From Afipia felis ATCC 53690 (GTDB taxonomy: Bacteria; Pseudomonadota; Alphaproteobacteria; Rhizobiales; Xanthobacteraceae), in assembly GCF_000314735.2 (NCBI RefSeq), contig NZ_KB375270.1:2356001-2420000 (forward strand): a stretch of 64,000 nucleotides of DNA, given 5' to 3'. Numbering within the stretch: position 1 is the stretch's first letter; each line of letters starts with the position of its first letter. Under the pieces are notes generated by a model that saw nothing but the letters and a program-made list of their open reading frames with translations, searched no databases and was not told the DNA's origin. Shown here one piece after another: positions 1 to 64,000 of this stretch. Both the position numbers and the translations under genes were made by a program.

Positions 1-855
1 ATCGAGGAACTGCATTCTGTCAACTTGCACCCTCCGGCGCACGAGCATCAGAATGCCGTTCTGTTCAAGCTTTATCAGATCGGCCAATCGACCGTCGCCT
101 CTCTGCAGGAACTGCTGGTCTTTCTCGAAATGCTGGGCCGCCTCGGCAGCGTTCTCGCAAGGCTCGTCTTCAAGCCGGGCCGTTTGCGGCTGACATCCAC
201 GGTCTATCAGTTGCACAAGGTCGGGTGGCAGGCCGTCCCCATCATCATGCTGATCACCTTCCTGATCGGCGCCATCATCGCCCAGCAGGGCATCTTCCAT
301 TTCCGGAAATTCGGCGCCGATGCCTACGTCGTCGACATGGTCGGTATCCTTGTTTTGCGGGAAATCGGCGTGCTAATCGTCGCCATCATGGTCGCCGGAC
401 GATCCGGCAGCGCTTACACCGCAGAACTCGGCTCCATGAAGATGCGCGAGGAGATCGATGCCCTGACCACGATGGGCCTCGATCCGCTTGAAGTGCTGGT
501 GCTCCCGCGCGTCATCGCCCTGGTCGTCGCGCTGCCGATCCTGACATTCATCGGATCGATCGCGGCTCTCTACGGCGGCGGCCTGATCTCGTGGCTTTAC
601 GGAGGCATGAGCCCTGCGATTTTCATCGCCCGCCTTCACGAGGCGGTGTCGGTCACTCATTTTGAAGTCGGCCTGATTAAGGCACCATTCATGGCGCTCG
701 TCATCGGCGTCGTCGCCAGCAGCGAAGGACTGCGCGTCAAGGGAAGCGCCGAGTCGCTGGGGCGGCAGACCACGACATCGGTCGTGAAATCGATCTTCCT
801 TGTCATCGTCCTTGATGGCCTGTTCGCGGTCTTCTTTGCATCGATCGGAATGTGA
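1..855 (+). CDS. MlaE-like ABC transporter permease (5' end outside window)
   Basis: Integral membrane permease of an Mla/MCE-type ABC transporter that moves phospholipids or other hydrophobic compounds between inner and outer membrane. The reading frame is open to base 1, so the N-terminus is missing; homologues in this group often carry an N-terminal STAS domain, which would lie outside the window. A TTG at 25 is only a possible internal start. The visible part has the MlaE features: several hydrophobic helices, a conserved stretch GRSGSAYTAELGSM and a downstream EEIDAL motif. The stop overlaps the start region of the next gene, which encodes the ATPase, so translation is probably coupled. 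Family assignment is firm; substrate is unknown. Confidence 0.9.
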   Translation: MEELHSVNLHPPAHEHQNAVLFKLYQIGQSTVASLQELLVFLEMLGRLGSVLARLVFKPGRLRLTSTVYQLHKVGWQAVPIIMLITFLIGAIIAQQGIFHFRKFGADAYVVDMVGILVLREIGVLIVAIMVAGRSGSAYTAELGSMKMREEIDALTTMGLDPLEVLVLPRVIALVVALPILTFIGSIAALYGGGLISWLYGGMSPAIFIARLHEAVSVTHFEVGLIKAPFMALVIGVVASSEGLRVKGSAESLGRQTTTSVVKSIFLVIVLDGLFAVFFASIGM

Positions 856-857
856 CC

Positions 858-1637
858 ATGACTGACCAGCGTTCCGACATTGCCATTCACGTCCACGATC
901 TCGTCGTCGCGTTCGGCAAGCATACGGTCCTCGATCATCTCTCGCTCGATGTTCGGCGCGGGGAGATTCTCGGCCTCGTAGGAGCCTCCGGCGGGGGTAA
1001 GTCAGTGTTGATGCGCTCCATCATCGGACTGATCCCGAAGCGAAGCGGCATAATCGACGTGATGGGGGCTGAAATTCACGGCGCCGACGACAGACAGACA
1101 CAGGAATCGGCTGCGCGCTGGGGCATCCTTTTTCAGCAAGGCGCCCTATTCTCGTCGCTGAACGTCCGCCAGAACGTTCAGGTTCCGCTGCGCGAACACC
1201 TTTCCATGTCTCAGGAACTGATGGATGAGGTAGCCGATGCAAAGCTCGAAATGGTGGGCTTAAGCGCGGCCGACGGTGACAAATACCCGTCAGAGCTGTC
1301 GGGCGGAATGACGAAGCGCGCCGCGCTTGCGCGCGCGCTGGCCCTGGACCCCGCGATCGTGTTTCTCGATGAGCCGACCTCCGGGCTCGATCCCATCGCA
1401 GCCGGTGATTTCGACGCACTAATCCGAACCTTGCAAAAGACACTGGCCTTCACCGTGTTCATGGTGACGCATGACCTGGCCAGCCTTCACACTGTCTGCG
1501 ACAGGATCGCCGCTCTGGCCGACGGCAAGATCGTCTCGATCGGCCCAATGAATACCCTTCTCGAATCAACGCATCCGTGGGTGCGCGCATATTTCCACGG
1601 CGCGCGCTCCGAAATGCTCCAACCCCACAACAGCTGA
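858..1637 (+). CDS. MlaF-like ABC transporter ATP-binding protein
   Basis: Cytoplasmic ATPase that powers the MlaE-like permease encoded just upstream. It shows a Walker A motif (GASGGGKS), Q-loop region (LFQQGALF), signature LSGGM, Walker B with catalytic glutamate (VFLDEPTSGLD) and H-loop (VTHD). At 259 residues it has the usual size. An in-frame GTG at 852 overlaps the upstream stop codon; the ATG at 858 has a weak GGA eight bases before it, so either start is possible. It belongs to a three-gene operon with the permease and the MCE-domain protein. Confidence 0.92.
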   Translation: MTDQRSDIAIHVHDLVVAFGKHTVLDHLSLDVRRGEILGLVGASGGGKSVLMRSIIGLIPKRSGIIDVMGAEIHGADDRQTQESAARWGILFQQGALFSSLNVRQNVQVPLREHLSMSQELMDEVADAKLEMVGLSAADGDKYPSELSGGMTKRAALARALALDPAIVFLDEPTSGLDPIAAGDFDALIRTLQKTLAFTVFMVTHDLASLHTVCDRIAALADGKIVSIGPMNTLLESTHPWVRAYFHGARSEMLQPHNS

Positions 1638-1645
1638 GAGTCCCG

Positions 1646-2758
1646 ATGGAGACCCGCGCTCCCTACATTATCGTCGGCCTGTTTGTCCTCTCGATCGCGG
1701 CAGCCATTTTCGGCTTTGTCTATTGGCTGAACAATGCCGGCGGCATCGGCGCGCGCAGCGTCTATCAGGTACAGTTCGACGAGCCCGTGCCGGGATTGCT
1801 GGTCGGCGCAGGCGTCCTGTTCAACGGGATACGCGTCGGCGAAGTAACCCGCCTTGCGCTCGATCCTCAAAGGCCCCGCCGGGTGAATGCATCGATCAGC
1901 GTTCTGACGGATACGCCCGTCCGCTCCGACACCAAAGTGGGGCTGGAATTTCAGGGACTGACCGGCGTTCCTGTGGTGGCATTGGAAGGAAACAAGGACA
2001 CGCTCGCCACGGCACCCGTTGGGGTTCTGGTTGCCTCCCCCGGGGCGGGCCAGAGCATGACGCAGGCAGCCCGCGAGGCACTCCGGAAAATTGATTCCGT
2101 TCTTAGCGACAATTCGCAGCCACTCCACGATACTATCGTTAACCTGAGCACGTTTGCCGAAGGGCTGGCCCGCAACACAGGGCGTCTCGATGGTATCATC
2201 GCGGGACTGGAAAGGATGACGGGGGGAGGCGCTTCGGAGACGAAGAAACACATCTACGATCTCGAAGCCGTTCAGACATACCCTGCCCGACATCCACTTG
2301 CGCTCCAGCTCGTCATTCCGGAGCCGACCGCGATTCTGGCCCTCGATACGCAACGCCTGGTCGTAACGCCGGAGAGCGAGAGTCTCGATGCCTCCATCGT
2401 GCAGGCGCAATGGGCCGACAGCATCCCCAAGCTCGTTCAGGCGAGATTGATAGAGAGCTTCGAAAATTACAGCGAGGAGAAAGCGCCAGTCCGTCCGACT
2501 GAAGGGGTGCAAACCGATGCAACGCTGCTGAGCGACATCCAGCGTTTTCAAGTTGACATCTCTGGCAACCCGACCGCCGAGGTATCCCTCGCAGTGAAGA
2601 TTGTCGCCAAATCGGGGCGGATCATGGCTTCCCGCGTTTTTCGCTCCAGTCAGCCGGTGACGCATCTCGATGCGAAGACTGCGGTGTCGGCTCTCGACCG
2701 GGCCTTCCACGAGGCCTCCGAACAGATCGTGACCTGGACTGCCGGCAACCTCAAATGA
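1646..2758 (+). CDS. MlaD/MCE-domain protein fused to a PqiC-like (ABC_trans_aux) domain
   Basis: Periplasmic substrate-binding subunit of the Mla-type transporter, 370 residues. An N-terminal membrane anchor (about residues 8-28) is followed by an MCE domain (about 35-115, with GVLFNGIRVGEV and the GLTG motif) and a helical linker. The C-terminal 150 residues (from about 220) resemble the auxiliary lipoprotein domain of PqiC type: they carry the pattern of a region rich in L and V, then a QWADSIPKLVQARLIESF segment. In most bacteria that domain is a separate lipoprotein. ATG 1646 is chosen because it follows the ATPase stop by 8 bases and precedes the membrane anchor. The C-terminal assignment is by eye and needs a profile search. 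Confidence 0.85.
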   Translation: METRAPYIIVGLFVLSIAAAIFGFVYWLNNAGGIGARSVYQVQFDEPVPGLLVGAGVLFNGIRVGEVTRLALDPQRPRRVNASISVLTDTPVRSDTKVGLEFQGLTGVPVVALEGNKDTLATAPVGVLVASPGAGQSMTQAAREALRKIDSVLSDNSQPLHDTIVNLSTFAEGLARNTGRLDGIIAGLERMTGGGASETKKHIYDLEAVQTYPARHPLALQLVIPEPTAILALDTQRLVVTPESESLDASIVQAQWADSIPKLVQARLIESFENYSEEKAPVRPTEGVQTDATLLSDIQRFQVDISGNPTAEVSLAVKIVAKSGRIMASRVFRSSQPVTHLDAKTAVSALDRAFHEASEQIVTWTAGNLK

Positions 2759-2806
2759 GGTCGAGGAGACGAGATATCCGCAAATCCCGAGTGTGGGGTC
2801 ACAAAC

Positions 2807-3136
2807 TCAGCGGCTTTGCTCGAACGTCTTTAGGAATGCAATGAAATCCCCGACTTGGTCGGGGTCTAACCGAAATTCCGGCATGCTCGGGTGCCCGGTC
2901 GAAATGCCCTCCGCAAGCGCCTCGGCGAGTGTCTCGACAGGATATCGCGTATGCAGCGTCCGGAATGGCGGCGCTATCCTGAGCGGACTGGCCGTCACGC
3001 GATCGATTGAATGGCATTGCGCGCAATTGACCCGCGCAAACGTCCTCCCACGCTGAACCGCGGGGTCTTCCATTGCCCAGCACGAACTGACCAGCCCGCC
3101 GACGAGAAAGGCGCCAAGGGATATTTGCTTCAGCAT
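2807..3136 (-). CDS. Small periplasmic class I cytochrome c
   Basis: Secreted monohaem cytochrome c of 109 residues before processing. It has a signal peptide (MLKQISLGAFLVGGLVSSCWA), a single haem-binding CAQCH motif, and a downstream methionine ligand candidate in GHPSMPEF. The frame is open further upstream, but ATG 3136 has an AAAGG Shine-Dalgarno eight bases before it and places the signal peptide at the N-terminus; ATG 3157 is the alternative. It is convergent with the Mla-type operon and lies near a FixK-like box at 3230, which is about 100 bases upstream. Its redox partner cannot be told. Confidence 0.85.
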   Translation of the reverse strand: MLKQISLGAFLVGGLVSSCWAMEDPAVQRGRTFARVNCAQCHSIDRVTASPLRIAPPFRTLHTRYPVETLAEALAEGISTGHPSMPEFRLDPDQVGDFIAFLKTFEQSR

Positions 3137-3229
3137 CCGAAAAGCCTTTCGTCTCATTCCATAACGGCAAGCAAACCGCTCCGCCGTTTGACTGTCTCGC
3201 AAAACTGCCATTCAAGCGCGCGGCCTACC

Positions 3230-3243
3230 TTGATGGATGTCAA
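3230..3243. promoter_or_regulatory. FixK/FNR-like box
   Basis: TTGATGGATGTCAA matches TTGA-N6-TCAA exactly. It lies about 80 bases before the lipoyl-like gene on the plus strand and about 95 bases before the cytochrome c gene on the minus strand, so it could serve either. Confidence 0.6.
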
Positions 3244-3322
3244 GGTGAGCCCGGCCTTTCCGCGTATCAAAGTTATTGTTTACGAATCCACGATCCCGTT
3301 TCCCCTTGTTGGAGGACCAATC

Positions 3323-3565
3323 ATGACCGACCTGATCGTTCAGCCAGATCTCTGGATCACCAGAATGCTCCCTGAGGGAATCATCGAGAAGTGGCTTGTC
3401 GCCGATGGCGCGACCGTTGCTTCGGACGATCCTGTTGTCGATCTTCGGATCGAAAATCAACTTCGGAGATTGAAGTCACCTAGCCCCGGGCGGCTGACGA
3501 TCTACGCACGACCAAACAGCATTGTGGAACCCGGCACAGTGATAGGCAGGGTTGATGCCCCCTGA
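3323..3565 (+). CDS. Stand-alone biotinyl/lipoyl-like domain protein lacking the acceptor lysine
   Basis: An 80-residue protein with the beta-hammerhead layout of a biotinyl/lipoyl domain: WLVADGATVASDDPVVDL at about 23-40, then IENQLRRLKSPSPGRLT, then VEPGTVIGRVD at the C-terminus. In lipoyl domains the turn reads (E)TDKA with the modified lysine; here the equivalent is ENQL, so attachment of lipoate or biotin at the usual site seems impossible. ATG 3323 is chosen because GGAGGA lies seven bases upstream. It follows a FixK-like box and precedes the host-attachment family gene by 51 bases, perhaps as one transcript. Function unknown. Confidence 0.7.
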   Translation: MTDLIVQPDLWITRMLPEGIIEKWLVADGATVASDDPVVDLRIENQLRRLKSPSPGRLTIYARPNSIVEPGTVIGRVDAP

Positions 3566-3616
3566 GGTGCGGCAGGGCAGGATTTTGCCTGCTCACTCAC
3601 AGGAGGACCGCTTTCC

Positions 3617-4078
3617 ATGACCAAGCTCAAGCTGCGCCCCGCCTCGCTGGTCCTCGTGGCCGACGGCACCAAGGCGCTTTTTCTTCGCAATGCCGGGGAC
3701 GATGTCTATCCCAATCTCGTCGTCGCGCGCGCGTTCAAAGACGACAATCCCCCGACCAGAGACCAGGGAACCGATCGTCCCGGCCGTGTTCACGAGAGCG
3801 CCACCACGGGACGCAGCGCGCTGGAAACCACGGACTGGCATGTCGTCGAAGAACATCGGTTCGTCGAAACAACCGCAGCCTCTCTCAGCCGCTATGTTGA
3901 AAACGAGGGCGTCCGAAGCATTGTCATCATCGCACCGCCCCGTGTGATCGGCGACCTGCGTAAGGCTCTGCCTGAAACCATCCGGAAGCACATTCTTGCC
4001 GAAATCGAGAAAGATCTCACGAAACAACCGATTTATGAAATCGAAAAGTACCTTGCGGATTATCGCTCTGAAGCTTGA
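3617..4078 (+). CDS. Host attachment family protein (PF10116-like)
   Basis: A 153-residue protein similar to the 'protein required for attachment to host cells' family, which is widespread in alphaproteobacteria and related to release-factor/baeRF-like folds. Typical traits are the opening LVLVADGTKALFLRN, the middle TDRPGRVHES, and the C-terminal IVIIAPPRVIGDLRKAL followed by LTKQPIYEIEKYL. An AGGAGG ribosome binding site (3601-3606) is well placed. No signal peptide or membrane helix is seen. The family name comes from one Agrobacterium study; a true role in attachment is not shown here. Located between the lipoyl-like gene and the FixK-like box at 4275. Confidence 0.85.
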   Translation: MTKLKLRPASLVLVADGTKALFLRNAGDDVYPNLVVARAFKDDNPPTRDQGTDRPGRVHESATTGRSALETTDWHVVEEHRFVETTAASLSRYVENEGVRSIVIIAPPRVIGDLRKALPETIRKHILAEIEKDLTKQPIYEIEKYLADYRSEA

Positions 4079-4274
4079 GTTGAAGCTGGCCGAGATTGAC
4101 GGCCAGAGGTTCTTTCGATGACCAGTTAGCGCAGCAGTTTCTGCCCGCTGCGAACCAAAGCCCGCTAGAAATGCTTCCTGGCCACGTGAAAGAATTCTGC
4201 CGACTACTCGCCTTAGTTGATTTCGTTACAAAACTCGCAGGAACCATCCGCGCGAGCAGACAACCTTTATGCAA

Positions 4275-4288
4275 TTGAGCCAGATCAA
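4275..4288. promoter_or_regulatory. FixK/FNR-like box
   Basis: TTGAGCCAGATCAA matches TTGA-N6-TCAA. Its centre is about 57 bases before the HlyD-family start, the distance expected for a class II FNR/FixK promoter with a short leader. The remaining 259-base gap (4079-4337) holds no convincing gene. Confidence 0.65.
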
Positions 4289-4337
4289 GCACTTCAGGTG
4301 AGAAAGTGCGACTGAGGTTTCTGTGCGGAGTCCAAGC

Positions 4338-5447
4338 ATGGTTGTGGATCAAGAGAACTCCATTTCACAAGAACCCCAGACGTACAAAACCTCATCTGAG
4401 AGCGGGATCGTCGTCTCCCCCGACAATGCACACTTGCCCGTGGTTCAACTACGAGACAATCGAACATCCAGGCTGCGCTGGCTGCCTGCAGTCCTGCTGC
4501 TGCTCGGTGCTCTATCGGCTGGTGGAGCAGGATACTACTGGTGGGAACGGTTGCACCCGTCACTCCCGATTGGGATCAGTGACGGAAACGGCCGCATCGA
4601 AGCGGACGAAATTGATATCGCCACCAAATACGCAGGCAGAATCGCCGAATTAGGAACGGACATCGGCGACCTAGTGTCTCCCGGCCAGGTCGTCGCCAGA
4701 ATGGATACTCAGGATATCCAACAGTCCCTGTCAAAATCCGAAGCGACGGCGCGGCAAGCGCAGAAGGCGATCGACGAAGCACAAGCAAACCTTGTCCAGC
4801 AACAGACCCAGCAGAGGCTCGCAGAACAGGAGATCGAGCGAACGCGCACCTTGTTGAAGAGTGGCTGGGCAACAAAAGAATTGATGGACCAACGGCAACA
4901 ACAGCTTGATGGCGCCAATGCCGGCCTGACTGCCGCGAAAGCCAGGGTTCTTCAAACAGAGCATGCTCTCAGCGCAGCACAGCACGACGCCGCCTTTTAT
5001 AGAGTCCAGATCGCTGACAATGCCCTCGTCGCGCCCAAGAGAGGGCGAATCCAATACCGGCTTGCCAATATTGGTGAAGTTCTTCCCGCCGGAGGCAAGG
5101 TCTTCACCATGCTCGACTTCTCATATGTCTACATGGACATTTATCTGCCGACTGCGGAAGCAGGCAAGGTCAGGGTCGGCGACGATGCACGCATCGTTCT
5201 TGACGCCTACCCAGATCATCCCATTCCTGCGAAAGTCTCGTTCGTCGCGAACCTGTCTCAGTTCACACCGAAGACCGTGGAAACGAAAAGCGAGCGCGAC
5301 AAGCTGATGTTTCGAATCCGGGTGCGAATCGATCAGGATCGTTTGCTCGCACATAGCGATGCCATCAGAAGCGGCCTGCCAGGCGAGACCTATGTGCGCT
5401 GGGATCATTCAGTCGGTTGGCCCGCAAAGCTTGAGAGCACCCCATGA
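4338..5447 (+). CDS. HlyD-family membrane fusion (periplasmic adaptor) protein, YhiI-like
   Basis: Periplasmic adaptor of an ABC exporter, 369 residues. A cytoplasmic N-terminus of about 40 residues precedes one membrane helix (LPAVLLLLGALSAGGAGYYW). Then come a lipoyl-type half (DIGDLVSPGQVVARMD), a long alpha-helical hairpin rich in Q, A and E (about 125-225), the second lipoyl half and a beta-barrel domain. ATG 4338 is preferred to GTG 4323 because GGAG lies seven bases upstream. The gene overlaps the next ORF by four bases (ATGA), so it is in one operon with the RbbA-like ATPase and YhhJ-like permease, the same order as yhiI-rbbA-yhhJ in Escherichia coli. Expression is probably FixK/FNR-dependent through the box at 4275. 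Confidence 0.9.
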   Translation: MVVDQENSISQEPQTYKTSSESGIVVSPDNAHLPVVQLRDNRTSRLRWLPAVLLLLGALSAGGAGYYWWERLHPSLPIGISDGNGRIEADEIDIATKYAGRIAELGTDIGDLVSPGQVVARMDTQDIQQSLSKSEATARQAQKAIDEAQANLVQQQTQQRLAEQEIERTRTLLKSGWATKELMDQRQQQLDGANAGLTAAKARVLQTEHALSAAQHDAAFYRVQIADNALVAPKRGRIQYRLANIGEVLPAGGKVFTMLDFSYVYMDIYLPTAEAGKVRVGDDARIVLDAYPDHPIPAKVSFVANLSQFTPKTVETKSERDKLMFRIRVRIDQDRLLAHSDAIRSGLPGETYVRWDHSVGWPAKLESTP

Positions 5448-8206
5448 GCGGCTGTGATAGCCCGGCCGCTGTCGTTCGAGACCTCTCTCTCAACTACGGC
5501 CCGGTGACAGCTTTGGACGACATATCGGTCGATATTCCCGTGAGCCAACTTATTGGACTGATCGGCCCCGACGGCGTCGGGAAATCGTCGCTGCTCGCGA
5601 TCCTTGCTGGCGCGCGCAAAATCCAGAAGGGCTGCGCCACGGTCCTTGGCGTCGATATCTCAAACGCTTCTGCACGTGCTCAGGCCTGCCCCAAAATCGC
5701 ATACATGCCGCAAGGGCTCGGCAAGAACTTGTATCCCGACCTCAGCGTTCGTGAAAATATCGAGTTCTTTTCCAGATTGTTTGGCCAGCCCCGTCGGGAA
5801 CGCGAGTGGAGAATCAAAGAACTCCTGGAAAGCACCGGACTGACGCCTTTCGCGGACCGGCCCGCCAGCAAACTCTCCGGGGGAATGCGGCAGAAGCTCG
5901 GTCTGTGCTGTTCGCTTATTCACGATCCCGATCTTTTGATTCTCGACGAACCCACGACCGGCGTCGATCCGCTGTCACGCCGACAGTTCTGGGATCTTAT
6001 CGGCAGACTGCGTGCACGCCGACCGGAGATGAGCGTGGTCGTTGCAACGGCCTACATGGAAGAGGCTGAACATTTCGACTGGCTGATTGCCATGAACGAA
6101 GGACGAATCCTTGCTGCAGGCACGCCGTCCGACCTGAAACAAAAGACCCACACAGGATCTATCGAAGACGCCTTCGTTACATTGCTTCCGCAGCGGGGGC
6201 TCGCTTCCACCCAAAAAAGAAATGCTCACCCACTCGCCACGCCAACGGAACCCGTTATCGTCGCAAGAAACCTGACGTGCCGCTTCGGTAGTTTCACCGC
6301 CGTCGATCGGGTCAACTTCACGATCCTGCAAGGTGAAATCTTCGGTTTTGTCGGCTCGAACGGATCCGGCAAAACAACCACCATGAAGATGCTGACGGGC
6401 CTTCTGCCCCCCACCGAAGGCGAAGCATTGATCTTCGGAAAGCGGCTGGCAGCTGACACCATCGAATCTCGCCGCCGCGTCGGTTATATGTCGCAATCTT
6501 TTTCGCTTTATAGCGAATTGACGGTTCGGCAAAATCTCACATTGCATGCCAGGCTTTTCTATCTTCCGGAAAAGTTTGCGGAAGAGCGGATCGCCGAACT
6601 GGTCGAGAAATGCGATCTCACCGGCTACCTCGACAACCTCGCCTCCGAGCTGCCGCTTGGGATCAGACAGCGGCTATCACTCGCGGTTGCCATCGTTCAT
6701 AAGCCAGACCTTCTAATACTGGATGAGCCGACCTCCGGCGTGGATCCGGTGGCCCGCGATCAGTTCTGGGACTTGCTGATCCATTTATCGAAAAACGAAG
6801 GCATGACCATCCTCGTATCGACGCACTTCATGAACGAGGCCGAGCGTTGTGATCGACTGTCGCTGATGCACGAAGGGCGGGTGCTCGCCACCGACACGCC
6901 CGCTGGCTTGATCCGGGCCAAGAACGGCAACAATCTTGAGGAGGCTTTCATCAAATTCCTCGAGCAGGAGGATCCGAGCGAACAGACGAGATCCATCGAT
7001 ATTCCGTCGATGACATACGACCCGCCGCAAGCTACTGGCGCCACATCGGAACGAACAGGCCACCGAGACTGCCCCGCTATCTTTCTGAGCCTCCAGAGAT
7101 TGATCGCCTGTACCATTCGAGAGAGCCTCGAACTCATCCGCGATCCCATCCGCCTCATGTTCGCGCTGTTTGGCACGACACTTTTGATGGTCGTTTTTGG
7201 CCTTGGAATATCGACCGATGTCAACAATCTGACATTTGCCGTTCTCGATCGAGACCAGACTCCCGAGAGTCGCGCTTATCTCGAAGAACTCAGGGGATCG
7301 AGCTACTTCGTCGAGAAGGCCCCGCTTAAGGATTACGCAGACCTCGACCGGCGCTTGAAGGATGGAAGCATCGATGTCAGCATCGAAATTCCCCCGAATT
7401 TCGGATTGAACATCAAGCGAGACCGGCCGGTCTGGGTCTCTGCATGGATCGATGGAGCCATGCCTTTTCGAGCGGAAACCATCCGCGGCTATCTCCAGGG
7501 TATGCACCAGCTCTATCTGAGCGACCCCGCTATCAAGACAATGCAGCCTCCGAGCCCCTCCCCCGCCGATATCGAAGTCAGGTTCAAGTACAATCAGGAT
7601 TTTGACAGTATCTACGCGATGGTACCGTCGACGATTGCGATGCTGCTGGCGCTGTTTCCGGCCATCCTGATGGCCCTTGCCGTTGTGCGTGAGAAAGAAC
7701 TTGGCTCCATCACCAATCTGTACGTCACTCCGGTGACCCGGCTGGAATTCCTCGTCGGCAAGCAGTTGCCTTATGTCGCAGTCGCGATGATCAACTTTAC
7801 GGTCATGTTCATGATCGCCACATTGCTTTTCCGGGTACCCCTGAAGGGCAGTTTCCTAGCGCTGCTTGTCGGCACAATCATTTATGTCTTCACCACCACC
7901 GGCTACGGAATGTTGATCTCGACATTTTGCAGCAGCCAGATAGCGGCGCTGTTCGGAACGGCAATCCTGACCATCCTTCCAGCCCAGCAGTTCTCCGGCA
8001 TGATGACACCAGTATCCTCCCTGTCGGGAACGGCACAGGTGATCGGCCTGGCTTTTCCCATGACCTATTACCGGCCGATTAGTGTCGGGACGTTCACCAA
8101 GGGATTGGGATTCTCCGATCTCACCTCCAGCATCCTGCTTTTGGTACTGTTCATTCCGGCTCTGACGATGCTCAGCCTGTGGCTGCTTCCGAAGCAAGAA
8201 CGATGA
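5444..8206 (+). CDS. rbbA: RbbA-like ABC transporter: two ATPase domains fused to an ABC-2 permease
   Basis: A 920-residue fusion close in length to E. coli RbbA/YhiH. NBD1 (about 1-235) has Walker A GPDGVGKSS, signature LSGGM and Walker B LLILDEPTTGVD. NBD2 (about 270-500) has Walker A GSNGSGKTTT, Walker B LLILDEPTSGVD, but the signature is LPLGIRQRL instead of LSGGQ. The C-terminal third is an ABC-2 type membrane domain with one helix near 575, a large extracytoplasmic loop and about five helices to the end. The E. coli protein was reported as a ribosome-associated ATPase, yet the fused permease and the neighbouring HlyD and permease genes suggest an export system of unknown substrate. Confidence 0.92.
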   Translation: MSGCDSPAAVVRDLSLNYGPVTALDDISVDIPVSQLIGLIGPDGVGKSSLLAILAGARKIQKGCATVLGVDISNASARAQACPKIAYMPQGLGKNLYPDLSVRENIEFFSRLFGQPRREREWRIKELLESTGLTPFADRPASKLSGGMRQKLGLCCSLIHDPDLLILDEPTTGVDPLSRRQFWDLIGRLRARRPEMSVVVATAYMEEAEHFDWLIAMNEGRILAAGTPSDLKQKTHTGSIEDAFVTLLPQRGLASTQKRNAHPLATPTEPVIVARNLTCRFGSFTAVDRVNFTILQGEIFGFVGSNGSGKTTTMKMLTGLLPPTEGEALIFGKRLAADTIESRRRVGYMSQSFSLYSELTVRQNLTLHARLFYLPEKFAEERIAELVEKCDLTGYLDNLASELPLGIRQRLSLAVAIVHKPDLLILDEPTSGVDPVARDQFWDLLIHLSKNEGMTILVSTHFMNEAERCDRLSLMHEGRVLATDTPAGLIRAKNGNNLEEAFIKFLEQEDPSEQTRSIDIPSMTYDPPQATGATSERTGHRDCPAIFLSLQRLIACTIRESLELIRDPIRLMFALFGTTLLMVVFGLGISTDVNNLTFAVLDRDQTPESRAYLEELRGSSYFVEKAPLKDYADLDRRLKDGSIDVSIEIPPNFGLNIKRDRPVWVSAWIDGAMPFRAETIRGYLQGMHQLYLSDPAIKTMQPPSPSPADIEVRFKYNQDFDSIYAMVPSTIAMLLALFPAILMALAVVREKELGSITNLYVTPVTRLEFLVGKQLPYVAVAMINFTVMFMIATLLFRVPLKGSFLALLVGTIIYVFTTTGYGMLISTFCSSQIAALFGTAILTILPAQQFSGMMTPVSSLSGTAQVIGLAFPMTYYRPISVGTFTKGLGFSDLTSSILLLVLFIPALTMLSLWLLPKQER

Positions 8207-8213
8207 AAAGCCA

Positions 8214-9341
8214 ATGCGAAGCCTCTCCAACATATTTTGGCTTGGCACCAAGGAGTTGCGGAGCTTTTTCAGAGACTGGGTGTTACTTGCCTTTGTAGTC
8301 TATTCATTTTCACTAGCCATCATCAGTCAGGCACAAAGCAATTCTCAGGAGCTGTATCACGCATCGATCGCTGTGGTGGACGAAGACCACTCCGAACTAT
8401 CGCGGCGGATTACGCATGCGTTTCTCATGCCAAACTTCGAGCCACCTGCCCTGATCGCGGAAGCCGACATCGAACCTCTAATGAATGCAAGCCGGTATAC
8501 CTTCATCATTGATATTCCGCCAAACTTTCAGCGGGACGTTATTGCGGGGCATCGTCCTGCCATTCAGGTCAATGTCGATGCCACCGCCATGGTCCAAGCC
8601 GGACTCGGCTCCGGTTATACCCAGCAGATCATCAATACCGAGATTGCACAGTTTCTGTCGCGTAACGAAGGCACGCCGCTGTCGCCTGTCAATCTGGCTA
8701 TCAGGATCGCCTTCAATCCCAACGTAACGACCGCTTGGTTCACCGGTGTGATGAGCATCATCGGCAGCGTCAATATCCTGGCGATCATCCTTGCCGGCGC
8801 CGCCCTCGTCAGGGAACGGGAACACGGCACCATGGACCACCTCATGGTTATGCCGATCACCCCTTTCGAAATCGCGATGTCAAAGATCTGGGCGAACGGG
8901 CTTGTGATTGCTGTCGCCGTCGCTCTCGCAATCTATCTCGTGATTCGGCTGCTTCTGCAGATTCCGATTGCCGGCTCCATTCCGTTATTTTTGTTCGGCA
9001 CCATCCTATATCTGTTCTTCGCGACAGCGCTCGGCCTGTTTCTCGGCACCGTGGCTCGATCCATGCCGCAGCTTGGCTTGCTCTTTATGCTTGTGGCAAC
9101 TCCGATGAATATCCTCTCAGGCAGCGCAACCCCGCTGGAGAGTATGCCGCCTTGGCTTGCGACCATTATGCAGGCATCTCCCTCGACACATTTCGTTGCT
9201 CTTGCTCAGGCGATTCTCTACCGGGGTGCAGGATTGGACATCGTCTGGCCAGAGTTCTTGGCAATCAGCAGCATCGGCGTTCTGTTTGTATGGCTGGTAC
9301 TCGTGCGCTTCCGATCCGCCATCGGTTCCGCATCGTCTTAG
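8214..9341 (+). CDS. ABC-2 type transporter permease, YhhJ-like
   Basis: A 375-residue inner-membrane permease with an N-terminal helix (about 22-42), a large extracytoplasmic domain (45-170), and five C-terminal helices. A conserved ALVREREHGTMDHLMVMPITPFEI segment marks the ABC-2 family. It begins 7 bases after the RbbA-like stop and pairs with that protein's own membrane domain to form a heterodimeric pore, with the HlyD-family protein as adaptor. No outer-membrane factor is encoded next to it. Confidence 0.9.
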   Translation: MRSLSNIFWLGTKELRSFFRDWVLLAFVVYSFSLAIISQAQSNSQELYHASIAVVDEDHSELSRRITHAFLMPNFEPPALIAEADIEPLMNASRYTFIIDIPPNFQRDVIAGHRPAIQVNVDATAMVQAGLGSGYTQQIINTEIAQFLSRNEGTPLSPVNLAIRIAFNPNVTTAWFTGVMSIIGSVNILAIILAGAALVREREHGTMDHLMVMPITPFEIAMSKIWANGLVIAVAVALAIYLVIRLLLQIPIAGSIPLFLFGTILYLFFATALGLFLGTVARSMPQLGLLFMLVATPMNILSGSATPLESMPPWLATIMQASPSTHFVALAQAILYRGAGLDIVWPEFLAISSIGVLFVWLVLVRFRSAIGSASS

Positions 9342-9357
9342 CTCCGCCATCTGTTGT

Positions 9358-9371
9358 TTGACCTATGGCAA
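9358..9371. promoter_or_regulatory. Possible FixK/FNR-like box (imperfect)
   Basis: TTGACCTATGGCAA fits the relaxed FixK pattern TTGA-N6-GCAA but not the strict palindrome. It lies about 67 bases before the P-type ATPase start, the same spacing as the better boxes nearby. Weak on its own. Confidence 0.35.
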
Positions 9372-9431
9372 AAAGCCAATACAGGCGGCTGCTAGAAAGG
9401 GCGATGATCGATACCAGCAAATGATGGCGCT

Positions 9432-11768
9432 ATGGCAGGCAATCTGGCGGTGATCAGCCCTCCTCAAAAGGATATTGGCCTGTCGACACAAGAGGCAAAC
9501 CGCCGCCTCCAGACCTTTGGGCCCAACTCCGCGATTGATGTCGAGGAAAGCACCTGGCGCCTGTTGTGGGCCAAGTTTCTTGCGCCCATTCCCTGCCTGT
9601 TGGAAGCCGCGATCATCCTTCAGATCATTCTCGGCGAGTACATCGAAGCCTCCCTGATCGCCGTATTGCTGATCTTCAACGCAACGCTCGGCTTCTTTCA
9701 GGAGAGCCGCGCCCGAGCGACGCTGGAAGCCTTGAGAAAACGACTGGCGCTCAAAACGACGGCGCTTCGCGACGGAGCATGGACGATCCTGCCCGCAGAG
9801 AAGCTCGTACCCGGCGATATCGTTAAACTATCTCTGGGAAGCGTCGTGGCAGCCGATGTCCGCCTGAAATCCGGCTCCGTCCTGCTCGATCAGTCGATGC
9901 TCACCGGAGAATCCCTCCCCGTCGAAGCGGGGGCCGGCCATGATACTTACGCTGGCGCCCTGATCCGGCGTGGCGAAGCCGTCGCCGAGGTCACTGCGAC
10001 TGGTCATGCCACAAAATTCGGGAAAACCGCCGAACTCGTGCGCACGGCTCACAATGCGAGTTCCCAGCAGCAGGCCATCTTTCGAGTCGTCCTTTATCTC
10101 GCAATAACCAATGGCATATTTGCGATTGCCCTGATCGGATATTCGATTTTCCTCAAACTCCCCGTCGAGGAGATTCTACCGCTGGGTTTAATTGCAGTGC
10201 TGGCTTCTGTGCCAGTCGCTCTGCCCGCTACCTTCACGCTTGCTGCGGCGAACAGTGCCCAGAAACTTGCGAAAACAGGCGTACTGCCGACACGGCTTTC
10301 CGCCGTCGATGAAGCAGCTACCATGAACGTGTTGTGCGTCGACAAGACCGGCACTCTGACTCAGAACGAGCTTGCGATCGCAAAGGTTGTGCCGTTCGAT
10401 GGATACGATGAAAACAGCATTCTTGGATTGGCGCTGCTCGCCAGCTCCGACGGCGGATTGGACCCCATCGACGCCGCCGTGCGCGAGGCTGCCAGGCAGG
10501 CTCCCGTCGATCTGAGACTTGTGCGATTCACGCCGTTCGATCCCGGCACCAAGATCGCGCAAGCGATGGTGCTGGACTCATCCGGAATACAAAGGACAAT
10601 CATCAAAGGCGCTTTTGCTTATGTAGCAAAAGACAGTGTTTGCGCGCCGCTCGCCACCCGCAAGGCCGCCGAGTTGGAAAATCAAGGCCTGAGAGTCCTT
10701 GGCGTCGCCGAAGGATCTGCCGGGAAAATGCGTCTTGTGGGGTTGCTCGCACTCAGCGATCCGCCGCGACCAGAAGCGCATGATTGCGTCAGGACCCTGC
10801 AGCGGATGGGCATCCATGTCGTGATGGTGACCGGAGACGCGCCCGAGACTGCTGCAACAGTTGCACGAGCCGTCGGCCTCGAAGGAAAAGTCTTCACGGG
10901 AAAAACGATACCGGATCGGATAGACCCAAAAGATTTCACGGTTTTTGCCGGTTGCCTCCCGGAAGACAAGTTCACTCTTGTCAAAGCATTTCAATCGGCC
11001 GGCCATATCGTAGGAATGTGCGGCGACGGCGCAAATGATGCGCCGGCGCTGCGGCAAGCGCAGTTCGGCATCGCCGTATCCACCTCAACGGACGTTGCCA
11101 AATCTGCCGCCGGGATTGTTCTAACAGAACCGGGGTTGTCCGGAATCGTCAGCGCCGTCACCGAGGGACGTATCGCGTTCCAGCGTATTCTTACCTACAC
11201 ATTGCGCTCGATTCTGCACAAGGTTCGGCAGGTTCCCTATCTCGGAATTGGACTGTTCATGACGGGACACGCCATTCTGACGCCGATGCTCGTAGTGATT
11301 TCGATGATCACCGGCGATTTTCTGGCGATGTCATCCACCACTGACAACGTCGTTCCTTCGCCCAGACCAAATACGTGGAAAATCGGCGATCTGACCCTGA
11401 TGGGAATCATGATGGGAGCATTCGATCTGCTCTTTTGTGTCCTCGTTCTGTGGATCGGTCATGCACGGCTGCATCTGCCGATCGAGACGATGCAGACATT
11501 GACTCTTGTCAATCTGGTGGTGAGCGGCCAGGCAATTTACTATGTCGTCAGAGAGCGGCGCCACCTCTGGTCCTCGCGCCCGAGCAAAATCGTCGTCACC
11601 TGTTCAATCATCGATCTTGCGCTGGTACCATCGCTTGCTATGACCGGAACATTAATGGCACCCCTGCCTGTTCCGATCATCGCCGGATTATTCGGAGTTG
11701 CTGCCATCTTCGCCTTCGTGCTCGATGGCGTGAAAACACTCCTTCTGCATTATCTGACGATAGATTGA
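9432..11768 (+). CDS. Plasma-membrane H+-ATPase-type P-type ATPase (P3A-like)
   Basis: A 778-residue ion-pumping ATPase. Key motifs are TGES (158-161), the PVALPATF membrane motif (about 261-268), the phosphorylation site DKTGTLT (Asp304) and the hinge GDGANDAPAL near residue 527. The short N-terminus, the GLSTQEANRRLQTFGPN opening and the PxxLPA motif match proton-efflux (Pma1-type) P3A ATPases rather than metal or calcium pumps. It could export protons when respiration is limited. The ATG has no strong Shine-Dalgarno. It stands between the ABC export operon and the BON gene and is probably in the same low-oxygen regulon. Confidence 0.9.
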   Translation: MAGNLAVISPPQKDIGLSTQEANRRLQTFGPNSAIDVEESTWRLLWAKFLAPIPCLLEAAIILQIILGEYIEASLIAVLLIFNATLGFFQESRARATLEALRKRLALKTTALRDGAWTILPAEKLVPGDIVKLSLGSVVAADVRLKSGSVLLDQSMLTGESLPVEAGAGHDTYAGALIRRGEAVAEVTATGHATKFGKTAELVRTAHNASSQQQAIFRVVLYLAITNGIFAIALIGYSIFLKLPVEEILPLGLIAVLASVPVALPATFTLAAANSAQKLAKTGVLPTRLSAVDEAATMNVLCVDKTGTLTQNELAIAKVVPFDGYDENSILGLALLASSDGGLDPIDAAVREAARQAPVDLRLVRFTPFDPGTKIAQAMVLDSSGIQRTIIKGAFAYVAKDSVCAPLATRKAAELENQGLRVLGVAEGSAGKMRLVGLLALSDPPRPEAHDCVRTLQRMGIHVVMVTGDAPETAATVARAVGLEGKVFTGKTIPDRIDPKDFTVFAGCLPEDKFTLVKAFQSAGHIVGMCGDGANDAPALRQAQFGIAVSTSTDVAKSAAGIVLTEPGLSGIVSAVTEGRIAFQRILTYTLRSILHKVRQVPYLGIGLFMTGHAILTPMLVVISMITGDFLAMSSTTDNVVPSPRPNTWKIGDLTLMGIMMGAFDLLFCVLVLWIGHARLHLPIETMQTLTLVNLVVSGQAIYYVVRERRHLWSSRPSKIVVTCSIIDLALVPSLAMTGTLMAPLPVPIIAGLFGVAAIFAFVLDGVKTLLLHYLTID

Positions 11769-11867
11769 CAAAGCATGCGATCTCGCAGGCGTGCCTGCAT
11801 CTCGCATTTTGGCTAAGTCGCCTCTTTCAGTCGTTCCCGTATTGCCGAAAATACAAGTTTACTGGCC

Positions 11868-11881
11868 TTGAGATGGATCAA
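11868..11881. promoter_or_regulatory. FixK/FNR-like box
   Basis: TTGAGATGGATCAA matches TTGA-N6-TCAA. The centre is about 64 bases before the BON-protein start. Confidence 0.6.
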
Positions 11882-11938
11882 ACGAGGCGTCTTGCAGCAG
11901 GCTTTAATTCACTTCGCTATCACGAAGGAGTTCCAGTC

Positions 11939-12589
11939 ATGAGCGATATCCAACTGCGCCAAGATATTCTCGATGAACTTGACTTCGACCCGCGGGTAGA
12001 CGCGAGCCATGTCGGAGTCGCCGTCAAGGATGGAGTCGTCACCCTGACGGGGTATGTCAATAGTTATGCCGAACGCATCGCTGCGGGAAATGCTGCCCAG
12101 CGCGTCAAAGGTGTTCACGGCATCGCCCAAGACATCGAGGTCCGTTACCCCGATGAGAAAAAAACTGCTGACGACCAAATCGCAAAACGCGCGCTCGACA
12201 TTATCGCCTGGGATACGACGATTCCCGACGAGCACATCCAGGTCATGGTTCAAAACGGATGGGTGACCCTCAAGGGCTACGCCGACTGGGCATTTCAAAG
12301 AAATAATGCAGAGGCGGCTGTGCGTCGGCTTAGCGGTGTTCTGGGTGTCACCAATCTTATTGAAGTTCGCCCCCCCAAGGTCAGTGCTCCCGATGTCAAG
12401 CGCCGTATCGAAGAGGCGTTGAAGCGCAATGTACAGATGGAATCCAGCAACATCATTGTTGGAGTCTCCGGCAACAAGGTCACTCTCAACGGCAAAATCC
12501 ACGCTTGGCATGAAAGAACCATCGCCGAACAAGCCGCTTGGGCTGCTGCCGGCGTGAGCCAGGTTGAAGATAACCTTAGAATTGCCTGA
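11939..12589 (+). CDS. Triple BON-domain protein
   Basis: A 216-residue protein of three successive BON domains (about 5-70, 78-147 and 150-215), each showing the pattern of an amphipathic helix followed by V-x-V-x-(N/D)G-x-V-x-L-x-G. BON domains occur in OsmY-like proteins that bind membranes or phospholipid, usually under osmotic or envelope stress. No signal peptide is visible, so it may be cytoplasmic, as in many rhizobial relatives. ATG 11939 has a strong AAGGAG eight bases upstream. It follows a FixK-like box and is followed by a hairpin at 12598. Confidence 0.9.
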   Translation: MSDIQLRQDILDELDFDPRVDASHVGVAVKDGVVTLTGYVNSYAERIAAGNAAQRVKGVHGIAQDIEVRYPDEKKTADDQIAKRALDIIAWDTTIPDEHIQVMVQNGWVTLKGYADWAFQRNNAEAAVRRLSGVLGVTNLIEVRPPKVSAPDVKRRIEEALKRNVQMESSNIIVGVSGNKVTLNGKIHAWHERTIAEQAAWAAAGVSQVEDNLRIA

Positions 12590-12597
12590 TGGAGCTC

Positions 12598-12627
12598 GTG
12601 GCCAGTCCGGATCGCTGGGCTGGCCAC
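12598..12627 (+). terminator. Possible transcription terminator hairpin
   Basis: An 8-base perfect stem, GTGGCCAG pairing with CTGGCCAC over a 14-base loop, begins 9 bases after the BON gene. The downstream run TCTTGCCATTTCT is only moderately T-rich. Confidence 0.4.
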
Positions 12628-12705
12628 TCTTGCCATTTCTGATCCGGACGCACCTAAACCCAGGGCGGAATTTCTGCATGGATTCGTCGAGAGCGGAGAA
12701 AAGAC

Positions 12706-12939
12706 ATGCCATATGTCGATCATCACATTCTGACGCCGCGGGAAGTCTATAACGCCAATCACTGGCGTCGTCGGGCAAAACTGACTTTAGACAAAGTGAA
12801 ATCCGTCGACGATCCCCAGCTCAAGGCTCGTCTGGTTCGGGTGGCTACTGAATATCAGAAACTGGCAAGGTGTGCAGACGGCGTCAAAGCCGAACTCAGC
12901 GCACACGCCGGGAGTACGCATACTACCCAGAAGACCTAA
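12706..12939 (+). CDS. Hypothetical small basic protein
   Basis: A 77-residue protein that I do not recognise. It is predicted helical and charged (WRRRAKLTLDKVKSVDDPQLKARLVRVATEYQKLA is a likely amphipathic stretch seen at about 20-55), with no membrane segment or signal peptide. GGAG lies about nine bases before the ATG, and the reading frame is well formed, which supports a real gene. It sits between the BON gene and the convergent potassium-channel gene, in a block of stress genes. Confidence 0.6.
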   Translation: MPYVDHHILTPREVYNANHWRRRAKLTLDKVKSVDDPQLKARLVRVATEYQKLARCADGVKAELSAHAGSTHTTQKT

Positions 12940-13019
12940 CCCTCAGGGTACGAGTTCTAACATCGGCGCGGCGGACGGGCCTCTACTTTAGATCAACGAC
13001 GAAATGCGAAGATGGTCAA

Positions 13020-14246
13020 TCAGCCGAGGTCGACGGCTGGCGGCTCTTTCGATGCCCCTGTTAGCGGGGCGATCTCCGCCCGCTGCGATGCAACCCGCCG
13101 GATATGCGAGGCAATATAAGGCTCACGTTCAATCAGCATCTCCAAATCAGTGGCATCCAAGACGAGGAGCTTCGCTCTTGTACACGCCCTGGCCGTTCCT
13201 GAACGCCTAGTCCGGCGCAACAATGCCTGCTCGCCAAAAAACTGGCCCACGCTCAATTGAACTTTATGATTCTCCGCAAGCTCGATTTCTATCGAGCCAC
13301 TTGCGACGAAATACATGGCATGGGCTCGATCTCCACGGCGCACGATTACCTCTCCTTTCTCGTAGCGACGCGCGCGTAAAAGACCCATAACTTCTGCGAT
13401 ATTTTCGGCCTTGAGATGAGAAAACGCGGGAACCTGCGCGATCATACTCCAAGTTATGACGAAATCCCGACGGTGAATGACATCTGAAAAGGCGTGAGCA
13501 ATAATACCTACCGGTAATGCGATCATAATTAGACCACCTATAATCGTGCCAGCGGCAACCAGTTTGCCTATTCCTGTCAAAGGCACCACGTCGCCGTAAC
13601 CGATCGTGGTCAACGTCACGAGCGACCACCACATAGCATCAGGAATCGTGCCAAACTTGTCTTTTTGTATGGTGCCTTCGATCGCATGCATAAGGCTTGC
13701 GGAAATAACAGTGCAGCAGATCAGGATGATCAGGCAAGCACCGAGCGCTCGGCGCTCAGCCCACAACACTTCCATAAGCGAACTCATTCCAGAGGAATAG
13801 CGAACCAGCTTCAGAATTCGCATCATCCGGAAGACAACCAATCCTCTCAAGTCAACGCCGCCAAAGATCGCGAACCAAAGCGGCGCAACGGCCAACAAAT
13901 CAATGAACCCCCAAGCGCTGATAATGTATCGAAGGCGAGCAACAAGCGCCGACTTACCCTGATAAGAAACATGTTCTGGGGCGATCCAAATACGGATCAA
14001 ATATTCAAAGCTGAAAATCGAGATGCTTATGTACTCGATCCCACGAAAGATGGCAGCGTAACGAGCGCGCAGTTCAGGAACGGACTCCAGAACTGTTGCA
14101 AGGACGCTGACGCAAATGAATAATGCGATAAACCAATTCAGGATGTATCCTAGCCCATCTTCCTCCGATCTGGCTTCAAGCGCCTGATAAAGATGGCTGC
14201 GCGGCCAGCTCGACGAAGGTGGAATTTGCCTATGCCGTGAGGTCAT
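13020..14246 (-). CDS. Cyclic nucleotide-binding-domain voltage-gated-type potassium channel
   Basis: Inner-membrane K+ channel with six helices, a pore and a C-terminal CNBD. In the 408-residue form starting at 14246, an S4-like helix carries regularly spaced arginines and a lysine (RGLVVFRMMRILKLVR), the selectivity filter is TIGYGD (about 214-219), and the CNBD ends with a phosphate-binding cassette (FGEQALLRRTRRSGTARA). The frame stays open to ATG 14378, which has AAGGAG only three bases before it; the extra 44 residues show no domain. A FixK-like box at 14396 would put a transcription start near 14360, favouring ATG 14246. It is divergent from the phosphorylase operon. Confidence 0.85.
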   Translation of the reverse strand: MTSRHRQIPPSSSWPRSHLYQALEARSEEDGLGYILNWFIALFICVSVLATVLESVPELRARYAAIFRGIEYISISIFSFEYLIRIWIAPEHVSYQGKSALVARLRYIISAWGFIDLLAVAPLWFAIFGGVDLRGLVVFRMMRILKLVRYSSGMSSLMEVLWAERRALGACLIILICCTVISASLMHAIEGTIQKDKFGTIPDAMWWSLVTLTTIGYGDVVPLTGIGKLVAAGTIIGGLIMIALPVGIIAHAFSDVIHRRDFVITWSMIAQVPAFSHLKAENIAEVMGLLRARRYEKGEVIVRRGDRAHAMYFVASGSIEIELAENHKVQLSVGQFFGEQALLRRTRRSGTARACTRAKLLVLDATDLEMLIEREPYIASHIRRVASQRAEIAPLTGASKEPPAVDLG

Positions 14247-14395
14247 CGACTGCACCGGATTCACCGATCTGTTTCGATTTTGCGCCTGCGGACTGAGACA
14301 GAGCCATCGCAAGATAATGACTGCGGACACGTCTGGACCGGTAACCATGCCCGCAGAGAGCTTGATCCAGATTGCCATGCACTCCTTACGGTCAT

Positions 14396-14409
14396 TTGAT
14401 CTAGATCAT
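14396..14409. promoter_or_regulatory. FixK/FNR-like box between divergent genes
   Basis: TTGATCTAGATCAT differs from TTGA-N6-TCAA only in the last base. A FixK-type activator centred 41.5 bases before the start would place a plus-strand transcription start near 14444, just ahead of the phosphorylase ribosome binding site (AGGA at 14451). Confidence 0.55.
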
Positions 14410-14462
14410 CGCATTTAGAGGGCAAACGCGAGATCGAAAAATAGATGAGCAGGATCGACACA

Positions 14463-16016
14463 ATGATGGTTTCGGCTAAAACCAGTGAGACCTGCCGCCC
14501 TTCCCTTAAACTTCGCTTCGTGAATCTGGATACAGGCCGGGAGAATGTCGCTGTGATCTCGCGGAGGTCCCAAGCGTTGCGCCCCGACGTCTTCCGGGGA
14601 TTCAGTCGGGTTCAAATCCAGTGCGGAGATAAAACTCTTCTCGCTACCTTGTTAATCACGGATGATGAAACACTCGTCGGAACGGATGAATTGGGGCTCG
14701 CTGCTCCGGCATTTAGACGGATCAGCGAACCCGAAAATGCACGTGCGACGGTTTCTCCTGCGCCGCCGCCGAAGAGCCTGGATTTCGTCAGATCAAAGAT
14801 TCAAGGCGATGTACTCAACCCCGCCGAAATCAAGACGATTGTCGATGACCTGATAAATCATCGATATTCGGAACTGGAGATTGCTGCTTTCCTCGTGGCC
14901 ACGGCCCGCTTGATGACAAGTGAGGAAATGCTCTCGTTGACATCTTCGATGGCCGTGGCAGGTACCCAGCTTCGATGGCAGCAGCCGATGATCGTCGACA
15001 AGCACTGCATCGGAGGCATTCCCGGCAATCGAACCTCGATGATCGTCGTCCCGATTGTCGCAGCGCACGGCCTTACTATGCCGAAAACCTCGTCGCGAGC
15101 GATTACCTCCCCCGCAGGTACTGCCGACACGATGGAGGTTCTGGCCAAAGTCGACATCAATCCCGATCGGATGAAGCAAGTGGTCGAAACATGTGGGGGA
15201 TGTCTTGTCTGGGGAGGTCACGTTAACCTATCGCCTGCAGACGATATTCTCATCTCGGTCGAGCGCGTGCTGGGGCTGGACACCATCGAACAAATGGTCG
15301 CCTCCATCATGTCAAAGAAGATCGCCGCCGGAGTCACCCATCTTCTCGTTGACATTCCTATTGGCTCCTCGTCCAAGGTCCGCACACCTGCTGAGGCACT
15401 ACGCCTGAGAAAATTGTTCGAACTGGTGGGAGATCATTTCGGCATTGCCGTGGAAGTCGTCACCACCGAAGGCCGCCAGCCGATTGGGTGTGGTGTAGGA
15501 CCGTTTCTGGAAGCCAAGGACGTGATGGCCGTGCTTGAGAACAGGCCGGATGCTCCCCAGGACCTTCGAGAAAAATCCCTCAATCTCGCAGCCCACCTCC
15601 TAGAATATGATCCGGCTCTGCGAGGCGGCACAGGTTACGCCAGGGCACTTGAACTGTTAGAGAGTGGAGCCGCTCTTCAAAAATTGCAGAGCATTATTGC
15701 AGCACAAGGCGAGCCGCCCCACCCGGTAAATCTGGGACAGCTACGAAGAGATATCGTTGCATCAAAAGACGGAATCATCAACGGCATCGACTGTCTGAGA
15801 ATAAACCGCATTGCCCGTATCGCCGGTGCACCAATCGACAAAGGCGCCGGCATCCAGATCTTTAGGAAGATCGGAGATCGGGTCGCCAAAGGCGACCCTT
15901 TATATCGGATATTTGCTTCTGAAGCGTCAGGCTACGATCTCGCCGTTCGCGCATCGTGTGAGCAGGACGGAATTTCCATAGACCACAGTCCGAGCGTCGA
16001 TGTGAGAACGTCATGA
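14463..16016 (+). CDS. Thymidine/AMP phosphorylase family protein (archaeal-type long form)
   Basis: A cytoplasmic nucleoside or nucleotide phosphorylase of 517 residues, longer than bacterial DeoA (about 440) and like archaeal AMP phosphorylase, which has an extra N-terminal domain of about 85 residues. Diagnostic segments are [38 protein letters not shown] and [15 protein letters not shown]. The family splits AMP, CMP or UMP, or pyrimidine nucleosides, with phosphate to give a base and a ribose phosphate. ATG 14463 is chosen because AGGA lies eight bases upstream; ATG 14445 is possible. It overlaps the beta-CASP nuclease gene by four bases (ATGA), so the two are co-translated. True substrate cannot be told from sequence. 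Confidence 0.88.
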
Positions 16017-17605
16017 ATACGACTATTCAATTCTGCGGCGCAGCTCACACCGTTACGGGTTCCTGTTACGTTTTCAACACCGGTCAGTCGCGCTTTCTGG
16101 TGGATTGCGGGATGTTTCAGGGCTCAAAAACTTTGAAGTCCATGAACTACGGACCCTTTCCCTTCGACCCTCACGAATTGGATGTTCTGCTCCTCACTCA
16201 CGCGCATATCGATCATAGCGGGCTCATTCCAAAACTTATAAAGAATGGGTTCAAAGGACGCGTTTTGGCGACGCAAACCACCATCGATTTGTGTTCTTAC
16301 ATGCTGCCCGACGCCGGCGGCATTCAAGAAATGGAGGTAAAAAGTCTCAATCGACGCAATCAGGCCCGCGGCAGAGGGCCAGTCGACGCAATCTATACCC
16401 GGGAGGATGCGGTCAACGCCCTCGGATCTTTCAGCGCGGTCGAATATGAAGCGTGGATCGAAGCAGCAAAAGGAGTCCGTGCACGCTACTGGAATGCAGG
16501 CCATTTGCTTGGATCAGCATCAATCGAACTCGAGATCGATGATGGGACGACAGGTGCACCACTTCGAATTCTGATGTCCGGGGATATCGGACCAGACGGA
16601 AAGCTTCTTCAGTCCCCTCCCTTGGGACCAAACGGTCTCGATTATGTGGTTTGCGAGTCTACCTATGGCGACATGGTGCGCCCTCCCTTTACAGCAGAAC
16701 AGCGTCGCATCCACCTCGCCCTTGAGGTCCAGGAAGCAGCAGCCGGCAAAGGCCCCCTGATCATTCCCGCATTCGCTGTTGAGCGAACACAGGAACTGAT
16801 CGTCGATCTGGTTGGTCTAATGGAGGGCGACAAGATACCGCGCTGCCCGATCTTCCTCGACTCTCCTCTCGCCATTCGTGCGACCGAGGTTTTTCGAAAA
16901 CATTCCGCGGCCCTGGGCCCGGACGCAGACGCCAGCCGGCTTTTGAACTCACCTCAACTACGATTTAGCGAGAGCGCCGAAGATAGCAAAGCAATCGAAA
17001 GATTATCGGGTTTTCACGTAATCCTGGCCGGAAGCGGCATGTGCGAAGCCGGGCGAATTCGTTACCATCTCAAAAATTGGCTGTGGCGCAAGCAGGCGAC
17101 CGTGCTGCTGGTGGGCTTTCAGGCTTACGGCACACTGGGCCGGATTCTCCTTGATGGCGCCAAGGCGGTTCGCATTCAGGGAGAAGAAATTCGGGTGAAC
17201 GCGCGAATCCGAAAGATGGATGAATATTCCGGCCATGCCGACGGATCCCAGCTTGAAAGCTGGATCAAGGCCCGGCTTCCGATCCGGAATGGATTATTCC
17301 TATCACACGGGGAAGATGCCGCCATGGAAGGATTCAGAAAAAGAATCGCGGATAATATTTTTCCTGCGAGCCAGATCTTCCTTCCTGTTCTCGACGAAAT
17401 CTACGCTCTCACGCCGCAAGGCGCACAACCGCGTCCTTCTACGCGGCGACGCCTCCAGCCCGAAGCCGTCACGCATCTTGATTCCCATAATGATATGTCG
17501 GAGCTTATCTTGGATCTCAATGACAAGATTGAAGCCGCGGCGGATGAACGTGCACGGCGATTGATTATCAGGCGCCTTCGCCGCACGCTTGACGAACTGC
17601 CCTGA
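16013..17605 (+). CDS. MBL-fold beta-CASP RNase (Cft2/Ysh1-type)
   Basis: A 530-residue metallo-beta-lactamase-fold nuclease of the RNA-processing exonuclease family. The zinc motif THAHIDH lies at 62-68, preceded by [10 protein letters not shown], and later motifs include [18 protein letters not shown], a beta-CASP insert and the terminal [10 protein letters not shown]. These proteins cut or trim RNA. It is co-translated with the phosphorylase, which suggests that RNA breakdown and salvage of the resulting nucleotides are coupled. The final 70 residues are charged and helical. Confidence 0.9.
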
Positions 17606-17715
17606 TGTTACGGAACTGCTGGAGGCTCACGGTAAAGCTGCGAGTATCTTGTCCGACAAGCAAGTATCAACAACTTGACATCTCTCATACGCTTCCTGCT
17701 CCTAAAAGCGGAACC

Positions 17716-19737
17716 TCAAACTCCAAACGGGTAGGTATCTGGAAGGTCCTTGACGGCCTCTGTATCCAAAGGTGTTACCGCGTGGGTATCGTCGAACCAG
17801 ATGTATTCGTCGAACTGCCCTGGTAGATTGCTTCGGAAATAATGACTCTCCCGTTCTGTTTCAGGCCGATAGATCACGCCAATTGCGCGTTCCAGGCGCT
17901 CCTCGCCAAGGGCCGCTGGTCCACGCAAATACCCATCGTCACGCAGGCCCAACATAAACCGCGACAGACCTGTCGCATGACACAAGCGCTCGTAACTTTC
18001 TGGAACTGAGGGGCGGACCGTTTTGATCTCCATCGGTCCATTCCAATCGGAGGCCGCAGCCACCGTCCCGCTATGGGTACCAAACCCCACAAGATACGCC
18101 AGAGCGCCAAACTTCTCGCGGCAGAGCTGTCCCAGATTATGTTCACCACGCGCAGCCATTTCAGTCGCAGCTGCGTTACCTATGTGAGAATTATGCGCCC
18201 AAACTATCGCCTTGCTGCCAAGGCCGTGAAACGCGAGCAAATTCCTCAGCGTTTCGAACATGTGACTATCGCGCAAATTCCAGGACGCTCGAGAGCCATA
18301 ATACATAGTGCGATAGTAACGCTCGGCATTTGCCACGAGACGCGCATTCTGTTCAGCATCGAGGAACCGCTCACCATCATGTTCTGCGTATACCCGGCGT
18401 TTTGCAAGAAGGTCTGTAAGCGTACGCACGACATAAGGTTCGCATAGCGGATAAGAACCGGTTAGAGCTGCATGGCCATATGTTGCCGGATCATGCTGCC
18501 AAGGTGTCAAGCAACCATAGCGCTCACGGGCGATCCGAGCCGACTCCGGATCCACCTCATCGAGATAGTCCAGCACAGATCTGATCGAATCGTAGAGACT
18601 ATAGAGATCCAGACCGTGAAACGCGATGCGCTCTTCACGCCCGAGCGTTCCGTTGTATTTCCGTAACCAGCTGACGAAATCTCGAACCTCAGTATTTCGC
18701 CACATCCACGTGGGGAATCTGGCGAAAGCCGTCCATTCAGAAGGCGGATACTGGAAATGCCGCACATAATGGTCGACGCGAGCGGCGTCCGGCCAGTCTG
18801 CTTCGACGGCAATAAAACGAAATCCTTTCTTGATAATAAGATCGCGCGCGATTCTATCGCGCATGCGATAAAATTCGGAGGTGCCGTGGGTAGCCTCGCC
18901 AAGCAAAACTATTCGCGCAGAACCAATTCTGTTCAGCATAGAGTTGAGATCGGCCGTCTCAATGGACGGAAATGATTCCGCTGTTTCCCCAATATGTCGG
19001 ATCAGCATTTCGTCGTGGGGCGTTACGGGCTTTATTGCGCCACCACGCGCACCTGTGAACCTTTCTTCCTGAGCGCTCGCCCATCCTTCGTCCCCGATCA
19101 ATGGGACAAAACGGACATCCGCGATATCTTCGCTCCGGTACTCATCCGCCGAAATGCGTGTAATCCGTATAAGCTCCTGGCCTAATCGTTCACTGCCGAC
19201 CGGCATTACAAGCCGGCCACCTATTTTCAACTGATGTTTAAGCGATTCCGGAACTCTCGGCCCCCCAGCAGCCACTACGATCGCATCAAAGGGAGCATGC
19301 TTTGGCCATCCTTTGGTTCCGTCCCCATGCAATACATGAACATTATGATAGCCTAACTCCGCGAGCAGTATGGCAGCTCTCTCAGCAAGCGGCCCAAGTC
19401 GCTCGACGGTGTAAACAGCACCCGCGATCTCCGACAATACGGCCGCGGCATATCCAGATCCGGCACCGATCTCGAGGACTCTCTCACCGCCCTTGAGCAG
19501 CAATGCTTCCGCCATGAAGGCTACGATATAAGGCTGCGAGATTGTCTGCTCTTCCGCAATCGGAAGCGGAGCATCCTCGTAAGCAAATTCGCGCAGCCTT
19601 TCCGGCAAAAACAACTCACGCGGCACCCGCCTCATGGCTTCGAGCACCAGTTCGTCGCGAACGCCCCGCGCAGTGATATGGCGTTCGACCATCTGCTTGC
19701 GAAGAGACTGAAATGATACTTTGTCCGAATAATTCAT
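17716..19737 (-). CDS. Protein-L-isoaspartate O-methyltransferase fused to an erythromycin esterase-like domain
   Basis: A 673-residue two-domain protein. Residues 1-215 are a PCMT-type methyltransferase, with the SAM motif VLEIGAGSGYAAA at 87-99 and the upstream QTISQPYIVAFM; it would repair isoaspartyl damage in proteins. Residues 240-673 are an erythromycin esterase (EreA/EreB) family domain, with GEATHG (Glu281, His284), VEADWPDA (Glu312) and a later WAHNSHIGNAA histidine pair. ATG 19737 is chosen because AAGGGG precedes it by seven bases and it is where PCMT proteins usually begin; the frame stays open to 19851. The shared promoter region with the nitroreductase contains a FixK-like box at 19903. 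Actual macrolide resistance is not implied. Confidence 0.9.
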   Translation of the reverse strand: MNYSDKVSFQSLRKQMVERHITARGVRDELVLEAMRRVPRELFLPERLREFAYEDAPLPIAEEQTISQPYIVAFMAEALLLKGGERVLEIGAGSGYAAAVLSEIAGAVYTVERLGPLAERAAILLAELGYHNVHVLHGDGTKGWPKHAPFDAIVVAAGGPRVPESLKHQLKIGGRLVMPVGSERLGQELIRITRISADEYRSEDIADVRFVPLIGDEGWASAQEERFTGARGGAIKPVTPHDEMLIRHIGETAESFPSIETADLNSMLNRIGSARIVLLGEATHGTSEFYRMRDRIARDLIIKKGFRFIAVEADWPDAARVDHYVRHFQYPPSEWTAFARFPTWMWRNTEVRDFVSWLRKYNGTLGREERIAFHGLDLYSLYDSIRSVLDYLDEVDPESARIARERYGCLTPWQHDPATYGHAALTGSYPLCEPYVVRTLTDLLAKRRVYAEHDGERFLDAEQNARLVANAERYYRTMYYGSRASWNLRDSHMFETLRNLLAFHGLGSKAIVWAHNSHIGNAAATEMAARGEHNLGQLCREKFGALAYLVGFGTHSGTVAAASDWNGPMEIKTVRPSVPESYERLCHATGLSRFMLGLRDDGYLRGPAALGEERLERAIGVIYRPETERESHYFRSNLPGQFDEYIWFDDTHAVTPLDTEAVKDLPDTYPFGV

Positions 19738-19902
19738 GGCAACGCCCCTTCGTGATTCATAGGAAGAATCAAAAAGTAATCCTGCAATCGCCTGCTCTTT
19801 AGCGCTGCCAACCAGCGACGATCCACTCGACATCCCGAATGAAACAATCAAACAGCCAATCGGCCCGTAACCCCATAATTTTCCAATCAGCGACCAAATG
19901 GT

Positions 19903-19916
19903 TTGATCAATATCAA
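19903..19916. promoter_or_regulatory. FixK/FNR-like box between divergent genes
   Basis: TTGATCAATATCAA is a perfect FNR/FixK palindrome (TTGAT-N4-ATCAA). It is centred about 55 bases before the nitroreductase start and about 170 bases before the methyltransferase-esterase start on the other strand. Confidence 0.7.
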
Positions 19917-19964
19917 GACCGAACCATCCGATGGCGTTTGAATATAATCGATCGGAGACAGACC

Positions 19965-20522
19965 ATGGATATCAGCGAAGCCATTCGCGGCCGACGAGCT
20001 GTTCGCGAATTCACGACGCAACCCGTGAGCGAAATTATCCTGAGCGAACTGGTCGACGCCGCGATTCAGGCTCCCAGCGCCGTCAATCAGCAGCCGTGGC
20101 TATTTACAATAGTCAGCAATAAGGAATTGCTGGCGCGCATCTCCACTGAAGCAAAATCCCATATGCTTCGAGCATCTCCCACCGCGCTGGCTTCGCATCA
20201 TTTCTTGAATATTCTCAATGACGAGACATTCGATATCTTCTACGGCGCACCCGCGCTGATTATTATCTCTGCACCCAAAGGTCCGTGGGCTGTTGAGGAT
20301 TGCTCGTTGGCTGCAGAAAACTTGATGCTGGCGGCGCATGCGGCGGGGATCGGGACATGCTGGATCGGCTTTGCGCAGGGCTGGCTCGGAACTCCCAACG
20401 GAAGGTCGGCAATAAAATTGCCGGACGGATATGCACCTGTTGCTCCAATCATTGCGGGTCATCCGAAATCGGCACCACCTGCAGTATTAAGGAAGATTCC
20501 GAGAATTGATTGGATATTATAG
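19965..20522 (+). CDS. Nitroreductase family protein
   Basis: An FMN-dependent oxidoreductase of 185 residues. It has the family's N-terminal flavin-binding motif (RRAVREF at about 9-15), the QAPSAVNQQPW segment at about 33-43, a C-terminal AAHAAGIGTCWIGFAQGW and a final AGHPK. ATG 19965 follows CGGAGA; an upstream in-frame extension from 19839 overlaps the FixK-like box and is unlikely to be translated. The natural substrate (quinone, nitro compound or flavin) is unknown. Perfect FixK-like site upstream. Confidence 0.9.
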   Translation: MDISEAIRGRRAVREFTTQPVSEIILSELVDAAIQAPSAVNQQPWLFTIVSNKELLARISTEAKSHMLRASPTALASHHFLNILNDETFDIFYGAPALIIISAPKGPWAVEDCSLAAENLMLAAHAAGIGTCWIGFAQGWLGTPNGRSAIKLPDGYAPVAPIIAGHPKSAPPAVLRKIPRIDWIL

Positions 20523-20567
20523 TAACGCCATCACGCGCTTCACCTGATCAATGGGGAGGCTACTACC

Positions 20568-20786
20568 TTGCCATATGCATCGGTCGACAAACTGCCCGCA
20601 TCCATACAAGTGCATTTACCGTTCCATGCTCAGGAGATTTACCTGGCTGCCTTCAATAATGCCTGGAAGGACTACTCAGCAGGCAGCCTTCGGCAGCGAG
20701 AGCAAACAGCTCACCGGATCGCGTGGGCAGCGGTCAAACGCAAGTATCTCAAATATGGCGACAATTGGATTTCACGTGAATTCTAG
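20568..20786 (+). CDS. ChaB family protein
   Basis: A 72-residue cytoplasmic protein of the ChaB family, with VDKLPASIQVHLPFHAQEIYLAAFNNAW at the N-terminal half and the typical TAHRIAWAAVKRKY near the end. E. coli ChaB was proposed as a regulator of the ChaA cation antiporter, but the role of the family is uncertain. The start is a TTG, with GGGGAGG eleven bases upstream; there is no in-frame ATG in the conserved part. It follows the nitroreductase by 45 bases and may be co-transcribed. Confidence 0.85.
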   Translation: MPYASVDKLPASIQVHLPFHAQEIYLAAFNNAWKDYSAGSLRQREQTAHRIAWAAVKRKYLKYGDNWISREF

Positions 20787-20867
20787 CTGATGCCGCGCTT
20801 GTGGTAAGCGACTAGAACCGCGTCGAATTTCGTAGGTTTTCAAACCGCCTTCCAAACAATACTCAAA

Positions 20868-21470
20868 GTGACCGATAGATCTGACATTGCCTTGATGAAG
20901 CGTTGCATTGCCCTGGCGAAATCGTCCGTGGCTGCGGACGAACGCCCCTTTGCAGCCGTTATTGCATACAACGGCGCATTCCTTTGTGAATCGATCAACA
21001 GGGCGAGACAGGATCACGACGTCAACCACCACGCGGAAGTTCTTGCGATTTCGATTGCGCAGAGGATCCGAGGCCGGAATCTATCTGATTGCACCATCTA
21101 TTCGACAATCGAACCTTGCGCGCAATGTGCATACGCAATTCGAGAGGCTCAGATCGGGAGGGTTATTTACGGGCTCAAATCCCCATTGATGGGCGGACAT
21201 TCTCGCTGGGCCATCTTATCAGATCCGAAACTGTCCAAAGCCCTTCCCGAGGTATTTCTGCCAGCTCCCGAGATTGTATCAGGATTTTTGCAAGACGAAG
21301 TCGAAGCCCTCTTTGACCAGTGGAATCCCTTAATGTGGCGCATCATCAAAGCGCGAGGAATATTCGTCAGCGATGCAAGTGCAGGAAGCGTCTTGCCACC
21401 GCCTCAAATGCGCCTCACAGCCAGGCTCGGCAGGTTGCTTAGGGCGCATGTGATCGACCGCTTCAGATAG
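20868..21470 (+). CDS. Zinc-dependent nucleoside/nucleobase deaminase family protein
   Basis: A 200-residue member of the cytidine/tRNA-adenosine deaminase-like fold. The active-site motif HAE is at 55-57 and the zinc-binding EPCAQC at 82-87 (Cys84, Cys87), which fits the TadA/guanine deaminase/CMP-dCMP group. The C-terminal 45 residues extend beyond the fold. The start is GTG 20868 with no strong ribosome binding site. Its place near the phosphorylase and nuclease genes suggests nucleotide or base salvage, but the substrate is not known. Confidence 0.85.
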   Translation: MTDRSDIALMKRCIALAKSSVAADERPFAAVIAYNGAFLCESINRARQDHDVNHHAEVLAISIAQRIRGRNLSDCTIYSTIEPCAQCAYAIREAQIGRVIYGLKSPLMGGHSRWAILSDPKLSKALPEVFLPAPEIVSGFLQDEVEALFDQWNPLMWRIIKARGIFVSDASAGSVLPPPQMRLTARLGRLLRAHVIDRFR

Positions 21471-21607
21471 TTAGGCTAACACAGCCGCGCTCCTTGGGAT
21501 TTCAATCCTGCCTATCCGAGGAAATCCCCGCTCTCCCTCCCTTGACTTTTTAGCTATCCAAGTGAGACTTCAGCGGCGGGCTGACCTTCTTCAACTCGAG
21601 CGCAGCA

Positions 21608-22219
21608 ATGCGACGATTTTTGGTTCGAGAAAACATCAGGCTTTATAAGAATCAGCTGGCTTCAAAGCGTAACGATGAAAATCGCGAGGTATTAGAGAAG
21701 CTTCTCGCCGAGGCCGAGGATGAACTCGTCCATTTGGAGAATCTCTGGTTATGGACGTGTCCGCAGCGCCCAATTTCACAACAGTCTGGGACGGCGATCG
21801 AGCGCATCCTTGACGACATCGTCACAAGGAGTAATGCGGCTTTTGGCAGTGTGCAGCTTTATGATGAAAACTCTGGCGCACTTTACCTCATTGCTCAGAA
21901 CAACTTAGACGGAATCTTGACCGAGAAATTTGCTGTCGTTCGAGCTGGTGACAGCACAATCGGTGCGCAAACCCTAAAGGCTCATGTATCGATTATTATT
22001 GAGGACGTCGACAATGGGTGTAATGACAAAAATCTTCTAGATTGGACCCGGCCTCTAGCCGTGCGCTCCATTCACACGACACCTATACTCGATCGCGATG
22101 GAAAGTTTGTCGGAGTATTTTCAACTCTATTCTCGCAGCCAAATGCAATGACCGACCGAGAAAGAGACGATAATGGACGCTATGCCGAGGAACTCAGCCG
22201 GCTGTTCGCGGAGCTTTAG
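21608..22219 (+). CDS. GAF-domain protein
   Basis: A 203-residue cytoplasmic protein. Residues 1-45 form a charged helix or coiled coil, and about 60-200 a GAF domain (AFGSVQLYDENSGALYLIAQ, then RAGDSTIGAQTL, then VRSIHTTPILDRDGKFVGVFSTL). There is no output domain such as a kinase or HTH, so it would act through a partner. In alphaproteobacteria, stand-alone GAF proteins of this kind usually occur in stress clusters. Ligand unknown. Confidence 0.8.
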   Translation: MRRFLVRENIRLYKNQLASKRNDENREVLEKLLAEAEDELVHLENLWLWTCPQRPISQQSGTAIERILDDIVTRSNAAFGSVQLYDENSGALYLIAQNNLDGILTEKFAVVRAGDSTIGAQTLKAHVSIIIEDVDNGCNDKNLLDWTRPLAVRSIHTTPILDRDGKFVGVFSTLFSQPNAMTDRERDDNGRYAEELSRLFAEL

Positions 22220-22549
22220 TTTCCGCTTTTTTCTAGCCACACAGATCGCGCTAAACGTGTCATTTTCGTTAGATATACGCGCTTCTCAGCAGATCGTTGG
22301 GCATCCAACGCTATGGCATGCCTATCTTACAATGTAGCACAGCCCGTTGAATATCTCGCGAAGCGGGTGGTTCCGTTGCCCGATGCTCTCCGACAATAAG
22401 GTCAGATAGGGCGCAACAACCATTCCGACACATCCGATGGATACCGCTTACATGATTCGATTATCCCGTAAGCCTCAAAATATACTCTCAGTTAGCCCCT
22501 AACAGCCGCCAGTCTATCGTCAGAAAAGGCAGCTCCATTCTTAATCGAT
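22220..22549. other. Intergenic stretch with no recognisable gene
   Basis: About 330 bases between the GAF gene and the broken universal stress gene. I see no supported ORF, RNA gene or strong hairpin. It may be decayed coding sequence, given the pseudogene next to it. Confidence 0.5.
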
Positions 22550-22866
22550 TTAATGCGGCATGAAGACAGGAACTGTCATCGTAGAGCAAATTCCACGCAT
22601 CGCACCTCCTAAGATGAATTCACGCAACCGCGAATGTCCGTAGCAGCCCATTACAATCATGCTAGCTGCGCGCTTCGCAGCGTACAAAAGAATGACATTC
22701 TCTACGTCAGCGTCTGCATCAGGCAGCGCACCTTGGAATCCATTCACGCCTTCGGTCTTTTCATCTGTAACGACAACTAATTCTGTCGCCGCTGCTTTTT
22801 CAGAAACGACAATGAAACATTAAAACCGCGCGCCGCCGCATTGCTTCCATCCCAGCAACAGATAAC
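22550..22866 (-). pseudogene. Universal stress protein remnant, N-terminally truncated and frameshifted
   Basis: The intact 65-codon 3' part (22550-22747) encodes a USP C-terminus: MIVMGCYGHSRLREF, then ILGG, ending VPVFMPH. Upstream on the same strand another frame reads CCWDGSNAAARGFNVSLSFL (about 22866-22800), which is the start of a USP half-domain. The two frames join at a run of five A/T bases at 22796-22800, after which the second continues as AAATELVVVTDEK. The first USP half is gone. It resembles the C-terminal half of the intact tandem USP at 23889. Either a real decayed copy or, less likely, a sequencing error at the homopolymer; the missing N-terminus argues for decay. Confidence 0.75.
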
Positions 22867-22899
22867 AGCCTAAGCTTAAGAAAACACATTTCTAGGTGG

Positions 22900-22913
22900 T
22901 TGATCTGCGTCAA
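22900..22913. promoter_or_regulatory. FixK/FNR-like box
   Basis: TTGATCTGCGTCAA matches TTGA-N6-TCAA and resembles typical rhizobial FixK sites. It is centred about 69 bases before the CBS-BON start, and also lies just upstream of the broken universal stress gene on the minus strand. Confidence 0.7.
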
Positions 22914-22975
22914 CTGCCCTTCCCCGCAAGCCGCCAATCTTATCAAAAGCAAACGCAGGCAAAGGAGACGCTCCA

Positions 22976-23662
22976 ATGAAAGTAAGAGACGTTATGACCA
23001 AGCATCTTGTGAGCATTTTGCCCGACGTACACGTGCGTGAAGCGGCTCAGATGATGGCTAGCAATGGAATCAGCGCACTGACCGTTGTCGACGAACTCGG
23101 GTCTCTTGTTGGCATTCTTTCCGAAGGCGACTTGTTGCACCGGCGTGAATTGAATACAGAGACGCGCCGCTCCTGGTGGCTCGACCTATTCGCATCTGAT
23201 CGCGATCTTGCTGCCGATTATGTTAAATCGCACTCCCGGAGAGTGCGAGACGTCATGACCACCAAAGTTATCGCTGCATCTCCGGACGACACCCTCGGAG
23301 AGGTCGCCAGACGTTTCGAGAAGCATCATATCAAGCGAATGCCTGTGATCGAAAATGGACGTCTGATTGGCATTGTCACTAGGGCGAACCTGGTTCAGGC
23401 TCTTGCCAGTACAAAAGAGCTACCTTCGCCACGGGACACGGATGCTATGATAAAACGCGAAATCGACCACAGGATCGCGGAGCAGCCTTGGGCTCGTCGT
23501 CCATTCAGCATTTGCGTCAGCAATGGCAATGTGGACATAACCGGGATCGTTTATAATGACAACGAACGCGATGCGATCCGCGTAGTAGCTGAAAATACAC
23601 CCGGCGTAGGGATCGTAGTGAATAACTTACGCGTGGTCGCGCGCCCCATTGAAGACGGCTAG
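22976..23662 (+). CDS. CBS-pair and BON-domain protein
   Basis: A 228-residue protein with two CBS motifs (about 1-60 and 90-145) that likely bind an adenine nucleotide, followed by a C-terminal BON domain (about 155-225). Typical pieces are MKVRDVMTKHLVSILPD, VVDELGSLVGILSEGDLL, a second RDVMTTKVIAASPDD and VIENGRLIGIVTRANL. This CBS-BON layout is common in rhizobial stress and hypoxia clusters. The gene has GGAG about ten bases before the ATG and a strong FixK-like box upstream. It probably senses energy state; partner unknown. Confidence 0.92.
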   Translation: MKVRDVMTKHLVSILPDVHVREAAQMMASNGISALTVVDELGSLVGILSEGDLLHRRELNTETRRSWWLDLFASDRDLAADYVKSHSRRVRDVMTTKVIAASPDDTLGEVARRFEKHHIKRMPVIENGRLIGIVTRANLVQALASTKELPSPRDTDAMIKREIDHRIAEQPWARRPFSICVSNGNVDITGIVYNDNERDAIRVVAENTPGVGIVVNNLRVVARPIEDG

Positions 23663-23790
23663 CCTGCAGGCTGGCAGCCATCATGGGTCATGGGGCCTTG
23701 AAGCCAGGATTGCATCTCAGGCTGTATAGCTCCAGATCGTCGGCTCGACTTGGACGATTGCACAATCCGACTCACCAATTCAAACGTCAC

Positions 23791-23804
23791 TTGATCTCAC
23801 TCAA
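23791..23804. promoter_or_regulatory. FixK/FNR-like box
   Basis: TTGATCTCACTCAA matches TTGA-N6-TCAA and is centred about 91 bases before the universal stress protein start. Confidence 0.6.
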
Positions 23805-23888
23805 AAGCTTCATCTAACGACCGACTAAAGTTCCGAACACGGTTGGCTTGTGAGTGCCGCTTTCGTCACGCGCTCCCAGGAGGACAAA

Positions 23889-24734
23889 ATGATAATTCAA
23901 GATGCGATGTTGGTTCTAAAAGCCTATCCAACACCAACCAGTGAAGAGGTCATCGCTTCTGGAGTTCGGTTGGCTGGATCGCTCAACTGTCGTATCTTTG
24001 CTTTTGTACCAGAAACTCTGATTCAACTTCCAGGTTCGTTTCTGGGGAGTTCGCTGATAAACATCTCGGGCATGGCGGCTCTCGAGATGGACAAGAGCAA
24101 ACGAAATGCGGCCACGCTTATCAAGCTTTTTCGGGATTTAGCGGAACGAAATGGAATACAGTACGAAGTTATAAAGGAACGAGAACTGGCAGGCCGGATC
24201 CCTGCTTTGACGGCCGAGTACGCTCGCTTTAAGGATTTGATTCTTCTGCCGGTTAGCCCAAATGACCCGGTCGATCAGTGGGATACCGAGACCATCATTT
24301 TTAACTCCGCTCGACCGATTCTGCTGTTACCAGAGCGGAACATCTTGCCAAATACATCCATAGATTCAATCGGAATCGCTTGGGACTACAGTCGGGCAGC
24401 AGCTCGTGCCGTAGCTGATGCAATGCCTATTCTTAGGCTTGCAAAAAAAGTGCACGTTGTAGTCGCCCTCAACGAGAAAGACTTCGACATTACTCGAAAG
24501 ACACACGAAATCGGCGCTTATTTAGCTCGGCATCAAGTCAATGTTGAAGTTCACGAAATTGATTCCGCTGGACAATCTATCGGCGAGGTGCTGAAAGATT
24601 TCACCAATCATCGTAGGCTAGACTTATTGGTGATGGGAGCCTACGGCCATTCTCGTTTTCGAGAACTCGTCCTTGGAGGCGCGACGAGATTCATGATTGC
24701 CAATCCGCCCGTTCCTTTGTTGCTTTCACACTGA
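23889..24734 (+). CDS. Tandem universal stress protein (two USP domains)
   Basis: A 281-residue cytoplasmic protein with two USP domains. The N-terminal one (about 1-150) is degenerate. The C-terminal one (about 155-281) has the ATP-binding pattern G-2x-G-9x-G: LVMGAYGHSRFRELVLGG followed by a terminal VPLLLSH. ATG 23889 is chosen because CAGGAGGA lies immediately upstream at optimal spacing; an in-frame GTG at 23850 lacks this. It is preceded by a FixK-like box, and matches the decayed copy at 22550. Probably a survival factor in low oxygen. Confidence 0.9.
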   Translation: MIIQDAMLVLKAYPTPTSEEVIASGVRLAGSLNCRIFAFVPETLIQLPGSFLGSSLINISGMAALEMDKSKRNAATLIKLFRDLAERNGIQYEVIKERELAGRIPALTAEYARFKDLILLPVSPNDPVDQWDTETIIFNSARPILLLPERNILPNTSIDSIGIAWDYSRAAARAVADAMPILRLAKKVHVVVALNEKDFDITRKTHEIGAYLARHQVNVEVHEIDSAGQSIGEVLKDFTNHRRLDLLVMGAYGHSRFRELVLGGATRFMIANPPVPLLLSH

Positions 24735-25065
24735 TGTTGAAATCGCCTTCGAGGAAGCATTTGTGCCTATAGCGAATGGGTATTGAACCACGGATCAGTG
24801 AAGCCCTGCGATGTTGGTCAGGGCCTGTGTATATCCGCAGATGCTCTCGTTCCATTAGGATTAATCATCCTCGACAATATTACGCGCAAGTAGCGAAAGT
24901 CCATCGATCGTTACCGCTGGATCGAGAGCGCTCCCACCTGGATCCAGTTTGCGAAATGTGGGCCAACACGCTGCTGATATGCGGGTGCCCGCGAACAGCG
25001 TCAGCGTGCGGACGCGAACAGCTCATCGCGTCCAAGCCGCCATCATCGGGGGCATAGTCGGCTAG
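24735..25065. other. Intergenic stretch with no recognisable gene
   Basis: 331 bases between the convergent universal stress and cytochrome b561 genes. I see no supported ORF, RNA gene or clear terminator. Confidence 0.5.
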
Positions 25066-25608
25066 CTATGAAGATTTGCCGGGCCACATTCTTTGCACTA
25101 TGCGATCCTTGTAAACTAGCTGGTGCATGAGTGCCGCGCCCACATGAACAGTAATCACGGTGAACAGCGCCCATTCCATGATCTGATGCAGTCCGTCGAT
25201 CCTGTGAATGAGTATCGAATTTTGTGATGTTAGCATCGGCAATGGAATGACGAAGAATAGTGATACTGCCCATCCACGTGCTGAAGCAAAAAGCCATCCG
25301 CTCAGCGTCGTTGCGAGAACGAGTGCATAGAGCAACCAATGGATAAGCTCGGAAAGATTGCGCTGCCATGCCGATAGCGAAGTATCTTGCGCGACCGGAT
25401 GCGCCTGACGCCACACGAAACGGAACACGACTAAGACCAAAATCAAAATACCGAGCGAGATATGAAGCCCCATCGGGGTACCAGGTGGTCCGCGATGGAC
25501 ATCCGGCATTAGCCACCCGATCGAATATTGTCCGAGCAGCATCACTACGACCAGCCAGTGCAAGATCTTGGCGATAGCGCCATAACCTTGTGCGTATTTG
25601 ACAATCAC
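25066..25608 (-). CDS. Cytochrome b561 family protein
   Basis: A 180-residue inner-membrane di-haem b-type cytochrome with four helices. Histidines in AKILHW, in LHISLG, in LIHWLLY and in TVHVGAALMH are likely haem ligands. The start is taken as GTG 25608: AAGGAAG lies five bases before it and the length then matches the paralogue at 35114. An upstream open frame to 25695 adds residues without homology. The family usually passes electrons from the quinone pool to a periplasmic partner. A near-perfect FixK-like box lies at 25768. Confidence 0.88.
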   Translation of the reverse strand: MIVKYAQGYGAIAKILHWLVVVMLLGQYSIGWLMPDVHRGPPGTPMGLHISLGILILVLVVFRFVWRQAHPVAQDTSLSAWQRNLSELIHWLLYALVLATTLSGWLFASARGWAVSLFFVIPLPMLTSQNSILIHRIDGLHQIMEWALFTVITVHVGAALMHQLVYKDRIVQRMWPGKSS

Positions 25609-25767
25609 AAAGACTTCCTTGTTTGGATGCGATCTTTTTGGTTTGGCCAATCGGCCAATGCCACGACCCAAAGCGCCAACACATTGACCATCCATACATC
25701 ATGGCCTGTTCCTTCAATTCATGTGGCAGCTTTTGTTTGTAGATAGCCAATCGCGCCCAGATAGGGG

Positions 25768-25781
25768 GTGATCGGGATCAA
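25768..25781. promoter_or_regulatory. FixK/FNR-like box, one mismatch
   Basis: GTGATCGGGATCAA differs from TTGA-N6-TCAA only in its first base. It is about 160 bases upstream of the minus-strand cytochrome b561 gene. Confidence 0.45.
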
Positions 25782-25850
25782 TAATCTTTTCGGCAAATGT
25801 CGGCCAACTTCCGGGCAGCCGGCTTGCCCCACACCTCGACATAAATTTTT

Positions 25851-26258
25851 CTACTTCTCACTCATACCCAAGTACATGAATGCACGCATTTCTTCCGGGG
25901 TAAGCTTGCCATCCTTGTTGCTATCCATTGCTTTGAAGAGCCGTTCGTGCGCGGTCTGAAACTCTTGCAATGAGATGACTCCGTCACCATCGGCATCCAT
26001 CAGCGCGAAAATCATACGAAACATCATTGGCAATCCCGCCGCGTGATTGCCCATCGCGGAGTGGTCCTTCATGCCGGGGCCCATCATTCCCATCATGCCT
26101 TTCTGTTCTTTTGACTGGTCAGAGGGAGACGCTGTTTGGGAGGGAACGAGCACTTGATCCTGCCTAAAGTAGTGACCCTCATGATCGGTTGGCGATTGCG
26201 CGTATACGGGATAGCTCAGGGCAGCGAACAGAAGCGCTGTGAGAATTGAGCGTGGCAT
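25851..26258 (-). CDS. Secreted EF-hand protein with a methionine-rich segment
   Basis: A 135-residue exported protein. The signal peptide MPRSILTALLFAALSYPVYA is followed by a linker with a Met/Gly-rich piece (MMGMMGPGM, about 55-63). Two EF-hand loops, DADGDGVISLQE and DSNKDGKLTPEE, follow near the C-terminus and should bind Ca2+. The Met-rich part could bind copper, but this is conjecture. ATG 26258 is chosen because it starts the signal peptide; the frame remains open to 26333. The FixK-like box at 26317 is about 65 bases upstream, a good activating distance. Confidence 0.85.
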   Translation of the reverse strand: MPRSILTALLFAALSYPVYAQSPTDHEGHYFRQDQVLVPSQTASPSDQSKEQKGMMGMMGPGMKDHSAMGNHAAGLPMMFRMIFALMDADGDGVISLQEFQTAHERLFKAMDSNKDGKLTPEEMRAFMYLGMSEK

Positions 26259-26316
26259 GGAACTTCTCCGACGTTGGTACAAGGTAGCAAGGATGCCCAC
26301 TTGCACGGAGCTCGGC

Positions 26317-26330
26317 TTGACACAGGTCAA
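26317..26330. promoter_or_regulatory. FixK/FNR-like box between divergent genes
   Basis: TTGACACAGGTCAA matches TTGA-N6-TCAA with a TTGAC/GTCAA dyad. It is about 65 bases before the EF-hand gene and about 147 before the metallo-hydrolase. Confidence 0.6.
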
Positions 26331-26470
26331 CATGCCATATGGAGAAAAAAGTTACAGGCTTCTGCGATCGATGGGCGGGTCCGACCAATAGCTTGTTTAA
26401 GCCTATCAAAGGATCGGTATCCTAAACTAGGCAAGATCAAACGAACTGGTGACATTAAGAGATTCAAGCC

Positions 26471-27358
26471 ATGTCAGAACAACCCATTATCCGGGCGTTT
26501 TTCGACGAACCAACCAATACGGTGAGCTATCTGGTCGCCGATCCGGTGACAAAGAAAGCTGCTATCATTGATCCTGTGTTTGACTACGAACCCAGCTCGG
26601 GTGAGGTGGACACCCGATCGGTCGAGGCTATGCTGAAGGCCAGCGGAGAGGCGTGTTATGAAATCGAATGGGTGCTCGAGACACATGCCCATGCCGACCA
26701 TCTCTCGGGTGCGCTTTTCGTCAAGGCGAAGACCGGCGCCAAAATCGGCATAGGTGAACACATCAAAGATGTGCAACGCATCTTCCGGCCGATATTCAAC
26801 GCGACCGATTTAAAAACGGACGGTAGCGACTTCGACTATCTATTTAAGGACGGTGAGCGCTTCAAGATCGGCGAACTCGACGTGGAAGTGCTCTACACGC
26901 CGGGGCATACGCCAGCCGACGTCTCTTACAGGATCGAAGATGCCGTGTTCGTGGGCGATACTCTGTTTATGCCGGACTATGGTACGGCACGGGCTGACTT
27001 CCCCGGCGGGGATGCGCACAAGCTCTATCGATCAATCAAACGACTCCTTGCGTTGTCCTCGGAGACGCGGCTGTTTATGTGTCACGACTACAAGGCCCCC
27101 GGCCGTGACGTCTACGCTTGGGAGACGACAGTACGAGAGGAGCGCCAGAAAAACATCCATCTCAAAGAAGGCATCACAGAAGATGAATTCGTGGCCATGC
27201 GCCAAGCGCGGGACACTAAGCTGTCAGCACCAAGGCTGTTGCTGCCCTCAATCCAAGTCAACATCCGTGCAGGAAAATTCCCGCCCGCTAAAGCCAATGG
27301 GGTGCACTACCTCACGATTCCTGTAAAGCTGAAGGGCGGAGCACAAATCTGCGTTTAG
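26471..27358 (+). CDS. MBL-fold hydrolase, ETHE1/Blh persulfide dioxygenase-like
   Basis: A 295-residue cytoplasmic metallo-beta-lactamase-fold enzyme of the ETHE1/Blh-type group. The metal motif THAHADH is at 71-77, followed by YTPGHTPADVSY, the GDTLF motif with its conserved Asp, and MCHDYKAPGRD. Related proteins oxidise glutathione persulfide to sulfite in sulfide detoxification, often under a BigR repressor; no rhodanese domain or bigR gene lies next to this one. A FixK-like box is upstream. The family is firm, the substrate likely but unproven. Confidence 0.88.
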   Translation: MSEQPIIRAFFDEPTNTVSYLVADPVTKKAAIIDPVFDYEPSSGEVDTRSVEAMLKASGEACYEIEWVLETHAHADHLSGALFVKAKTGAKIGIGEHIKDVQRIFRPIFNATDLKTDGSDFDYLFKDGERFKIGELDVEVLYTPGHTPADVSYRIEDAVFVGDTLFMPDYGTARADFPGGDAHKLYRSIKRLLALSSETRLFMCHDYKAPGRDVYAWETTVREERQKNIHLKEGITEDEFVAMRQARDTKLSAPRLLLPSIQVNIRAGKFPPAKANGVHYLTIPVKLKGGAQICV

Positions 27359-27504
27359 GTGCGAGTCCTTAAGCAATTCTTGCTCAGCTAAATGTGGCCA
27401 AGGCAGTGTCTCAAGCTATGCAGGATTACGGCACGTTCCCCACTAAACCAGTCCGGCCTCATGTGCACATCCATATTCCCCACAGATAACTGTACGATAT
27501 AATA

Positions 27505-27521
27505 TTTAGAATCATTCTAAT
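27505..27521. promoter_or_regulatory. Irr-like iron-control element 1
   Basis: TTTAGAATCATTCTAAT fits TTTAGA-N5-TCTAAA with one end mismatch, as described for the rhizobial Irr/ICE motif. It lies about 150 bases before the VIT-family start. Confidence 0.6.
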
Positions 27522-27553
27522 ATGTTGACGCGCAACCGCACTCGTGTCATTTC

Positions 27554-27570
27554 TTTAGAATGGTTCTAAT
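27554..27570. promoter_or_regulatory. Irr-like iron-control element 2
   Basis: TTTAGAATGGTTCTAAT has the same layout as the box 49 bases upstream (start to start). It lies about 100 bases before the VIT-family start. A pair suggests cooperative binding. Confidence 0.6.
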
Positions 27571-27668
27571 CTCTTTGTTCAAGACAACCTGTCGGCCTCA
27601 TCGCTGCCGACACCCGAACAAAGACGCTGTGTTTCAGAACCTACAATTCACGGTCTGGAGCATTTTCG

Positions 27669-28364
27669 ATGCGCGCCCTTCACAAAGAAACCCATCTGAT
27701 CGAACGTATCGGATGGCTTCGAGCGGCGGTGCTGGGCGCTAACGACGGACTGATTTCGACATCCAGCCTCATCGTGGGTGTGGCAGCCGCAACCCCGGCT
27801 TCTCACGAGATTCTTGTGGCAGGTGTCGCGGGGCTGGTCGCCGGCGCAATGTCGATGGCAGCAGGAGAATATGTCTCGGTCAGCTCCCAGGCCGACACTG
27901 AAAAAGCGGATATGGCGCGTGAACAGCACGAACTGGCCACTCAGCCAGAGGCTGAACTAGCTGAACTCGCCGCGATCTATGAACAACGCGGCTTGTCGGC
28001 CGATCTGGCTCGTCAGGTTGCTGAGCAGATGATGGCAAAGGATGCATTTGAGGCGCATGCGCGTGACGAACTTGGCCTGACGAGCCATGTGATGGCGAGA
28101 CCCGTCCAGGCGGCCTTCACGTCCGCAGTGACGTTCTCTATAGGTGCCGCTCTGCCACTGATCGTTGCTTTGCTCGCGCCGCCGAGAACGACAACCTGGA
28201 CTGTATCCATCACTTGCTTGATCGGACTTGCTGTTCTTGGAGCAATCGGCGCTCGCACAGGCGGCGCCAGCATATGGAAGCCGACTGCGAGGGTGGTGTT
28301 CTGGGGTGCAGTTGCTCTGGCGTCGACGGCCATCATTGGTTTCCTTGTTGGGCGGGCAGTCTGA
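27669..28364 (+). CDS. VIT1/CCC1 family iron/manganese transporter
   Basis: A 231-residue inner-membrane protein. Helices at about 18-60 carry GANDGLISTSSLIVGVAAA and GLVAGAMSMAAGEYVSVSSQ; these are followed by a cytoplasmic helical loop with acidic residues (about 75-135) that is the metal-binding part in the family, and by three C-terminal helices. It has no ferritin-like domain, unlike MbfA. It probably exports Fe2+ or Mn2+. Two Irr-like boxes precede it, fitting repression when iron is low. It ends 2 bases before the P1B ATPase ATG, so both are in one operon. Confidence 0.9.
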   Translation: MRALHKETHLIERIGWLRAAVLGANDGLISTSSLIVGVAAATPASHEILVAGVAGLVAGAMSMAAGEYVSVSSQADTEKADMAREQHELATQPEAELAELAAIYEQRGLSADLARQVAEQMMAKDAFEAHARDELGLTSHVMARPVQAAFTSAVTFSIGAALPLIVALLAPPRTTTWTVSITCLIGLAVLGAIGARTGGASIWKPTARVVFWGAVALASTAIIGFLVGRAV

Positions 28365-28366
28365 AC

Positions 28367-30343
28367 ATGAAGCGCGTGTCGTTCGACTTGCCGACCTTTA
28401 TGTCGTTGTTGGCCGCCCTGGGCATGATCCTCGCCATGGCCGGGAGCTGGTTGCCGGGCGAAGGACTTGCCATTCTTCGGTGGCCTGGGCTGGTACTCGT
28501 CTATCTCGCGGGTGGGCTTCCTGCTCTGTGGAGCGCGGTGTCGGCGCTTTGGCGAGATCACATCCTCGATATCGATCTCCTGATGGTGGTTGCCGCTATT
28601 GCTGCCGCCATCGTGGGTGCGCCGTTCGAAGGCGCTGTGCTGCTGACACTCTTCAGCGTATCGACCACGCTTGAACATCAAGCGCTCGGGCGTGCGCGTC
28701 GCGCAGTCGAAGCTCTGATGGCGCTTCGCCCCGAAACGGCGTTTCGCAAGAACAAGGACGGCACAGTTGTGGAGGTCCCCGCCGCCGAGCTTACGGTCGG
28801 CGATGTCGTGATTTTGCGCCCTGGCGCTCGCGTGCCGACCGACGGCGTAATCATCCAAGGCCGGGGCGGTGTCGACGAAGCGAACATCACAGGCGAATCC
28901 ATGCCTGTTTCCAAGGAACTAGGACAACAGGTGTTCGAAGCCACCGTGAATCTCGATGGGGTTTTGGAAGTTGCCGTCACCAGGACAATCGGCGACAGCA
29001 CGATCGCGCGCATGATTAAGCTTGTAACGCAAGCTCAGGAGGCAAAAGCCCCGTCTGAGCGATTCAGTTCCTGGTTTGGACAGCGCTACACCATTGCAGT
29101 CATCCTGGGTGCGCTGCTCGCCTTTGCCGCGTTTTACTCGCTTGGCCGTGACTGGGAGCAGGCTCTCTACAAGGCCGCAACGCTGCTCGTTGCCGCTAGC
29201 CCCTGCGCAATCGTCATATCGGTGCCAGCCGCGATCCTGTCGGCCCTTTCAGCGGCCGCACGAGGCGGTGTGTTGTTCAAGGGAGGCAGTGCGCTTGAAA
29301 CACTGGCCGCCGTCGATACCTTCGCCTTTGACAAGACCGGCACACTCACCAATGGCCGTGCAGTGGTAACGCGGATTATTGCTCTGGATGGAGATGAACG
29401 GCGCTTTCTGTCACTTCTGGCCGGGCTCGAAGCCCATTCCGAGCATCATATCGCGACAGCCATCCGTCGGGAGGCTGCGGTACGCGACATCGCGCCGGCG
29501 AATGTTATCGATGTCAGCTCCCGCCCGAGCGCAGGCATCGTCGGCTCGGATGAGCTTGGCCCGCTATGGGCGGGCAACCCCCGCCTTGTGAGGGATATGG
29601 GCGGATCCGCTGATCGCGCTGAGTTTCGGGAATTGGCCGACAGCACGCAAACCGTTGTCTATCTGGGGCGCGGATCGACTGTCCTGGGAGCCGTCAGTGT
29701 GGCGGATGAGGCAAGAATCAGCTCCGCCCCGGCGCTCGCCGCCCTGCGGGATGGCGGTGTCCGCCGCATCGTCATGATGACAGGCGACCGCAGGCCGGTG
29801 GCTCTACGGATCGGGGCGGAGCTTGGCCTCACTTCCGACGAAGTCCATGCCGAGATGCTCCCGGAGGACAAAGTCCGTCGCGTGGGCGAACTGGCGGGGC
29901 ATGGCAAGGTCGCCTTCGTTGGCGACGGCGTGAATGACGCTGCGGCACTGGCACGCGCTGACGTCGGCATCGCCATGGGCGCGGCCGGCTCGGATGTTGC
30001 TCTTCAGGCAGCCGACGTCGCGTTGTTGTCGGAAGACATGAAGAAACTGGCTGATGCGCACGGTCTGGCTCGCCGCACAGCTGCGATCATTCGGCAGAAT
30101 CTCACTGTTGCGATCGGCGCCATGCTGGTGCTCGTGACAGGCGGCCTATTTTTCGATCTGCCGCTTCCGATGGCGGTAATCGGACACGAGGGCGGGACCG
30201 TGCTGGTTGTCCTGAACGGGTTGCGGCTCCTGTCGGATAGGATTCGGCGAAACACGAACGAAATTTCATCGACACGCCAGACGTGGAGCGACCGAAGCGC
30301 ATCGACGCTCCCGTCGAAAACGTTTTCCGCCAAAATATCGTAA
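28367..30343 (+). CDS. Heavy-metal P1B-4-type ATPase (probable Fe2+/Co2+ exporter)
   Basis: A 658-residue metal-exporting P-type ATPase. It shows TGES (175-178), an SPC membrane motif (278-280) in place of CPC, DKTGTLT with phosphorylated Asp322, a GDGVNDAAAL hinge, and HEGGT (His607) in the last helices. SPC with HEGGT and no N-terminal metal-binding domain is the P1B-4 signature; characterised members export Co2+ or Fe2+. ATG 28367 is chosen because it follows the VIT-family stop directly. Placement behind Irr-like boxes and an iron transporter gene favours Fe2+ export. Confidence 0.9.
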   Translation: MKRVSFDLPTFMSLLAALGMILAMAGSWLPGEGLAILRWPGLVLVYLAGGLPALWSAVSALWRDHILDIDLLMVVAAIAAAIVGAPFEGAVLLTLFSVSTTLEHQALGRARRAVEALMALRPETAFRKNKDGTVVEVPAAELTVGDVVILRPGARVPTDGVIIQGRGGVDEANITGESMPVSKELGQQVFEATVNLDGVLEVAVTRTIGDSTIARMIKLVTQAQEAKAPSERFSSWFGQRYTIAVILGALLAFAAFYSLGRDWEQALYKAATLLVAASPCAIVISVPAAILSALSAAARGGVLFKGGSALETLAAVDTFAFDKTGTLTNGRAVVTRIIALDGDERRFLSLLAGLEAHSEHHIATAIRREAAVRDIAPANVIDVSSRPSAGIVGSDELGPLWAGNPRLVRDMGGSADRAEFRELADSTQTVVYLGRGSTVLGAVSVADEARISSAPALAALRDGGVRRIVMMTGDRRPVALRIGAELGLTSDEVHAEMLPEDKVRRVGELAGHGKVAFVGDGVNDAAALARADVGIAMGAAGSDVALQAADVALLSEDMKKLADAHGLARRTAAIIRQNLTVAIGAMLVLVTGGLFFDLPLPMAVIGHEGGTVLVVLNGLRLLSDRIRRNTNEISSTRQTWSDRSASTLPSKTFSAKIS

Positions 30344-30453
30344 CGGCAAAGCTGACCCGAGTCCCTGGGCCATTTCCGCAAATGAGGTCAATTAAATTGA
30401 AGCGATGCCATCGCGCCTGCAGTGACACCGATCACGCTGACAAGGGTCAATCT

Positions 30454-31728
30454 ATGCCCACGTGGCTTTCGATTATCATTTCCACGGCTGCACTCGCTCT
30501 GGCTGCGCCGGCCCATGCCCAGCCACCGAAGCCCGTATCAATCGATGCGCTCGCCAACATCGTTGTATCGAGCAATCCCGAGCGGCGGTTTTATGTACAG
30601 CAGATCGGTCTCGCGGGTGTCGAACGCGACGCCGCGAATCGGCTGCCAGATCCCGAAATAGCATTTGAGCTCGGACAACGTCGAACGTCCGATGTCCTGA
30701 CCGGCATGCCGACGGGTGATGGGCCTACATACGGCGTGTCCCTCATGCAGCCACTTGATTTCGCCGGCCGGGGCGCTCTGCGTCGGGCTATTGCCGAACA
30801 TCAAGTGGCATTGGCGCGCATCGGTCTTGCGCAATTCGATGCTACATTGGTCAGCCGGGCGCATTCGCTCGGCTACTCGCTATTTGCAGCGGAACAGAAG
30901 GCAATCGCGGCACGCGACGTCGCGACGCGGATGCGAGCGCTCGCGGAAGTGGTGGCGCAACGTGAAGCGGCTGGCCCTGCACCTGCGCTGGATGCGGCGA
31001 TCCTGGAGGCCGGCGCTATCACCGCCGAACGCAACGCCGCCACTGCCGAGGCTGAAGCCCACGCCAGCCTCTATGAGTTGAACCAGCTGCGGGGAGCACC
31101 TCTTGGCGTAAGCATTCGCGTCGCTCGCCCTGATATTCGGCTTGTCGCGCTTCCAGCCGTGGGCCGCATGACGCGAGAGGTGGATGCCAACAATTTTGAG
31201 CTTCAGTCCCTGCGCACACAAACACGACAGCAGGGACTGCGTGTTGACATGGCGGAAAAATCGCGCGTGCCGAACGTGGCGGTCGGCCCTTATTATAATC
31301 ACGCAAAATCTGACATTCGCGAGACCAATTTCGGTGTCCGGCTGACGACATCGCTGCCGCTTTGGAACAGCCAGGCGGCGGGCGTAGCGCAAGAGCAGAG
31401 CCGCCAGTCCGAAGCTAACGTCGCATTGCTCGCGGCCCAGCGAAGGATAGCACGACAAGTTTACGAGCGTGCCGCACTTTACGAGACCAAGCGCCGGGCG
31501 CTGGCGAACTGGCCTATATCCTCCGCGGACAAGCTCGCGGCCACAGCAGCTGCTGCCGACAATCTTTTCCGGCAGGGTGCGATCCCAACCGCAACCTATG
31601 CGGAAATGCAACGCCAATATCTCGACGCTTTATCGGCCGTGCTGGATACGAGGCGCGAAGCCTTGGAGGCCTCACTTCAACTCCGTGCGCTTAACGGGGG
31701 GCGCCGCTTCGGCGGCATGAGCCAATGA
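30454..31728 (+). CDS. CzcC-like outer-membrane efflux protein (TolC family)
   Basis: A 424-residue outer-membrane factor. The signal peptide MPTWLSIIISTAALALAAPAHA is followed by alternating helical and strand segments typical of the OEP family. ATG 30454 starts the signal peptide and has AAGGGT seven bases before it; the ORF is open upstream to 30283 but overlaps the ATPase gene end. It overlaps the RND gene by four bases, so the two are co-translated. It would form the exit duct for the RND pump. Confidence 0.88.
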   Translation: MPTWLSIIISTAALALAAPAHAQPPKPVSIDALANIVVSSNPERRFYVQQIGLAGVERDAANRLPDPEIAFELGQRRTSDVLTGMPTGDGPTYGVSLMQPLDFAGRGALRRAIAEHQVALARIGLAQFDATLVSRAHSLGYSLFAAEQKAIAARDVATRMRALAEVVAQREAAGPAPALDAAILEAGAITAERNAATAEAEAHASLYELNQLRGAPLGVSIRVARPDIRLVALPAVGRMTREVDANNFELQSLRTQTRQQGLRVDMAEKSRVPNVAVGPYYNHAKSDIRETNFGVRLTTSLPLWNSQAAGVAQEQSRQSEANVALLAAQRRIARQVYERAALYETKRRALANWPISSADKLAATAAAADNLFRQGAIPTATYAEMQRQYLDALSAVLDTRREALEASLQLRALNGGRRFGGMSQ

Positions 31729-34700
31729 TGCGCCAACTGCTTCATTGGGTAAGCAGCCGCCCGGCTGCTATAGGCGCAATGGCTCTCCTGGTCGCGGCCT
31801 TCGGAGTTTGGTCATTCCTGCAGCTTGAGGTTGACGCCATCCCCGACATCACCGGGGTGCAGGTGCAAATCAACACGACTGTGCCGGCATTTGCGCCGGA
31901 GGAAATCGAGCGTCTCGTAACCTTGCCGATCGAGCGGGCAATGGCCGGCCAGCCGGGCCTTCGCGACATGCGATCGCTGACCAAGACTGGGTTGTCACAG
32001 GTTACCCTGCTTTACGAAGATGGCACCGATCAGCTTCGTTCACGCCAGCTTGTCACCGAAAGATTAGCAACGGTCCGTGACATGCTCCCTGCTGGATCCA
32101 CGTCACAGCTTGCGCCGATCACCACGGGACTTGGTGAGATCTGGTATTATACGCTCGAATGGGTACAGCCTCCGGCTAGACTAGACGAACAGCAGCAATT
32201 GATGGAGCTGTACGAGGCTCAGGAGTACATCGTCAAGCCGATGCTCCGCGCGACCCCGGGCGTAGCAGAGGTGAACTCCAACGGCGGCCTCGAACGGCAG
32301 TTTGTCGTTGAGCCCGACCTTAGCCGACTAACGGCGGCGGGCGTCACGCCTACCGAGCTTGCCCTGGCTGTAGGTGCCAACGTGGAGAATGCCGGCGGCG
32401 GAACAATTACCGCAAATGGTCAGCGCTTCACCTTGCGGACTGAGGCACGGGTCACAACCGTGGACATGATCCGTGCGCTGCCTGTCAAATTTGCTGGAAG
32501 CGTCCGGCCCCTCACAGTTGGCGACTTGGCTACCGTAACAATCGGTCATGCCTTGCGTGAAGGTGCAGCAACCGCCAACGGCAAAGAGACCGTTCTCGGC
32601 ACGGTGATGATGCTCGTGGGCCAAAACAGCAGGGATGTTGCCAAACGCGTCGATGCACGATTGCCGGATCTGCGCGCGGCGCTGCCGAAGGGTATGGCCC
32701 TGCGCGTCCAGTATGACCGCTCCGAATTGGTGGATCGCACCGTCGCGACGGTCGAACGCAACCTTGGCGAAGGCGCGTTACTGGTTGCCGTGGTGTTGTT
32801 GGTCGTGCTCGGCAATTGGCGAGCGGCGATGATCGTCGCTCTCGTTATTCCGCTCGCATTTCTGATGATGATTACGGGCATGAACGTGCTTGGCGTTTCC
32901 GGCAATCTGATGAGCCTGGGAGCACTCGATTTCGGTCTCATCGTCGATGGCGCGATCGTGGTTGTTGAAAATGCCATGCGCCTGATGAGTCAAGCCAGCG
33001 CGGAAAAGAAGCGAGAGCTAACAGCGCGCGAACGCCGTACGATTGTTGTTGAGGCGACAAGTGGCGTGGCGCGCCCTGTCTTTTTCGGCGTTGCCATCAT
33101 CACCCTTGTCTACGTGCCAGTGCTCAGCCTGGGCGGCGTGGAAGGCAAGCTGTTTCACCCCATGGCACAGGCTGTGATGCTCGCGCTGGGCGCTGCCCTG
33201 TTCGTCACCTTCACTCTGGTTCCGGCACTGTGCGCCTGGATGTTGCGTTCCAACATGAAGGCTCGCCAACACTCTGGCGGCGAAAATGGCGCCGCGGCCC
33301 GCACCAGTCACGATATCGGGCATAGCAGCGGCCTTTCTGGCTTTATCGCGCGCGGCTATGTCCCCCTCCTGAACTTTGCGCTCCGCCACCCTGCAGCATC
33401 GGTTTGCCTGGCAGTCTGCTTGGTGGGCGGATCGATTGCCGTTTTCCTGACGCTCGGCTCACAGTTCACCCCGCGCCTCGATGAGGGCTCCATCACGGCG
33501 ATGGTTTACAAGCCAGTCGGAATGTCGCTCGACCGGAGTCTCGTGATCGAGCAAGAAACAGAGCGGGAAATTTTGCGACGCTTCCCACAGGTCACACGCA
33601 CATTCTCGCGGATCGGCACCAGCGCAGTTGCGACCGATCCGATGCCGCCCAACGAGAACGACCTGTACATCTTCTACAAGCCGCTGGACCAATGGCCGCA
33701 AGGCGACGGCATGCCCCGCAACAAGGCCGAACTGGTCTCAGCCATTGAAAAAACAATAACGGCGGTTTTCCCCGAACAATCCTTTCTGTTCGCACAACCC
33801 ATTGAGATGCGTTTCAACGAAATGCTGGAAGGTACGCGCGCTGATCTTTCGGTGAAAATATTCGGGAACGATTACGATATGCTTGAGAAGCTTGCCGCGC
33901 AGGCACGAGAGGAACTGCAGACCCTGCCCGGCACCGCCAATGTGCAATTTGAAACCGCCGACCGCACGCGCAGCCGAGTTGTCGACATCGATCACGAGGC
34001 GATGGTCCGCCTAGGACTTGGCGCCATGGAGGTGAACCGTGCCGTGACCTCGGCTATTGCCGGTGATGAGATCGGCTTCATCACCGAGGGCGATCATCGA
34101 CATTCCATTGTCGTTCGCCTGCCCGAAATGCTCCGTGCTGACAACAAGTCGCTCCTCTCACTTCCGCTACGCGTCGGCACCACCGGTCTAGTATCGCTCG
34201 ATCGGGTTGCTACTGTACGCGACACGCGAACGGTCGAACCAATCTTGCATGACAACGCCAAGCGTCGCGCGGCGTTGATGGTGAACCTCAACACTAATGA
34301 TATCGAAGGCTATGTTACTGCGGCGAGAGCGCGGCTTGCCGACAAGCTGAAACTACCGGAGTCCTACCGCATTGAATTCGGCGGCCAGTTTCGCCAGTTG
34401 GAGGCCGCACGCAGCCGCTTGATGATTGTTGTACCTGCAGCACTGCTGCTGATCTTTGCATTGGTTTATTCTGCGGTCGGCAGCATACGCCAGGCAGCAG
34501 TCATCTATACAGGGATTCCGTTTGCGATCACCGGTGGCGTGTTAGCTCTATGGTTGCTCAACATGCCTTTTTCGATCACCGCTGCGATTGGATTCATAGC
34601 ATTGTCCGGTATTGCGATGCTGAACGGTCTGGTGTTGGTCGATCATATCAATAGCTTGCGAAAAATTCTGCCGCTCGCAGATGCTGTACGACAAGCCGCT

Positions 34701-35006
34701 ATGGACCGATTGCGTCCGGTGCTATCAACAGCCATGGTCGCTGGTATCGGCTTCATGCCTATGGCAATCGCCCAGGGCGCAGGGGCGGAAGTACAACGGC
34801 CGCTCGCCACCGTAGTCATCGGAGGGATTATATCCTCGACTGTACTGACGCTGCTGTTGCTTCCAACGATCTATCGCTGGGTAGAGCGGCGCTCCGCAGG
34901 TCACAACAGAGAAAAAAATCTTTCACCCAAAGATTTCGGTCAATTGTCAGCGCAGAAAACGAGCCTCTCCAACGGGTCATCTGAAGAGTCTACGTATTCC
35001 GCGTGA
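31725..35006 (+). CDS. CzcA-like heavy-metal RND efflux pump
   Basis: A 1093-residue inner-membrane RND transporter of the HME group. Features are the N-terminal helix with DAIPDITGVQVQI, the helix 4 motif DFGLIVDGAIVVVEN with two acidic residues, twelve helices in the two halves, and two large periplasmic loops. The helix 4 motif marks a metal rather than drug pump; which divalent metal is not clear. No CzcB-like adaptor gene occurs between czcC-like and czcA-like or nearby, so the pump must borrow one or work differently. Probably transcribed with the VIT and P1B genes, although 110 bases separate it from them. Confidence 0.9.
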   Translation: MMRQLLHWVSSRPAAIGAMALLVAAFGVWSFLQLEVDAIPDITGVQVQINTTVPAFAPEEIERLVTLPIERAMAGQPGLRDMRSLTKTGLSQVTLLYEDGTDQLRSRQLVTERLATVRDMLPAGSTSQLAPITTGLGEIWYYTLEWVQPPARLDEQQQLMELYEAQEYIVKPMLRATPGVAEVNSNGGLERQFVVEPDLSRLTAAGVTPTELALAVGANVENAGGGTITANGQRFTLRTEARVTTVDMIRALPVKFAGSVRPLTVGDLATVTIGHALREGAATANGKETVLGTVMMLVGQNSRDVAKRVDARLPDLRAALPKGMALRVQYDRSELVDRTVATVERNLGEGALLVAVVLLVVLGNWRAAMIVALVIPLAFLMMITGMNVLGVSGNLMSLGALDFGLIVDGAIVVVENAMRLMSQASAEKKRELTARERRTIVVEATSGVARPVFFGVAIITLVYVPVLSLGGVEGKLFHPMAQAVMLALGAALFVTFTLVPALCAWMLRSNMKARQHSGGENGAAARTSHDIGHSSGLSGFIARGYVPLLNFALRHPAASVCLAVCLVGGSIAVFLTLGSQFTPRLDEGSITAMVYKPVGMSLDRSLVIEQETEREILRRFPQVTRTFSRIGTSAVATDPMPPNENDLYIFYKPLDQWPQGDGMPRNKAELVSAIEKTITAVFPEQSFLFAQPIEMRFNEMLEGTRADLSVKIFGNDYDMLEKLAAQAREELQTLPGTANVQFETADRTRSRVVDIDHEAMVRLGLGAMEVNRAVTSAIAGDEIGFITEGDHRHSIVVRLPEMLRADNKSLLSLPLRVGTTGLVSLDRVATVRDTRTVEPILHDNAKRRAALMVNLNTNDIEGYVTAARARLADKLKLPESYRIEFGGQFRQLEAARSRLMIVVPAALLLIFALVYSAVGSIRQAAVIYTGIPFAITGGVLALWLLNMPFSITAAIGFIALSGIAMLNGLVLVDHINSLRKILPLADAVRQAAMDRLRPVLSTAMVAGIGFMPMAIAQGAGAEVQRPLATVVIGGIISSTVLTLLLLPTIYRWVERRSAGHNREKNLSPKDFGQLSAQKTSLSNGSSEESTYSA

Positions 35007-35038
35007 AGAATGCGCTGCGAATGTTCGGACAGAGACGA

Positions 35039-35052
35039 CTGATCTGCATCAA
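35039..35052. promoter_or_regulatory. FixK/FNR-like box, one mismatch
   Basis: CTGATCTGCATCAA differs from TTGA-N6-TCAA only in its first base. The centre is about 68 bases before the cytochrome b561 start. Confidence 0.5.
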
Positions 35053-35113
35053 CGACACCGAGCGCACCGGGATGTCAATTATAGACACCGAACCTAAGGC
35101 GGAGTTTTAGGCA

Positions 35114-35653
35114 ATGTCGCCAGTACTGCAGTATGGGATGACAGCTAAGATTCTACATTGGATGATAGTCGGGTTGCTAGCGGTCCAGTATCCGCTTGGT
35201 TGGCTTATGCCGGATATCCATCGTGGCATGCAACCTGGCGTCGGAATGACTCTTCACATCTCAATTGGGCTGCTCATTCTTGCCGTAATAGCTGCGCGGC
35301 TAATCTGGCGGATAACTCACCCCGTTATTCCAGAAAGTTCATTACCTCAATGGCAGAGACTCACATCTGAGCTGCTTCATTGGATGCTCTATATCATGAT
35401 CCTGCTGACCGCAGTATCAGGCTGGCTCTTTGCTTCTTTTCGGGGCTGGTCGGCATCACTTTTTTATCTGCTTCCATTTCCCATGCTCACTTCTGAAGAT
35501 GCCCAAGCGGTCAAAACAATTGATGGCCTCCACCAAGCGGCTGAATGGTTACTCCTTGGATTGGTAAGCGTGCATGTGATCGCCGCCTTGATCCATTTGT
35601 TTTATTACCGCGATAGGGTGATGGCTCGCATGCTGATAACAAACAAACACTAG
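35114..35653 (+). CDS. Cytochrome b561 family protein (second copy)
   Basis: A 179-residue four-helix inner-membrane cytochrome b, clearly paralogous to the one at 25066: both share AKILHW, QY-x2-GWLMPD(I/V)HRG, LHISxG and a GWLFAS region. The histidines in these segments and in LVSVHVIAALIH are likely haem ligands. The start ATG 35114 has GGAG about seven bases upstream. Like the other copy it has a FixK-like box with a single mismatch upstream, suggesting both are induced when oxygen is low. Confidence 0.88.
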   Translation: MSPVLQYGMTAKILHWMIVGLLAVQYPLGWLMPDIHRGMQPGVGMTLHISIGLLILAVIAARLIWRITHPVIPESSLPQWQRLTSELLHWMLYIMILLTAVSGWLFASFRGWSASLFYLLPFPMLTSEDAQAVKTIDGLHQAAEWLLLGLVSVHVIAALIHLFYYRDRVMARMLITNKH

Positions 35654-36086
35654 CGCTTACGTCCGTTTGAATTTTTGGACCTCTCGTACGGGTGAATATC
35701 CTGAATGAGCCGCAAACTAGGCACTGATTATCATTAAGAGGATCGGCGCTTTTGACTGATGATACTTGATCCATTCTATAATTAGTTGGTGCAACCAGCA
35801 GCTAGCGCCGGGGCTAGCTTTCAAGCCTCCATCGACGCGAGAAAATTCCATGGCGTAATTGCGCAAGTAACCCGATGTCATGTTTGGTAAACAGTGCTTG
35901 GCGACCCGGCTATGAGGAAGGAATGACATCCTCATAAGTTCGCCGTGCCTCTTCAGCAAACCATTCATGTAAGCCGCAGACGCATCGATATCGAATTTCG
36001 GCAGAGCCACGTTCCGTCCGCAATTCATTCAATCGCCATTAATTTTGAGAAGCCTAGGCTGGGAACCTACTCCGACGGAGGCTTCT
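35654..36086. other. Intergenic stretch, possible decayed gene
   Basis: 433 bases between the cytochrome b561 gene and the small secreted-protein group. A 103-codon minus-strand frame (35717-36028) is present but has no recognisable domain and no clear ribosome binding site, so I do not call it a gene. Confidence 0.45.
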
Positions 36087-36389
36087 ATGCGGAAGGTTGT
36101 TCTCGCTTTCATGGGCTTTGTGGCTGTCGGCACATTCGCCACGGTTGCCGACGCCAATGCGATGCCGATTGGGTCAGCTGCCCCGGTCGCATCAACGATC
36201 GACCAGGTTCGATTGGTCTGTGATGAATGGGGGCGGTGCTGGCGACGGCCGGACTATTATCGGCCCTACGGTTACTATGGGTATGGATACGGATATGATC
36301 GGCCATACTATCGCTACTATCGTCCTCGCTATTACAACGGCTATGGCTACGGTTATGGTGGTTGGCATCGCGATCGGTACGGATACTGA
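36087..36389 (+). CDS. Small secreted Tyr/Gly-rich protein
   Basis: A 100-residue protein with a signal peptide (MRKVVLAFMGFVAVGTFATVADA), a short middle with a CDEWGRC pair of cysteines, and a C-terminal half of about 50 residues made almost only of Y, G, R and P (repeats such as YYGYGYGYDRPYYRYYRPRYY, broken into smaller units). Such tails occur in envelope proteins of Rhizobiales. ATG 36087 is chosen because CGGAGG lies six bases upstream. Function unknown; it starts a run of three small exported proteins. Confidence 0.75.
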   Translation: MRKVVLAFMGFVAVGTFATVADANAMPIGSAAPVASTIDQVRLVCDEWGRCWRRPDYYRPYGYYGYGYGYDRPYYRYYRPRYYNGYGYGYGGWHRDRYGY

Positions 36390-36463
36390 GCGATACGCAA
36401 CGCACCAATATTGATGTTATGAGGTCTTGGATCCCAACGCCTCATGCGAGGGGAGGCGTTTGG

Positions 36464-36781
36464 ATGAAGCTACTTAAGATCATCATCGCAGCAGCGGTTG
36501 TCACAACGGTGCTATCCGGTTGCGCGAATACTCCGCCGGAGCAGCGAACGGCAACCGGCGCCGTACTGGGCGGGGCTACCGGTGCTCTTCTCGGCAATGC
36601 TGTCGGTGGTGGTGTTGGTGGCACACTTCTTGGTGCCGGAGCTGGTGCGTTGCTTGGAGCGGCGGTCGCCGACTCAACCAATCCTTACCGAAATGGCCCG
36701 CCTATGTGTCGCTATCGTGCACCAGACGGCAGTGTCTATGTCGCGGAATGTGACGAGCGCTACTATCGAGGGCGATACTGA
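36464..36781 (+). CDS. Glycine-zipper lipoprotein
   Basis: A 105-residue outer- or inner-membrane lipoprotein. The signal ends in the lipobox LSGC (Cys at about 20). Residues 30-70 form a glycine zipper (GAVLGGATGALLGNAVGGG and onward), as in YMGG-type and SlyB-like proteins. A short C-terminal part contains the pair MCRYRAPDGSVYVAEC. GGGGAGG seven bases before the ATG is a strong ribosome binding site. It lies between two other small exported proteins, perhaps for envelope stability. Confidence 0.8.
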   Translation: MKLLKIIIAAAVVTTVLSGCANTPPEQRTATGAVLGGATGALLGNAVGGGVGGTLLGAGAGALLGAAVADSTNPYRNGPPMCRYRAPDGSVYVAECDERYYRGRY

Positions 36782-36834
36782 GCTTCCGGCGCTGAGCACG
36801 ATTTTTACAAGCTCACATTAGGAGAACGACCTTT

Positions 36835-37086
36835 ATGAAGATGAGAGCAACTTGGAAGACATGGATCCTCGCATCAACCGTCGCACTACTGGCAGCAGGT
36901 ACATCGGCAACTGCGGCGCCACTATCGGCGAATCATTTGTTATCAACTGACGCTATTATGATTCAGGTCAAGGGTGGGCATGGGCGCGGTCATGGCGGCT
37001 GGCACGGAAATCGAGGAAAGCACCGCGGTTGGTATGTCGGACGTCATCGCGGCTGGTCTCACTCGCGGCATCGTCGCTTTTGGTGA
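36835..37086 (+). CDS. Small secreted His/Gly/Arg-rich protein
   Basis: An 83-residue protein with a signal peptide (about 1-29, ending near SATAA) and a C-terminal 35 residues that hold many His, Gly, Trp and Arg (GGHGRGHGGWHGNRGKHRGW is characteristic). The histidine density could bind metal, which would fit the surrounding metal-resistance genes, but this is inference. AGGAG lies about nine bases before the ATG. No known family. Confidence 0.7.
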   Translation: MKMRATWKTWILASTVALLAAGTSATAAPLSANHLLSTDAIMIQVKGGHGRGHGGWHGNRGKHRGWYVGRHRGWSHSRHRRFW

Positions 37087-37499
37087 TTGCACCGTAATCT
37101 CGGCCGTTACGGCTGTAATGAGTTCCAGAATTAACCAGGAACGCTGCTATCAAGCTTAACTTCAATCCTTCGTTGCGCACATTTCTCGCTGGACTACGCT
37201 CGACTGACCGGACATTGCCGTTCGTCCGGACGGGTGACCCAGCGAAGCCGCCGGTGCGTTAATTTGCCGGCGGCTTCGTCATATACAGCTGGGAGGTGTA
37301 ACCGGCGCGAGATATGATGAGACACGATACTTCCAAGACGACATCTACGCTCCTATCCCGATCTGCTTAGCCCCACTCTCTAACTAAACGAGATTGACAA
37401 AACCGAGGTTCGGGATTGTACTAACGGGCATGGGGAAGCGATCTCCCCACGAGGCGACATGCCCAAGAATCGCGTCCGATCATTTGAGAGGGACGCGCC
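37087..37499. other. Intergenic stretch with one strong hairpin
   Basis: 413 bases between the His-rich protein and the chromate operon. Apart from the hairpin at 37243-37278 I see nothing I can support; a promoter for the chromate pair should lie in the right half. Confidence 0.5.
37243..37278 (+). terminator. Hairpin, possible terminator of the small-protein group
   Basis: A perfect 12-base stem (CGAAGCCGCCGG with CCGGCGGCTTCG) around a 12-base loop. There is no T-run after it, so it could instead be a stabilising 3' structure or a small repeat. Confidence 0.45.
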
Positions 37500-38318
37500 A
37501 TGTCTGCCATCAATTCGATATCACCCGAGAAGCTCATCAAGCTGGTTGGCACTGAATCTTGCCCAGTGCTTATCGACGTTCGTTCCGACGACAAGTTTCT
37601 GGAAAATCCAGTCCTGATTCCAGGAGCCCGGCGTTTTGAGGCTGCCAGTGCGGCAACCTGGGGAAAAGCTTTCATAAATCGCTCTGCCATCGTGATTTGT
37701 AAGAGCGGCTGCGCAGCGAGCGAAAGCGTTGCTGGCTGGTTGCGGCATTTTGGGGCTTCTGCCGATGTTCTGGATGGCGGCATGGATGCCTGGACAAAGG
37801 CTGGGCTACCGACTGTTCCAGCCGTTAAAATCCCAGCACGCGACGCGGACGCGCGAACGATTTGGGTCACGCGCGAGCGGCCAAAGATCGACCGCATTGC
37901 CTGCCCTTGGCTGATCCGCCGCTTCATTGATCCATCCGCTGTATTTCTGTTTGTCGCCCCGTCACAAGTCACCGCTGTTGCCGATCAATTTGGAGCGACT
38001 CCGTTCGACATCGAGGGCGTGCATTGGAGCCATCGCGGCGAACTTTGCACCTTCGATGTGATGGTTGAGGAATTTGGTCTTGGGACCAAACCGCTTTTGC
38101 ATCTGGCAACATTGGTTCGCGCGGCGGACACAGCACGACTTGATCTTTTGCCTGAAGCGTCCGGCCTGCTGGCGGCTTCGCTCGGATTATCGCGCATCTA
38201 TTCGAACGATCTTGAGCAGCTTGAGGCTGGAATGACGCTCTACGACGCCTTCTATCGCTGGTGCCGTGATGCGACAGGTGAGACTCACAACTGGCCGACG
38301 AGCAAGGTGAAGCCATGA
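37500..38318 (+). CDS. Rhodanese-ChrB fusion, chromate resistance protein
   Basis: A 272-residue cytoplasmic protein. Residues 1-110 are a rhodanese domain with LIDVRSDDKF and a catalytic-cysteine loop (VICKSGCAAS). Residues 115-270 match the ChrB C-terminal domain (WVTRERPKIDRIACPWLIRRFIDP is its hallmark, given here in part). ChrB proteins regulate or assist chromate export. The gene overlaps chrA by four bases (ATGA). Whether the rhodanese half adds sulfur transfer, or only a regulatory role, is not known. Confidence 0.88.
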   Translation: MSAINSISPEKLIKLVGTESCPVLIDVRSDDKFLENPVLIPGARRFEAASAATWGKAFINRSAIVICKSGCAASESVAGWLRHFGASADVLDGGMDAWTKAGLPTVPAVKIPARDADARTIWVTRERPKIDRIACPWLIRRFIDPSAVFLFVAPSQVTAVADQFGATPFDIEGVHWSHRGELCTFDVMVEEFGLGTKPLLHLATLVRAADTARLDLLPEASGLLAASLGLSRIYSNDLEQLEAGMTLYDAFYRWCRDATGETHNWPTSKVKP

Positions 38319-39481
38319 CCGGACATACCGAAAGCGGTCATATGGGCGAGTTAGTCCGCTATTTTCTGCGGCTTGGCTTTCTCGGCTTCGGCGGACCGGT
38401 GGCGTTGGTCGGCCAGATGGAGCGCGAGCTTGTTGATGACAAGAAATGGCTCACGAAAGAGCAGATGCGTGAAGCCATCGCCATCTGCCAGTCGTTGCCG
38501 GGGCCGCTCGCGATTCAGGTCGGCATCTACATTTCCTATTTGCGCTGCGGCTTCTGGGGAGCATGGGCCGGCGGCTGGACCTTTATCTTACCGAACTTCC
38601 TTATCGTCGCTGCTCTCGGCGCGCTCTATGTTTATCTTGGCGATCTTCAACCCATCACCGGCATCTTTTACGGCGTTAGCCCGGCGGTGATCGCGCTAAT
38701 CCTGCATTCCTGTTATCGCCTCGCCAAACTTGGCATGGAAGACTGGCTGCAATGGGCAATAGCGGGGGTGTGCCTTGCTGTTACCGTCGCGCTGCAAGCG
38801 GAAGTGGCACTTCTGTTTATTGGCTCAGGTGTCGCCGGCATGCTCTATTATGGCAGCCTCTTCAAAAGAACGCCGGCTGCCCTTACTGTGACCGTACCGA
38901 TACTGGCTCAGTTCGCACCGGGTGCGTCAGCCTCGATTCTCACCAAACTCTTGCTGTTCTTTCTCAAGGCGGGCTCGCTTACGTTCGGAAGCGGCCTTGT
39001 GATCGTGCCGTTTCTTCAACAAGGACTGGTGGAGCAGTTCGGCTGGCTCGACCAGCGCCAGTTTCTGATCGCCGTTGCGATCGGCATGATCAGCCCCGGC
39101 CCCGTGGTGATCACCGCGACCTTTGTCGGTTATCTGGTCGCGGGCTTTTGGGGATCACTGGTCTCCACTATCGGCATTTTCCTGCCGTCATTCCTACTCG
39201 TGCTGATTGCAGCACCTCTCCTCGCGCGATATCGCGGCAATCCCAACGTGCAGGGATTTGTCAAAGGTGCTTACGCAGCTGCGATTGGAACGATCCTGGG
39301 CGCTTGCATCCTGCTTGGGCGCATTGCCATTGGTGATTGGCTTACTGCGTTGATCGGAATCGTTTCGATAGTAATTCTATTCCGCTGGAAGGTGAGCAAC
39401 CCGCTATTGATTGCGGCAACTGCCATTGTTGGCCTGATTGCATACCCGATGCTGCAACCAAGCTGGGTCATGGTGCACTAA
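38315..39481 (+). CDS. chrA: Chromate transporter ChrA
   Basis: A 388-residue inner-membrane protein of the CHR superfamily, the two-domain long form. Each half begins with a conserved motif: FLRLGFLGFGGPVALVG at about 16-32 and FLKAGSLTFGSGLVIVP at about 214-230. Further motifs are SLPGPLAIQVG and ISPGPVVITATFVG. It exports chromate, or possibly sulfate-like anions. It is co-translated with the ChrB-like protein. Confidence 0.93.
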   Translation: MTGHTESGHMGELVRYFLRLGFLGFGGPVALVGQMERELVDDKKWLTKEQMREAIAICQSLPGPLAIQVGIYISYLRCGFWGAWAGGWTFILPNFLIVAALGALYVYLGDLQPITGIFYGVSPAVIALILHSCYRLAKLGMEDWLQWAIAGVCLAVTVALQAEVALLFIGSGVAGMLYYGSLFKRTPAALTVTVPILAQFAPGASASILTKLLLFFLKAGSLTFGSGLVIVPFLQQGLVEQFGWLDQRQFLIAVAIGMISPGPVVITATFVGYLVAGFWGSLVSTIGIFLPSFLLVLIAAPLLARYRGNPNVQGFVKGAYAAAIGTILGACILLGRIAIGDWLTALIGIVSIVILFRWKVSNPLLIAATAIVGLIAYPMLQPSWVMVH

Positions 39482-39666
39482 GGCAGTCGAAGCGTAATGT
39501 CTGCTTTTGACCGAAGCGGGCCGCGGATCATTTTACGCCCAGTCTCGTAACTGCAGTCTGTCGTGGTTGACTGGCCCGACGATGTCGCGCCGCTCCTCGC
39601 CAGCCATTGGGTGCTCCGTCTGCGGGCGCGTCGGATAGTCGCGCTATTCCTCATGCAGAGGTGACG

Positions 39667-40344
39667 ATGACAATGTACGGCTCATTCGTCGCTTATTACC
39701 GCGTCTCCACGGCCAAGCAGGGCAAGTCCGGTCTTGGCTTGGAGGCCCAGCGGGCGGCTGTTCGCTCATTTCTCAATGGCGGAAGCTGGACGCTCGCCAG
39801 TGAGTTTACGGAAGTCGAAAGCGGCCAGAGAAACGACCGCCCCGAGCTTGCCAAGGCATTGCAGACTTGCCGCATCTATGGCGCGAAGCTCGTTATTGCG
39901 AAGCTGGACCGCCTCTCCCGTGACGCACATTTCCTTCTCGGCCTAGAGAAGGCAGGCGTTGATTTCGTTGCTGCCGACATGCCGATGGCAAACCGTCTCA
40001 CGGTCGGCATCATGGCAATGGTGGCAGATGAAGAGCGCCGGATGATTTCCGCCCGCACTAAAGCCGCGCTTGCAGCGGCAAAAGCCAGAGGAAAGAAGCT
40101 GGGCGGCAATCGCGGCACGGTGTTGTCCGCGTCCGCGCGTAAGAAGGGGCGAGCCGCGCAGACGGCCAAAGCTCAAGAACGAGCCGTTGACCTTGCTCCC
40201 GTGCTGGAGGAAATGCGCCGAGACGGGATTACATCGCTACGCGCTATTGCCGCCGCACTAACTGAAAAGGGCATCCCCACCCCGCGTGGAAATAGCAGAT
40301 GGACAGCGATGCAGGTTTCTAGGCTTGTTGCGGCGGGGCATTGA
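39667..40344 (+). CDS. Serine recombinase (resolvase/invertase family)
   Basis: A 225-residue site-specific recombinase. The catalytic serine lies in YYRVSTAKQGKSGLGLEAQ, the motif KLDRLSRD follows at about 80, and the C-terminus has a resolvase-type helix-turn-helix (SLRAIAAALTEKGIPTPRG). The start may be ATG 39667 or ATG 39673, the latter better spaced from GAGGTG. It converges with the DUF4365-like gene and overlaps its end by 26 bases. It probably mobilises or inverts DNA in the neighbouring island; no clear res or att repeat is visible. Confidence 0.9.
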   Translation: MTMYGSFVAYYRVSTAKQGKSGLGLEAQRAAVRSFLNGGSWTLASEFTEVESGQRNDRPELAKALQTCRIYGAKLVIAKLDRLSRDAHFLLGLEKAGVDFVAADMPMANRLTVGIMAMVADEERRMISARTKAALAAAKARGKKLGGNRGTVLSASARKKGRAAQTAKAQERAVDLAPVLEEMRRDGITSLRAIAAALTEKGIPTPRGNSRWTAMQVSRLVAAGH

Positions 40345-41929
40345 GCGGTGCATCCGATCTGGGAAGGGAGGCCCGTGGCTCTCTGCTCTGCGCACCTTTC
40401 CCTGTGCGACAAAATTCTAAGATGTTTCCCAACTCAATCAATTTGCAGAATTTATCCATCTCCTTAGCGCGGCGTGTGTAATCCTCAACCATCAACGCCC
40501 GCTGCTCTTGGCTTATGCTTGCCGCCACCCAGCCCTCGCGGATCACCGGCGGGCCAAAATCAGCACGGTGCCTGTTGCCCTCAATACTGGAAATCGCACC
40601 GACTAGTGAGCGTTCAACCAACGCATAAGCCGTTAAGGAACCAACCTCGGCTACCGAGTAATAAATCATAGTATCATAGTCGTAGTTAGTATCTGGAGCC
40701 GGTTCATATTCTATACGAATGTTTGGTGACGACACCACTTGATGCAGAAAAAGCAGGTTGGAGCTGGCACTAACAGCCGCCAGACTAATTCGACAATCCG
40801 ATCTATGTGCCGGACTTAAAGACCTGAGTGTACCCACGATTTTTAGATGTTCCGAGCAGTCAACATGCGGTCCGTTTGGGTTAGCCTCGGCCGTAATCAC
40901 GCGGCGACCGTTCGCCCAAATTTGGAGAGCCACAGAGTCCTTTTGTAGCCATGTGATGATTTTGATGAAGTCCTCCAAGGAGACGAAATCAAGCGCCGTG
41001 GTAAAATCCAGAGTGAAAGTAAAATGCTCCTCGCTTCCGGTGGCCCATTTGATCTCTAGCCCCGGCGCAGAAAATCTTACCCGCCGCTCGGGATTCAGAG
41101 GCCCCGGGAAACTGTGAGCAAAGATTTTCCCAGGCAACGTCGCCAAGGCGCCAGTCCGCACATTCCGCAGACGCAATTCGCAATCGCCTATCGGGTCGGG
41201 CGTTACATGTATAGTCCCTTTAGAAATGTCGATTTGCGGCTTGGGGTCTAGTATGCCGAACCGCCGGGGCGTGTAAGTAAAGCGACTAACGGAAAGGCCG
41301 TTTCCTAAACCCAAAAACTCATTGTGGAGTTGTTCGATACTTTCTACTTCCACAATCATACTGCCGGTGCCGAACCCATCCTCATAACCAGCGGTTTTTG
41401 AAATCTTCCGCTTTTCCTCGCCGTATTCGCTGCCGACGCGCTCAATCTCTGACCTCATCCACTCAACGGGATCATCGGAATGATAGTCCGCCTCGGTGAA
41501 TGTCAAAGAGAGCCGCTTCCTATGCTCCGGCGTGTTGTCGATATGGGCTTGGCGCACCGAGCGCAGAAAAGAAGCAATCAAATCCTTCCAGATGTGGATG
41601 ACGTAAGTGCGCGGTCTATTGTTTCGTTCGACGGTTAAAACGACAAACCACGGATCGGGAGATTGGGCGGCCTTCCGTGCGTTAGACAATTTGATTGAAC
41701 ACGTCAGCCGCTTACCCTGTGTGGACTTGACCTGCACGAAGGCGCGCTTCGCTGGGGGGCGCGTATCCGGCGAACCAGACACCTCATTGTCGGGAAACTC
41801 TACGAGATAATCCCAGCCGTTCTCATCCTCTTGAGACTGGTGGCAAAGCACCCCAGCTTTTGCACATAGGCTCGCGAAGTTAGTTTCAGCAAACCGGGGT
41901 AGTCGCTTAATTCGAGGTGTGGATGACAT
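40319..41929 (-). CDS. DUF4365-like protein with PD-(D/E)xK-type nuclease N-terminus
   Basis: A 536-residue cytoplasmic protein. Residues 1-150 resemble DUF4365/PD-(D/E)xK nucleases: FAETNFASLCAKAG, then ENGWDYLVEF with Asp40, and RAFVQVKST with Gln66 and Lys68 (a D-x25-QxK active site). The remaining 380 residues are mixed strand and helix with no domain I recognise. Such domains occur in restriction and abortive-infection systems. It is the last of three co-directional genes whose first is an RloC-like ATPase, and overlaps the convergent recombinase gene. Confidence 0.7.
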   Translation of the reverse strand: MSSTPRIKRLPRFAETNFASLCAKAGVLCHQSQEDENGWDYLVEFPDNEVSGSPDTRPPAKRAFVQVKSTQGKRLTCSIKLSNARKAAQSPDPWFVVLTVERNNRPRTYVIHIWKDLIASFLRSVRQAHIDNTPEHRKRLSLTFTEADYHSDDPVEWMRSEIERVGSEYGEEKRKISKTAGYEDGFGTGSMIVEVESIEQLHNEFLGLGNGLSVSRFTYTPRRFGILDPKPQIDISKGTIHVTPDPIGDCELRLRNVRTGALATLPGKIFAHSFPGPLNPERRVRFSAPGLEIKWATGSEEHFTFTLDFTTALDFVSLEDFIKIITWLQKDSVALQIWANGRRVITAEANPNGPHVDCSEHLKIVGTLRSLSPAHRSDCRISLAAVSASSNLLFLHQVVSSPNIRIEYEPAPDTNYDYDTMIYYSVAEVGSLTAYALVERSLVGAISSIEGNRHRADFGPPVIREGWVAASISQEQRALMVEDYTRRAKEMDKFCKLIELGNILEFCRTGKGAQSREPRASLPRSDAPLNAPPQQA

Positions 41930-41971
41930 CGAACCGTGGCAATCATGTTGATGTTCTAATAAGGCGTTGCA

Positions 41972-42352
41972 CTAGGCGAGTAATCTTACTGCTCTATAGA
42001 TGTTGTTGATACTCGTTATCGCCATGGGAAACGATGAGAAGGATGGCCCGGCTTCAAATTGATCTGTCCCCACCTTGCCCAAATAGGACAGGAAGCGGGC
42101 CTTCCGTCCACCGAAGAAGCCTCTGCCCCCGTCAATCTTTGCAAAGAGAATATCACGGTCCAAATCTGCGGCTTCCGAAACGAAAATGCCAACCTCGTAA
42201 GGAGGCGGCGTATCGCCCATACACCGATGAACCGACGTAAGCAGCCCCCCCGCACGATTCCGCTTCACAAAGTCAATAGCGGCCTCTACTTCAAAATTGG
42301 CGAAAGGCAGTCGGTTGGTTGCCCTATAAATCTCCGCAAAGGTAACGTCCAC
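41972..42352 (-). CDS. Hypothetical protein in the RloC-like island
   Basis: A 126-residue protein that I do not recognise. It starts at GTG 42352 with GAGG six bases upstream, and has mixed helical and strand character without membrane segments. The frame lies between and in the same direction as the RloC-like and DUF4365-like genes (144 and 42 bases away), so it may be part of their operon, perhaps as an accessory or immunity factor. It might also be the remains of a longer gene. Confidence 0.5.
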   Translation of the reverse strand: MDVTFAEIYRATNRLPFANFEVEAAIDFVKRNRAGGLLTSVHRCMGDTPPPYEVGIFVSEAADLDRDILFAKIDGGRGFFGGRKARFLSYLGKVGTDQFEAGPSFSSFPMAITSINNIYRAVRLLA

Positions 42353-42496
42353 GCCGTCCTCACTTCTTAGGGATCAAAATATCTGGTGAGAGTGCCGGAG
42401 CGTCTGCCTTTTTGGAATCGCCTACTATCTGCATAGTTCGCTAATTAAGAAAATTGAGCGATGACCCGCCTCATGAGGTGGTCGGGCCAGATCGTT

Positions 42497-44821
42497 TCAA
42501 GCGGGATTGCAGTACTTCCTCAAGGCGACAAGATGCGGAGGGTCAACCTCTTTCATGAGGTTTATCAATGCAGCGTTCGCGTCCCGCGATTCTTCGACAG
42601 TCATGGCAGAATGACCCGTTAGGTCATCTAAACTGTCAGAGTGGGACTCCACTTGAACCAACCGCTCGAGTGCTACCAAGCGAACTTTATCGAGTTCTGG
42701 GTGCGCCTCCCCAATATCTTTAAGCTTATCCTTGAGGTTTCCAGCTCGCGGCAGCCTAAAGGCAAGGAATATCTCAAGCACTCGGCGCATCATGTTTGGC
42801 ATCATCAGAACATAATCGAAATGCCCCTCACCAGCCGCCTCGAAATGCAAAACTTTCTGGACTGCAAATTGATACTCCGAGTCGAGTTCGCGCAACAAAG
42901 TTGGCATTTCAACAATTGACGCTTGCCGCCTAGTCTCTCCAACCGGCAACTTCACGTCGATGAAGAGAAGACGGGCTATCGGCGGCGCGCTCCGCGCCAG
43001 CCCTTTCCAAGCCTTTTTGATCTCATTCATGCAATGCTGGTTGTGCGTCAACACAAAGAGCTGAGCTACCTTGTTGAGGCGACCGAGAATGACCCCGCAG
43101 GCGTAATGCATCGCCTTCGTATCCAAGCTGGAAATTGGATCATCAACAACAACAATCAAATCCTTTTGTTTACGCCCGTCCGCCTCAAGTGTCGTCAGGA
43201 AATAGCAAAGCGCAATTGCCGTTTTCTCACCTTCGCTTGGCGTTCCTTTAGCTAGTTTGCCGTGCCGATGAAGCTCGTAGCCTTTCTCTACCGGAACGAC
43301 TGCTAGCTCCCCATGACCTAGGTAGGCCTTTACAAGCTCATTAATTTTGTCGGCGGATGGAGCATGTTGCTGAACTTTAGCTTTGAGGCCAACAATATCC
43401 GCCTCAAGATTAGCGAAGGTTTGCCGCGCCTCTTCGGTCGCAACTTCAGCTTCGCTTTGGTCCCTTTCCAGAGATTTGTACGTCGCAGAACCATCTGCGA
43501 GAAAATGCTTCCGTATTGCTAGCCGGGCCTCCTCTTGATGGGAATTGAACGCATCCGAAACCTTGTTGTGCTCATCGCACACCGCGTTCAAATCGTTCAC
43601 AGCAGCGACGAGCTTCACGCCGATTGCATCGATTAAACTATCATCTGGCAATTCAGCCGCTACCGGCGACATTGGCGCGGCGTCTCTGATCCTCAGCACA
43701 TCAGCCGCCCGAACCAGCAAAGAACTGGCCGTCTCAGCCTCCGCCTTTAATCTGGCCTCGGCCTCAGCAAATTGCCCCCGGAATTGCAAAGCCACACGCT
43801 CGGCAGGCGGCAACGAAGCGACAGCCAGCTTGAGGGTTTCAATGACTTTTCCAACACTGATATTCTCAGTTTTCAATCTGCTAATAAACGCGCTCACCTT
43901 TTCGTCGAATGCCGCACCCAACTGCTTTAATCGCTCGACAGAAATGTCCCCTCCGCAAAATAGGCAAGAGGAAAGGTCATGGTTCAAATGATAATCGTAG
44001 CCAGATTTTACCCAAGGCACCATCGTCGGGTGTTCATCAAGGCCCTCAACAGCTACGCTGCCGACAGTTTTTGAGCCAAGCTCTATAGACGCTTTGATAG
44101 ATGCGATGATTTCAGCTACAGGAAACGCCACTGGCTCAAGCTTTTCCGGTGCATCAACCCGCTCGCAGGTTGCCCTTGCTGAATCCAGTTCATCTTGCGA
44201 AAGCACAGACTTTTTATCGTAAGCTAAGCTGCTGTAATCTTCGGCGAGTTGTCCTGCTTCATATTTGCGTCCTGTTTGACGAAGAAGCTCCGAAATTGAT
44301 CGTGCGCGGTCGCGCTTATAAAGGGCAAAGGCCTTTTGACGTGCGACCTGCACCTTTTCAGCAGCGCCAATACGTTGAAATATTCCAGGCTTATCAAGCT
44401 CTAGCTTCGTTAACTCAGCAACAGCGGCACCTTGCTCAGCACTGAGAGTGAAGACAGCGTTCACGGTACCTTCGCGCCAACGCAGATTCTCTTCGATGAA
44501 ATCCTGATTGAAGACACACACACGCTTTTCAAGGCCAGCCAGCTGGTCAGGGCAGCTGTAAACCTTCCCATCGGTCATCTCGACCTTGAACGTGCAGTCC
44601 TCTGGCAAGTGCTGATGGCGGGCGCTGTTTTGTAAGGTGGAGAACACCCGAGAAAGAGTGCTCTTTCCTGATCCATTGAAGCCGTAAACGAGGTTGAACT
44701 TTGAGAAAGCGAGGTCATCACACTTCTCCGTCCTTTCCGCCAGCACGGTTGCCCCTTTGAGCTGGCGAATGTTCTTAATGATAGACACTACTGCCCCCCG
44801 GCGAGTGAAAACCCCCACCAT
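42497..44821 (-). CDS. RloC-like AAA ATPase with zinc hook (putative anticodon nuclease)
   Basis: A 774-residue SMC/Rad50-like ATPase of the AAA_13 group. Walker A GFNGSGKST is at 47-55, followed by a long coiled coil (about 130-480) with a CLFC zinc-hook at 286-289, signature SEGEKTAIA, and Walker B LIVVVDDPISSLD. RloC proteins combine these with a C-terminal tRNA anticodon nuclease whose triad is Arg-Glu-His; here RRVLE (Arg679, Glu683) and ESHSDS (His727) could match. RloC cuts tRNA after DNA damage or phage attack. An in-frame GTG at 44788 is a plausible alternative start. Nuclease assignment is an inference. Confidence 0.75.
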   Translation of the reverse strand: MVGVFTRRGAVVSIIKNIRQLKGATVLAERTEKCDDLAFSKFNLVYGFNGSGKSTLSRVFSTLQNSARHQHLPEDCTFKVEMTDGKVYSCPDQLAGLEKRVCVFNQDFIEENLRWREGTVNAVFTLSAEQGAAVAELTKLELDKPGIFQRIGAAEKVQVARQKAFALYKRDRARSISELLRQTGRKYEAGQLAEDYSSLAYDKKSVLSQDELDSARATCERVDAPEKLEPVAFPVAEIIASIKASIELGSKTVGSVAVEGLDEHPTMVPWVKSGYDYHLNHDLSSCLFCGGDISVERLKQLGAAFDEKVSAFISRLKTENISVGKVIETLKLAVASLPPAERVALQFRGQFAEAEARLKAEAETASSLLVRAADVLRIRDAAPMSPVAAELPDDSLIDAIGVKLVAAVNDLNAVCDEHNKVSDAFNSHQEEARLAIRKHFLADGSATYKSLERDQSEAEVATEEARQTFANLEADIVGLKAKVQQHAPSADKINELVKAYLGHGELAVVPVEKGYELHRHGKLAKGTPSEGEKTAIALCYFLTTLEADGRKQKDLIVVVDDPISSLDTKAMHYACGVILGRLNKVAQLFVLTHNQHCMNEIKKAWKGLARSAPPIARLLFIDVKLPVGETRRQASIVEMPTLLRELDSEYQFAVQKVLHFEAAGEGHFDYVLMMPNMMRRVLEIFLAFRLPRAGNLKDKLKDIGEAHPELDKVRLVALERLVQVESHSDSLDDLTGHSAMTVEESRDANAALINLMKEVDPPHLVALRKYCNPA

Positions 44822-45060
44822 CTTAAGATGAACAAACTGCCTTTGTCCGCTCTGATTATAGATGCGCGGCCAACCCGAGCTTACTCAGGGGGCGCTCTCT
44901 GATGGCAGGGCGGTTATGATTGGGTATGCAAGAGCCCACATCGGTGGTACACATGAGCGACCTCCGAGGCTAAGTTCTCCTTATTTCATAGGCTTTTAGG
45001 CTTTAGCCGCCAGAGTTCAATCCTGTCTGGCAGCACCAGCCGGCCCCCTATCCCAAGACT

Positions 45061-45276
45061 TTATTGCGGAAGCAATTCAAGCGCACTGCCCCTGTGGGCC
45101 GCAACATGATCGGTCCTGTCACTTTTGATTTCGTATTGAGGATTTTCTTCCGACGCGTGATGCGTGTGGCCCTTGTAATCAAAGTCCCTGGTGTGGATGG
45201 CGATGATCGTTCCGGATACCCGGCCAGCCTCTGAATTCCAGCTTACGTGATCACCGATTTTGAATCGCTTGGTCAT
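45061..45276 (-). CDS. DUF2945 (HVA1-type Tudor) family protein
   Basis: A 71-residue protein matching the hypervirulence-associated Tudor-like (DUF2945) family: MTKRFKIGDHVSWNSEAGRV, then GTIIAIHTRDFDYKGHTHHAS, then YEIKSDRTDHVAAHRGSALE. ATG 45276 is chosen because GGAG lies seven bases upstream; an in-frame ATG at 45291 adds five residues. The family is small, cytoplasmic and of uncertain function. It is the same direction as the upstream receptor gene but separated from it by a strong hairpin. Confidence 0.85.
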   Translation of the reverse strand: MTKRFKIGDHVSWNSEAGRVSGTIIAIHTRDFDYKGHTHHASEENPQYEIKSDRTDHVAAHRGSALELLPQ

Positions 45277-45294
45277 GGCAGGGCTCCTCACAAC

Positions 45295-45330
45295 AAAGAA
45301 GGGAGCGGCTATGACACCGCTCCCTTCTTT
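45295..45330 (-). terminator. Rho-independent terminator of the TonB receptor gene
   Basis: A perfect 14-base stem (AAAGAAGGGAGCGG with its complement) around an 8-base loop, beginning 24 bases after the receptor stop on the minus strand. The A/T ends of the stem provide a short U-run in either direction. Confidence 0.75.
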
Positions 45331-45354
45331 AACTAGCCTGCTCCAGCAAGGTTT

Positions 45355-47721
45355 CTAGAACTTCGCCCGCGCCAGCACGCGGAAAGTGCGGCCCTGACCG
45401 GGGGAGATGTTGTTGTTGCCGTCAGCGCTCGCCCAATATCCCTTATCGAAGATGTTCTCGATGTTGAGCTGCGCGCTCCACGTCTTATCAATCTTCAGAT
45501 AAACCGCTGCATCCACGCGGACGAAGCCCGGCAATTTCACCGTGTCGTCGGAGCTCGCATAGGAATTGCCAAGATAGATCACGCCGACAGCCGCCGCCCA
45601 TTGCGGGTTGAGTTGATACTTATTCCACCACGAAAACTGGTTGTAAGGCACAAGCTGCACACGGTTGCCCGCGACGACGGTGGTGGAGAGGTCCTTGGCA
45701 ATTCGTGCGTCGGTATAGGCGTAACCCAGAATCGACTGCCAGTCGGCGGTGATATAGCCGTTCAGCGCGGTTTCAAATCCACGAACCGTCGTTGAGCCGT
45801 TCGGAAGCGAGAAACCAGGGTTGTTGCCGTCCGGAATCGGCTGGCCCGTCCGGTGAAGTTCGTAAAGAGCCGCAGTCCACAGCAGCTTCGGATTGATGTT
45901 CCACTTCGCGCCGACTTCGGTGTTTTCGAACTTCTGCGGATCGAGGATCAACGTTGAATCAGACAGCGTGCTGAACTGATCCCCGGAAGCCGGTAGATAG
46001 GAAATGCTGTAGGCGCCATAGATCGATACGTTGTCGACGGGCTTGAAGATCACGCCGAAACGCGGCGAGACCTTGTCGTCGGTGCGATTGCGCGTCAGCC
46101 CGCCTGGAATGTTCCGGTCGGTCGCGGTCAGATCGAAACGATCAAAGCGCACGCCGGCGATCAATTGCAGCCAGCGCGTCACATCGATCTGGTCCTGCGC
46201 ATAGGCGGACGAAACATTCAGGCGATAGACGCTGTTCGCATCACCGGACGATTGCCCCGGCGCAGGATTATTGACAACGACGTGGCTGAACGTGACCGGG
46301 CCGAAATAGGTCGGATCAAACGGATTGACGCCAGGCAACGACGTTGAGCCATTGAAAAAGCCTGTCTCGCGGTAGCTGAGGCCGGTCTGCCGTCCGAACT
46401 CGGTGCCGAATGCAAGCGTGTGGAAGACCGGTCCCGTGAAGGTCTTGTAGGTAAAGTCGGTCTGGTTGAACAGGTTTTCGCGATTGGTCGTGTTCTGGTA
46501 AGCACTGAGGCTCATCGAACCGGTATCGGGACCGGTGATGGTCGCCGCGCTGCCGGGATAGACGTTGGTGTAGCCGCGATTGTAGTCGGCATACATCGTC
46601 GAGTTCTTGACGGTGAGGCCGTTGCCGAAATCATGGTCGATCACCGCCATCGTGGTCTGCACGTCGGCATAGGTGTTGTTGTAGATCGGGCTGCCGAAGA
46701 ACTTCGAAAAATCGTTGTTCGGCACGAACGGCACCGTCGGGTTGAACCGCGTGGCGCCTCCCGGAACGGCCAGCGAGGGATTACCTCGATCGGCTAATTC
46801 CTTGTCGTGATAATATTCGTAGGAGAGCTTGATCTTGGTGTCGTCGGTCGGCTTCCAGGTCAGCGTCGGATTGATGCCGTAGCGCTCGAGGCGTCCGAAA
46901 TCGCGGAACGTATCCGAGCCCTCATAGAATGCATTGAGGCGAACGGCGACCTTGTCATTCACCGCCTGCCCCGCATCAACCGTGAAACGACGATCACCCC
47001 ATGAGCCGGTCTGCGCGGTGGCTTCATAGATACGCTGGCCGTCCGCCTCCTTCAGCGTGCGATTGACGAGACCGCCACCCGCGCCGCGGCCGAACGTCAG
47101 CGCGCTCGGGCCTTTGATGACCTCGATGCTCTGGGTGTTGTAGAGATCGCGAAAGTACTGGACGTCGTCGCGGAAGCCGTTGACGAAGAAGTTCGCACTG
47201 GAATCGACGCCACGGATCACAAGCTCGTCGCGATTGCCCTCACCCTGGTGGATCGTAATGCCCGGAATGTAGCGGGTAATGTCGGTGATGCTACGGGTCG
47301 CCTGATCCTCGATCATCTGCTTCGGGACCACATTGACCGATTGCGCGATGTTGAGCAGCGATGTGTTGGTCTTGGTGGCAGCCGACGTGCTGTTCGAATA
47401 GTAGCCCACGGTGCCGGTGCGCGCTTCGAACGTATCGGCGTTCTGCGCTGGAACAGGCGGCTGCGGAGCCTGTGTACGTCCGGAACGGCGCGACGCACGA
47501 CGCGTATTCGATGAAGATGATGCTGACCGTTGCCGCTTGTGTGTCCGCGGCTTCGCCGCGTCGATCGTCACGGCTGGCAAGGTTGCACTGGTTTGTCCAG
47601 CCGCCTGCTGCGCATTCGCGGGAGCAATGAGAATTCCGAGACTGAGGGCTGCACCACCCGCTGACGCGAGCGCCGCTCGCCGAACCATCTTCAAATCGAA
47701 CAGACGCTTTGAAACAGACAC
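45355..47721 (-). CDS. TonB-dependent siderophore receptor (Fiu/FhuE-like)
   Basis: A 788-residue outer-membrane iron-siderophore receptor. A signal peptide (about 12-40, ending PANAQQ) is followed by a basic low-complexity linker and a plug domain, with DQATRSITDITRYIPGITIHQ (about 20 residues of it), RDDVQYFRDLYN and VIKGPSALTFGRG. A 22-strand barrel follows and ends in phenylalanine. The plug resembles catecholate receptors of the Fiu type. GTG 47721 is chosen for a GGGGGA site six bases before it; the frame continues to 47784. Two Irr-like boxes at 47802 and 47827 suggest iron regulation. Confidence 0.9.
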   Translation of the reverse strand: MSVSKRLFDLKMVRRAALASAGGAALSLGILIAPANAQQAAGQTSATLPAVTIDAAKPRTHKRQRSASSSSNTRRASRRSGRTQAPQPPVPAQNADTFEARTGTVGYYSNSTSAATKTNTSLLNIAQSVNVVPKQMIEDQATRSITDITRYIPGITIHQGEGNRDELVIRGVDSSANFFVNGFRDDVQYFRDLYNTQSIEVIKGPSALTFGRGAGGGLVNRTLKEADGQRIYEATAQTGSWGDRRFTVDAGQAVNDKVAVRLNAFYEGSDTFRDFGRLERYGINPTLTWKPTDDTKIKLSYEYYHDKELADRGNPSLAVPGGATRFNPTVPFVPNNDFSKFFGSPIYNNTYADVQTTMAVIDHDFGNGLTVKNSTMYADYNRGYTNVYPGSAATITGPDTGSMSLSAYQNTTNRENLFNQTDFTYKTFTGPVFHTLAFGTEFGRQTGLSYRETGFFNGSTSLPGVNPFDPTYFGPVTFSHVVVNNPAPGQSSGDANSVYRLNVSSAYAQDQIDVTRWLQLIAGVRFDRFDLTATDRNIPGGLTRNRTDDKVSPRFGVIFKPVDNVSIYGAYSISYLPASGDQFSTLSDSTLILDPQKFENTEVGAKWNINPKLLWTAALYELHRTGQPIPDGNNPGFSLPNGSTTVRGFETALNGYITADWQSILGYAYTDARIAKDLSTTVVAGNRVQLVPYNQFSWWNKYQLNPQWAAAVGVIYLGNSYASSDDTVKLPGFVRVDAAVYLKIDKTWSAQLNIENIFDKGYWASADGNNNISPGQGRTFRVLARAKF

Positions 47722-47801
47722 AATTTTCCCCCAGCAAGTCGCGCGTTGCGCGCGTATTACCGGGAATACAACGGCCCGTGACAAAAAGTCCCGGAATGCG
47801 C

Positions 47802-47818
47802 TTTAGATGTTCTCTAAA
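47802..47818. promoter_or_regulatory. Irr-like iron-control element 1
   Basis: TTTAGATGTTCTCTAAA is an exact TTTAGA-N5-TCTAAA palindrome about 80 bases upstream of the receptor start. Confidence 0.65.
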
Positions 47819-47826
47819 ACGCTGAG

Positions 47827-47843
47827 TTTAGATCGCTTCTAAA
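47827..47843. promoter_or_regulatory. Irr-like iron-control element 2
   Basis: TTTAGATCGCTTCTAAA is a second exact TTTAGA-N5-TCTAAA palindrome 25 bases from the first, start to start. Confidence 0.65.
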
Positions 47844-47872
47844 ATTTGGCACGCTAGACGCTTACAACAACA

Positions 47873-49078
47873 TCACGCGCAAGCATCGTCCGATGCAGCT
47901 TTCAGTGACACCGTCCAGATCACCAGCAGGCACGGTGTCGCCGCGATCGCCACCGGCACGAATGCGAATACGGCCCGGCCGCCGATATCCCAGGCCATGC
48001 CGCTTACAAGCGACACGAGCATCGCACAGGAATAGCTGATCGCCAGCGCGGCGGCGAGAATTCGCGCGACATCGTCGGGATTGCGTGCAAGCAGCGGCGG
48101 CAACGCCATGCCAAGCATCAGCACCGAGCTACTCGACATTCCCGTTATGCCTGCCCACGTGATCGTCGCCCAACCGGTCGAGAACACGACGCCGAAAACG
48201 CTCGCCAACATCAGGCCGCCGAAGAAGAGAAACGGCCAGCGTTTGCCTTGAAACCAATCAGCCAGAAAGACCATCAGCAACGAGACGGGAAACTGCCCGA
48301 GGTTCAGCGCCGTGAGCGCGGCACTGACGTCCGCGCTCCGTCCCACGCTTATGAGGTAAGCCGGCAGGAAGGCATTGGTGCAGAAATAGGTACTGGCGAC
48401 ACTCGCGAGGATCGCGCCGATCTTCCAGTTCAATTTGCTGCCGAGATCGGGCCACAGGCGCCCTGATTTCGTGCCGGCTAGATGGTTATTTGTGCGCGGG
48501 CCGAAGGCGAGCACCATGAGCGCCACCACCAGCAACGGCGCAGACCATGTCAAAAGGCCGAGCCGCCAGCTCTGGTTGAAATACGGCAGCAGCACCGGAA
48601 GCATCAGCGCAACGGGCACGATTTCGCCGACGATCAATCCGTTGGTGTAGAGCGCCGTGCCGAACGCCGCGCGCTCCGGCATCCATTGCCGAACGGCTGC
48701 GCCCATCGCCGGCTGCATGACAGCAATGCCGCCACTCATCAGGACGCTTGCCGCATAGAGCGAATAAGCCTCGGGTGCCAACGCGCGCAGGCCGGAGCCC
48801 AATGCTGCGATCACAAGGCCGCTCACCAGCGTCCAACGCACGCCGACATGCTCGATCAGCAGCGAGCCGGGTGCGGCGGCGATCGCGAACATGATGACGG
48901 GAATGCCGGTGAGAATCCCGATCTGCGTGCCAGACAATTGCAGGTCCGACTGGATCAGCGAAATCACCGGTGGCACCGCGAGCACGCTCAAGCGCAGACC
49001 GACACCACAAAACCACAGCAACAGACCCGAGATATAATTTCGATTTTGCATGACGGCAGGAATAGAGAGAGGACGCAC
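47873..49078 (-). CDS. MFS transporter, CynX/NimT family
   Basis: A 401-residue permease with twelve helices, of the cyanate/nitroimidazole (CynX/NimT) MFS group. Characteristic parts are LRLSVLAVPPVISLIQSDL in helix 1 and the GTQIGILTGIPVIMFAI stretch. The start shown is GTG 49078; ATG 49051 (beginning MQNRNYISGL) is equally possible because neither has a strong ribosome binding site. The substrate is unknown. It is upstream of and co-directional with the TonB receptor, but the Irr-like boxes between them imply separate control. Confidence 0.85.
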   Translation of the reverse strand: MRPLSIPAVMQNRNYISGLLLWFCGVGLRLSVLAVPPVISLIQSDLQLSGTQIGILTGIPVIMFAIAAAPGSLLIEHVGVRWTLVSGLVIAALGSGLRALAPEAYSLYAASVLMSGGIAVMQPAMGAAVRQWMPERAAFGTALYTNGLIVGEIVPVALMLPVLLPYFNQSWRLGLLTWSAPLLVVALMVLAFGPRTNNHLAGTKSGRLWPDLGSKLNWKIGAILASVASTYFCTNAFLPAYLISVGRSADVSAALTALNLGQFPVSLLMVFLADWFQGKRWPFLFFGGLMLASVFGVVFSTGWATITWAGITGMSSSSVLMLGMALPPLLARNPDDVARILAAALAISYSCAMLVSLVSGMAWDIGGRAVFAFVPVAIAATPCLLVIWTVSLKAASDDACA

Positions 49079-49142
49079 AGCGCGAAGTTCTGCTGTCTAG
49101 CAGAACAGACGGCCAGGTACACCCGAAAGGCCTAGAATGCGC

Positions 49143-49721
49143 TCACGATTGGCGCGAGGCCGGGAGCACAGCCTCGGTGCGCTGTTGCAGGCGCGCCAGC
49201 GTCCGGGCGAACATGGCGTCTTCCTTCAGTGCGCGAGCAAGCGTGAGCGCGCCCTGGATACCGCCGACAACATCTTCCGCGAGCGGCCTCGCGATCGCCG
49301 GATCGACGCCTGCCCGCACCAGCGCACCGTCAAGTGCCTCGATCCAGCGCTTGAAATACAGCCGGATTGGCTTGGCGAAGCGATCCCGTGTCTCGTCAAG
49401 CGCAAATGCGCCGAGCAGACAAATCCTGCGGCCGGAGCGAAAGTAAGCATCGACCGTCCGCCACATCCGCGCCAACGCATCGCGCGGCTCGTCCCGCTCC
49501 AGCGGCTCGAACACTTCGCGCACGAACCATCGATCGACATCGGCGAGGATTTCCGCCGCCATGCCTTCCTTCCCTTCGGGAAAGAAGTGATAGAGGCTTC
49601 CCTTCGAAAGACCGGTGCGCTCTGTGATCTCGTACAGCGACGCGCCCTCGAAGCCGAGTTCGCGAAAGACCTCGGCCACACGCGTGATTGCGTCGCTTTT
49701 CTCGAAAACCGTGCGCGCCAT
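49143..49721 (-). CDS. TetR/AcrR family transcriptional regulator
   Basis: A 192-residue repressor with an N-terminal helix-turn-helix (GFEGASLYEITERTGLSKGSLYHFFPEG is the characteristic region, around residues 23-50) and a C-terminal ligand-binding domain of the LmrA/YxaF type. It lies downstream of an NTF2-like gene and divergent from a DMT exporter, and probably regulates that pair; a dyad at 50258 is a candidate operator. Ligand unknown. Confidence 0.9.
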   Translation of the reverse strand: MARTVFEKSDAITRVAEVFRELGFEGASLYEITERTGLSKGSLYHFFPEGKEGMAAEILADVDRWFVREVFEPLERDEPRDALARMWRTVDAYFRSGRRICLLGAFALDETRDRFAKPIRLYFKRWIEALDGALVRAGVDPAIARPLAEDVVGGIQGALTLARALKEDAMFARTLARLQQRTEAVLPASRQS

Positions 49722-49735
49722 TCTCTCGTCAGTTC

Positions 49736-50200
49736 CTAGAGTCCCAAGTCAGAGAGGCCCGGATGACCGTCGGGCCGCCGCCCGAGCGGCCAGTGAAATT
49801 TGCGGTCCGATTCCTTGATCGGCATATCATTGATCGATGCGAAGCGACGCTGCATCAGCCCCGCCGCGTTGAACTCCCAGTTCTCGTTGCCATAGGCACG
49901 GAACCAGTTGCCGCTGTCGTCATGATACTCGTAGGCGAAGCGCACGGCGATGCGGGTCTCGGAGAAAGCCCAGATTTCCTTGATGAGACGATAGTCCAGT
50001 TCCCTCGCCCATTTGCGGGTGAGAAATTCGATGATCTGCTTGCGTCCAACGGGAAATTCGGCGCGATTACGCCACTGGCTGTCTTCGGTGTAGACCAGCG
50101 CTACCTTTTGCGGATCGCGGCTATTCCAGCCATCCTCCGCCAGTCGCACCTTGGCGGTGGCGGTCTCAAGGGTAAAAGGCGGTACGAGAGGCGTGGCCAT
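49736..50200 (-). CDS. DUF1348/NTF2-like (SnoaL-type) protein
   Basis: A 154-residue cytoplasmic protein of the DUF1348 branch of the NTF2-like fold, with [30 protein letters not shown], and a highly conserved [23 protein letters not shown] end. Function is unknown. It is likely co-transcribed with the TetR regulator gene, 14 bases downstream of it, and divergent from the DMT exporter. Confidence 0.88.
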
Positions 50201-50257
50201 GGCGGCCTCCTTGATTTGCGACGGTACGAAACGACATGTTTAAACTATTTGGTCTTG

Positions 50258-50277
50258 ACTATACCATTCGGTTTAGT
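50258..50277. promoter_or_regulatory. Possible TetR operator
   Basis: An imperfect dyad, ACTATACC-ATTC-GGTTTAGT, with one mismatch between its arms. It sits in the shared promoter region of the NTF2-like/TetR pair and the DMT exporter, where a TetR repressor is expected to bind. Confidence 0.45.
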
Positions 50278-50315
50278 ATTGCAAATCGATGGCTTGAAGC
50301 CGCTGCGGCCCTGCC

Positions 50316-51239
50316 ATGAGCGCGGATGAAAACGCGCCATCGCAGACAGGGCTGTCCCGGCAGACGCTCGGCATGGGCCTTGGCTTCATCGGCATAGCTA
50401 TTTTCGGCGGCACGCTACCCGCGACACGCCTTGCGGTGACAAGCCTCGATCCGTTCTTCATCACGGTCGGCCGCGCGGCCGCCTCCGGCCTACTGTCAGC
50501 GGCGTTGCTTCTGGTGTTGCGGCGGCGATGGCCGAACGCGCGCCAGATTCGCACGATGATGATCTGCATCGTGACCATCGTGTTCGGTTTTCCGGGGCTG
50601 ATGGCGCTGGCGATGCTGACGGTGCCTGCCGCACATGGCGGTGTCGTGCTCGGCATTCTGCCGCTAACGACCGCCGCAGCTGCAAGCCTCATTCTGGGCG
50701 AGCGTCCTTCAGTGCGTTTCTGGCTGCTGGCCGTGCTCGGCACGACGGTGGTGGTGGCATTCGCGCTGCGTGACAGCGGCGGCGGCATCGCGATCGGCGA
50801 CGTCTATCTGTTTCTGGCCGCGATCTCGACCTCGATCGGCTACGTGTTCTCGGCCGATCTCAGCCACGAGATGCCGGGCTGGGAAGTGATCTCGTGGATT
50901 CTGGTGCTGGCGCTTCCGCTGACACTGCCGCTCGCCATATGGCTATGGCCGGCGAACCCCGGCGCGGTATCGACCGGCGCGTGGATCGCCTTCGCCTATG
51001 TCTCCGTCTTTAGCATGTTCGTCGGCTTCTTCGCCTGGAATGCCGGCCTGGTGATGGGCGGCGTCGCTCGCGTCAGCCAGGTGCAGTTGCTGCAGACATT
51101 CGTCACGCTGGGACTGTCCGCCGTCGTCAATGGCGAGCACGTCGGCCCCTCCACCATCGCAGTGGCGGCGCTGGTGGTGGCGATCGTCGCGGCCGGCCGC
51201 AACGCCCGCATCGCGCAGAAAGTGCCCGAAGCCGGATAG
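50316..51239 (+). CDS. DMT superfamily (EamA) transporter
   Basis: A 307-residue inner-membrane protein with ten helices in two EamA repeats (about 20-150 and 165-300). It shows typical inner features such as GIAIFGGTLPATRLAV and a second-repeat start near AAISTSIGYVFSADL. It probably exports metabolites or amino acids. It lies divergent from the NTF2-like/TetR genes, and 93 bases before bioB; the link to biotin is probably chance. Confidence 0.88.
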   Translation: MSADENAPSQTGLSRQTLGMGLGFIGIAIFGGTLPATRLAVTSLDPFFITVGRAAASGLLSAALLLVLRRRWPNARQIRTMMICIVTIVFGFPGLMALAMLTVPAAHGGVVLGILPLTTAAAASLILGERPSVRFWLLAVLGTTVVVAFALRDSGGGIAIGDVYLFLAAISTSIGYVFSADLSHEMPGWEVISWILVLALPLTLPLAIWLWPANPGAVSTGAWIAFAYVSVFSMFVGFFAWNAGLVMGGVARVSQVQLLQTFVTLGLSAVVNGEHVGPSTIAVAALVVAIVAAGRNARIAQKVPEAG

Positions 51240-51332
51240 CGCGCTTGGTTGACACCCTGCCAGCCGCATGGTCCACCCTTGGCTCCGGATCAGGGCGGCC
51301 CGACGCGGCCGCGGCGACAAGCAGGATCGGCC

Positions 51333-52364
51333 ATGAACGTCTCGTCTTTTTCGGTTGTCAAAGGATCGGTGCTGCCGCGCCATGACTGGACGCGCGAGGA
51401 GGCGCAGGCACTCTACGATCTGCCCTTCGCCGACCTGATGTTCCAGGCACAGAGCGTGCACCGCGCCAACTTCGATCCCAACCATGTCGAGACCGCGAGC
51501 CTGCTCAGCATCAAGACCGGCGGTTGCCCGGAGGATTGCGGCTACTGCTCGCAGAGCGCCCACTACAAGACCGACGTCAAAGCCACCAAGCTGATGGACC
51601 ATGACGACGTCGTCGCCACCGCCCGCCGCGCCAAGGAAGCGGGCGCGAACCGCTTCTGCATGGCAGCCGCGTGGCGCAACCCGAAGGACAAGGATCTCGA
51701 GCGGGTGTGCGACATGGTGAGCGCGGTGAAGGCGCTCGGCCTGGAAACCTGCGCGACGCTCGGCATGCTTAACCGCGCACAGGCCGACCGGCTTCGCGAT
51801 GCCGGTCTCGATTTCTACAACCACAACGTCGATACCTCGCCGGAATTCTACGGCCATATCATCACCACCCGCACGATGCAGGACCGGATCGAGACGCTGG
51901 CGCATGCCCGCGAATCCGGCCTCAAGGTCTGCTGCGGCGGCATCGTCGGCATGGGCGAGCAGGTCGAGGACCGCCTCGGCATGCTGATGCTGCTGGCGAA
52001 CCTCGCCGAGCACCCGGAGAGTGTGCCGATCAATCTGTGGAACGAAGTGAAGGGCGTTCCGGTCAACGATACCGCCAACGCGCCGGACGCCATCGACATG
52101 GTCCGCATGATCGCGGTCGCGCGCATCATGATGCCGAAAAGCGTGGTGCGACTGTCGGCCGGCCGTCAGTACATGACCGACGAGATGCAGGCGCTGTGTT
52201 TCCTCGCGGGCGCCAACTCGATCTTCATCGGCGACGTGCTGCTCACCACCAAAAACCCGCAGACCGACAAGGACGCCGCCCTGCTCGACCGGCTCGGCAT
52301 CAAATCCCGTTTCGACGAGGTCCGCGCGGAAGGTCAGGCCACCGGATCAAGCCGCGCGATTTGA
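51333..52364 (+). CDS. bioB: Biotin synthase BioB
   Basis: A 343-residue radical SAM enzyme that inserts sulfur into dethiobiotin. The [4Fe-4S] motif [13 protein letters not shown] has Cys65, Cys69 and Cys72. Other conserved parts are [30 protein letters not shown], and [13 protein letters not shown] 51333 is chosen because it begins where the family usually does; the frame is open upstream to 51249. No other bio genes are next to it. Confidence 0.97.
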
Positions 52365-52534
52365 TTTCGCGCAAGGCGCCCCCCGTAGCGATCCGCCACG
52401 TTCTGCGCGCCTGGCAGTGCAGCTTCCCGATTCGACCCTCGACACTGAAGCTGGAAACGCTCTAAAAAGGCATCCGAGAATGGTCGCCCCTTTCGTGGAC
52501 GCTTTCTCGTCCATGGGTCCAGTGGGGTTTTGGT

Positions 52535-53761
52535 ATGGATTACAATAAGTTCTTCGACGATGCCCTCAATCGGCTGCACGATGAGCGGCGCTACCGGGTG
52601 TTCGCAGATCTCGAACGCATCGCCGGTCGGTTCCCGTTTGCGACCTGGCACACCCCCAAGGGCGAGCGCAGCGTCGTGATGTGGTGCTCTAACGACTATC
52701 TCGGCATGGGCCAGCACCCCAAGGTGGTCGGCGCCATGGTCGAGACCGCGACCCGCACCGGCACCGGCGCCGGCGGCACCCGCAACATCGCTGGCAACAA
52801 CCATTCCCTGATCCAGCTCGAGCAGGAGCTCGCCGACCTTCACGGCAAGGAAACGGCGCTGGTGTTCACCTCCGGCTACGTGTCCAACCAGACCGGTATC
52901 TCGACGCTCGCCAAGCTCATTCCGAACTGCCTGATCCTGTCGGACGCGCTCAACCACAATTCGATGATCGAGGGCATCCGCCAGTCCGGCTGCGAACGCA
53001 TCGTGTTCCGCCACAACGATATGACCCATCTCGAGGAGCTGCTCCGCACTCATTCCGGTCGGCCGATCCTGATCGCGTGCGAGAGCCTTTATTCGATGGA
53101 CGGCGACATCGCACCGCTCGGCAAGGTCTGCGACCTCGCCGAGAAGTATGGCGCCATGACCTATGTCGATGAAGTCCATGCGGTCGGCATGTACGGCCCG
53201 CGCGGCGCCGGTATCGCCGAGCGCGACGGTGTCATGCATCGTATCGATCTTCTCGAAGGCACGCTGGCCAAGGCCTTCGGCTGCCTCGGCGGTTACATCG
53301 CCGGCAAATCGAACGTGATCGACGCGATCCGCTCGCATGCGCCGGGTTTCATTTTCACCACGGCCCTGCCGCCTTCCGTGTGCTCGGCCGCGACCGCCGC
53401 GATCCGTCACTTGAAGACCTCGCAATGGGAGCGCACGCGCCAGCAGGACCGCGCCGCCCGCGTCAAGGCGATCCTGATTGCCGCCGGAATTCCGGTGATG
53501 TCGAGCGACACCCATATCGTGCCGGTTTTCGTCGGCGATCCCGAGCTGTGCAAGAAGGCGAGCGACCTGCTGCTCGAAGAGCACGGCATCTATATTCAGC
53601 CGATCAACTATCCAACCGTGCCGAAGGGCACCGAGCGGCTGCGCATCACGCCCTCGCCCTATCACGAGGACGCGCTGATCGATCAGCTCGCGGAAGCGAT
53701 GGTTTCCGTCTGGGAACGGCTCGGCCTCAACTTCAACGAGAAATCGCTCGCCGCCGAATAG
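52535..53761 (+). CDS. hemA: 5-aminolevulinate synthase
   Basis: A 408-residue PLP enzyme that condenses glycine and succinyl-CoA, first step of the C4 haem route typical of alphaproteobacteria. It opens with [20 protein letters not shown], has [15 protein letters not shown], the glycine-rich [14 protein letters not shown] loop and the PLP lysine in [15 protein letters not shown]. Length is normal. It follows bioB by 170 bases that hold no further gene. Confidence 0.97.
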
Positions 53762-53781
53762 CGGGCGACATTCGCCTTCCG

Positions 53782-54450
53782 TCACGTGGCCATGCTGCGT
53801 GGCGGACGTCCCTCCTTCGACAGCACGATTCGCATCAGGTCGGCGGCGTTCTTCGCGCCCAGCTTGGCCATGATGCGGGCGCGGTGAACCTCAATGGTGC
53901 GCGGACTGATTCCAAGCCGCCGCCCCGCTTCCTTGTTCGAAGCTCCGCTTGCGACCTGTCCCAGCACCTCGCGTTCACGGCTCGTCAGCAGATGGCGGCC
54001 GTTAAAATCGCCCACTCCCGGAATCAGCCCGTCGGCCGAGCGACGATAGGTCAGCACCGCCTCGCGCACGCGATCGGCCATCACGCTCGCGGCGAAAGGC
54101 TTCTCCATGAAGTCGAGCGCGCCGCGCTTCATCGCGGTCACGGCGGTGGCGATATCCGAGTGCCCCGAGATCACCAGCACGGGCGGACCGAAACGCATCT
54201 CGCGTAAATCCCTCAGCACATCGAGGCCCGAGTAGCCCGGCAATTGCAGATCGAGGATCACGCAAGCCGGTGGCTTCAGCCGGACCGCGTCCAGAAAAGC
54301 GAGGCCATCGCTGAAACCCTGGGTTGCGAATCCCTCCAGCCGAAGCAGCAAGGCCAGCGCATCGCTGACTGATTTGTCGTCATCCACTATGAAAACGTAC
54401 GCATCTCCAGGAAACGCATGGATTTGCCCCATAATTCCCCCGACGAGCAT
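53782..54450 (-). CDS. FixJ-like two-component response regulator
   Basis: A 222-residue transcription factor with a receiver domain (about 17-130; phosphorylated Asp67 in CVILDLQLPG, Lys in MEKPF) and a C-terminal LuxR-type helix-turn-helix (LTSREREVLGQVASGASNKEAGRRLGIS at about 150-180). This is the FixJ/NodW/TodT type. ATG 54432 is an alternative start. It is convergent with hemA and divergent from the large hybrid kinase, which may be its partner. No fixL-like gene lies beside it. Confidence 0.9.
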   Translation of the reverse strand: MLVGGIMGQIHAFPGDAYVFIVDDDKSVSDALALLLRLEGFATQGFSDGLAFLDAVRLKPPACVILDLQLPGYSGLDVLRDLREMRFGPPVLVISGHSDIATAVTAMKRGALDFMEKPFAASVMADRVREAVLTYRRSADGLIPGVGDFNGRHLLTSREREVLGQVASGASNKEAGRRLGISPRTIEVHRARIMAKLGAKNAADLMRIVLSKEGRPPRSMAT

Positions 54451-54621
54451 GCTAGTAAATACAACCTATACGGGTATAAGCTGATTCGAGGCGGTTTACA
54501 AATCCGGGCGTGGATCGCGCCTGCTCGCGCAAAACGCGCAACGGTATGTTTCCGTCATGCGAAAAAAACGCTTTGATGCCGCCTCGGGCGGCCGATGGGA
54601 GACTGCCTTCGGAGCGGATGG

Positions 54622-57600
54622 ATGCTTGAAAACAGTACGGTGATTGCAGCGGCGTTCGGCTATATCGGCCTGCTGTTCGCAATCGCGTTCTACGGCGACC
54701 GCCTCAGCCCGGCGCAACGGGCGCGCGCGGGCATCATGATCTATCCGCTGTCGCTTGCGATCTACTGCACGTCCTGGACCTTCTTCGGCTCGATCGGCCT
54801 TGCGACCCGCACCAGCGTCGAGTTTCTGGCGATCTATATCGGCCCGATCATCATGCTGGTGTTCGGCAAACCGATCACCCTGCGCGTAATCCGGCTTGCG
54901 AAATCCCAGCACATCACTTCGATCGCCGACTTCATCGCCGCACGTTACGGCAAGAGCCAGGCGGTCGCAGCCACCGCCGCCATCATCGCCATCATCGGCT
55001 CGGTGCCCTATATCGCCCTGCAGTTGAAAGCGATCGCAGCGTCGCTCGAGACCATCCTCAACGGTGCCAACGATGTCTCGAGCCTGCCCTTCGCCGGCGA
55101 CATCGCGGTGTTCGTGACGGTGGCGCTTGCTGTGTTCGCCGTGCTGTTCGGCACCCGGCAAAGCGACGCGACGGAACACCAGCACGGCCTGATGCTCGCC
55201 GTCGCCGCCGAATCCATCGTCAAGCTGTTCGCCTTTCTCGCCGCCGGCATCTTCGTCACCTTCGTGATGATGAGCCCGAGCGAACTGATCCAGCGGACCA
55301 TGAAAACCCCGGAGGCCATTCGCGCGATCGAACACGCGCCCTCGATCGGAAACTTCCTAGCAATGACGCTGCTGTCGTTCTTCGCCATCCTGCTGCTGCC
55401 GCGCCAGTTCCATGTCAGCGTCGTCGAGAACTCCAGCGAGGCGGAAGTCTCCCGCGCCCGCTGGCTGTTTCCGCTCTATCTCGTCGCGATCAACATCTTC
55501 GTCATTCCAATCGCGCTGGCCGGTCTCGTCACCTTCCCGTTCGGGAAGGTCGACAGCGACATGTTTCTGCTGGCGCTGCCGATCGAGGCCGGCGCTCATT
55601 GGATGAGCATCATCGTCTTCGTCGGCGGCCTGTCCGCCGCGACCGCGATGGTGATCGTCGAATGCGTGGCTCTCGCGATCATGCTGTCGAACGACATCGT
55701 GATGCCGCTCGTGTTGCAGACCGACACCACACCGCGCAACGGGCGTGCCGATCTCGGCCGCCTGCTTCTGATCGTGCGACGCGTCGCCATCGTCGCCATC
55801 ATGACGATGGCCTATTTCTACTATCACGCACTCGGCAACGCGCAGCTCGCCGCCATCGGCCTGTTGTCCTTCGCCGCGGTCGCGCAGCTTGCGCCAGCAT
55901 TCTTCGGCGGCCTGATCTGGCGGCGCGGCACCGCAGCGGGCGCGATCGGCGGCATGCTGGTGGGCTTTGCAATCTGGGCTTACACACTGTTCCTGCCGAG
56001 CTTCATCGAGGTCGGACCGCTCGGCACGCAATGGCTGAAGGAGGGGCTGTTCGGCATCGCCGTGCTGCGGCCGCAGCATCTGTTCGGCAGCCAGATGTCG
56101 CCGCTGATCCACGGCCTGCTGTGGAGTCTCACGCTGAACATGCTGGCCTATGTCGCACTGTCGTTCTGGAAGCAGCCGACATCGATCGAACGGCTGCAGG
56201 CGGATTTATTCGTGCCGAGCGACCTCGCACCGATCTCGCCGAATTTCCGTCGCTGGCGCACGACGGTGACGGTCCAGGACCTGCTCACCACCGTCGCGCA
56301 GTATCTCGGCCATGAGCGCGCCAACGCTGAGTTCGAGGCCTTCGCGTTGGCAAACCGCATCACACTGGACCGCAACGCCTCCGCCGACTTCCAGTTGCTC
56401 AGCCATGCCGAGCATCTGATCGCCTCGTCGGTCGGCGCGGCATCCTCGCGTCTCGTGATGTCGCTGTTGCTGCGCAAGCGCGCAGTGTCCGCCAAGGCGG
56501 CGCTGAAACTGCTCGACGACGCCCACGCCGCGCTGCATTTCAATCGCGAGATCCTGCAGACCGCACTCGATCACGTCCGTCAGGGCATCGCTGTCTTCAA
56601 CCGCGAACTGCAACTGATCTGCTCCAACCGGCAGTTCGGCGAGATGCTCAGCCTGCCGGCCCATGTCGCGCAGATCGGCATTCCGCTTGCGGAAATTCTG
56701 GAATTCATCGGCGACCATCCGCGCAACAGCACCGAGACGCGCGAGCAGCATCTGCGGCGGCGGCTCAACGCCTACACCACCGAGGGCGAACCCTTCCTCG
56801 AACGGTTGCCGGGACAGAACAGGGTCGTCGAGGTTCGCACCAACGCCATGCCGGGCGGCGGCCTCGTGATCACGTTCTCCGACATCACCTCGAGCTTCGA
56901 GGCGGCGGAGGCGCTGGAGCGCGCCAACGCCACGCTGGAGCGCCGCGTGCGCGAACGCACCGAGGAACTGACGCGCCTCAATAACGAATTGGCGCTCGCC
57001 AAGACCATCGCCGACGAAGCCAACATCTCCAAGACGCGCTTCCTCGCCGCCGCGAGCCACGACATTCTTCAGCCGCTCAACGCCGCGCGGCTTTATGTGA
57101 CGAGCCTCGTCGAACGGCAGAGCGGCGGCGAGAACGCCCGCCTCGTCGACAACATCGACGAGTCTCTCGAAGCCATCGAGGAAATTCTCGGCGCGTTGCT
57201 CGATATCTCCCGTCTCGACGCAGGTGCGATGACGCCTTCGATCTCTAGCTTCCGCATGAGCGACCTGATGCGTTCGCTGCAGGTCGAGTTTATGCCGATG
57301 GCGAAAGAGAAGAATCTCGAACTGATCTTCGTGCCGTCGACGCTCGCGGTGAAATCCGACCGCGTGCTGCTGCGCCGGCTGCTGCAAAACCTGATCTCGA
57401 ACGCGATCAAATACACGCCAACCGGCAAGGTACTGATCGGCTGCCGCGGGCGCGGTACGAACCTGCAGATCAGCATTCACGACACCGGGCTCGGCATTCC
57501 GCAGCACAAGCGCGGCGAGATTTTCAAGGAATTCCACCGCCTCGATCAGGGCGCGCGGATCGCGCGCGGCCTTGGCCTCGGCCTGTCGATCGTCGAGCGC

Positions 57601-58191
57601 ATCGCGCGCGTGCTGGAACACCATATCTCCATCACCGCGAACAAGGGCGGCGGCTCGCACTTCGCGGTCACGCTGCCAGTGGCGAGCGGTTACAGCCAGG
57701 TTCAACTGCCGACAAACGGCTCGATGATTTCCTCAAAAACACCGATGAGCGGCACCACCATCGTCTGCGTGGAGAACGATCCCGCCATTCTCGACGGCAT
57801 GAAGACCCTGCTGCGTGGCTGGGACGCCAACGTCATCGCAGCCGTCGACCCCAAACAGGCGTGCAAGGCGATCGCGAGTTCGAACGAGCCGATCACCGGC
57901 CTTCTGGTCGACTATCATCTCGACCGCGGCAACGGCATCGCCGCGATCCGCGACATCCGCCACAAGTTCGGCGCGCACATTCCGGCCATCCTGATTACGG
58001 CAGACCGCAGCCCGCCGGTGCGGGAAGCCGCACGCGCCTATGGCATCGTCGTGCTGAACAAGCCGGTGAAGCCGGCTACCCTGCGCGCACTATTGAGCCA
58101 ATGGCGCAATCATCAGATGGCGACGGCGCTGTCCCCGGCCGACGCCGGGCCGCAACCGGCGGCGGAAGTTCAGGCCGACGGCTCGTTCTGA
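54622..58191 (+). CDS. SLC5 transporter-histidine kinase-receiver hybrid (CrbS-like)
   Basis: A 1189-residue inner-membrane sensor. Residues about 10-520 form a sodium:solute symporter (SLC5/SSS) domain with thirteen helices. A PAS-like domain follows (about 640-760), then a coiled coil, a histidine kinase domain with the H-box SHDILQPLNA (His813) and ATP-binding motifs NLISNAIKYTP and GLGLGLSIVERI. A C-terminal receiver has Asp1097 (LLVDYHLDRG). This layout matches CrbS/CbrA-type sensors that govern acetate or nutrient use. ATG 54622 has GGAG seven bases upstream. Regulators flank it on both sides. Confidence 0.93.
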   Translation: MLENSTVIAAAFGYIGLLFAIAFYGDRLSPAQRARAGIMIYPLSLAIYCTSWTFFGSIGLATRTSVEFLAIYIGPIIMLVFGKPITLRVIRLAKSQHITSIADFIAARYGKSQAVAATAAIIAIIGSVPYIALQLKAIAASLETILNGANDVSSLPFAGDIAVFVTVALAVFAVLFGTRQSDATEHQHGLMLAVAAESIVKLFAFLAAGIFVTFVMMSPSELIQRTMKTPEAIRAIEHAPSIGNFLAMTLLSFFAILLLPRQFHVSVVENSSEAEVSRARWLFPLYLVAINIFVIPIALAGLVTFPFGKVDSDMFLLALPIEAGAHWMSIIVFVGGLSAATAMVIVECVALAIMLSNDIVMPLVLQTDTTPRNGRADLGRLLLIVRRVAIVAIMTMAYFYYHALGNAQLAAIGLLSFAAVAQLAPAFFGGLIWRRGTAAGAIGGMLVGFAIWAYTLFLPSFIEVGPLGTQWLKEGLFGIAVLRPQHLFGSQMSPLIHGLLWSLTLNMLAYVALSFWKQPTSIERLQADLFVPSDLAPISPNFRRWRTTVTVQDLLTTVAQYLGHERANAEFEAFALANRITLDRNASADFQLLSHAEHLIASSVGAASSRLVMSLLLRKRAVSAKAALKLLDDAHAALHFNREILQTALDHVRQGIAVFNRELQLICSNRQFGEMLSLPAHVAQIGIPLAEILEFIGDHPRNSTETREQHLRRRLNAYTTEGEPFLERLPGQNRVVEVRTNAMPGGGLVITFSDITSSFEAAEALERANATLERRVRERTEELTRLNNELALAKTIADEANISKTRFLAAASHDILQPLNAARLYVTSLVERQSGGENARLVDNIDESLEAIEEILGALLDISRLDAGAMTPSISSFRMSDLMRSLQVEFMPMAKEKNLELIFVPSTLAVKSDRVLLRRLLQNLISNAIKYTPTGKVLIGCRGRGTNLQISIHDTGLGIPQHKRGEIFKEFHRLDQGARIARGLGLGLSIVERIARVLEHHISITANKGGGSHFAVTLPVASGYSQVQLPTNGSMISSKTPMSGTTIVCVENDPAILDGMKTLLRGWDANVIAAVDPKQACKAIASSNEPITGLLVDYHLDRGNGIAAIRDIRHKFGAHIPAILITADRSPPVREAARAYGIVVLNKPVKPATLRALLSQWRNHQMATALSPADAGPQPAAEVQADGSF

Positions 58192-58847
58192 CGCCACTGG
58201 CTACCGGAGATCTTCGCAGCCACGATCACCGCCTGGGTGCGGCTTTCGACGCCGAGCTTCTGCAGGATGGCCGAGACATGCGCCTTGATGGTCGCCTCCG
58301 AGACCCCGAGTTCATAGGCGATCTGCTTGTTGAGCAGGCCCTCCGACAGCATCATCAGCACGCGGACCTGCTGGGGCGTCAGCGTGATGAGCCGATCGCG
58401 GAGCTTGGCCATGTCGGGATCGACACCGGCAGAGAGATCGATATCGGACGGCGTCCAGACGTCGCCGTTCATTACCTTGCCGATGGCCTCGCGCAGCGTT
58501 TCGATCCCGTAACGCTTTGGGATGAAGCCGGACGCCCCGAATTCCATCGAGCGGCGGATGGTGTCGCCGTCGTCGCTCGCAGAGACGACCACTACCGGGA
58601 TCGCCGGATACTGCGCCCGCAGGTAGATCAGGCCGGAGAAGCCACTGACGCCCGGCATCGAAAGGTCGAGCAGCACCAGATCGATATCGGATTCTTTTTC
58701 CAGCAGCGCCGTCAATTCGCCGAACGCGCCAGCCTCGTCGATACTCGCCGCCGGGACAACGCCCATAACCGCTTCCCGCAATGCCCCCCGGAACAGAGGA
58801 TGGTCGTCGGCAATCACAAGCCGGGTGGAGGAAGAAGACGGGGCCAT
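58170..58847 (-). CDS. NarL/LuxR-type response regulator (CrbR-like)
   Basis: A 225-residue regulator with a receiver domain (phospho-Asp in LVLLDLSMPG) and a LuxR-type helix-turn-helix (LTPQQVRVLMMLSEGLLNKQIAYELGVS). ATG 58847 is chosen over an upstream TTG. Its 3' end overlaps the kinase gene by 22 bases, convergently, the usual arrangement for CrbS/CrbR pairs that activate acetyl-CoA synthetase. The assignment to that pathway is inference from the pairing. Confidence 0.9.
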   Translation of the reverse strand: MAPSSSSTRLVIADDHPLFRGALREAVMGVVPAASIDEAGAFGELTALLEKESDIDLVLLDLSMPGVSGFSGLIYLRAQYPAIPVVVVSASDDGDTIRRSMEFGASGFIPKRYGIETLREAIGKVMNGDVWTPSDIDLSAGVDPDMAKLRDRLITLTPQQVRVLMMLSEGLLNKQIAYELGVSEATIKAHVSAILQKLGVESRTQAVIVAAKISGSQWRQNEPSA

Positions 58848-59601
58848 ATCGTCGCTATCTCTTCGGTTCGAACTCAACTCGTTGTCTCAACGATTAAACC
58901 ATACCACTCCCCCCCGGGAAGGCCGAATCCGGTTTTTTGTGATTTATCAGGTTAGTAAACCGCCTCCCGCGTGGAAAAAGCTTCTCGTCTGGCGACAAAA
59001 TCGTCGCCGTCGAAGCCTCGAAAAGGACTTCTGGCTGCCACCGCACCGGAGTCGACCCCACAACCTGCAGTAAGCTTTGCATGCAGTCCGTCATGACAGA
59101 CGCGGCCGTTCGCAGAACGGTGCCGCTTTCGCTCGGCTATTGAAATTTCCAGGACGAGGAATGCCCGGCATGCCGAGCTGGATGAAGACCCGCTCGACGT
59201 CCGCGCGGAACTGCCAGCCACCCGGCTGAATTTTCCTATCCGACGCTCGTCAACGCCGCCCTCGGCGCGCGACTCGCTGCCCTCACCTTCGGCATCCCGG
59301 GATGGCGGGCTGGGTTACGCTCAAGCTTGCACAGCAGGCGACGACATTGCGGCGATTTGACACGACCTGAAAAAACGCTCGGCGGAACAGCATCATGATG
59401 GCACGCCGCATAACGAGCGAGGGGGAGCGCGCTTCGCCAAAGTCTAAAGTCTATAGCACGATATATTTTCGCGCCGATTAGAGTGAACTCACTGGTACGA
59501 TATATTTCCGATGGCCAGGTGAGAACTCATTGCGATGTGAACCGGCAGAAGAACGGTCCGCGCATAAGACTATTTGCTAAATGAGACATTGGGAGGATTA
59601 G
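58848..59601. other. Long intergenic region
   Basis: 754 bases without a gene that I can support, between the response regulator and the MHS transporter. The last 150 bases hold two direct repeats (separate entry) and probably the transporter promoter. The first 500 bases are GC-rich and contain short ORFs without recognisable similarity; they may be decayed coding sequence. Confidence 0.5.
59456..59509 (+). repeat. Two direct repeats upstream of the MHS transporter
   Basis: ACGATATATTT occurs at 59458-59468 and again at 59497-59507, 39 bases apart, within wider near-identical 16-base units. Placed about 100-140 bases before the transporter start, they could be operators for an unknown regulator. 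Confidence 0.6.
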
Positions 59602-61263
59602 ATGACTACACTCACCGCCGCCTCACCGCGCAGCGGAAGAATGACCAAAGACGAACGCTTCGTGATCTTCGCGTCTTCGCTCGGCACGGTGTTCGAATGG
59701 TACGACTTCTATCTTTACGGCTCGCTCGCTGCGATCATCGGCGCACAATTCTTCAGCGCCTATCCGCCCGCGACGCGTGACATCTTCGCGCTGCTCGCCT
59801 TCGCCGCGGGCTTCCTCGTGCGCCCGTTCGGCGCGCTCGTGTTCGGCCGTATTGGCGACCTCGTCGGCCGCAAATACACCTTCCTCGTCACCATCCTGAT
59901 CATGGGTCTTTCGACTTTCATCGTCGGACTGCTGCCCAACGCCGCGACGATCGGCATCGCGGCCCCGATCATCCTCATCGGTCTGCGTCTGTTGCAGGGT
60001 CTGGCGCTCGGCGGCGAATATGGCGGCGCGGCCACCTACGTTGCCGAACACGCACCTCCCGGCAAGCGTGGCTACTACACCTCGTTCATCCAGACCACGG
60101 CGACGATGGGCCTGTTCCTGTCGCTGCTGGTGATCCTGTTCACCCGCACCATCGTCGGCGAAGCAGACTTCGCTGCCTGGGGCTGGCGCATTCCTTTCCT
60201 TGTTTCGGTCGTGCTACTGGGCGTATCCGTCGTCATCCGGCTGAAGCTGAATGAATCGCCGATCTTCCAGCGCATGAAGGAAGAAGGAAAGAGCTCGAAG
60301 GCTCCGCTGACGGAAGCGTTCGGCAACTGGAGCAACGCCAAGCTCGTCCTTATCGCGCTGCTCGGCGGCGTGATGGGCCAGGGCGTCGTCTGGTACACGG
60401 GCCAGTTCTACGCGCTGTTCTTCCTGCAATCGATCCTCAAGGTCGACGGCTACACCGCGAACCTTCTGATCGCGTGGTCGCTGCTGCTGGGCACGGGCTT
60501 CTTCATCGTGTTCGGCGCGTTGTCCGACAAGATCGGCCGCAAGCCGATCATTCTCGGAGGCTGCCTGATCGCCGCCCTGGTCTACTTCCCGGTCTTCCGC
60601 ATGATCACCACCCACGCCAACCCGGCGCTGGAAAAGGCGATCGAAAACGTGACCGTCACGGTCAAGGCCGATCCGAAGGCCTGCGGCGATCTGTTCAACC
60701 CGGTCGGTACCCGCGTCTTTACCGCACCCTGCGACACGGCCCGCGCTTTCCTCGCACAGTCGTCGGTGAAGTACTCGACCGTCACCGCGCCGGCCGGTTC
60801 GCCTGTCGCAGTGTCGATCAATGGCAAGGACGTTCCTTACACCAGTGCGAAGGACTCCAACCCGGCGATCACCGCGGCCCTGCTGGCAGCGGGTTATCCG
60901 AAGGCCACCGACGCGGGCATCGTGAAGATGTCGAACCCGTTCGACATCTTCCGTCCGCAGGTTGCAGCCGTCATCGGCCTGCTGTTCCTGCTCGTGCTGC
61001 TCGTGACGATGGTTTACGGCCCGATCGCGGCGATGCTGGTCGAACTGTTCCCGACCCGCATCCGCTACACGTCGATGTCGCTGCCCTATCACATCGGCAA
61101 CGGCTGGTTCGGCGGCCTCCTGCCGGCAACTGCATTCGCCATCGTGGCCTCGACCGGCGATATCTATGCCGGCCTGTGGTACCCGATCATCTTCGCGGCG
61201 ATCACCGTCGTCGTTGGCGTGATCGCGTTGCCTGAAACCAAGGACGCCGACATCACGAAGTAA
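59602..61263 (+). CDS. MHS-family MFS transporter with a large extracytoplasmic insert
   Basis: A 553-residue metabolite:H+ symporter of the MFS. It shows SSLGTVFEWYDFYLYGSLA in helix 1, the RPFGALVFGRIGDLVGRKYTF loop 2-3 motif, LQGLALGGEYGGAATYVAEHAP, and RPKIG-type KIGRKPIILGG. An insert of about 110 residues (about 340-450) between helices 9 and 10, with cysteines in KACGDLF and TAPCDTA, is not in standard members. ATG 59602 has GGGAGGA upstream. Substrate is unknown; nearness to the CrbS-like sensor suggests a carboxylate such as acetate. Confidence 0.9.
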   Translation: MTTLTAASPRSGRMTKDERFVIFASSLGTVFEWYDFYLYGSLAAIIGAQFFSAYPPATRDIFALLAFAAGFLVRPFGALVFGRIGDLVGRKYTFLVTILIMGLSTFIVGLLPNAATIGIAAPIILIGLRLLQGLALGGEYGGAATYVAEHAPPGKRGYYTSFIQTTATMGLFLSLLVILFTRTIVGEADFAAWGWRIPFLVSVVLLGVSVVIRLKLNESPIFQRMKEEGKSSKAPLTEAFGNWSNAKLVLIALLGGVMGQGVVWYTGQFYALFFLQSILKVDGYTANLLIAWSLLLGTGFFIVFGALSDKIGRKPIILGGCLIAALVYFPVFRMITTHANPALEKAIENVTVTVKADPKACGDLFNPVGTRVFTAPCDTARAFLAQSSVKYSTVTAPAGSPVAVSINGKDVPYTSAKDSNPAITAALLAAGYPKATDAGIVKMSNPFDIFRPQVAAVIGLLFLLVLLVTMVYGPIAAMLVELFPTRIRYTSMSLPYHIGNGWFGGLLPATAFAIVASTGDIYAGLWYPIIFAAITVVVGVIALPETKDADITK

Positions 61264-61291
61264 CCCGCCGCGACTAGACGCGTCGGCAAGG

Positions 61292-61323
61292 CGGCCGCGG
61301 AGCAATCCGCGGCCGTTTCTTTT
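61292..61323 (+). terminator. Rho-independent terminator of the MHS transporter gene
   Basis: A 10-base perfect GC-rich stem (CGGCCGCGGA with TCCGCGGCCG) around a GCAA tetraloop, followed by TTTCTTTT. It begins about 30 bases after the stop. Confidence 0.88.
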
Positions 61324-61362
61324 ATGCAACCAGACTGAGGTGCACGGCGCACCGTTCGTCGC

Positions 61363-61923
61363 TCAGATATTTTCCGAAATCTTTTTCTGGACGCGGGCGG
61401 CGATGCCAACGAGATGCTGCCAGACACGGTCGAAGGCTACCGTGAGCCTGCTCTGCGAAGACCCGCGCGACTCGACGGCGGCATCCTTGTTTGTCCCGGC
61501 GTCTGCGGATTTTTTACTCGCCTCGCTGTTTGCCGCAGGATTTTCCGGAGCATCCTTTTTCAGTGAACCGCTCTTGTTCAATGAATCGCTTTTGGCGAGC
61601 GGCTCATCGATCTTGCCCTTTACCGTGTCATCGCGGCGCGCGAGCTGCGCCTTGAGCGCATCGACCTGCTCTTGCAGGTGTCCGATCTCCTGATCGAGCG
61701 CGGCGCGCTCGTCGGGCACGACACGGCACGTCCAGCCGCCCTTGCGGGTACAGATCGACACCGCGCCGGTGCGGGTGTCGAGGCGCAGATAACCATTATC
61801 GATCGCGGACAGCGTGTAGCGGCCGTTTTCATCGGCAGGCGGATTTTGAGCGTGCGCGACATTCACGGCTGCAAGCAAAGCAACGGCCGCAGATCCGGCG
61901 CAGATGATCCCCTCAGTCCTCAT
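61363..61923 (-). CDS. Secreted coiled-coil protein of unknown function
   Basis: A 186-residue exported protein. The signal peptide (about 1-26, ending AHA) is followed by a small domain with RYTLSAIDNGYLRLDTRTG and a cysteine pair (SICTRKGGWTCRVV). Then come a coiled coil (about 75-95) and a low-complexity, Ser/Lys/Asp-rich tail. ATG 61923 is chosen for the signal peptide; the frame continues to 61941. Similar proteins are common in Bradyrhizobiaceae. No function is known. Confidence 0.75.
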   Translation of the reverse strand: MRTEGIICAGSAAVALLAAVNVAHAQNPPADENGRYTLSAIDNGYLRLDTRTGAVSICTRKGGWTCRVVPDERAALDQEIGHLQEQVDALKAQLARRDDTVKGKIDEPLAKSDSLNKSGSLKKDAPENPAANSEASKKSADAGTNKDAAVESRGSSQSRLTVAFDRVWQHLVGIAARVQKKISENI

Positions 61924-61947
61924 ACGTTTCGCGTCCCGCACGTCGCC

Positions 61948-62571
61948 TCACACTTCCGCGCGATACGGCGCGCGGCCCGACGTCAACGCATCAGCAAGCA
62001 GATCGATGCGGTCCTGTCCCCAGAAGACTTCGCCATCGAGCACATAGGCGGGCGAACCGAACACGCCGTGCGCGATGGCATCCTGACGATTCTGCTCATA
62101 GGAGGCTTCGACCTCCGCCGACTTTGATTGCTCGATCAGCGCCGTACCCGGCAGGCCGGATTGATCCGCCAACGCCACGACCGTGTCTGGATCCGCGAGA
62201 TTGAGTTCATGCACCCAGATGCCTTCAAATACGCGCCGCATGAACGGCTCCGGATTTGCGCCCGATGCGGCGATCACGATCGCCGCGCCGTCGGCCAGCC
62301 GTGCGTTGAAAGGCCAGTATTTCGGCTGCAGATCGAAATTCAGCCCCCGCTTCTCACGCCAGCGCTGCAACTCGACCATACGATAGCGTTGCCGCAGCGG
62401 ATGACGCTTGGCGAGCGGCAGGCCGCCAGTCTCGGAGAACAGCTCGCCGAGAAAAACTGGTTTGTAATCAACGTTTAGGCCGTGGGCGGCGACAAGATCG
62501 AAAAATGCCTTGTGGCCGATATAGGCCCAGGGCGACTGAAACGAAAAGTAGTACTCAACGGACCTGGCCAT
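61948..62571 (-). CDS. 2-hydroxychromene-2-carboxylate isomerase-like protein (DsbA/GST-kappa fold)
   Basis: A 207-residue thioredoxin-fold enzyme. Conserved parts are MARSVEYYFSFQSPWAYIG at the N-terminus (catalytic Ser in place of the DsbA cysteine), KPVFLGELF, and HGVFGSPAYVLDGEVFWGQDR near the end. Named members isomerise an intermediate of naphthalene breakdown with glutathione. No other aromatic degradation genes are here, so the true substrate may differ. ATG 62571 is chosen as it matches the family start; the frame is open to 62637. Confidence 0.88.
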   Translation of the reverse strand: MARSVEYYFSFQSPWAYIGHKAFFDLVAAHGLNVDYKPVFLGELFSETGGLPLAKRHPLRQRYRMVELQRWREKRGLNFDLQPKYWPFNARLADGAAIVIAASGANPEPFMRRVFEGIWVHELNLADPDTVVALADQSGLPGTALIEQSKSAEVEASYEQNRQDAIAHGVFGSPAYVLDGEVFWGQDRIDLLADALTSGRAPYRAEV

Positions 62572-62864
62572 ACCGACACCGCCACGGAATAGGACGGTAT
62601 CCCAACAGAGCGGACACGCCTGCGCAAGGTCATCCACGATACTTGCATGTCACAGCAACCGCGACGTTTGGACGGCTCTATTTTCCATATGTTTTTCAAT
62701 GCGTTATTCGACATATGCAACCGTCGCCCAATCTTGACTTGCCAGAAGGCCAACAGTATGGTCCGCGCGGTTTCAGGGGTGTTTGGGACGCTTTTTCCGA
62801 GATCTCGCGGCGTACAGGACAGGGTGTCAGCGCAAGCAGGCACGTCGCAACGGGCGCGAAGACG

Positions 62865-63218
62865 ATGGACGAAAAAGACAAACCATCTGCCGATGAAGCC
62901 GCGCTCTCCGCAAGGCTTCACCATCTGGAAGACCGGCTTTCCGAAACCAGGAAAGACCGAAATCTCCAGACAGGTCAGTCGGACGGCAGGGATGGAAACG
63001 CCTCGGCCAACGCATCCGCGATGGCACGCGGTTTCCGCCTCTCATCCGAATTGATTGCAGGCGTTCTTGTCGGAGCGGCCATCGGCTGGGGTTTCGACCG
63101 TCTGCTGTCCACGTCCCCCTGGGGACTGATCGTGTTCTTCCTGCTCGGCTTCGCGGCCGGCGTGATCAACGTGATGCGGGCGGCGGGCGTGGCGAACAAG
63201 CCGGCGGACCGCCAATGA
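62865..63218 (+). CDS. atpI: ATP synthase protein I
   Basis: A 117-residue small membrane protein that starts the F0 operon and helps assemble the c-ring. A charged N-terminus with a coiled coil (ALSARLHHLEDRLSETRKDR) is followed by two helices (ELIAGVLVGAAIGWGFDRLL and LIVFFLLGFAAGVINVMRAA). ATG 62865 is chosen because MDEKDK starts the conserved part. It precedes atpB by 67 bases. Confidence 0.9.
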   Translation: MDEKDKPSADEAALSARLHHLEDRLSETRKDRNLQTGQSDGRDGNASANASAMARGFRLSSELIAGVLVGAAIGWGFDRLLSTSPWGLIVFFLLGFAAGVINVMRAAGVANKPADRQ

Positions 63219-63285
63219 TGCGCGGCATCGCCTGATCGATTGAGACAGCGCCGGCCGTGCCGGCATTTGAGAAAGACGCTTCGGA

Positions 63286-64000
63286 ATGGCCGATCCGGTT
63301 GAACAATTCGAGATTCACAAGATCTTCTCGCTGGGCCACATCGGCGGCCAGGAGATCGCCTTCACGAATTCGTCCCTTTACATGTTCATCGCCGTCGGCG
63401 TGATCGCGCTCTTGATGCTCGGCGGCAGCGCCGGCCGCCGCCTGGTGCCGACCCGCTTCCAGTCGGTAGCGGAACTGTCCTATGAATTTGTCAGTAACAT
63501 GATGAGGGAAAGCCTCGGCGAAGAAGGCATGAAGTTCTTCCCGCTGGTGTTCTCGATCTTCATGTTCGTGCTGGCGGCAAACGTAATCGGCGTAATCCCC
63601 TTCACCTTCAGCGTCACCAGCCACCTGATCGTGACCGTCGCTCTGGCGCTGATCGTGTTCCTCACCGTTCTGCTCTACGGCCTCTACAAGAACGGCTTCA
63701 AATTCTTCAAGCTGTTCGTGCCGAGCGGCGTGCCGATCTACATCCTGCCGCTGATTACCGCGATCGAAGTGATCTCGTTCCTGTCGCGCCCAGTGTCGCA
63801 CTCGGTTCGTCTGTTCGCCAACATGCTGGCCGGACACATCACACTGAAGGTGTTCGCGGGCTTCGTCGCCGGTCTCGGCGCGCTCGGCGCCACCGGCATT
63901 CTCGGCGCGACGCTGCCGCTCGCGATGACCACCGCGCTCAGCGCGCTCGAGCTTCTGGTGGCGTTCCTGCAGGCCTACGTGTTCGCCATCCTCACCTGCA
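63286..64000 (+). CDS. atpB: ATP synthase F0 subunit a (3' end outside window)
   Basis: The first 238 codons of the proton-channel subunit a of F1F0 ATP synthase, an inner-membrane protein of about 249 residues in related species. It shows [19 protein letters not shown], several helices, and the key arginine in [12 protein letters not shown] (about Arg175), followed by [16 protein letters not shown]. The coding sequence runs past the window end. Confidence 0.95.

Follow-up and report, generated by a model that had tools for sequence, protein, structure and literature searches.

The window analysed here, a 64-kb stretch of the Afipia felis ATCC 53690 genome, carries between positions 2807 and 27358 genes for cytochromes, an ABC exporter, a P-type ATPase, an ion channel, BON-domain proteins, a phosphorylase, a nitroreductase, a universal stress protein and hydrolases, interspersed with palindromes of the form TTGA-N6-TCAA (Table 1). 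The genes for the HlyD adaptor, the RbbA-type ABC protein and the ABC-2 permease are read as a single operon. Judged by sequence and placement, the palindromes look like CRP/FNR-type promoter boxes, predicted to serve a FixK-type low-oxygen regulon.

Table 1. Annotated genes, predicted FixK-type boxes (core TTGA-N6-TCAA) and the island border repeat in the window. Distances run from box to start codon; G007 is a relative carrying the same block.
Feature	Position	Strand	Evidence and context
Small cytochrome c	2807..3211	-	PF00034, E 9e-7; start 32 nt from box 3230
Exact box TTGATGGATGTCAA	3230..3243	.	Between cytochrome c (-) and small + ORF 3323-3565; core 8/8 retained in G007
Host-attachment / baeRF family 12 protein	3617..4078	+	PF18856, PF10116; family shared with bll4645
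Exact box TTGAGCCAGATCAA	4275..4288	+	63 nt upstream of HlyD start; matrix score 20.4; aligned in G007
HlyD adaptor, RbbA-type double ABC ATPase/permease, ABC-2 permease	4338..9341	+	NF033858 RbbA, 1447.9 bits
One-mismatch box TTGACCTATGGCAA	9358..9371	+	74 nt to ATPase start; letters retained in G007
P-type ATPase resembling proton-efflux ATPases	9432..11768	+	TIGR01647, 588.4 bits (below cut-off 615.5); contains site 11499
Exact box	11868..11881	+	71 nt to BON-protein start; aligned in G007
BON-domain protein, three BON stretches	11939..12589	+	PF04972, scanned as longer ORF 11375-12589
Ion channel with cyclic-nucleotide-binding domain	13020..14378	-	PF00520, PF00027
One-mismatch box TTGATCTAGATCAT	14396..14409	+	67 nt to phosphorylase
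Archaeal-type thymidine/AMP phosphorylase	14463..16016	+	NF003338, 674.9 bits; family shared with bll3117
Beta-CASP metallo-hydrolase, RNase-like	16013..17605	+	PF10996, PF07521; overlaps phosphorylase end
Isoaspartyl methyltransferase - erythromycin-esterase-domain fusion	17716..19737	-	PF01135, PF05139, scanned from 19851
Exact box	19903..19916	.	Between fusion gene and nitroreductase (62 nt); no aligned counterpart in G007
Nitroreductase	19965..20522	+	PF00881, scanned from 19839; family shared with blr4652; contains exact site 20205
Exact box TTGATCTGCGTCAA	22900..22913	+	76 nt upstream of start; letters of the bsl7992 box; no aligned counterpart in G007
CBS-CBS-BON protein	22976..23662	+	PF00571, PF04972
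Exact box	23791..23804	+	59 nt to hand-set GTG start, 98 nt to caller's start; aligned in G007
Universal stress protein	23850..24734	+	PF00582
Cytochrome b561	25066..25695	-	PF01292; one-mismatch box 25768 GTGATCGGGATCAA 86 nt upstream of start
EF-hand protein	25851..26258	-	PF13202 and others, scanned from 26333; 72 nt from box 26317
Exact box	26317..26330	.	Between EF-hand (-) and MBL-fold (+) genes; aligned in G007
MBL-fold hydrolase	26471..27358	+	Best NCBIfam: Blh-type sulfur dioxygenase, 378 bits (below cut-off 625); 154 nt from box 26317
VIT family, Zn/Cd-type P-ATPase, outer-membrane efflux protein, CzcA-type RND pump	27669..35006	+	
One-mismatch box CTGATCTGCATCAA	35039..35052	+	75 nt upstream of cytochrome b561 at 35114
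Right border repeat	45014..45041	+	28-bp exact copy of tRNA-Thr 3' end

Nine exact boxes lie in the window (3230, 4275, 11499, 11868, 19903, 20205, 22900, 23791 and 26317). Seven of them, together with four one-mismatch boxes (9358, 14396, 25768 and 35039), had been named by an earlier sequence-only reading and were found where it placed them; the sites it did not list, 11499 and 20205, fall within the P-type ATPase and nitroreductase genes, respectively. By chance, 0.97 exact boxes would be expected, as judged from 100 dinucleotide shuffles of the window (sd 1.02, maximum 4). Sites with up to one mismatch are far less distinctive (38 including the 9 exact ones, vs 22.75 expected). The genome as a whole holds 68 exact boxes, vs 26 matches to the motif with its letters reversed, and positions were listed for 54 of them, all at or below 2,929,382 of contig 1. 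Among the matches listed, 17 of the 54 lie within about 40 kb (2342032-2382330), and less than 2% of the genome has 15 of the 33 intergenic exact boxes. Three of the 14 further boxes were located in stretches fetched for another purpose (one intergenic, two inside genes), and the stretches examined below 2.93 Mb held no further exact box.

The limits of the box block were set 14.9 kb to the left of the window and at window position 27400 (42.3 kb in all). The cluster begins 14 kb left of the window and not at 3230, where the sequence-only reading had it start. Fifteen of the 17 exact boxes in the block are intergenic, where intergenic DNA makes up 11.3% of the block (P = 7e-13), and 14 of these 15 lie 58-78 nt upstream of a start codon (background 12.5%), or 13 of 15 with the caller's start for the universal stress protein; block enrichment P values are descriptive only, since the borders were drawn after the boxes had been seen. 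Gene starts came from a home-made caller, with four starts or extents changed by hand (3323, 16013, 23850 and 25695) and two genes added (2807-3211 and 20868-21470) before the placement count. The observation made by the sequence-only reading was confirmed. Each of seven further palindromes built like TTGA-N6-TCAA occurs 0-1 times in the block. A scoring matrix built exclusively from 26 published FixK2-associated boxes of Bradyrhizobium diazoefficiens gave, for sites of at least 11 bits, a density of 3.96 per kb in intergenic DNA against 0.053 per kb inside genes, so that the equal coding density by which the earlier reading proposed to refute itself was not found.

Downstream of the boxed genes, the segment at 27.7-35.0 kb looks like a metal-efflux set outside the boxed group: it holds no intergenic box of at least 8.5 bits, and its two matrix matches at that threshold are both intragenic. 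The proposal of one hypoxia programme is largely, though not wholly, supported; gene families and boxes match those of a FixK-kind regulon, but this stretch does not seem to belong to it. Right of the metal genes, intergenic sites of at least 8.5 bits lie at 35039 and at 36958 (12.8 bits, 22 nt before a 60-aa ORF).

In the relative G007, 13 of the 15 intergenic exact boxes align, with 104/104 core positions kept, compared with 63/78 in the spacer and 514/722 in the flanks (core vs flanks, Fisher 1e-14). Of the two intragenic exact boxes, the core of 11499 is also retained there. Across relatives, upstream conservation was examined for the phosphorylase, and a box of at least 12 bits was found at 60 of 78 homologous loci vs 0 of 78 in-gene controls; the loci are non-independent, since many come from Bradyrhizobium and some share one MAG, and the reference point for distances was the protein match instead of a called start. 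The commonest form, ATGATCTGGGTCAA (26 loci), is identical to the bll3117 box as printed (PMC9104804).

The core genome encodes a fixL-fixJ-receiver-fixK cascade at 1.93 Mb (L037; PAS-PAS histidine kinase, FixJ-type regulator, receiver and FixK), and a second FixK is encoded within the box cluster; the best match of both is FixK2 of PDB 4i2o (E 1e-96 for the second). The core cbb3 gene ccoN (2216538-2217893) has an exact box at 2218186, 102 nt upstream of its called start, and a second ccoN-like gene lies at 3960178. At the position corresponding to Cys183 of B. diazoefficiens, the island FixK has a cysteine and the FixLJ-linked FixK a serine, which is shared by 4/4 members of the latter's clade (G000, G002, G003 and G007). 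A fixed split of this redox cysteine between core and island was rejected: the closest relatives of the island FixK, in G007 and G020, have serine, and elsewhere in the FixK tree the position is Cys, Ser, Thr, Arg or Pro.

A feature missed by the sequence-only reading, and new here, is that a genomic island of about 75 kb at tRNA-Thr carries the box cluster as cargo. The exact 28-bp 3' end of the tRNA gene occurs in three copies, at genome positions 2326015 (the tRNA itself) and 2332791 and at the right border in the window, and an integrase gene follows the tRNA (L027:6120-7655; PF20172 and PF00589). The cargo module has no match in 10/10 examined 20-kb tRNA-Thr regions of relatives (from 28 congeners), and the right flank is present in 9 of these 10, in two from the very border and in seven from at least 2.9 kb beyond it. 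G007 carries its copy of the block at another site, in reshuffled order, and has none at its tRNA-Thr; the flanks of that copy map to 3.41 Mb of the Afipia felis genome, where the block is missing. Identity to G007 is 79-89% for block pieces, save one at 74%, and 79-88% for flank pieces (long ones 83-86%), so that divergence is similar in block and core and gives no sign of recent transfer. The block is richer in A+T than its flanks, and island composition is uneven, with a core-like GC at 2335-2340 kb. Two resolvases, encoded at L027:10137 and at window position 39667, are 89% identical to each other and have no match in the G007 region. No conjugation genes were found among the island genes scanned, which were part of its ORFs. 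A look for target-site repeats around the G007 copy gave none, as no direct-orientation 18-mers are common to its left border (7 kb) and the 99.5 kb rightward. A plasmid origin was rejected, as a search with window positions 3000-27500 gave five records, each covering at most 2% of the query.

Taken together, we consider it very likely that these are FixK-type promoter sites driving a low-oxygen programme and carried as cargo of the tRNA-Thr island in this Afipia-like alphaproteobacterium. That the boxes are chance palindromes in A+T-richer DNA has next to no likelihood; the composition of the block and the frequency of one-mismatch sites would suit it, but shuffles and other palindromes fall far short of the observed counts, and intergenic placement, spacing and conservation refute it for the intergenic exact boxes taken together. 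Very unlikely, too, is a mainly metal-resistance element in which low oxygen is incidental: ChrB and ChrA are encoded on the island in addition to the Zn/Cd-type ATPase and the CzcA-type pump, but the metal genes lack a preceding intergenic site of at least 8.5 bits and the boxed genes are of FixK families. The block might instead be an old core-genome cluster merely beside the island, as its core-like divergence from G007 and the third repeat copy, which separates integrase from cargo, would allow; we regard this as rather doubtful, given the 28-bp repeats on both sides of the block, the arrangement in G007 and at 3.41 Mb, and the occurrence of the phosphorylase at 65% identity or more in only 3 of 28 other congeners.

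The regulator itself is a further matter. The FNR consensus is the symmetric TTGAT-N4-ATCAA, and both the inner T and A are present in 3 of the 15 intergenic exact boxes, although FnrN and FixK sites are very similar anyway and have one common consensus, according to the portion of PMC4999443 available. At 3.6736 Mb the genome encodes an FNR-like protein whose N-terminus bears a cysteine cluster, and at 3.661 Mb a further member of the CRP/FNR family; with an FNR-like protein present and the consensus shared, the identity of the acting regulator is something we infer. It is quite improbable that the boxes mainly serve one of these proteins, of the iron-sulfur FNR type or otherwise, since a FixK is encoded within the cluster, same-named B. 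diazoefficiens units drop 5- to 112-fold in a fixK2 mutant (PMC9104804), and the FNR-like gene lies 1.3 Mb away, adjoining an NnrS-like ORF (named by eye). Of the earlier label "FixK/FNR-like", the CRP/FNR type stands, with FixK favoured over classical FNR.

In the FixK reading, falling oxygen would activate FixL-FixJ and raise FixK, and the core FixK, the island FixK or both would bind the boxes about 60-75 nt upstream of start codons, a distance that would put them near -40 of the promoter. Bound FixK would induce ABC export, ATP-driven ion pumps, PHB polymerase and a chaperone, as well as stress proteins, redox enzymes and nucleotide salvage, and many genes of the island set are probably switched on when oxygen falls. 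A low-oxygen setting is thereby predicted for poorly known genes (RbbA-type exporter, BON, CBS-BON and EF-hand proteins). A nucleotide-to-acetate route (beta-CASP protein, AMP-type phosphorylase, phosphoketolase and acetate kinase), suggestive of an archaeal-style pentose bisphosphate pathway, was dropped because PF01008, presumably the family holding ribose-1,5-bisphosphate isomerase, gave no hit here, whereas 9 of 14 control genomes were positive.

Since the boxes are concentrated in the island and the same block stands elsewhere in another order in a relative, the island makes it testable whether an oxygen-response tier is gained or lost as one unit. More speculative, and on balance doubtful, is a portable programme, that is, a transferable element with ready-made FixK boxes and its own Cys-bearing FixK beside the Ser-bearing, FixLJ-linked FixK of the host. 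If so, any FixLJ host that gained the island would acquire a second target tier, which in this strain would be under two activators, one sensitive to oxidation and one not. For fixLJK itself, horizontal transfer into Caulobacterales is described in the accessible part of PMC4999443.

The boxes and gene kinds are already known from soybean rhizobia, and their gathering on one island is less usual; a partial literature search found no publication that describes a FixK regulon island for Afipia or Bradyrhizobium. Judged by protein family and product name, the island genes match B. diazoefficiens genes that depend on FixK2 or are induced by microoxia (PMC9104804 Table 2, and the parts available of PMC6515984 and PMC2908626), among them bll4645 (host-attachment), bll3117 (phosphorylase) and blr4652 (nitroreductase), which are FixK2-dependent (PMC9104804 Table 2). 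The FixLJ-FixK2 regulon has the same box and an overlapping spacing (PMC9104804 Table 2; PMC6515984, in part), and the families shared by name are phosphoketolase, acetate kinase, phosphorylase, MBL hydrolase, host-attachment protein, nitroreductase, USP, Hsp20, PhaC, CBS protein and HlyD-ABC exporter. Its units are scattered over several chromosomal places, judged by locus numbers, whereas here they are packed into 42 kb of a tRNA-bounded island that encodes its own FixK; unlike in B. diazoefficiens, phosphoketolase and acetate kinase have no exact box upstream, nor does the island fixK. A comparative-genomic FixK regulon of Bradyrhizobiaceae likewise includes Hsp20, HlyD, ABC permease, phosphoketolase, CBS protein, cytochrome c and zinc alcohol dehydrogenase, given as orthologue sets with no island mentioned in the available portion of PMC2908626.

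Farther afield, the DosR dormancy regulon of Mycobacterium tuberculosis holds a P-type ATPase, a nitroreductase, a CBS protein and an erythromycin-esterase-domain protein, and its controller is a response regulator from a different family; it is a look-alike and no relative by regulation. It shares USPs and alpha-crystallin with the set described here, and the lxa locus of Burkholderia cenocepacia, a named hypoxia-linked gene locus with a crystallin, has been likened to it and its USPs (both from the part of PMC6127331 available). The lxa locus belongs to another class of bacteria, and its likeness to the island is one of description.

The sequence-only reading had listed at least seven exact and four near-match TTGA-N6-TCAA palindromes ahead of genes between 3230 and 35052 as a FixK/FNR low-oxygen regulon, and all 11 sites were recovered at their positions. 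Two further exact sites, 11499 and 20205, both lie within genes, giving nine in the window versus 0.97 expected from shuffles. A matrix of the 26 boxes printed in Table 2 of PMC9104804 backed the near-matches at 9358, 14396 and 25768 (12.0-17.1 bits) and scored 15.0 bits at 35039, further right. Genome-wide, the exact pattern occurs 68 times versus 26 for the pattern read backwards. Among the 54 sites listed, 17 fall within 2342032-2382330, and 8 of these are left of the window because it starts at 2356001.

In the 42.3-kb block, which extends from 14.9 kb left of the window as far as window 27400, 15 of 17 exact boxes were intergenic; intergenic DNA makes up 11.3% of it. A start codon followed 58-78 nt beyond 14 of the 15 (background 12.5%), and each of seven further palindromes of this form occurred at most once. 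At ≥ 11 bits, the matrix hit the block at 3.96 sites per kb between genes (19 sites) and at 0.053 per kb within genes (2 sites). Of the 37 exact sites listed outside the island, 18 were intergenic; for the control palindrome this held for 5 of the 15 sites with loci (of 26). As observed, the boxes are correct and stronger than first claimed. The reading as a low-oxygen regulon is right in kind, a probable FixK regulon, but its extent had been drawn too broadly on the right and too narrowly on the left. The matrix scan found no intergenic box in the metal-efflux segment.

Coordinates and gene order of features in and around the island (L028, stretch directly left of the window; L027, stretch with tRNA-Thr and integrase; L032, stretch near genome 925 kb)
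Feature	Position	Remark
tRNA-Thr	genome 2325965-2326039	
Copies of tRNA-Thr end	genome 2332791; window 45014-45041	last 25 bases + 3, exact
L028 gene order, start		USP, PhaC (two boxes between them), 128-aa ORF, cation P-type ATPase
L028 gene order, middle		157-aa ORF, phosphoketolase, FixK-type regulator, acetate kinase, 87-aa ORF
L028 gene order, end		CBS-BON protein, zinc alcohol dehydrogenase, Hsp20, 131-aa ORF, ABC/MlaD system
Boxed ORFs (128-157 aa)	L028:4019-4405, 7060-7533, 15159-15554	one exact box each, 64-77 nt before start; no Pfam match
14-mers in P-type ATPase gene	window 10971-10984, 11499-11512	528 bases apart, one base different
Phosphorylase, archaeal-type	window 14463..16016 (+)	
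Metal-efflux set	window 27.7-35.0 kb	
chrB-chrA chromate resistance pair	window 37500-39481	PF09828, PF02417
Resolvases near both island ends	window 39667-40344; L027:10137-10814	mutually 89% identical
AAA_13 ATPase, 774 aa	window 42497-44821	island right end; PADLOC candidate defence family PDC-S06, E 8e-139
AbiJ-like gene	L027:10897-11643	integrase module; E 7e-20
DUF5676-like gene locus	L032:514-3150 (genome 925514-928150)	

Most genes of L028, the left part of the cluster, were profile-scanned, as were all but the first gene of the ABC/MlaD system, which extends into the window. Outside the island, a small DUF5676-like gene (match below cut-off) has the box TTGATGTGGGTCAA 59 nt ahead of it. 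This box lies closely downstream of two genes, one PRPP-synthetase-like and the other for a second archaeal-type phosphorylase with 41% identity to the island enzyme.

The block is also present in the congener G007, where 13 of the 15 intergenic exact boxes could be aligned; boxes 19903 and 22900 had no aligned counterpart there. Core positions were unchanged in 104 of 104 cases, versus 514 of 722 flanking and 63 of 78 spacer positions (Fisher 1e-14 and 1e-6, respectively). The in-gene box at 11499, the second of the two P-type ATPase 14-mers, kept its core as well. Among 80 named phosphorylase homologue loci, 78 had sufficient upstream DNA, and in 60 of these a box of ≥ 12 bits lay no farther than about 220 nt from the protein match, with 0 of 78 for in-gene controls. 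The commonest form, ATGATCTGGGTCAA (26 loci), is the one printed for FixK2-dependent bll3117 (PMC9104804). Full-length phosphorylase loci carried a median of one exact box, and at least five in 11 of 61; dense clustering is not general among them.

A tyrosine integrase begins 80 bases beyond tRNA-Thr, and GC content is 0.51-0.60 over most of the stretch versus 0.60-0.65 outside, with exceptions inside. In the 20 kb around this tRNA in 10 of 28 congeners, the cargo module had a match in none. The right-hand flank lay, in part, 0.07-8.2 kb from tRNA-Thr in nine of the ten, from its border on in two (G003 and G007) and only at least 2.9 kb past the border in seven. The tRNA-end repeats, integrase, GC content and congener sites without cargo together mark the box cluster as cargo of an inserted island of about 75 kb, in which the integrase sits on a 6.8-kb module and the regulon on one of 68.2 kb.

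The G007 block occupies a different genomic place from the tRNA-Thr site, and the sequences on either side of it correspond to 3.416 and 3.407 Mb of the A. felis genome, where the block is absent. Its order there is 4272-11775, -14861 to -11593, 11842-12927, -11582 to 4153 and 13020 onwards (window coordinates, negative to the left). Two of the breakpoints lie just ahead of a box, 4272 by 3 nt and 11842 by 26 nt, so that box and gene moved jointly there; the other breakpoints are not at boxes. A phosphorylase of ≥ 65% identity is found in 3 of 28 congeners. Divergence from G007 is about alike for block pieces (79-89%, one 74%) and flank pieces (79-88%), and this likeness favours an old possession that would since have moved, or an old transfer, over recent gain.

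Eleven proteins of the genome carry a cyclic-nucleotide-binding domain. For both FixK-like ones among them, the best match is PDB 4i2o (FixK2). One of these two is encoded inside the box cluster, and the other adjoins a PAS-PAS histidine kinase, a FixJ-type regulator and a lone receiver whose gene is preceded by a box. One further member has a cysteine-rich FNR-like N-terminus. FixK and FnrN-like proteins are not separable by their sites, according to PMC4999443. The full symmetric FNR form occurred in 3 of 15 boxes. Oxidation of FixK2 Cys183 inactivates the protein, as stated in PMC9104804. At the aligned position the island FixK has Cys and the FixLJ-linked protein has Ser, but the residue varies among relatives, and therefore no firm conclusion is drawn from this difference.

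The FixK regulon as such is already known from Bradyrhizobium. In the literature searched, no description was seen of this regulon being carried, together with a FixK of its own, on a tRNA-bounded island. No exact box precedes the island fixK, phosphoketolase or ackA genes, whereas the B. diazoefficiens phosphoketolase-kinase unit has a box with a deviation (PMC9104804). Matched by family and product name, the phosphorylase excepted, families shared with published FixK2-dependent units of B. diazoefficiens are the HlyD-ABC exporter, phosphoketolase with acetate kinase, phosphorylase with MBL hydrolase, host-attachment protein, USP, Hsp20, nitroreductase, PhaC and CBS protein. Nitroreductase, isoaspartyl methyltransferase, CBS and host-attachment proteins are among those reported as microoxia-induced in PMC6515984.
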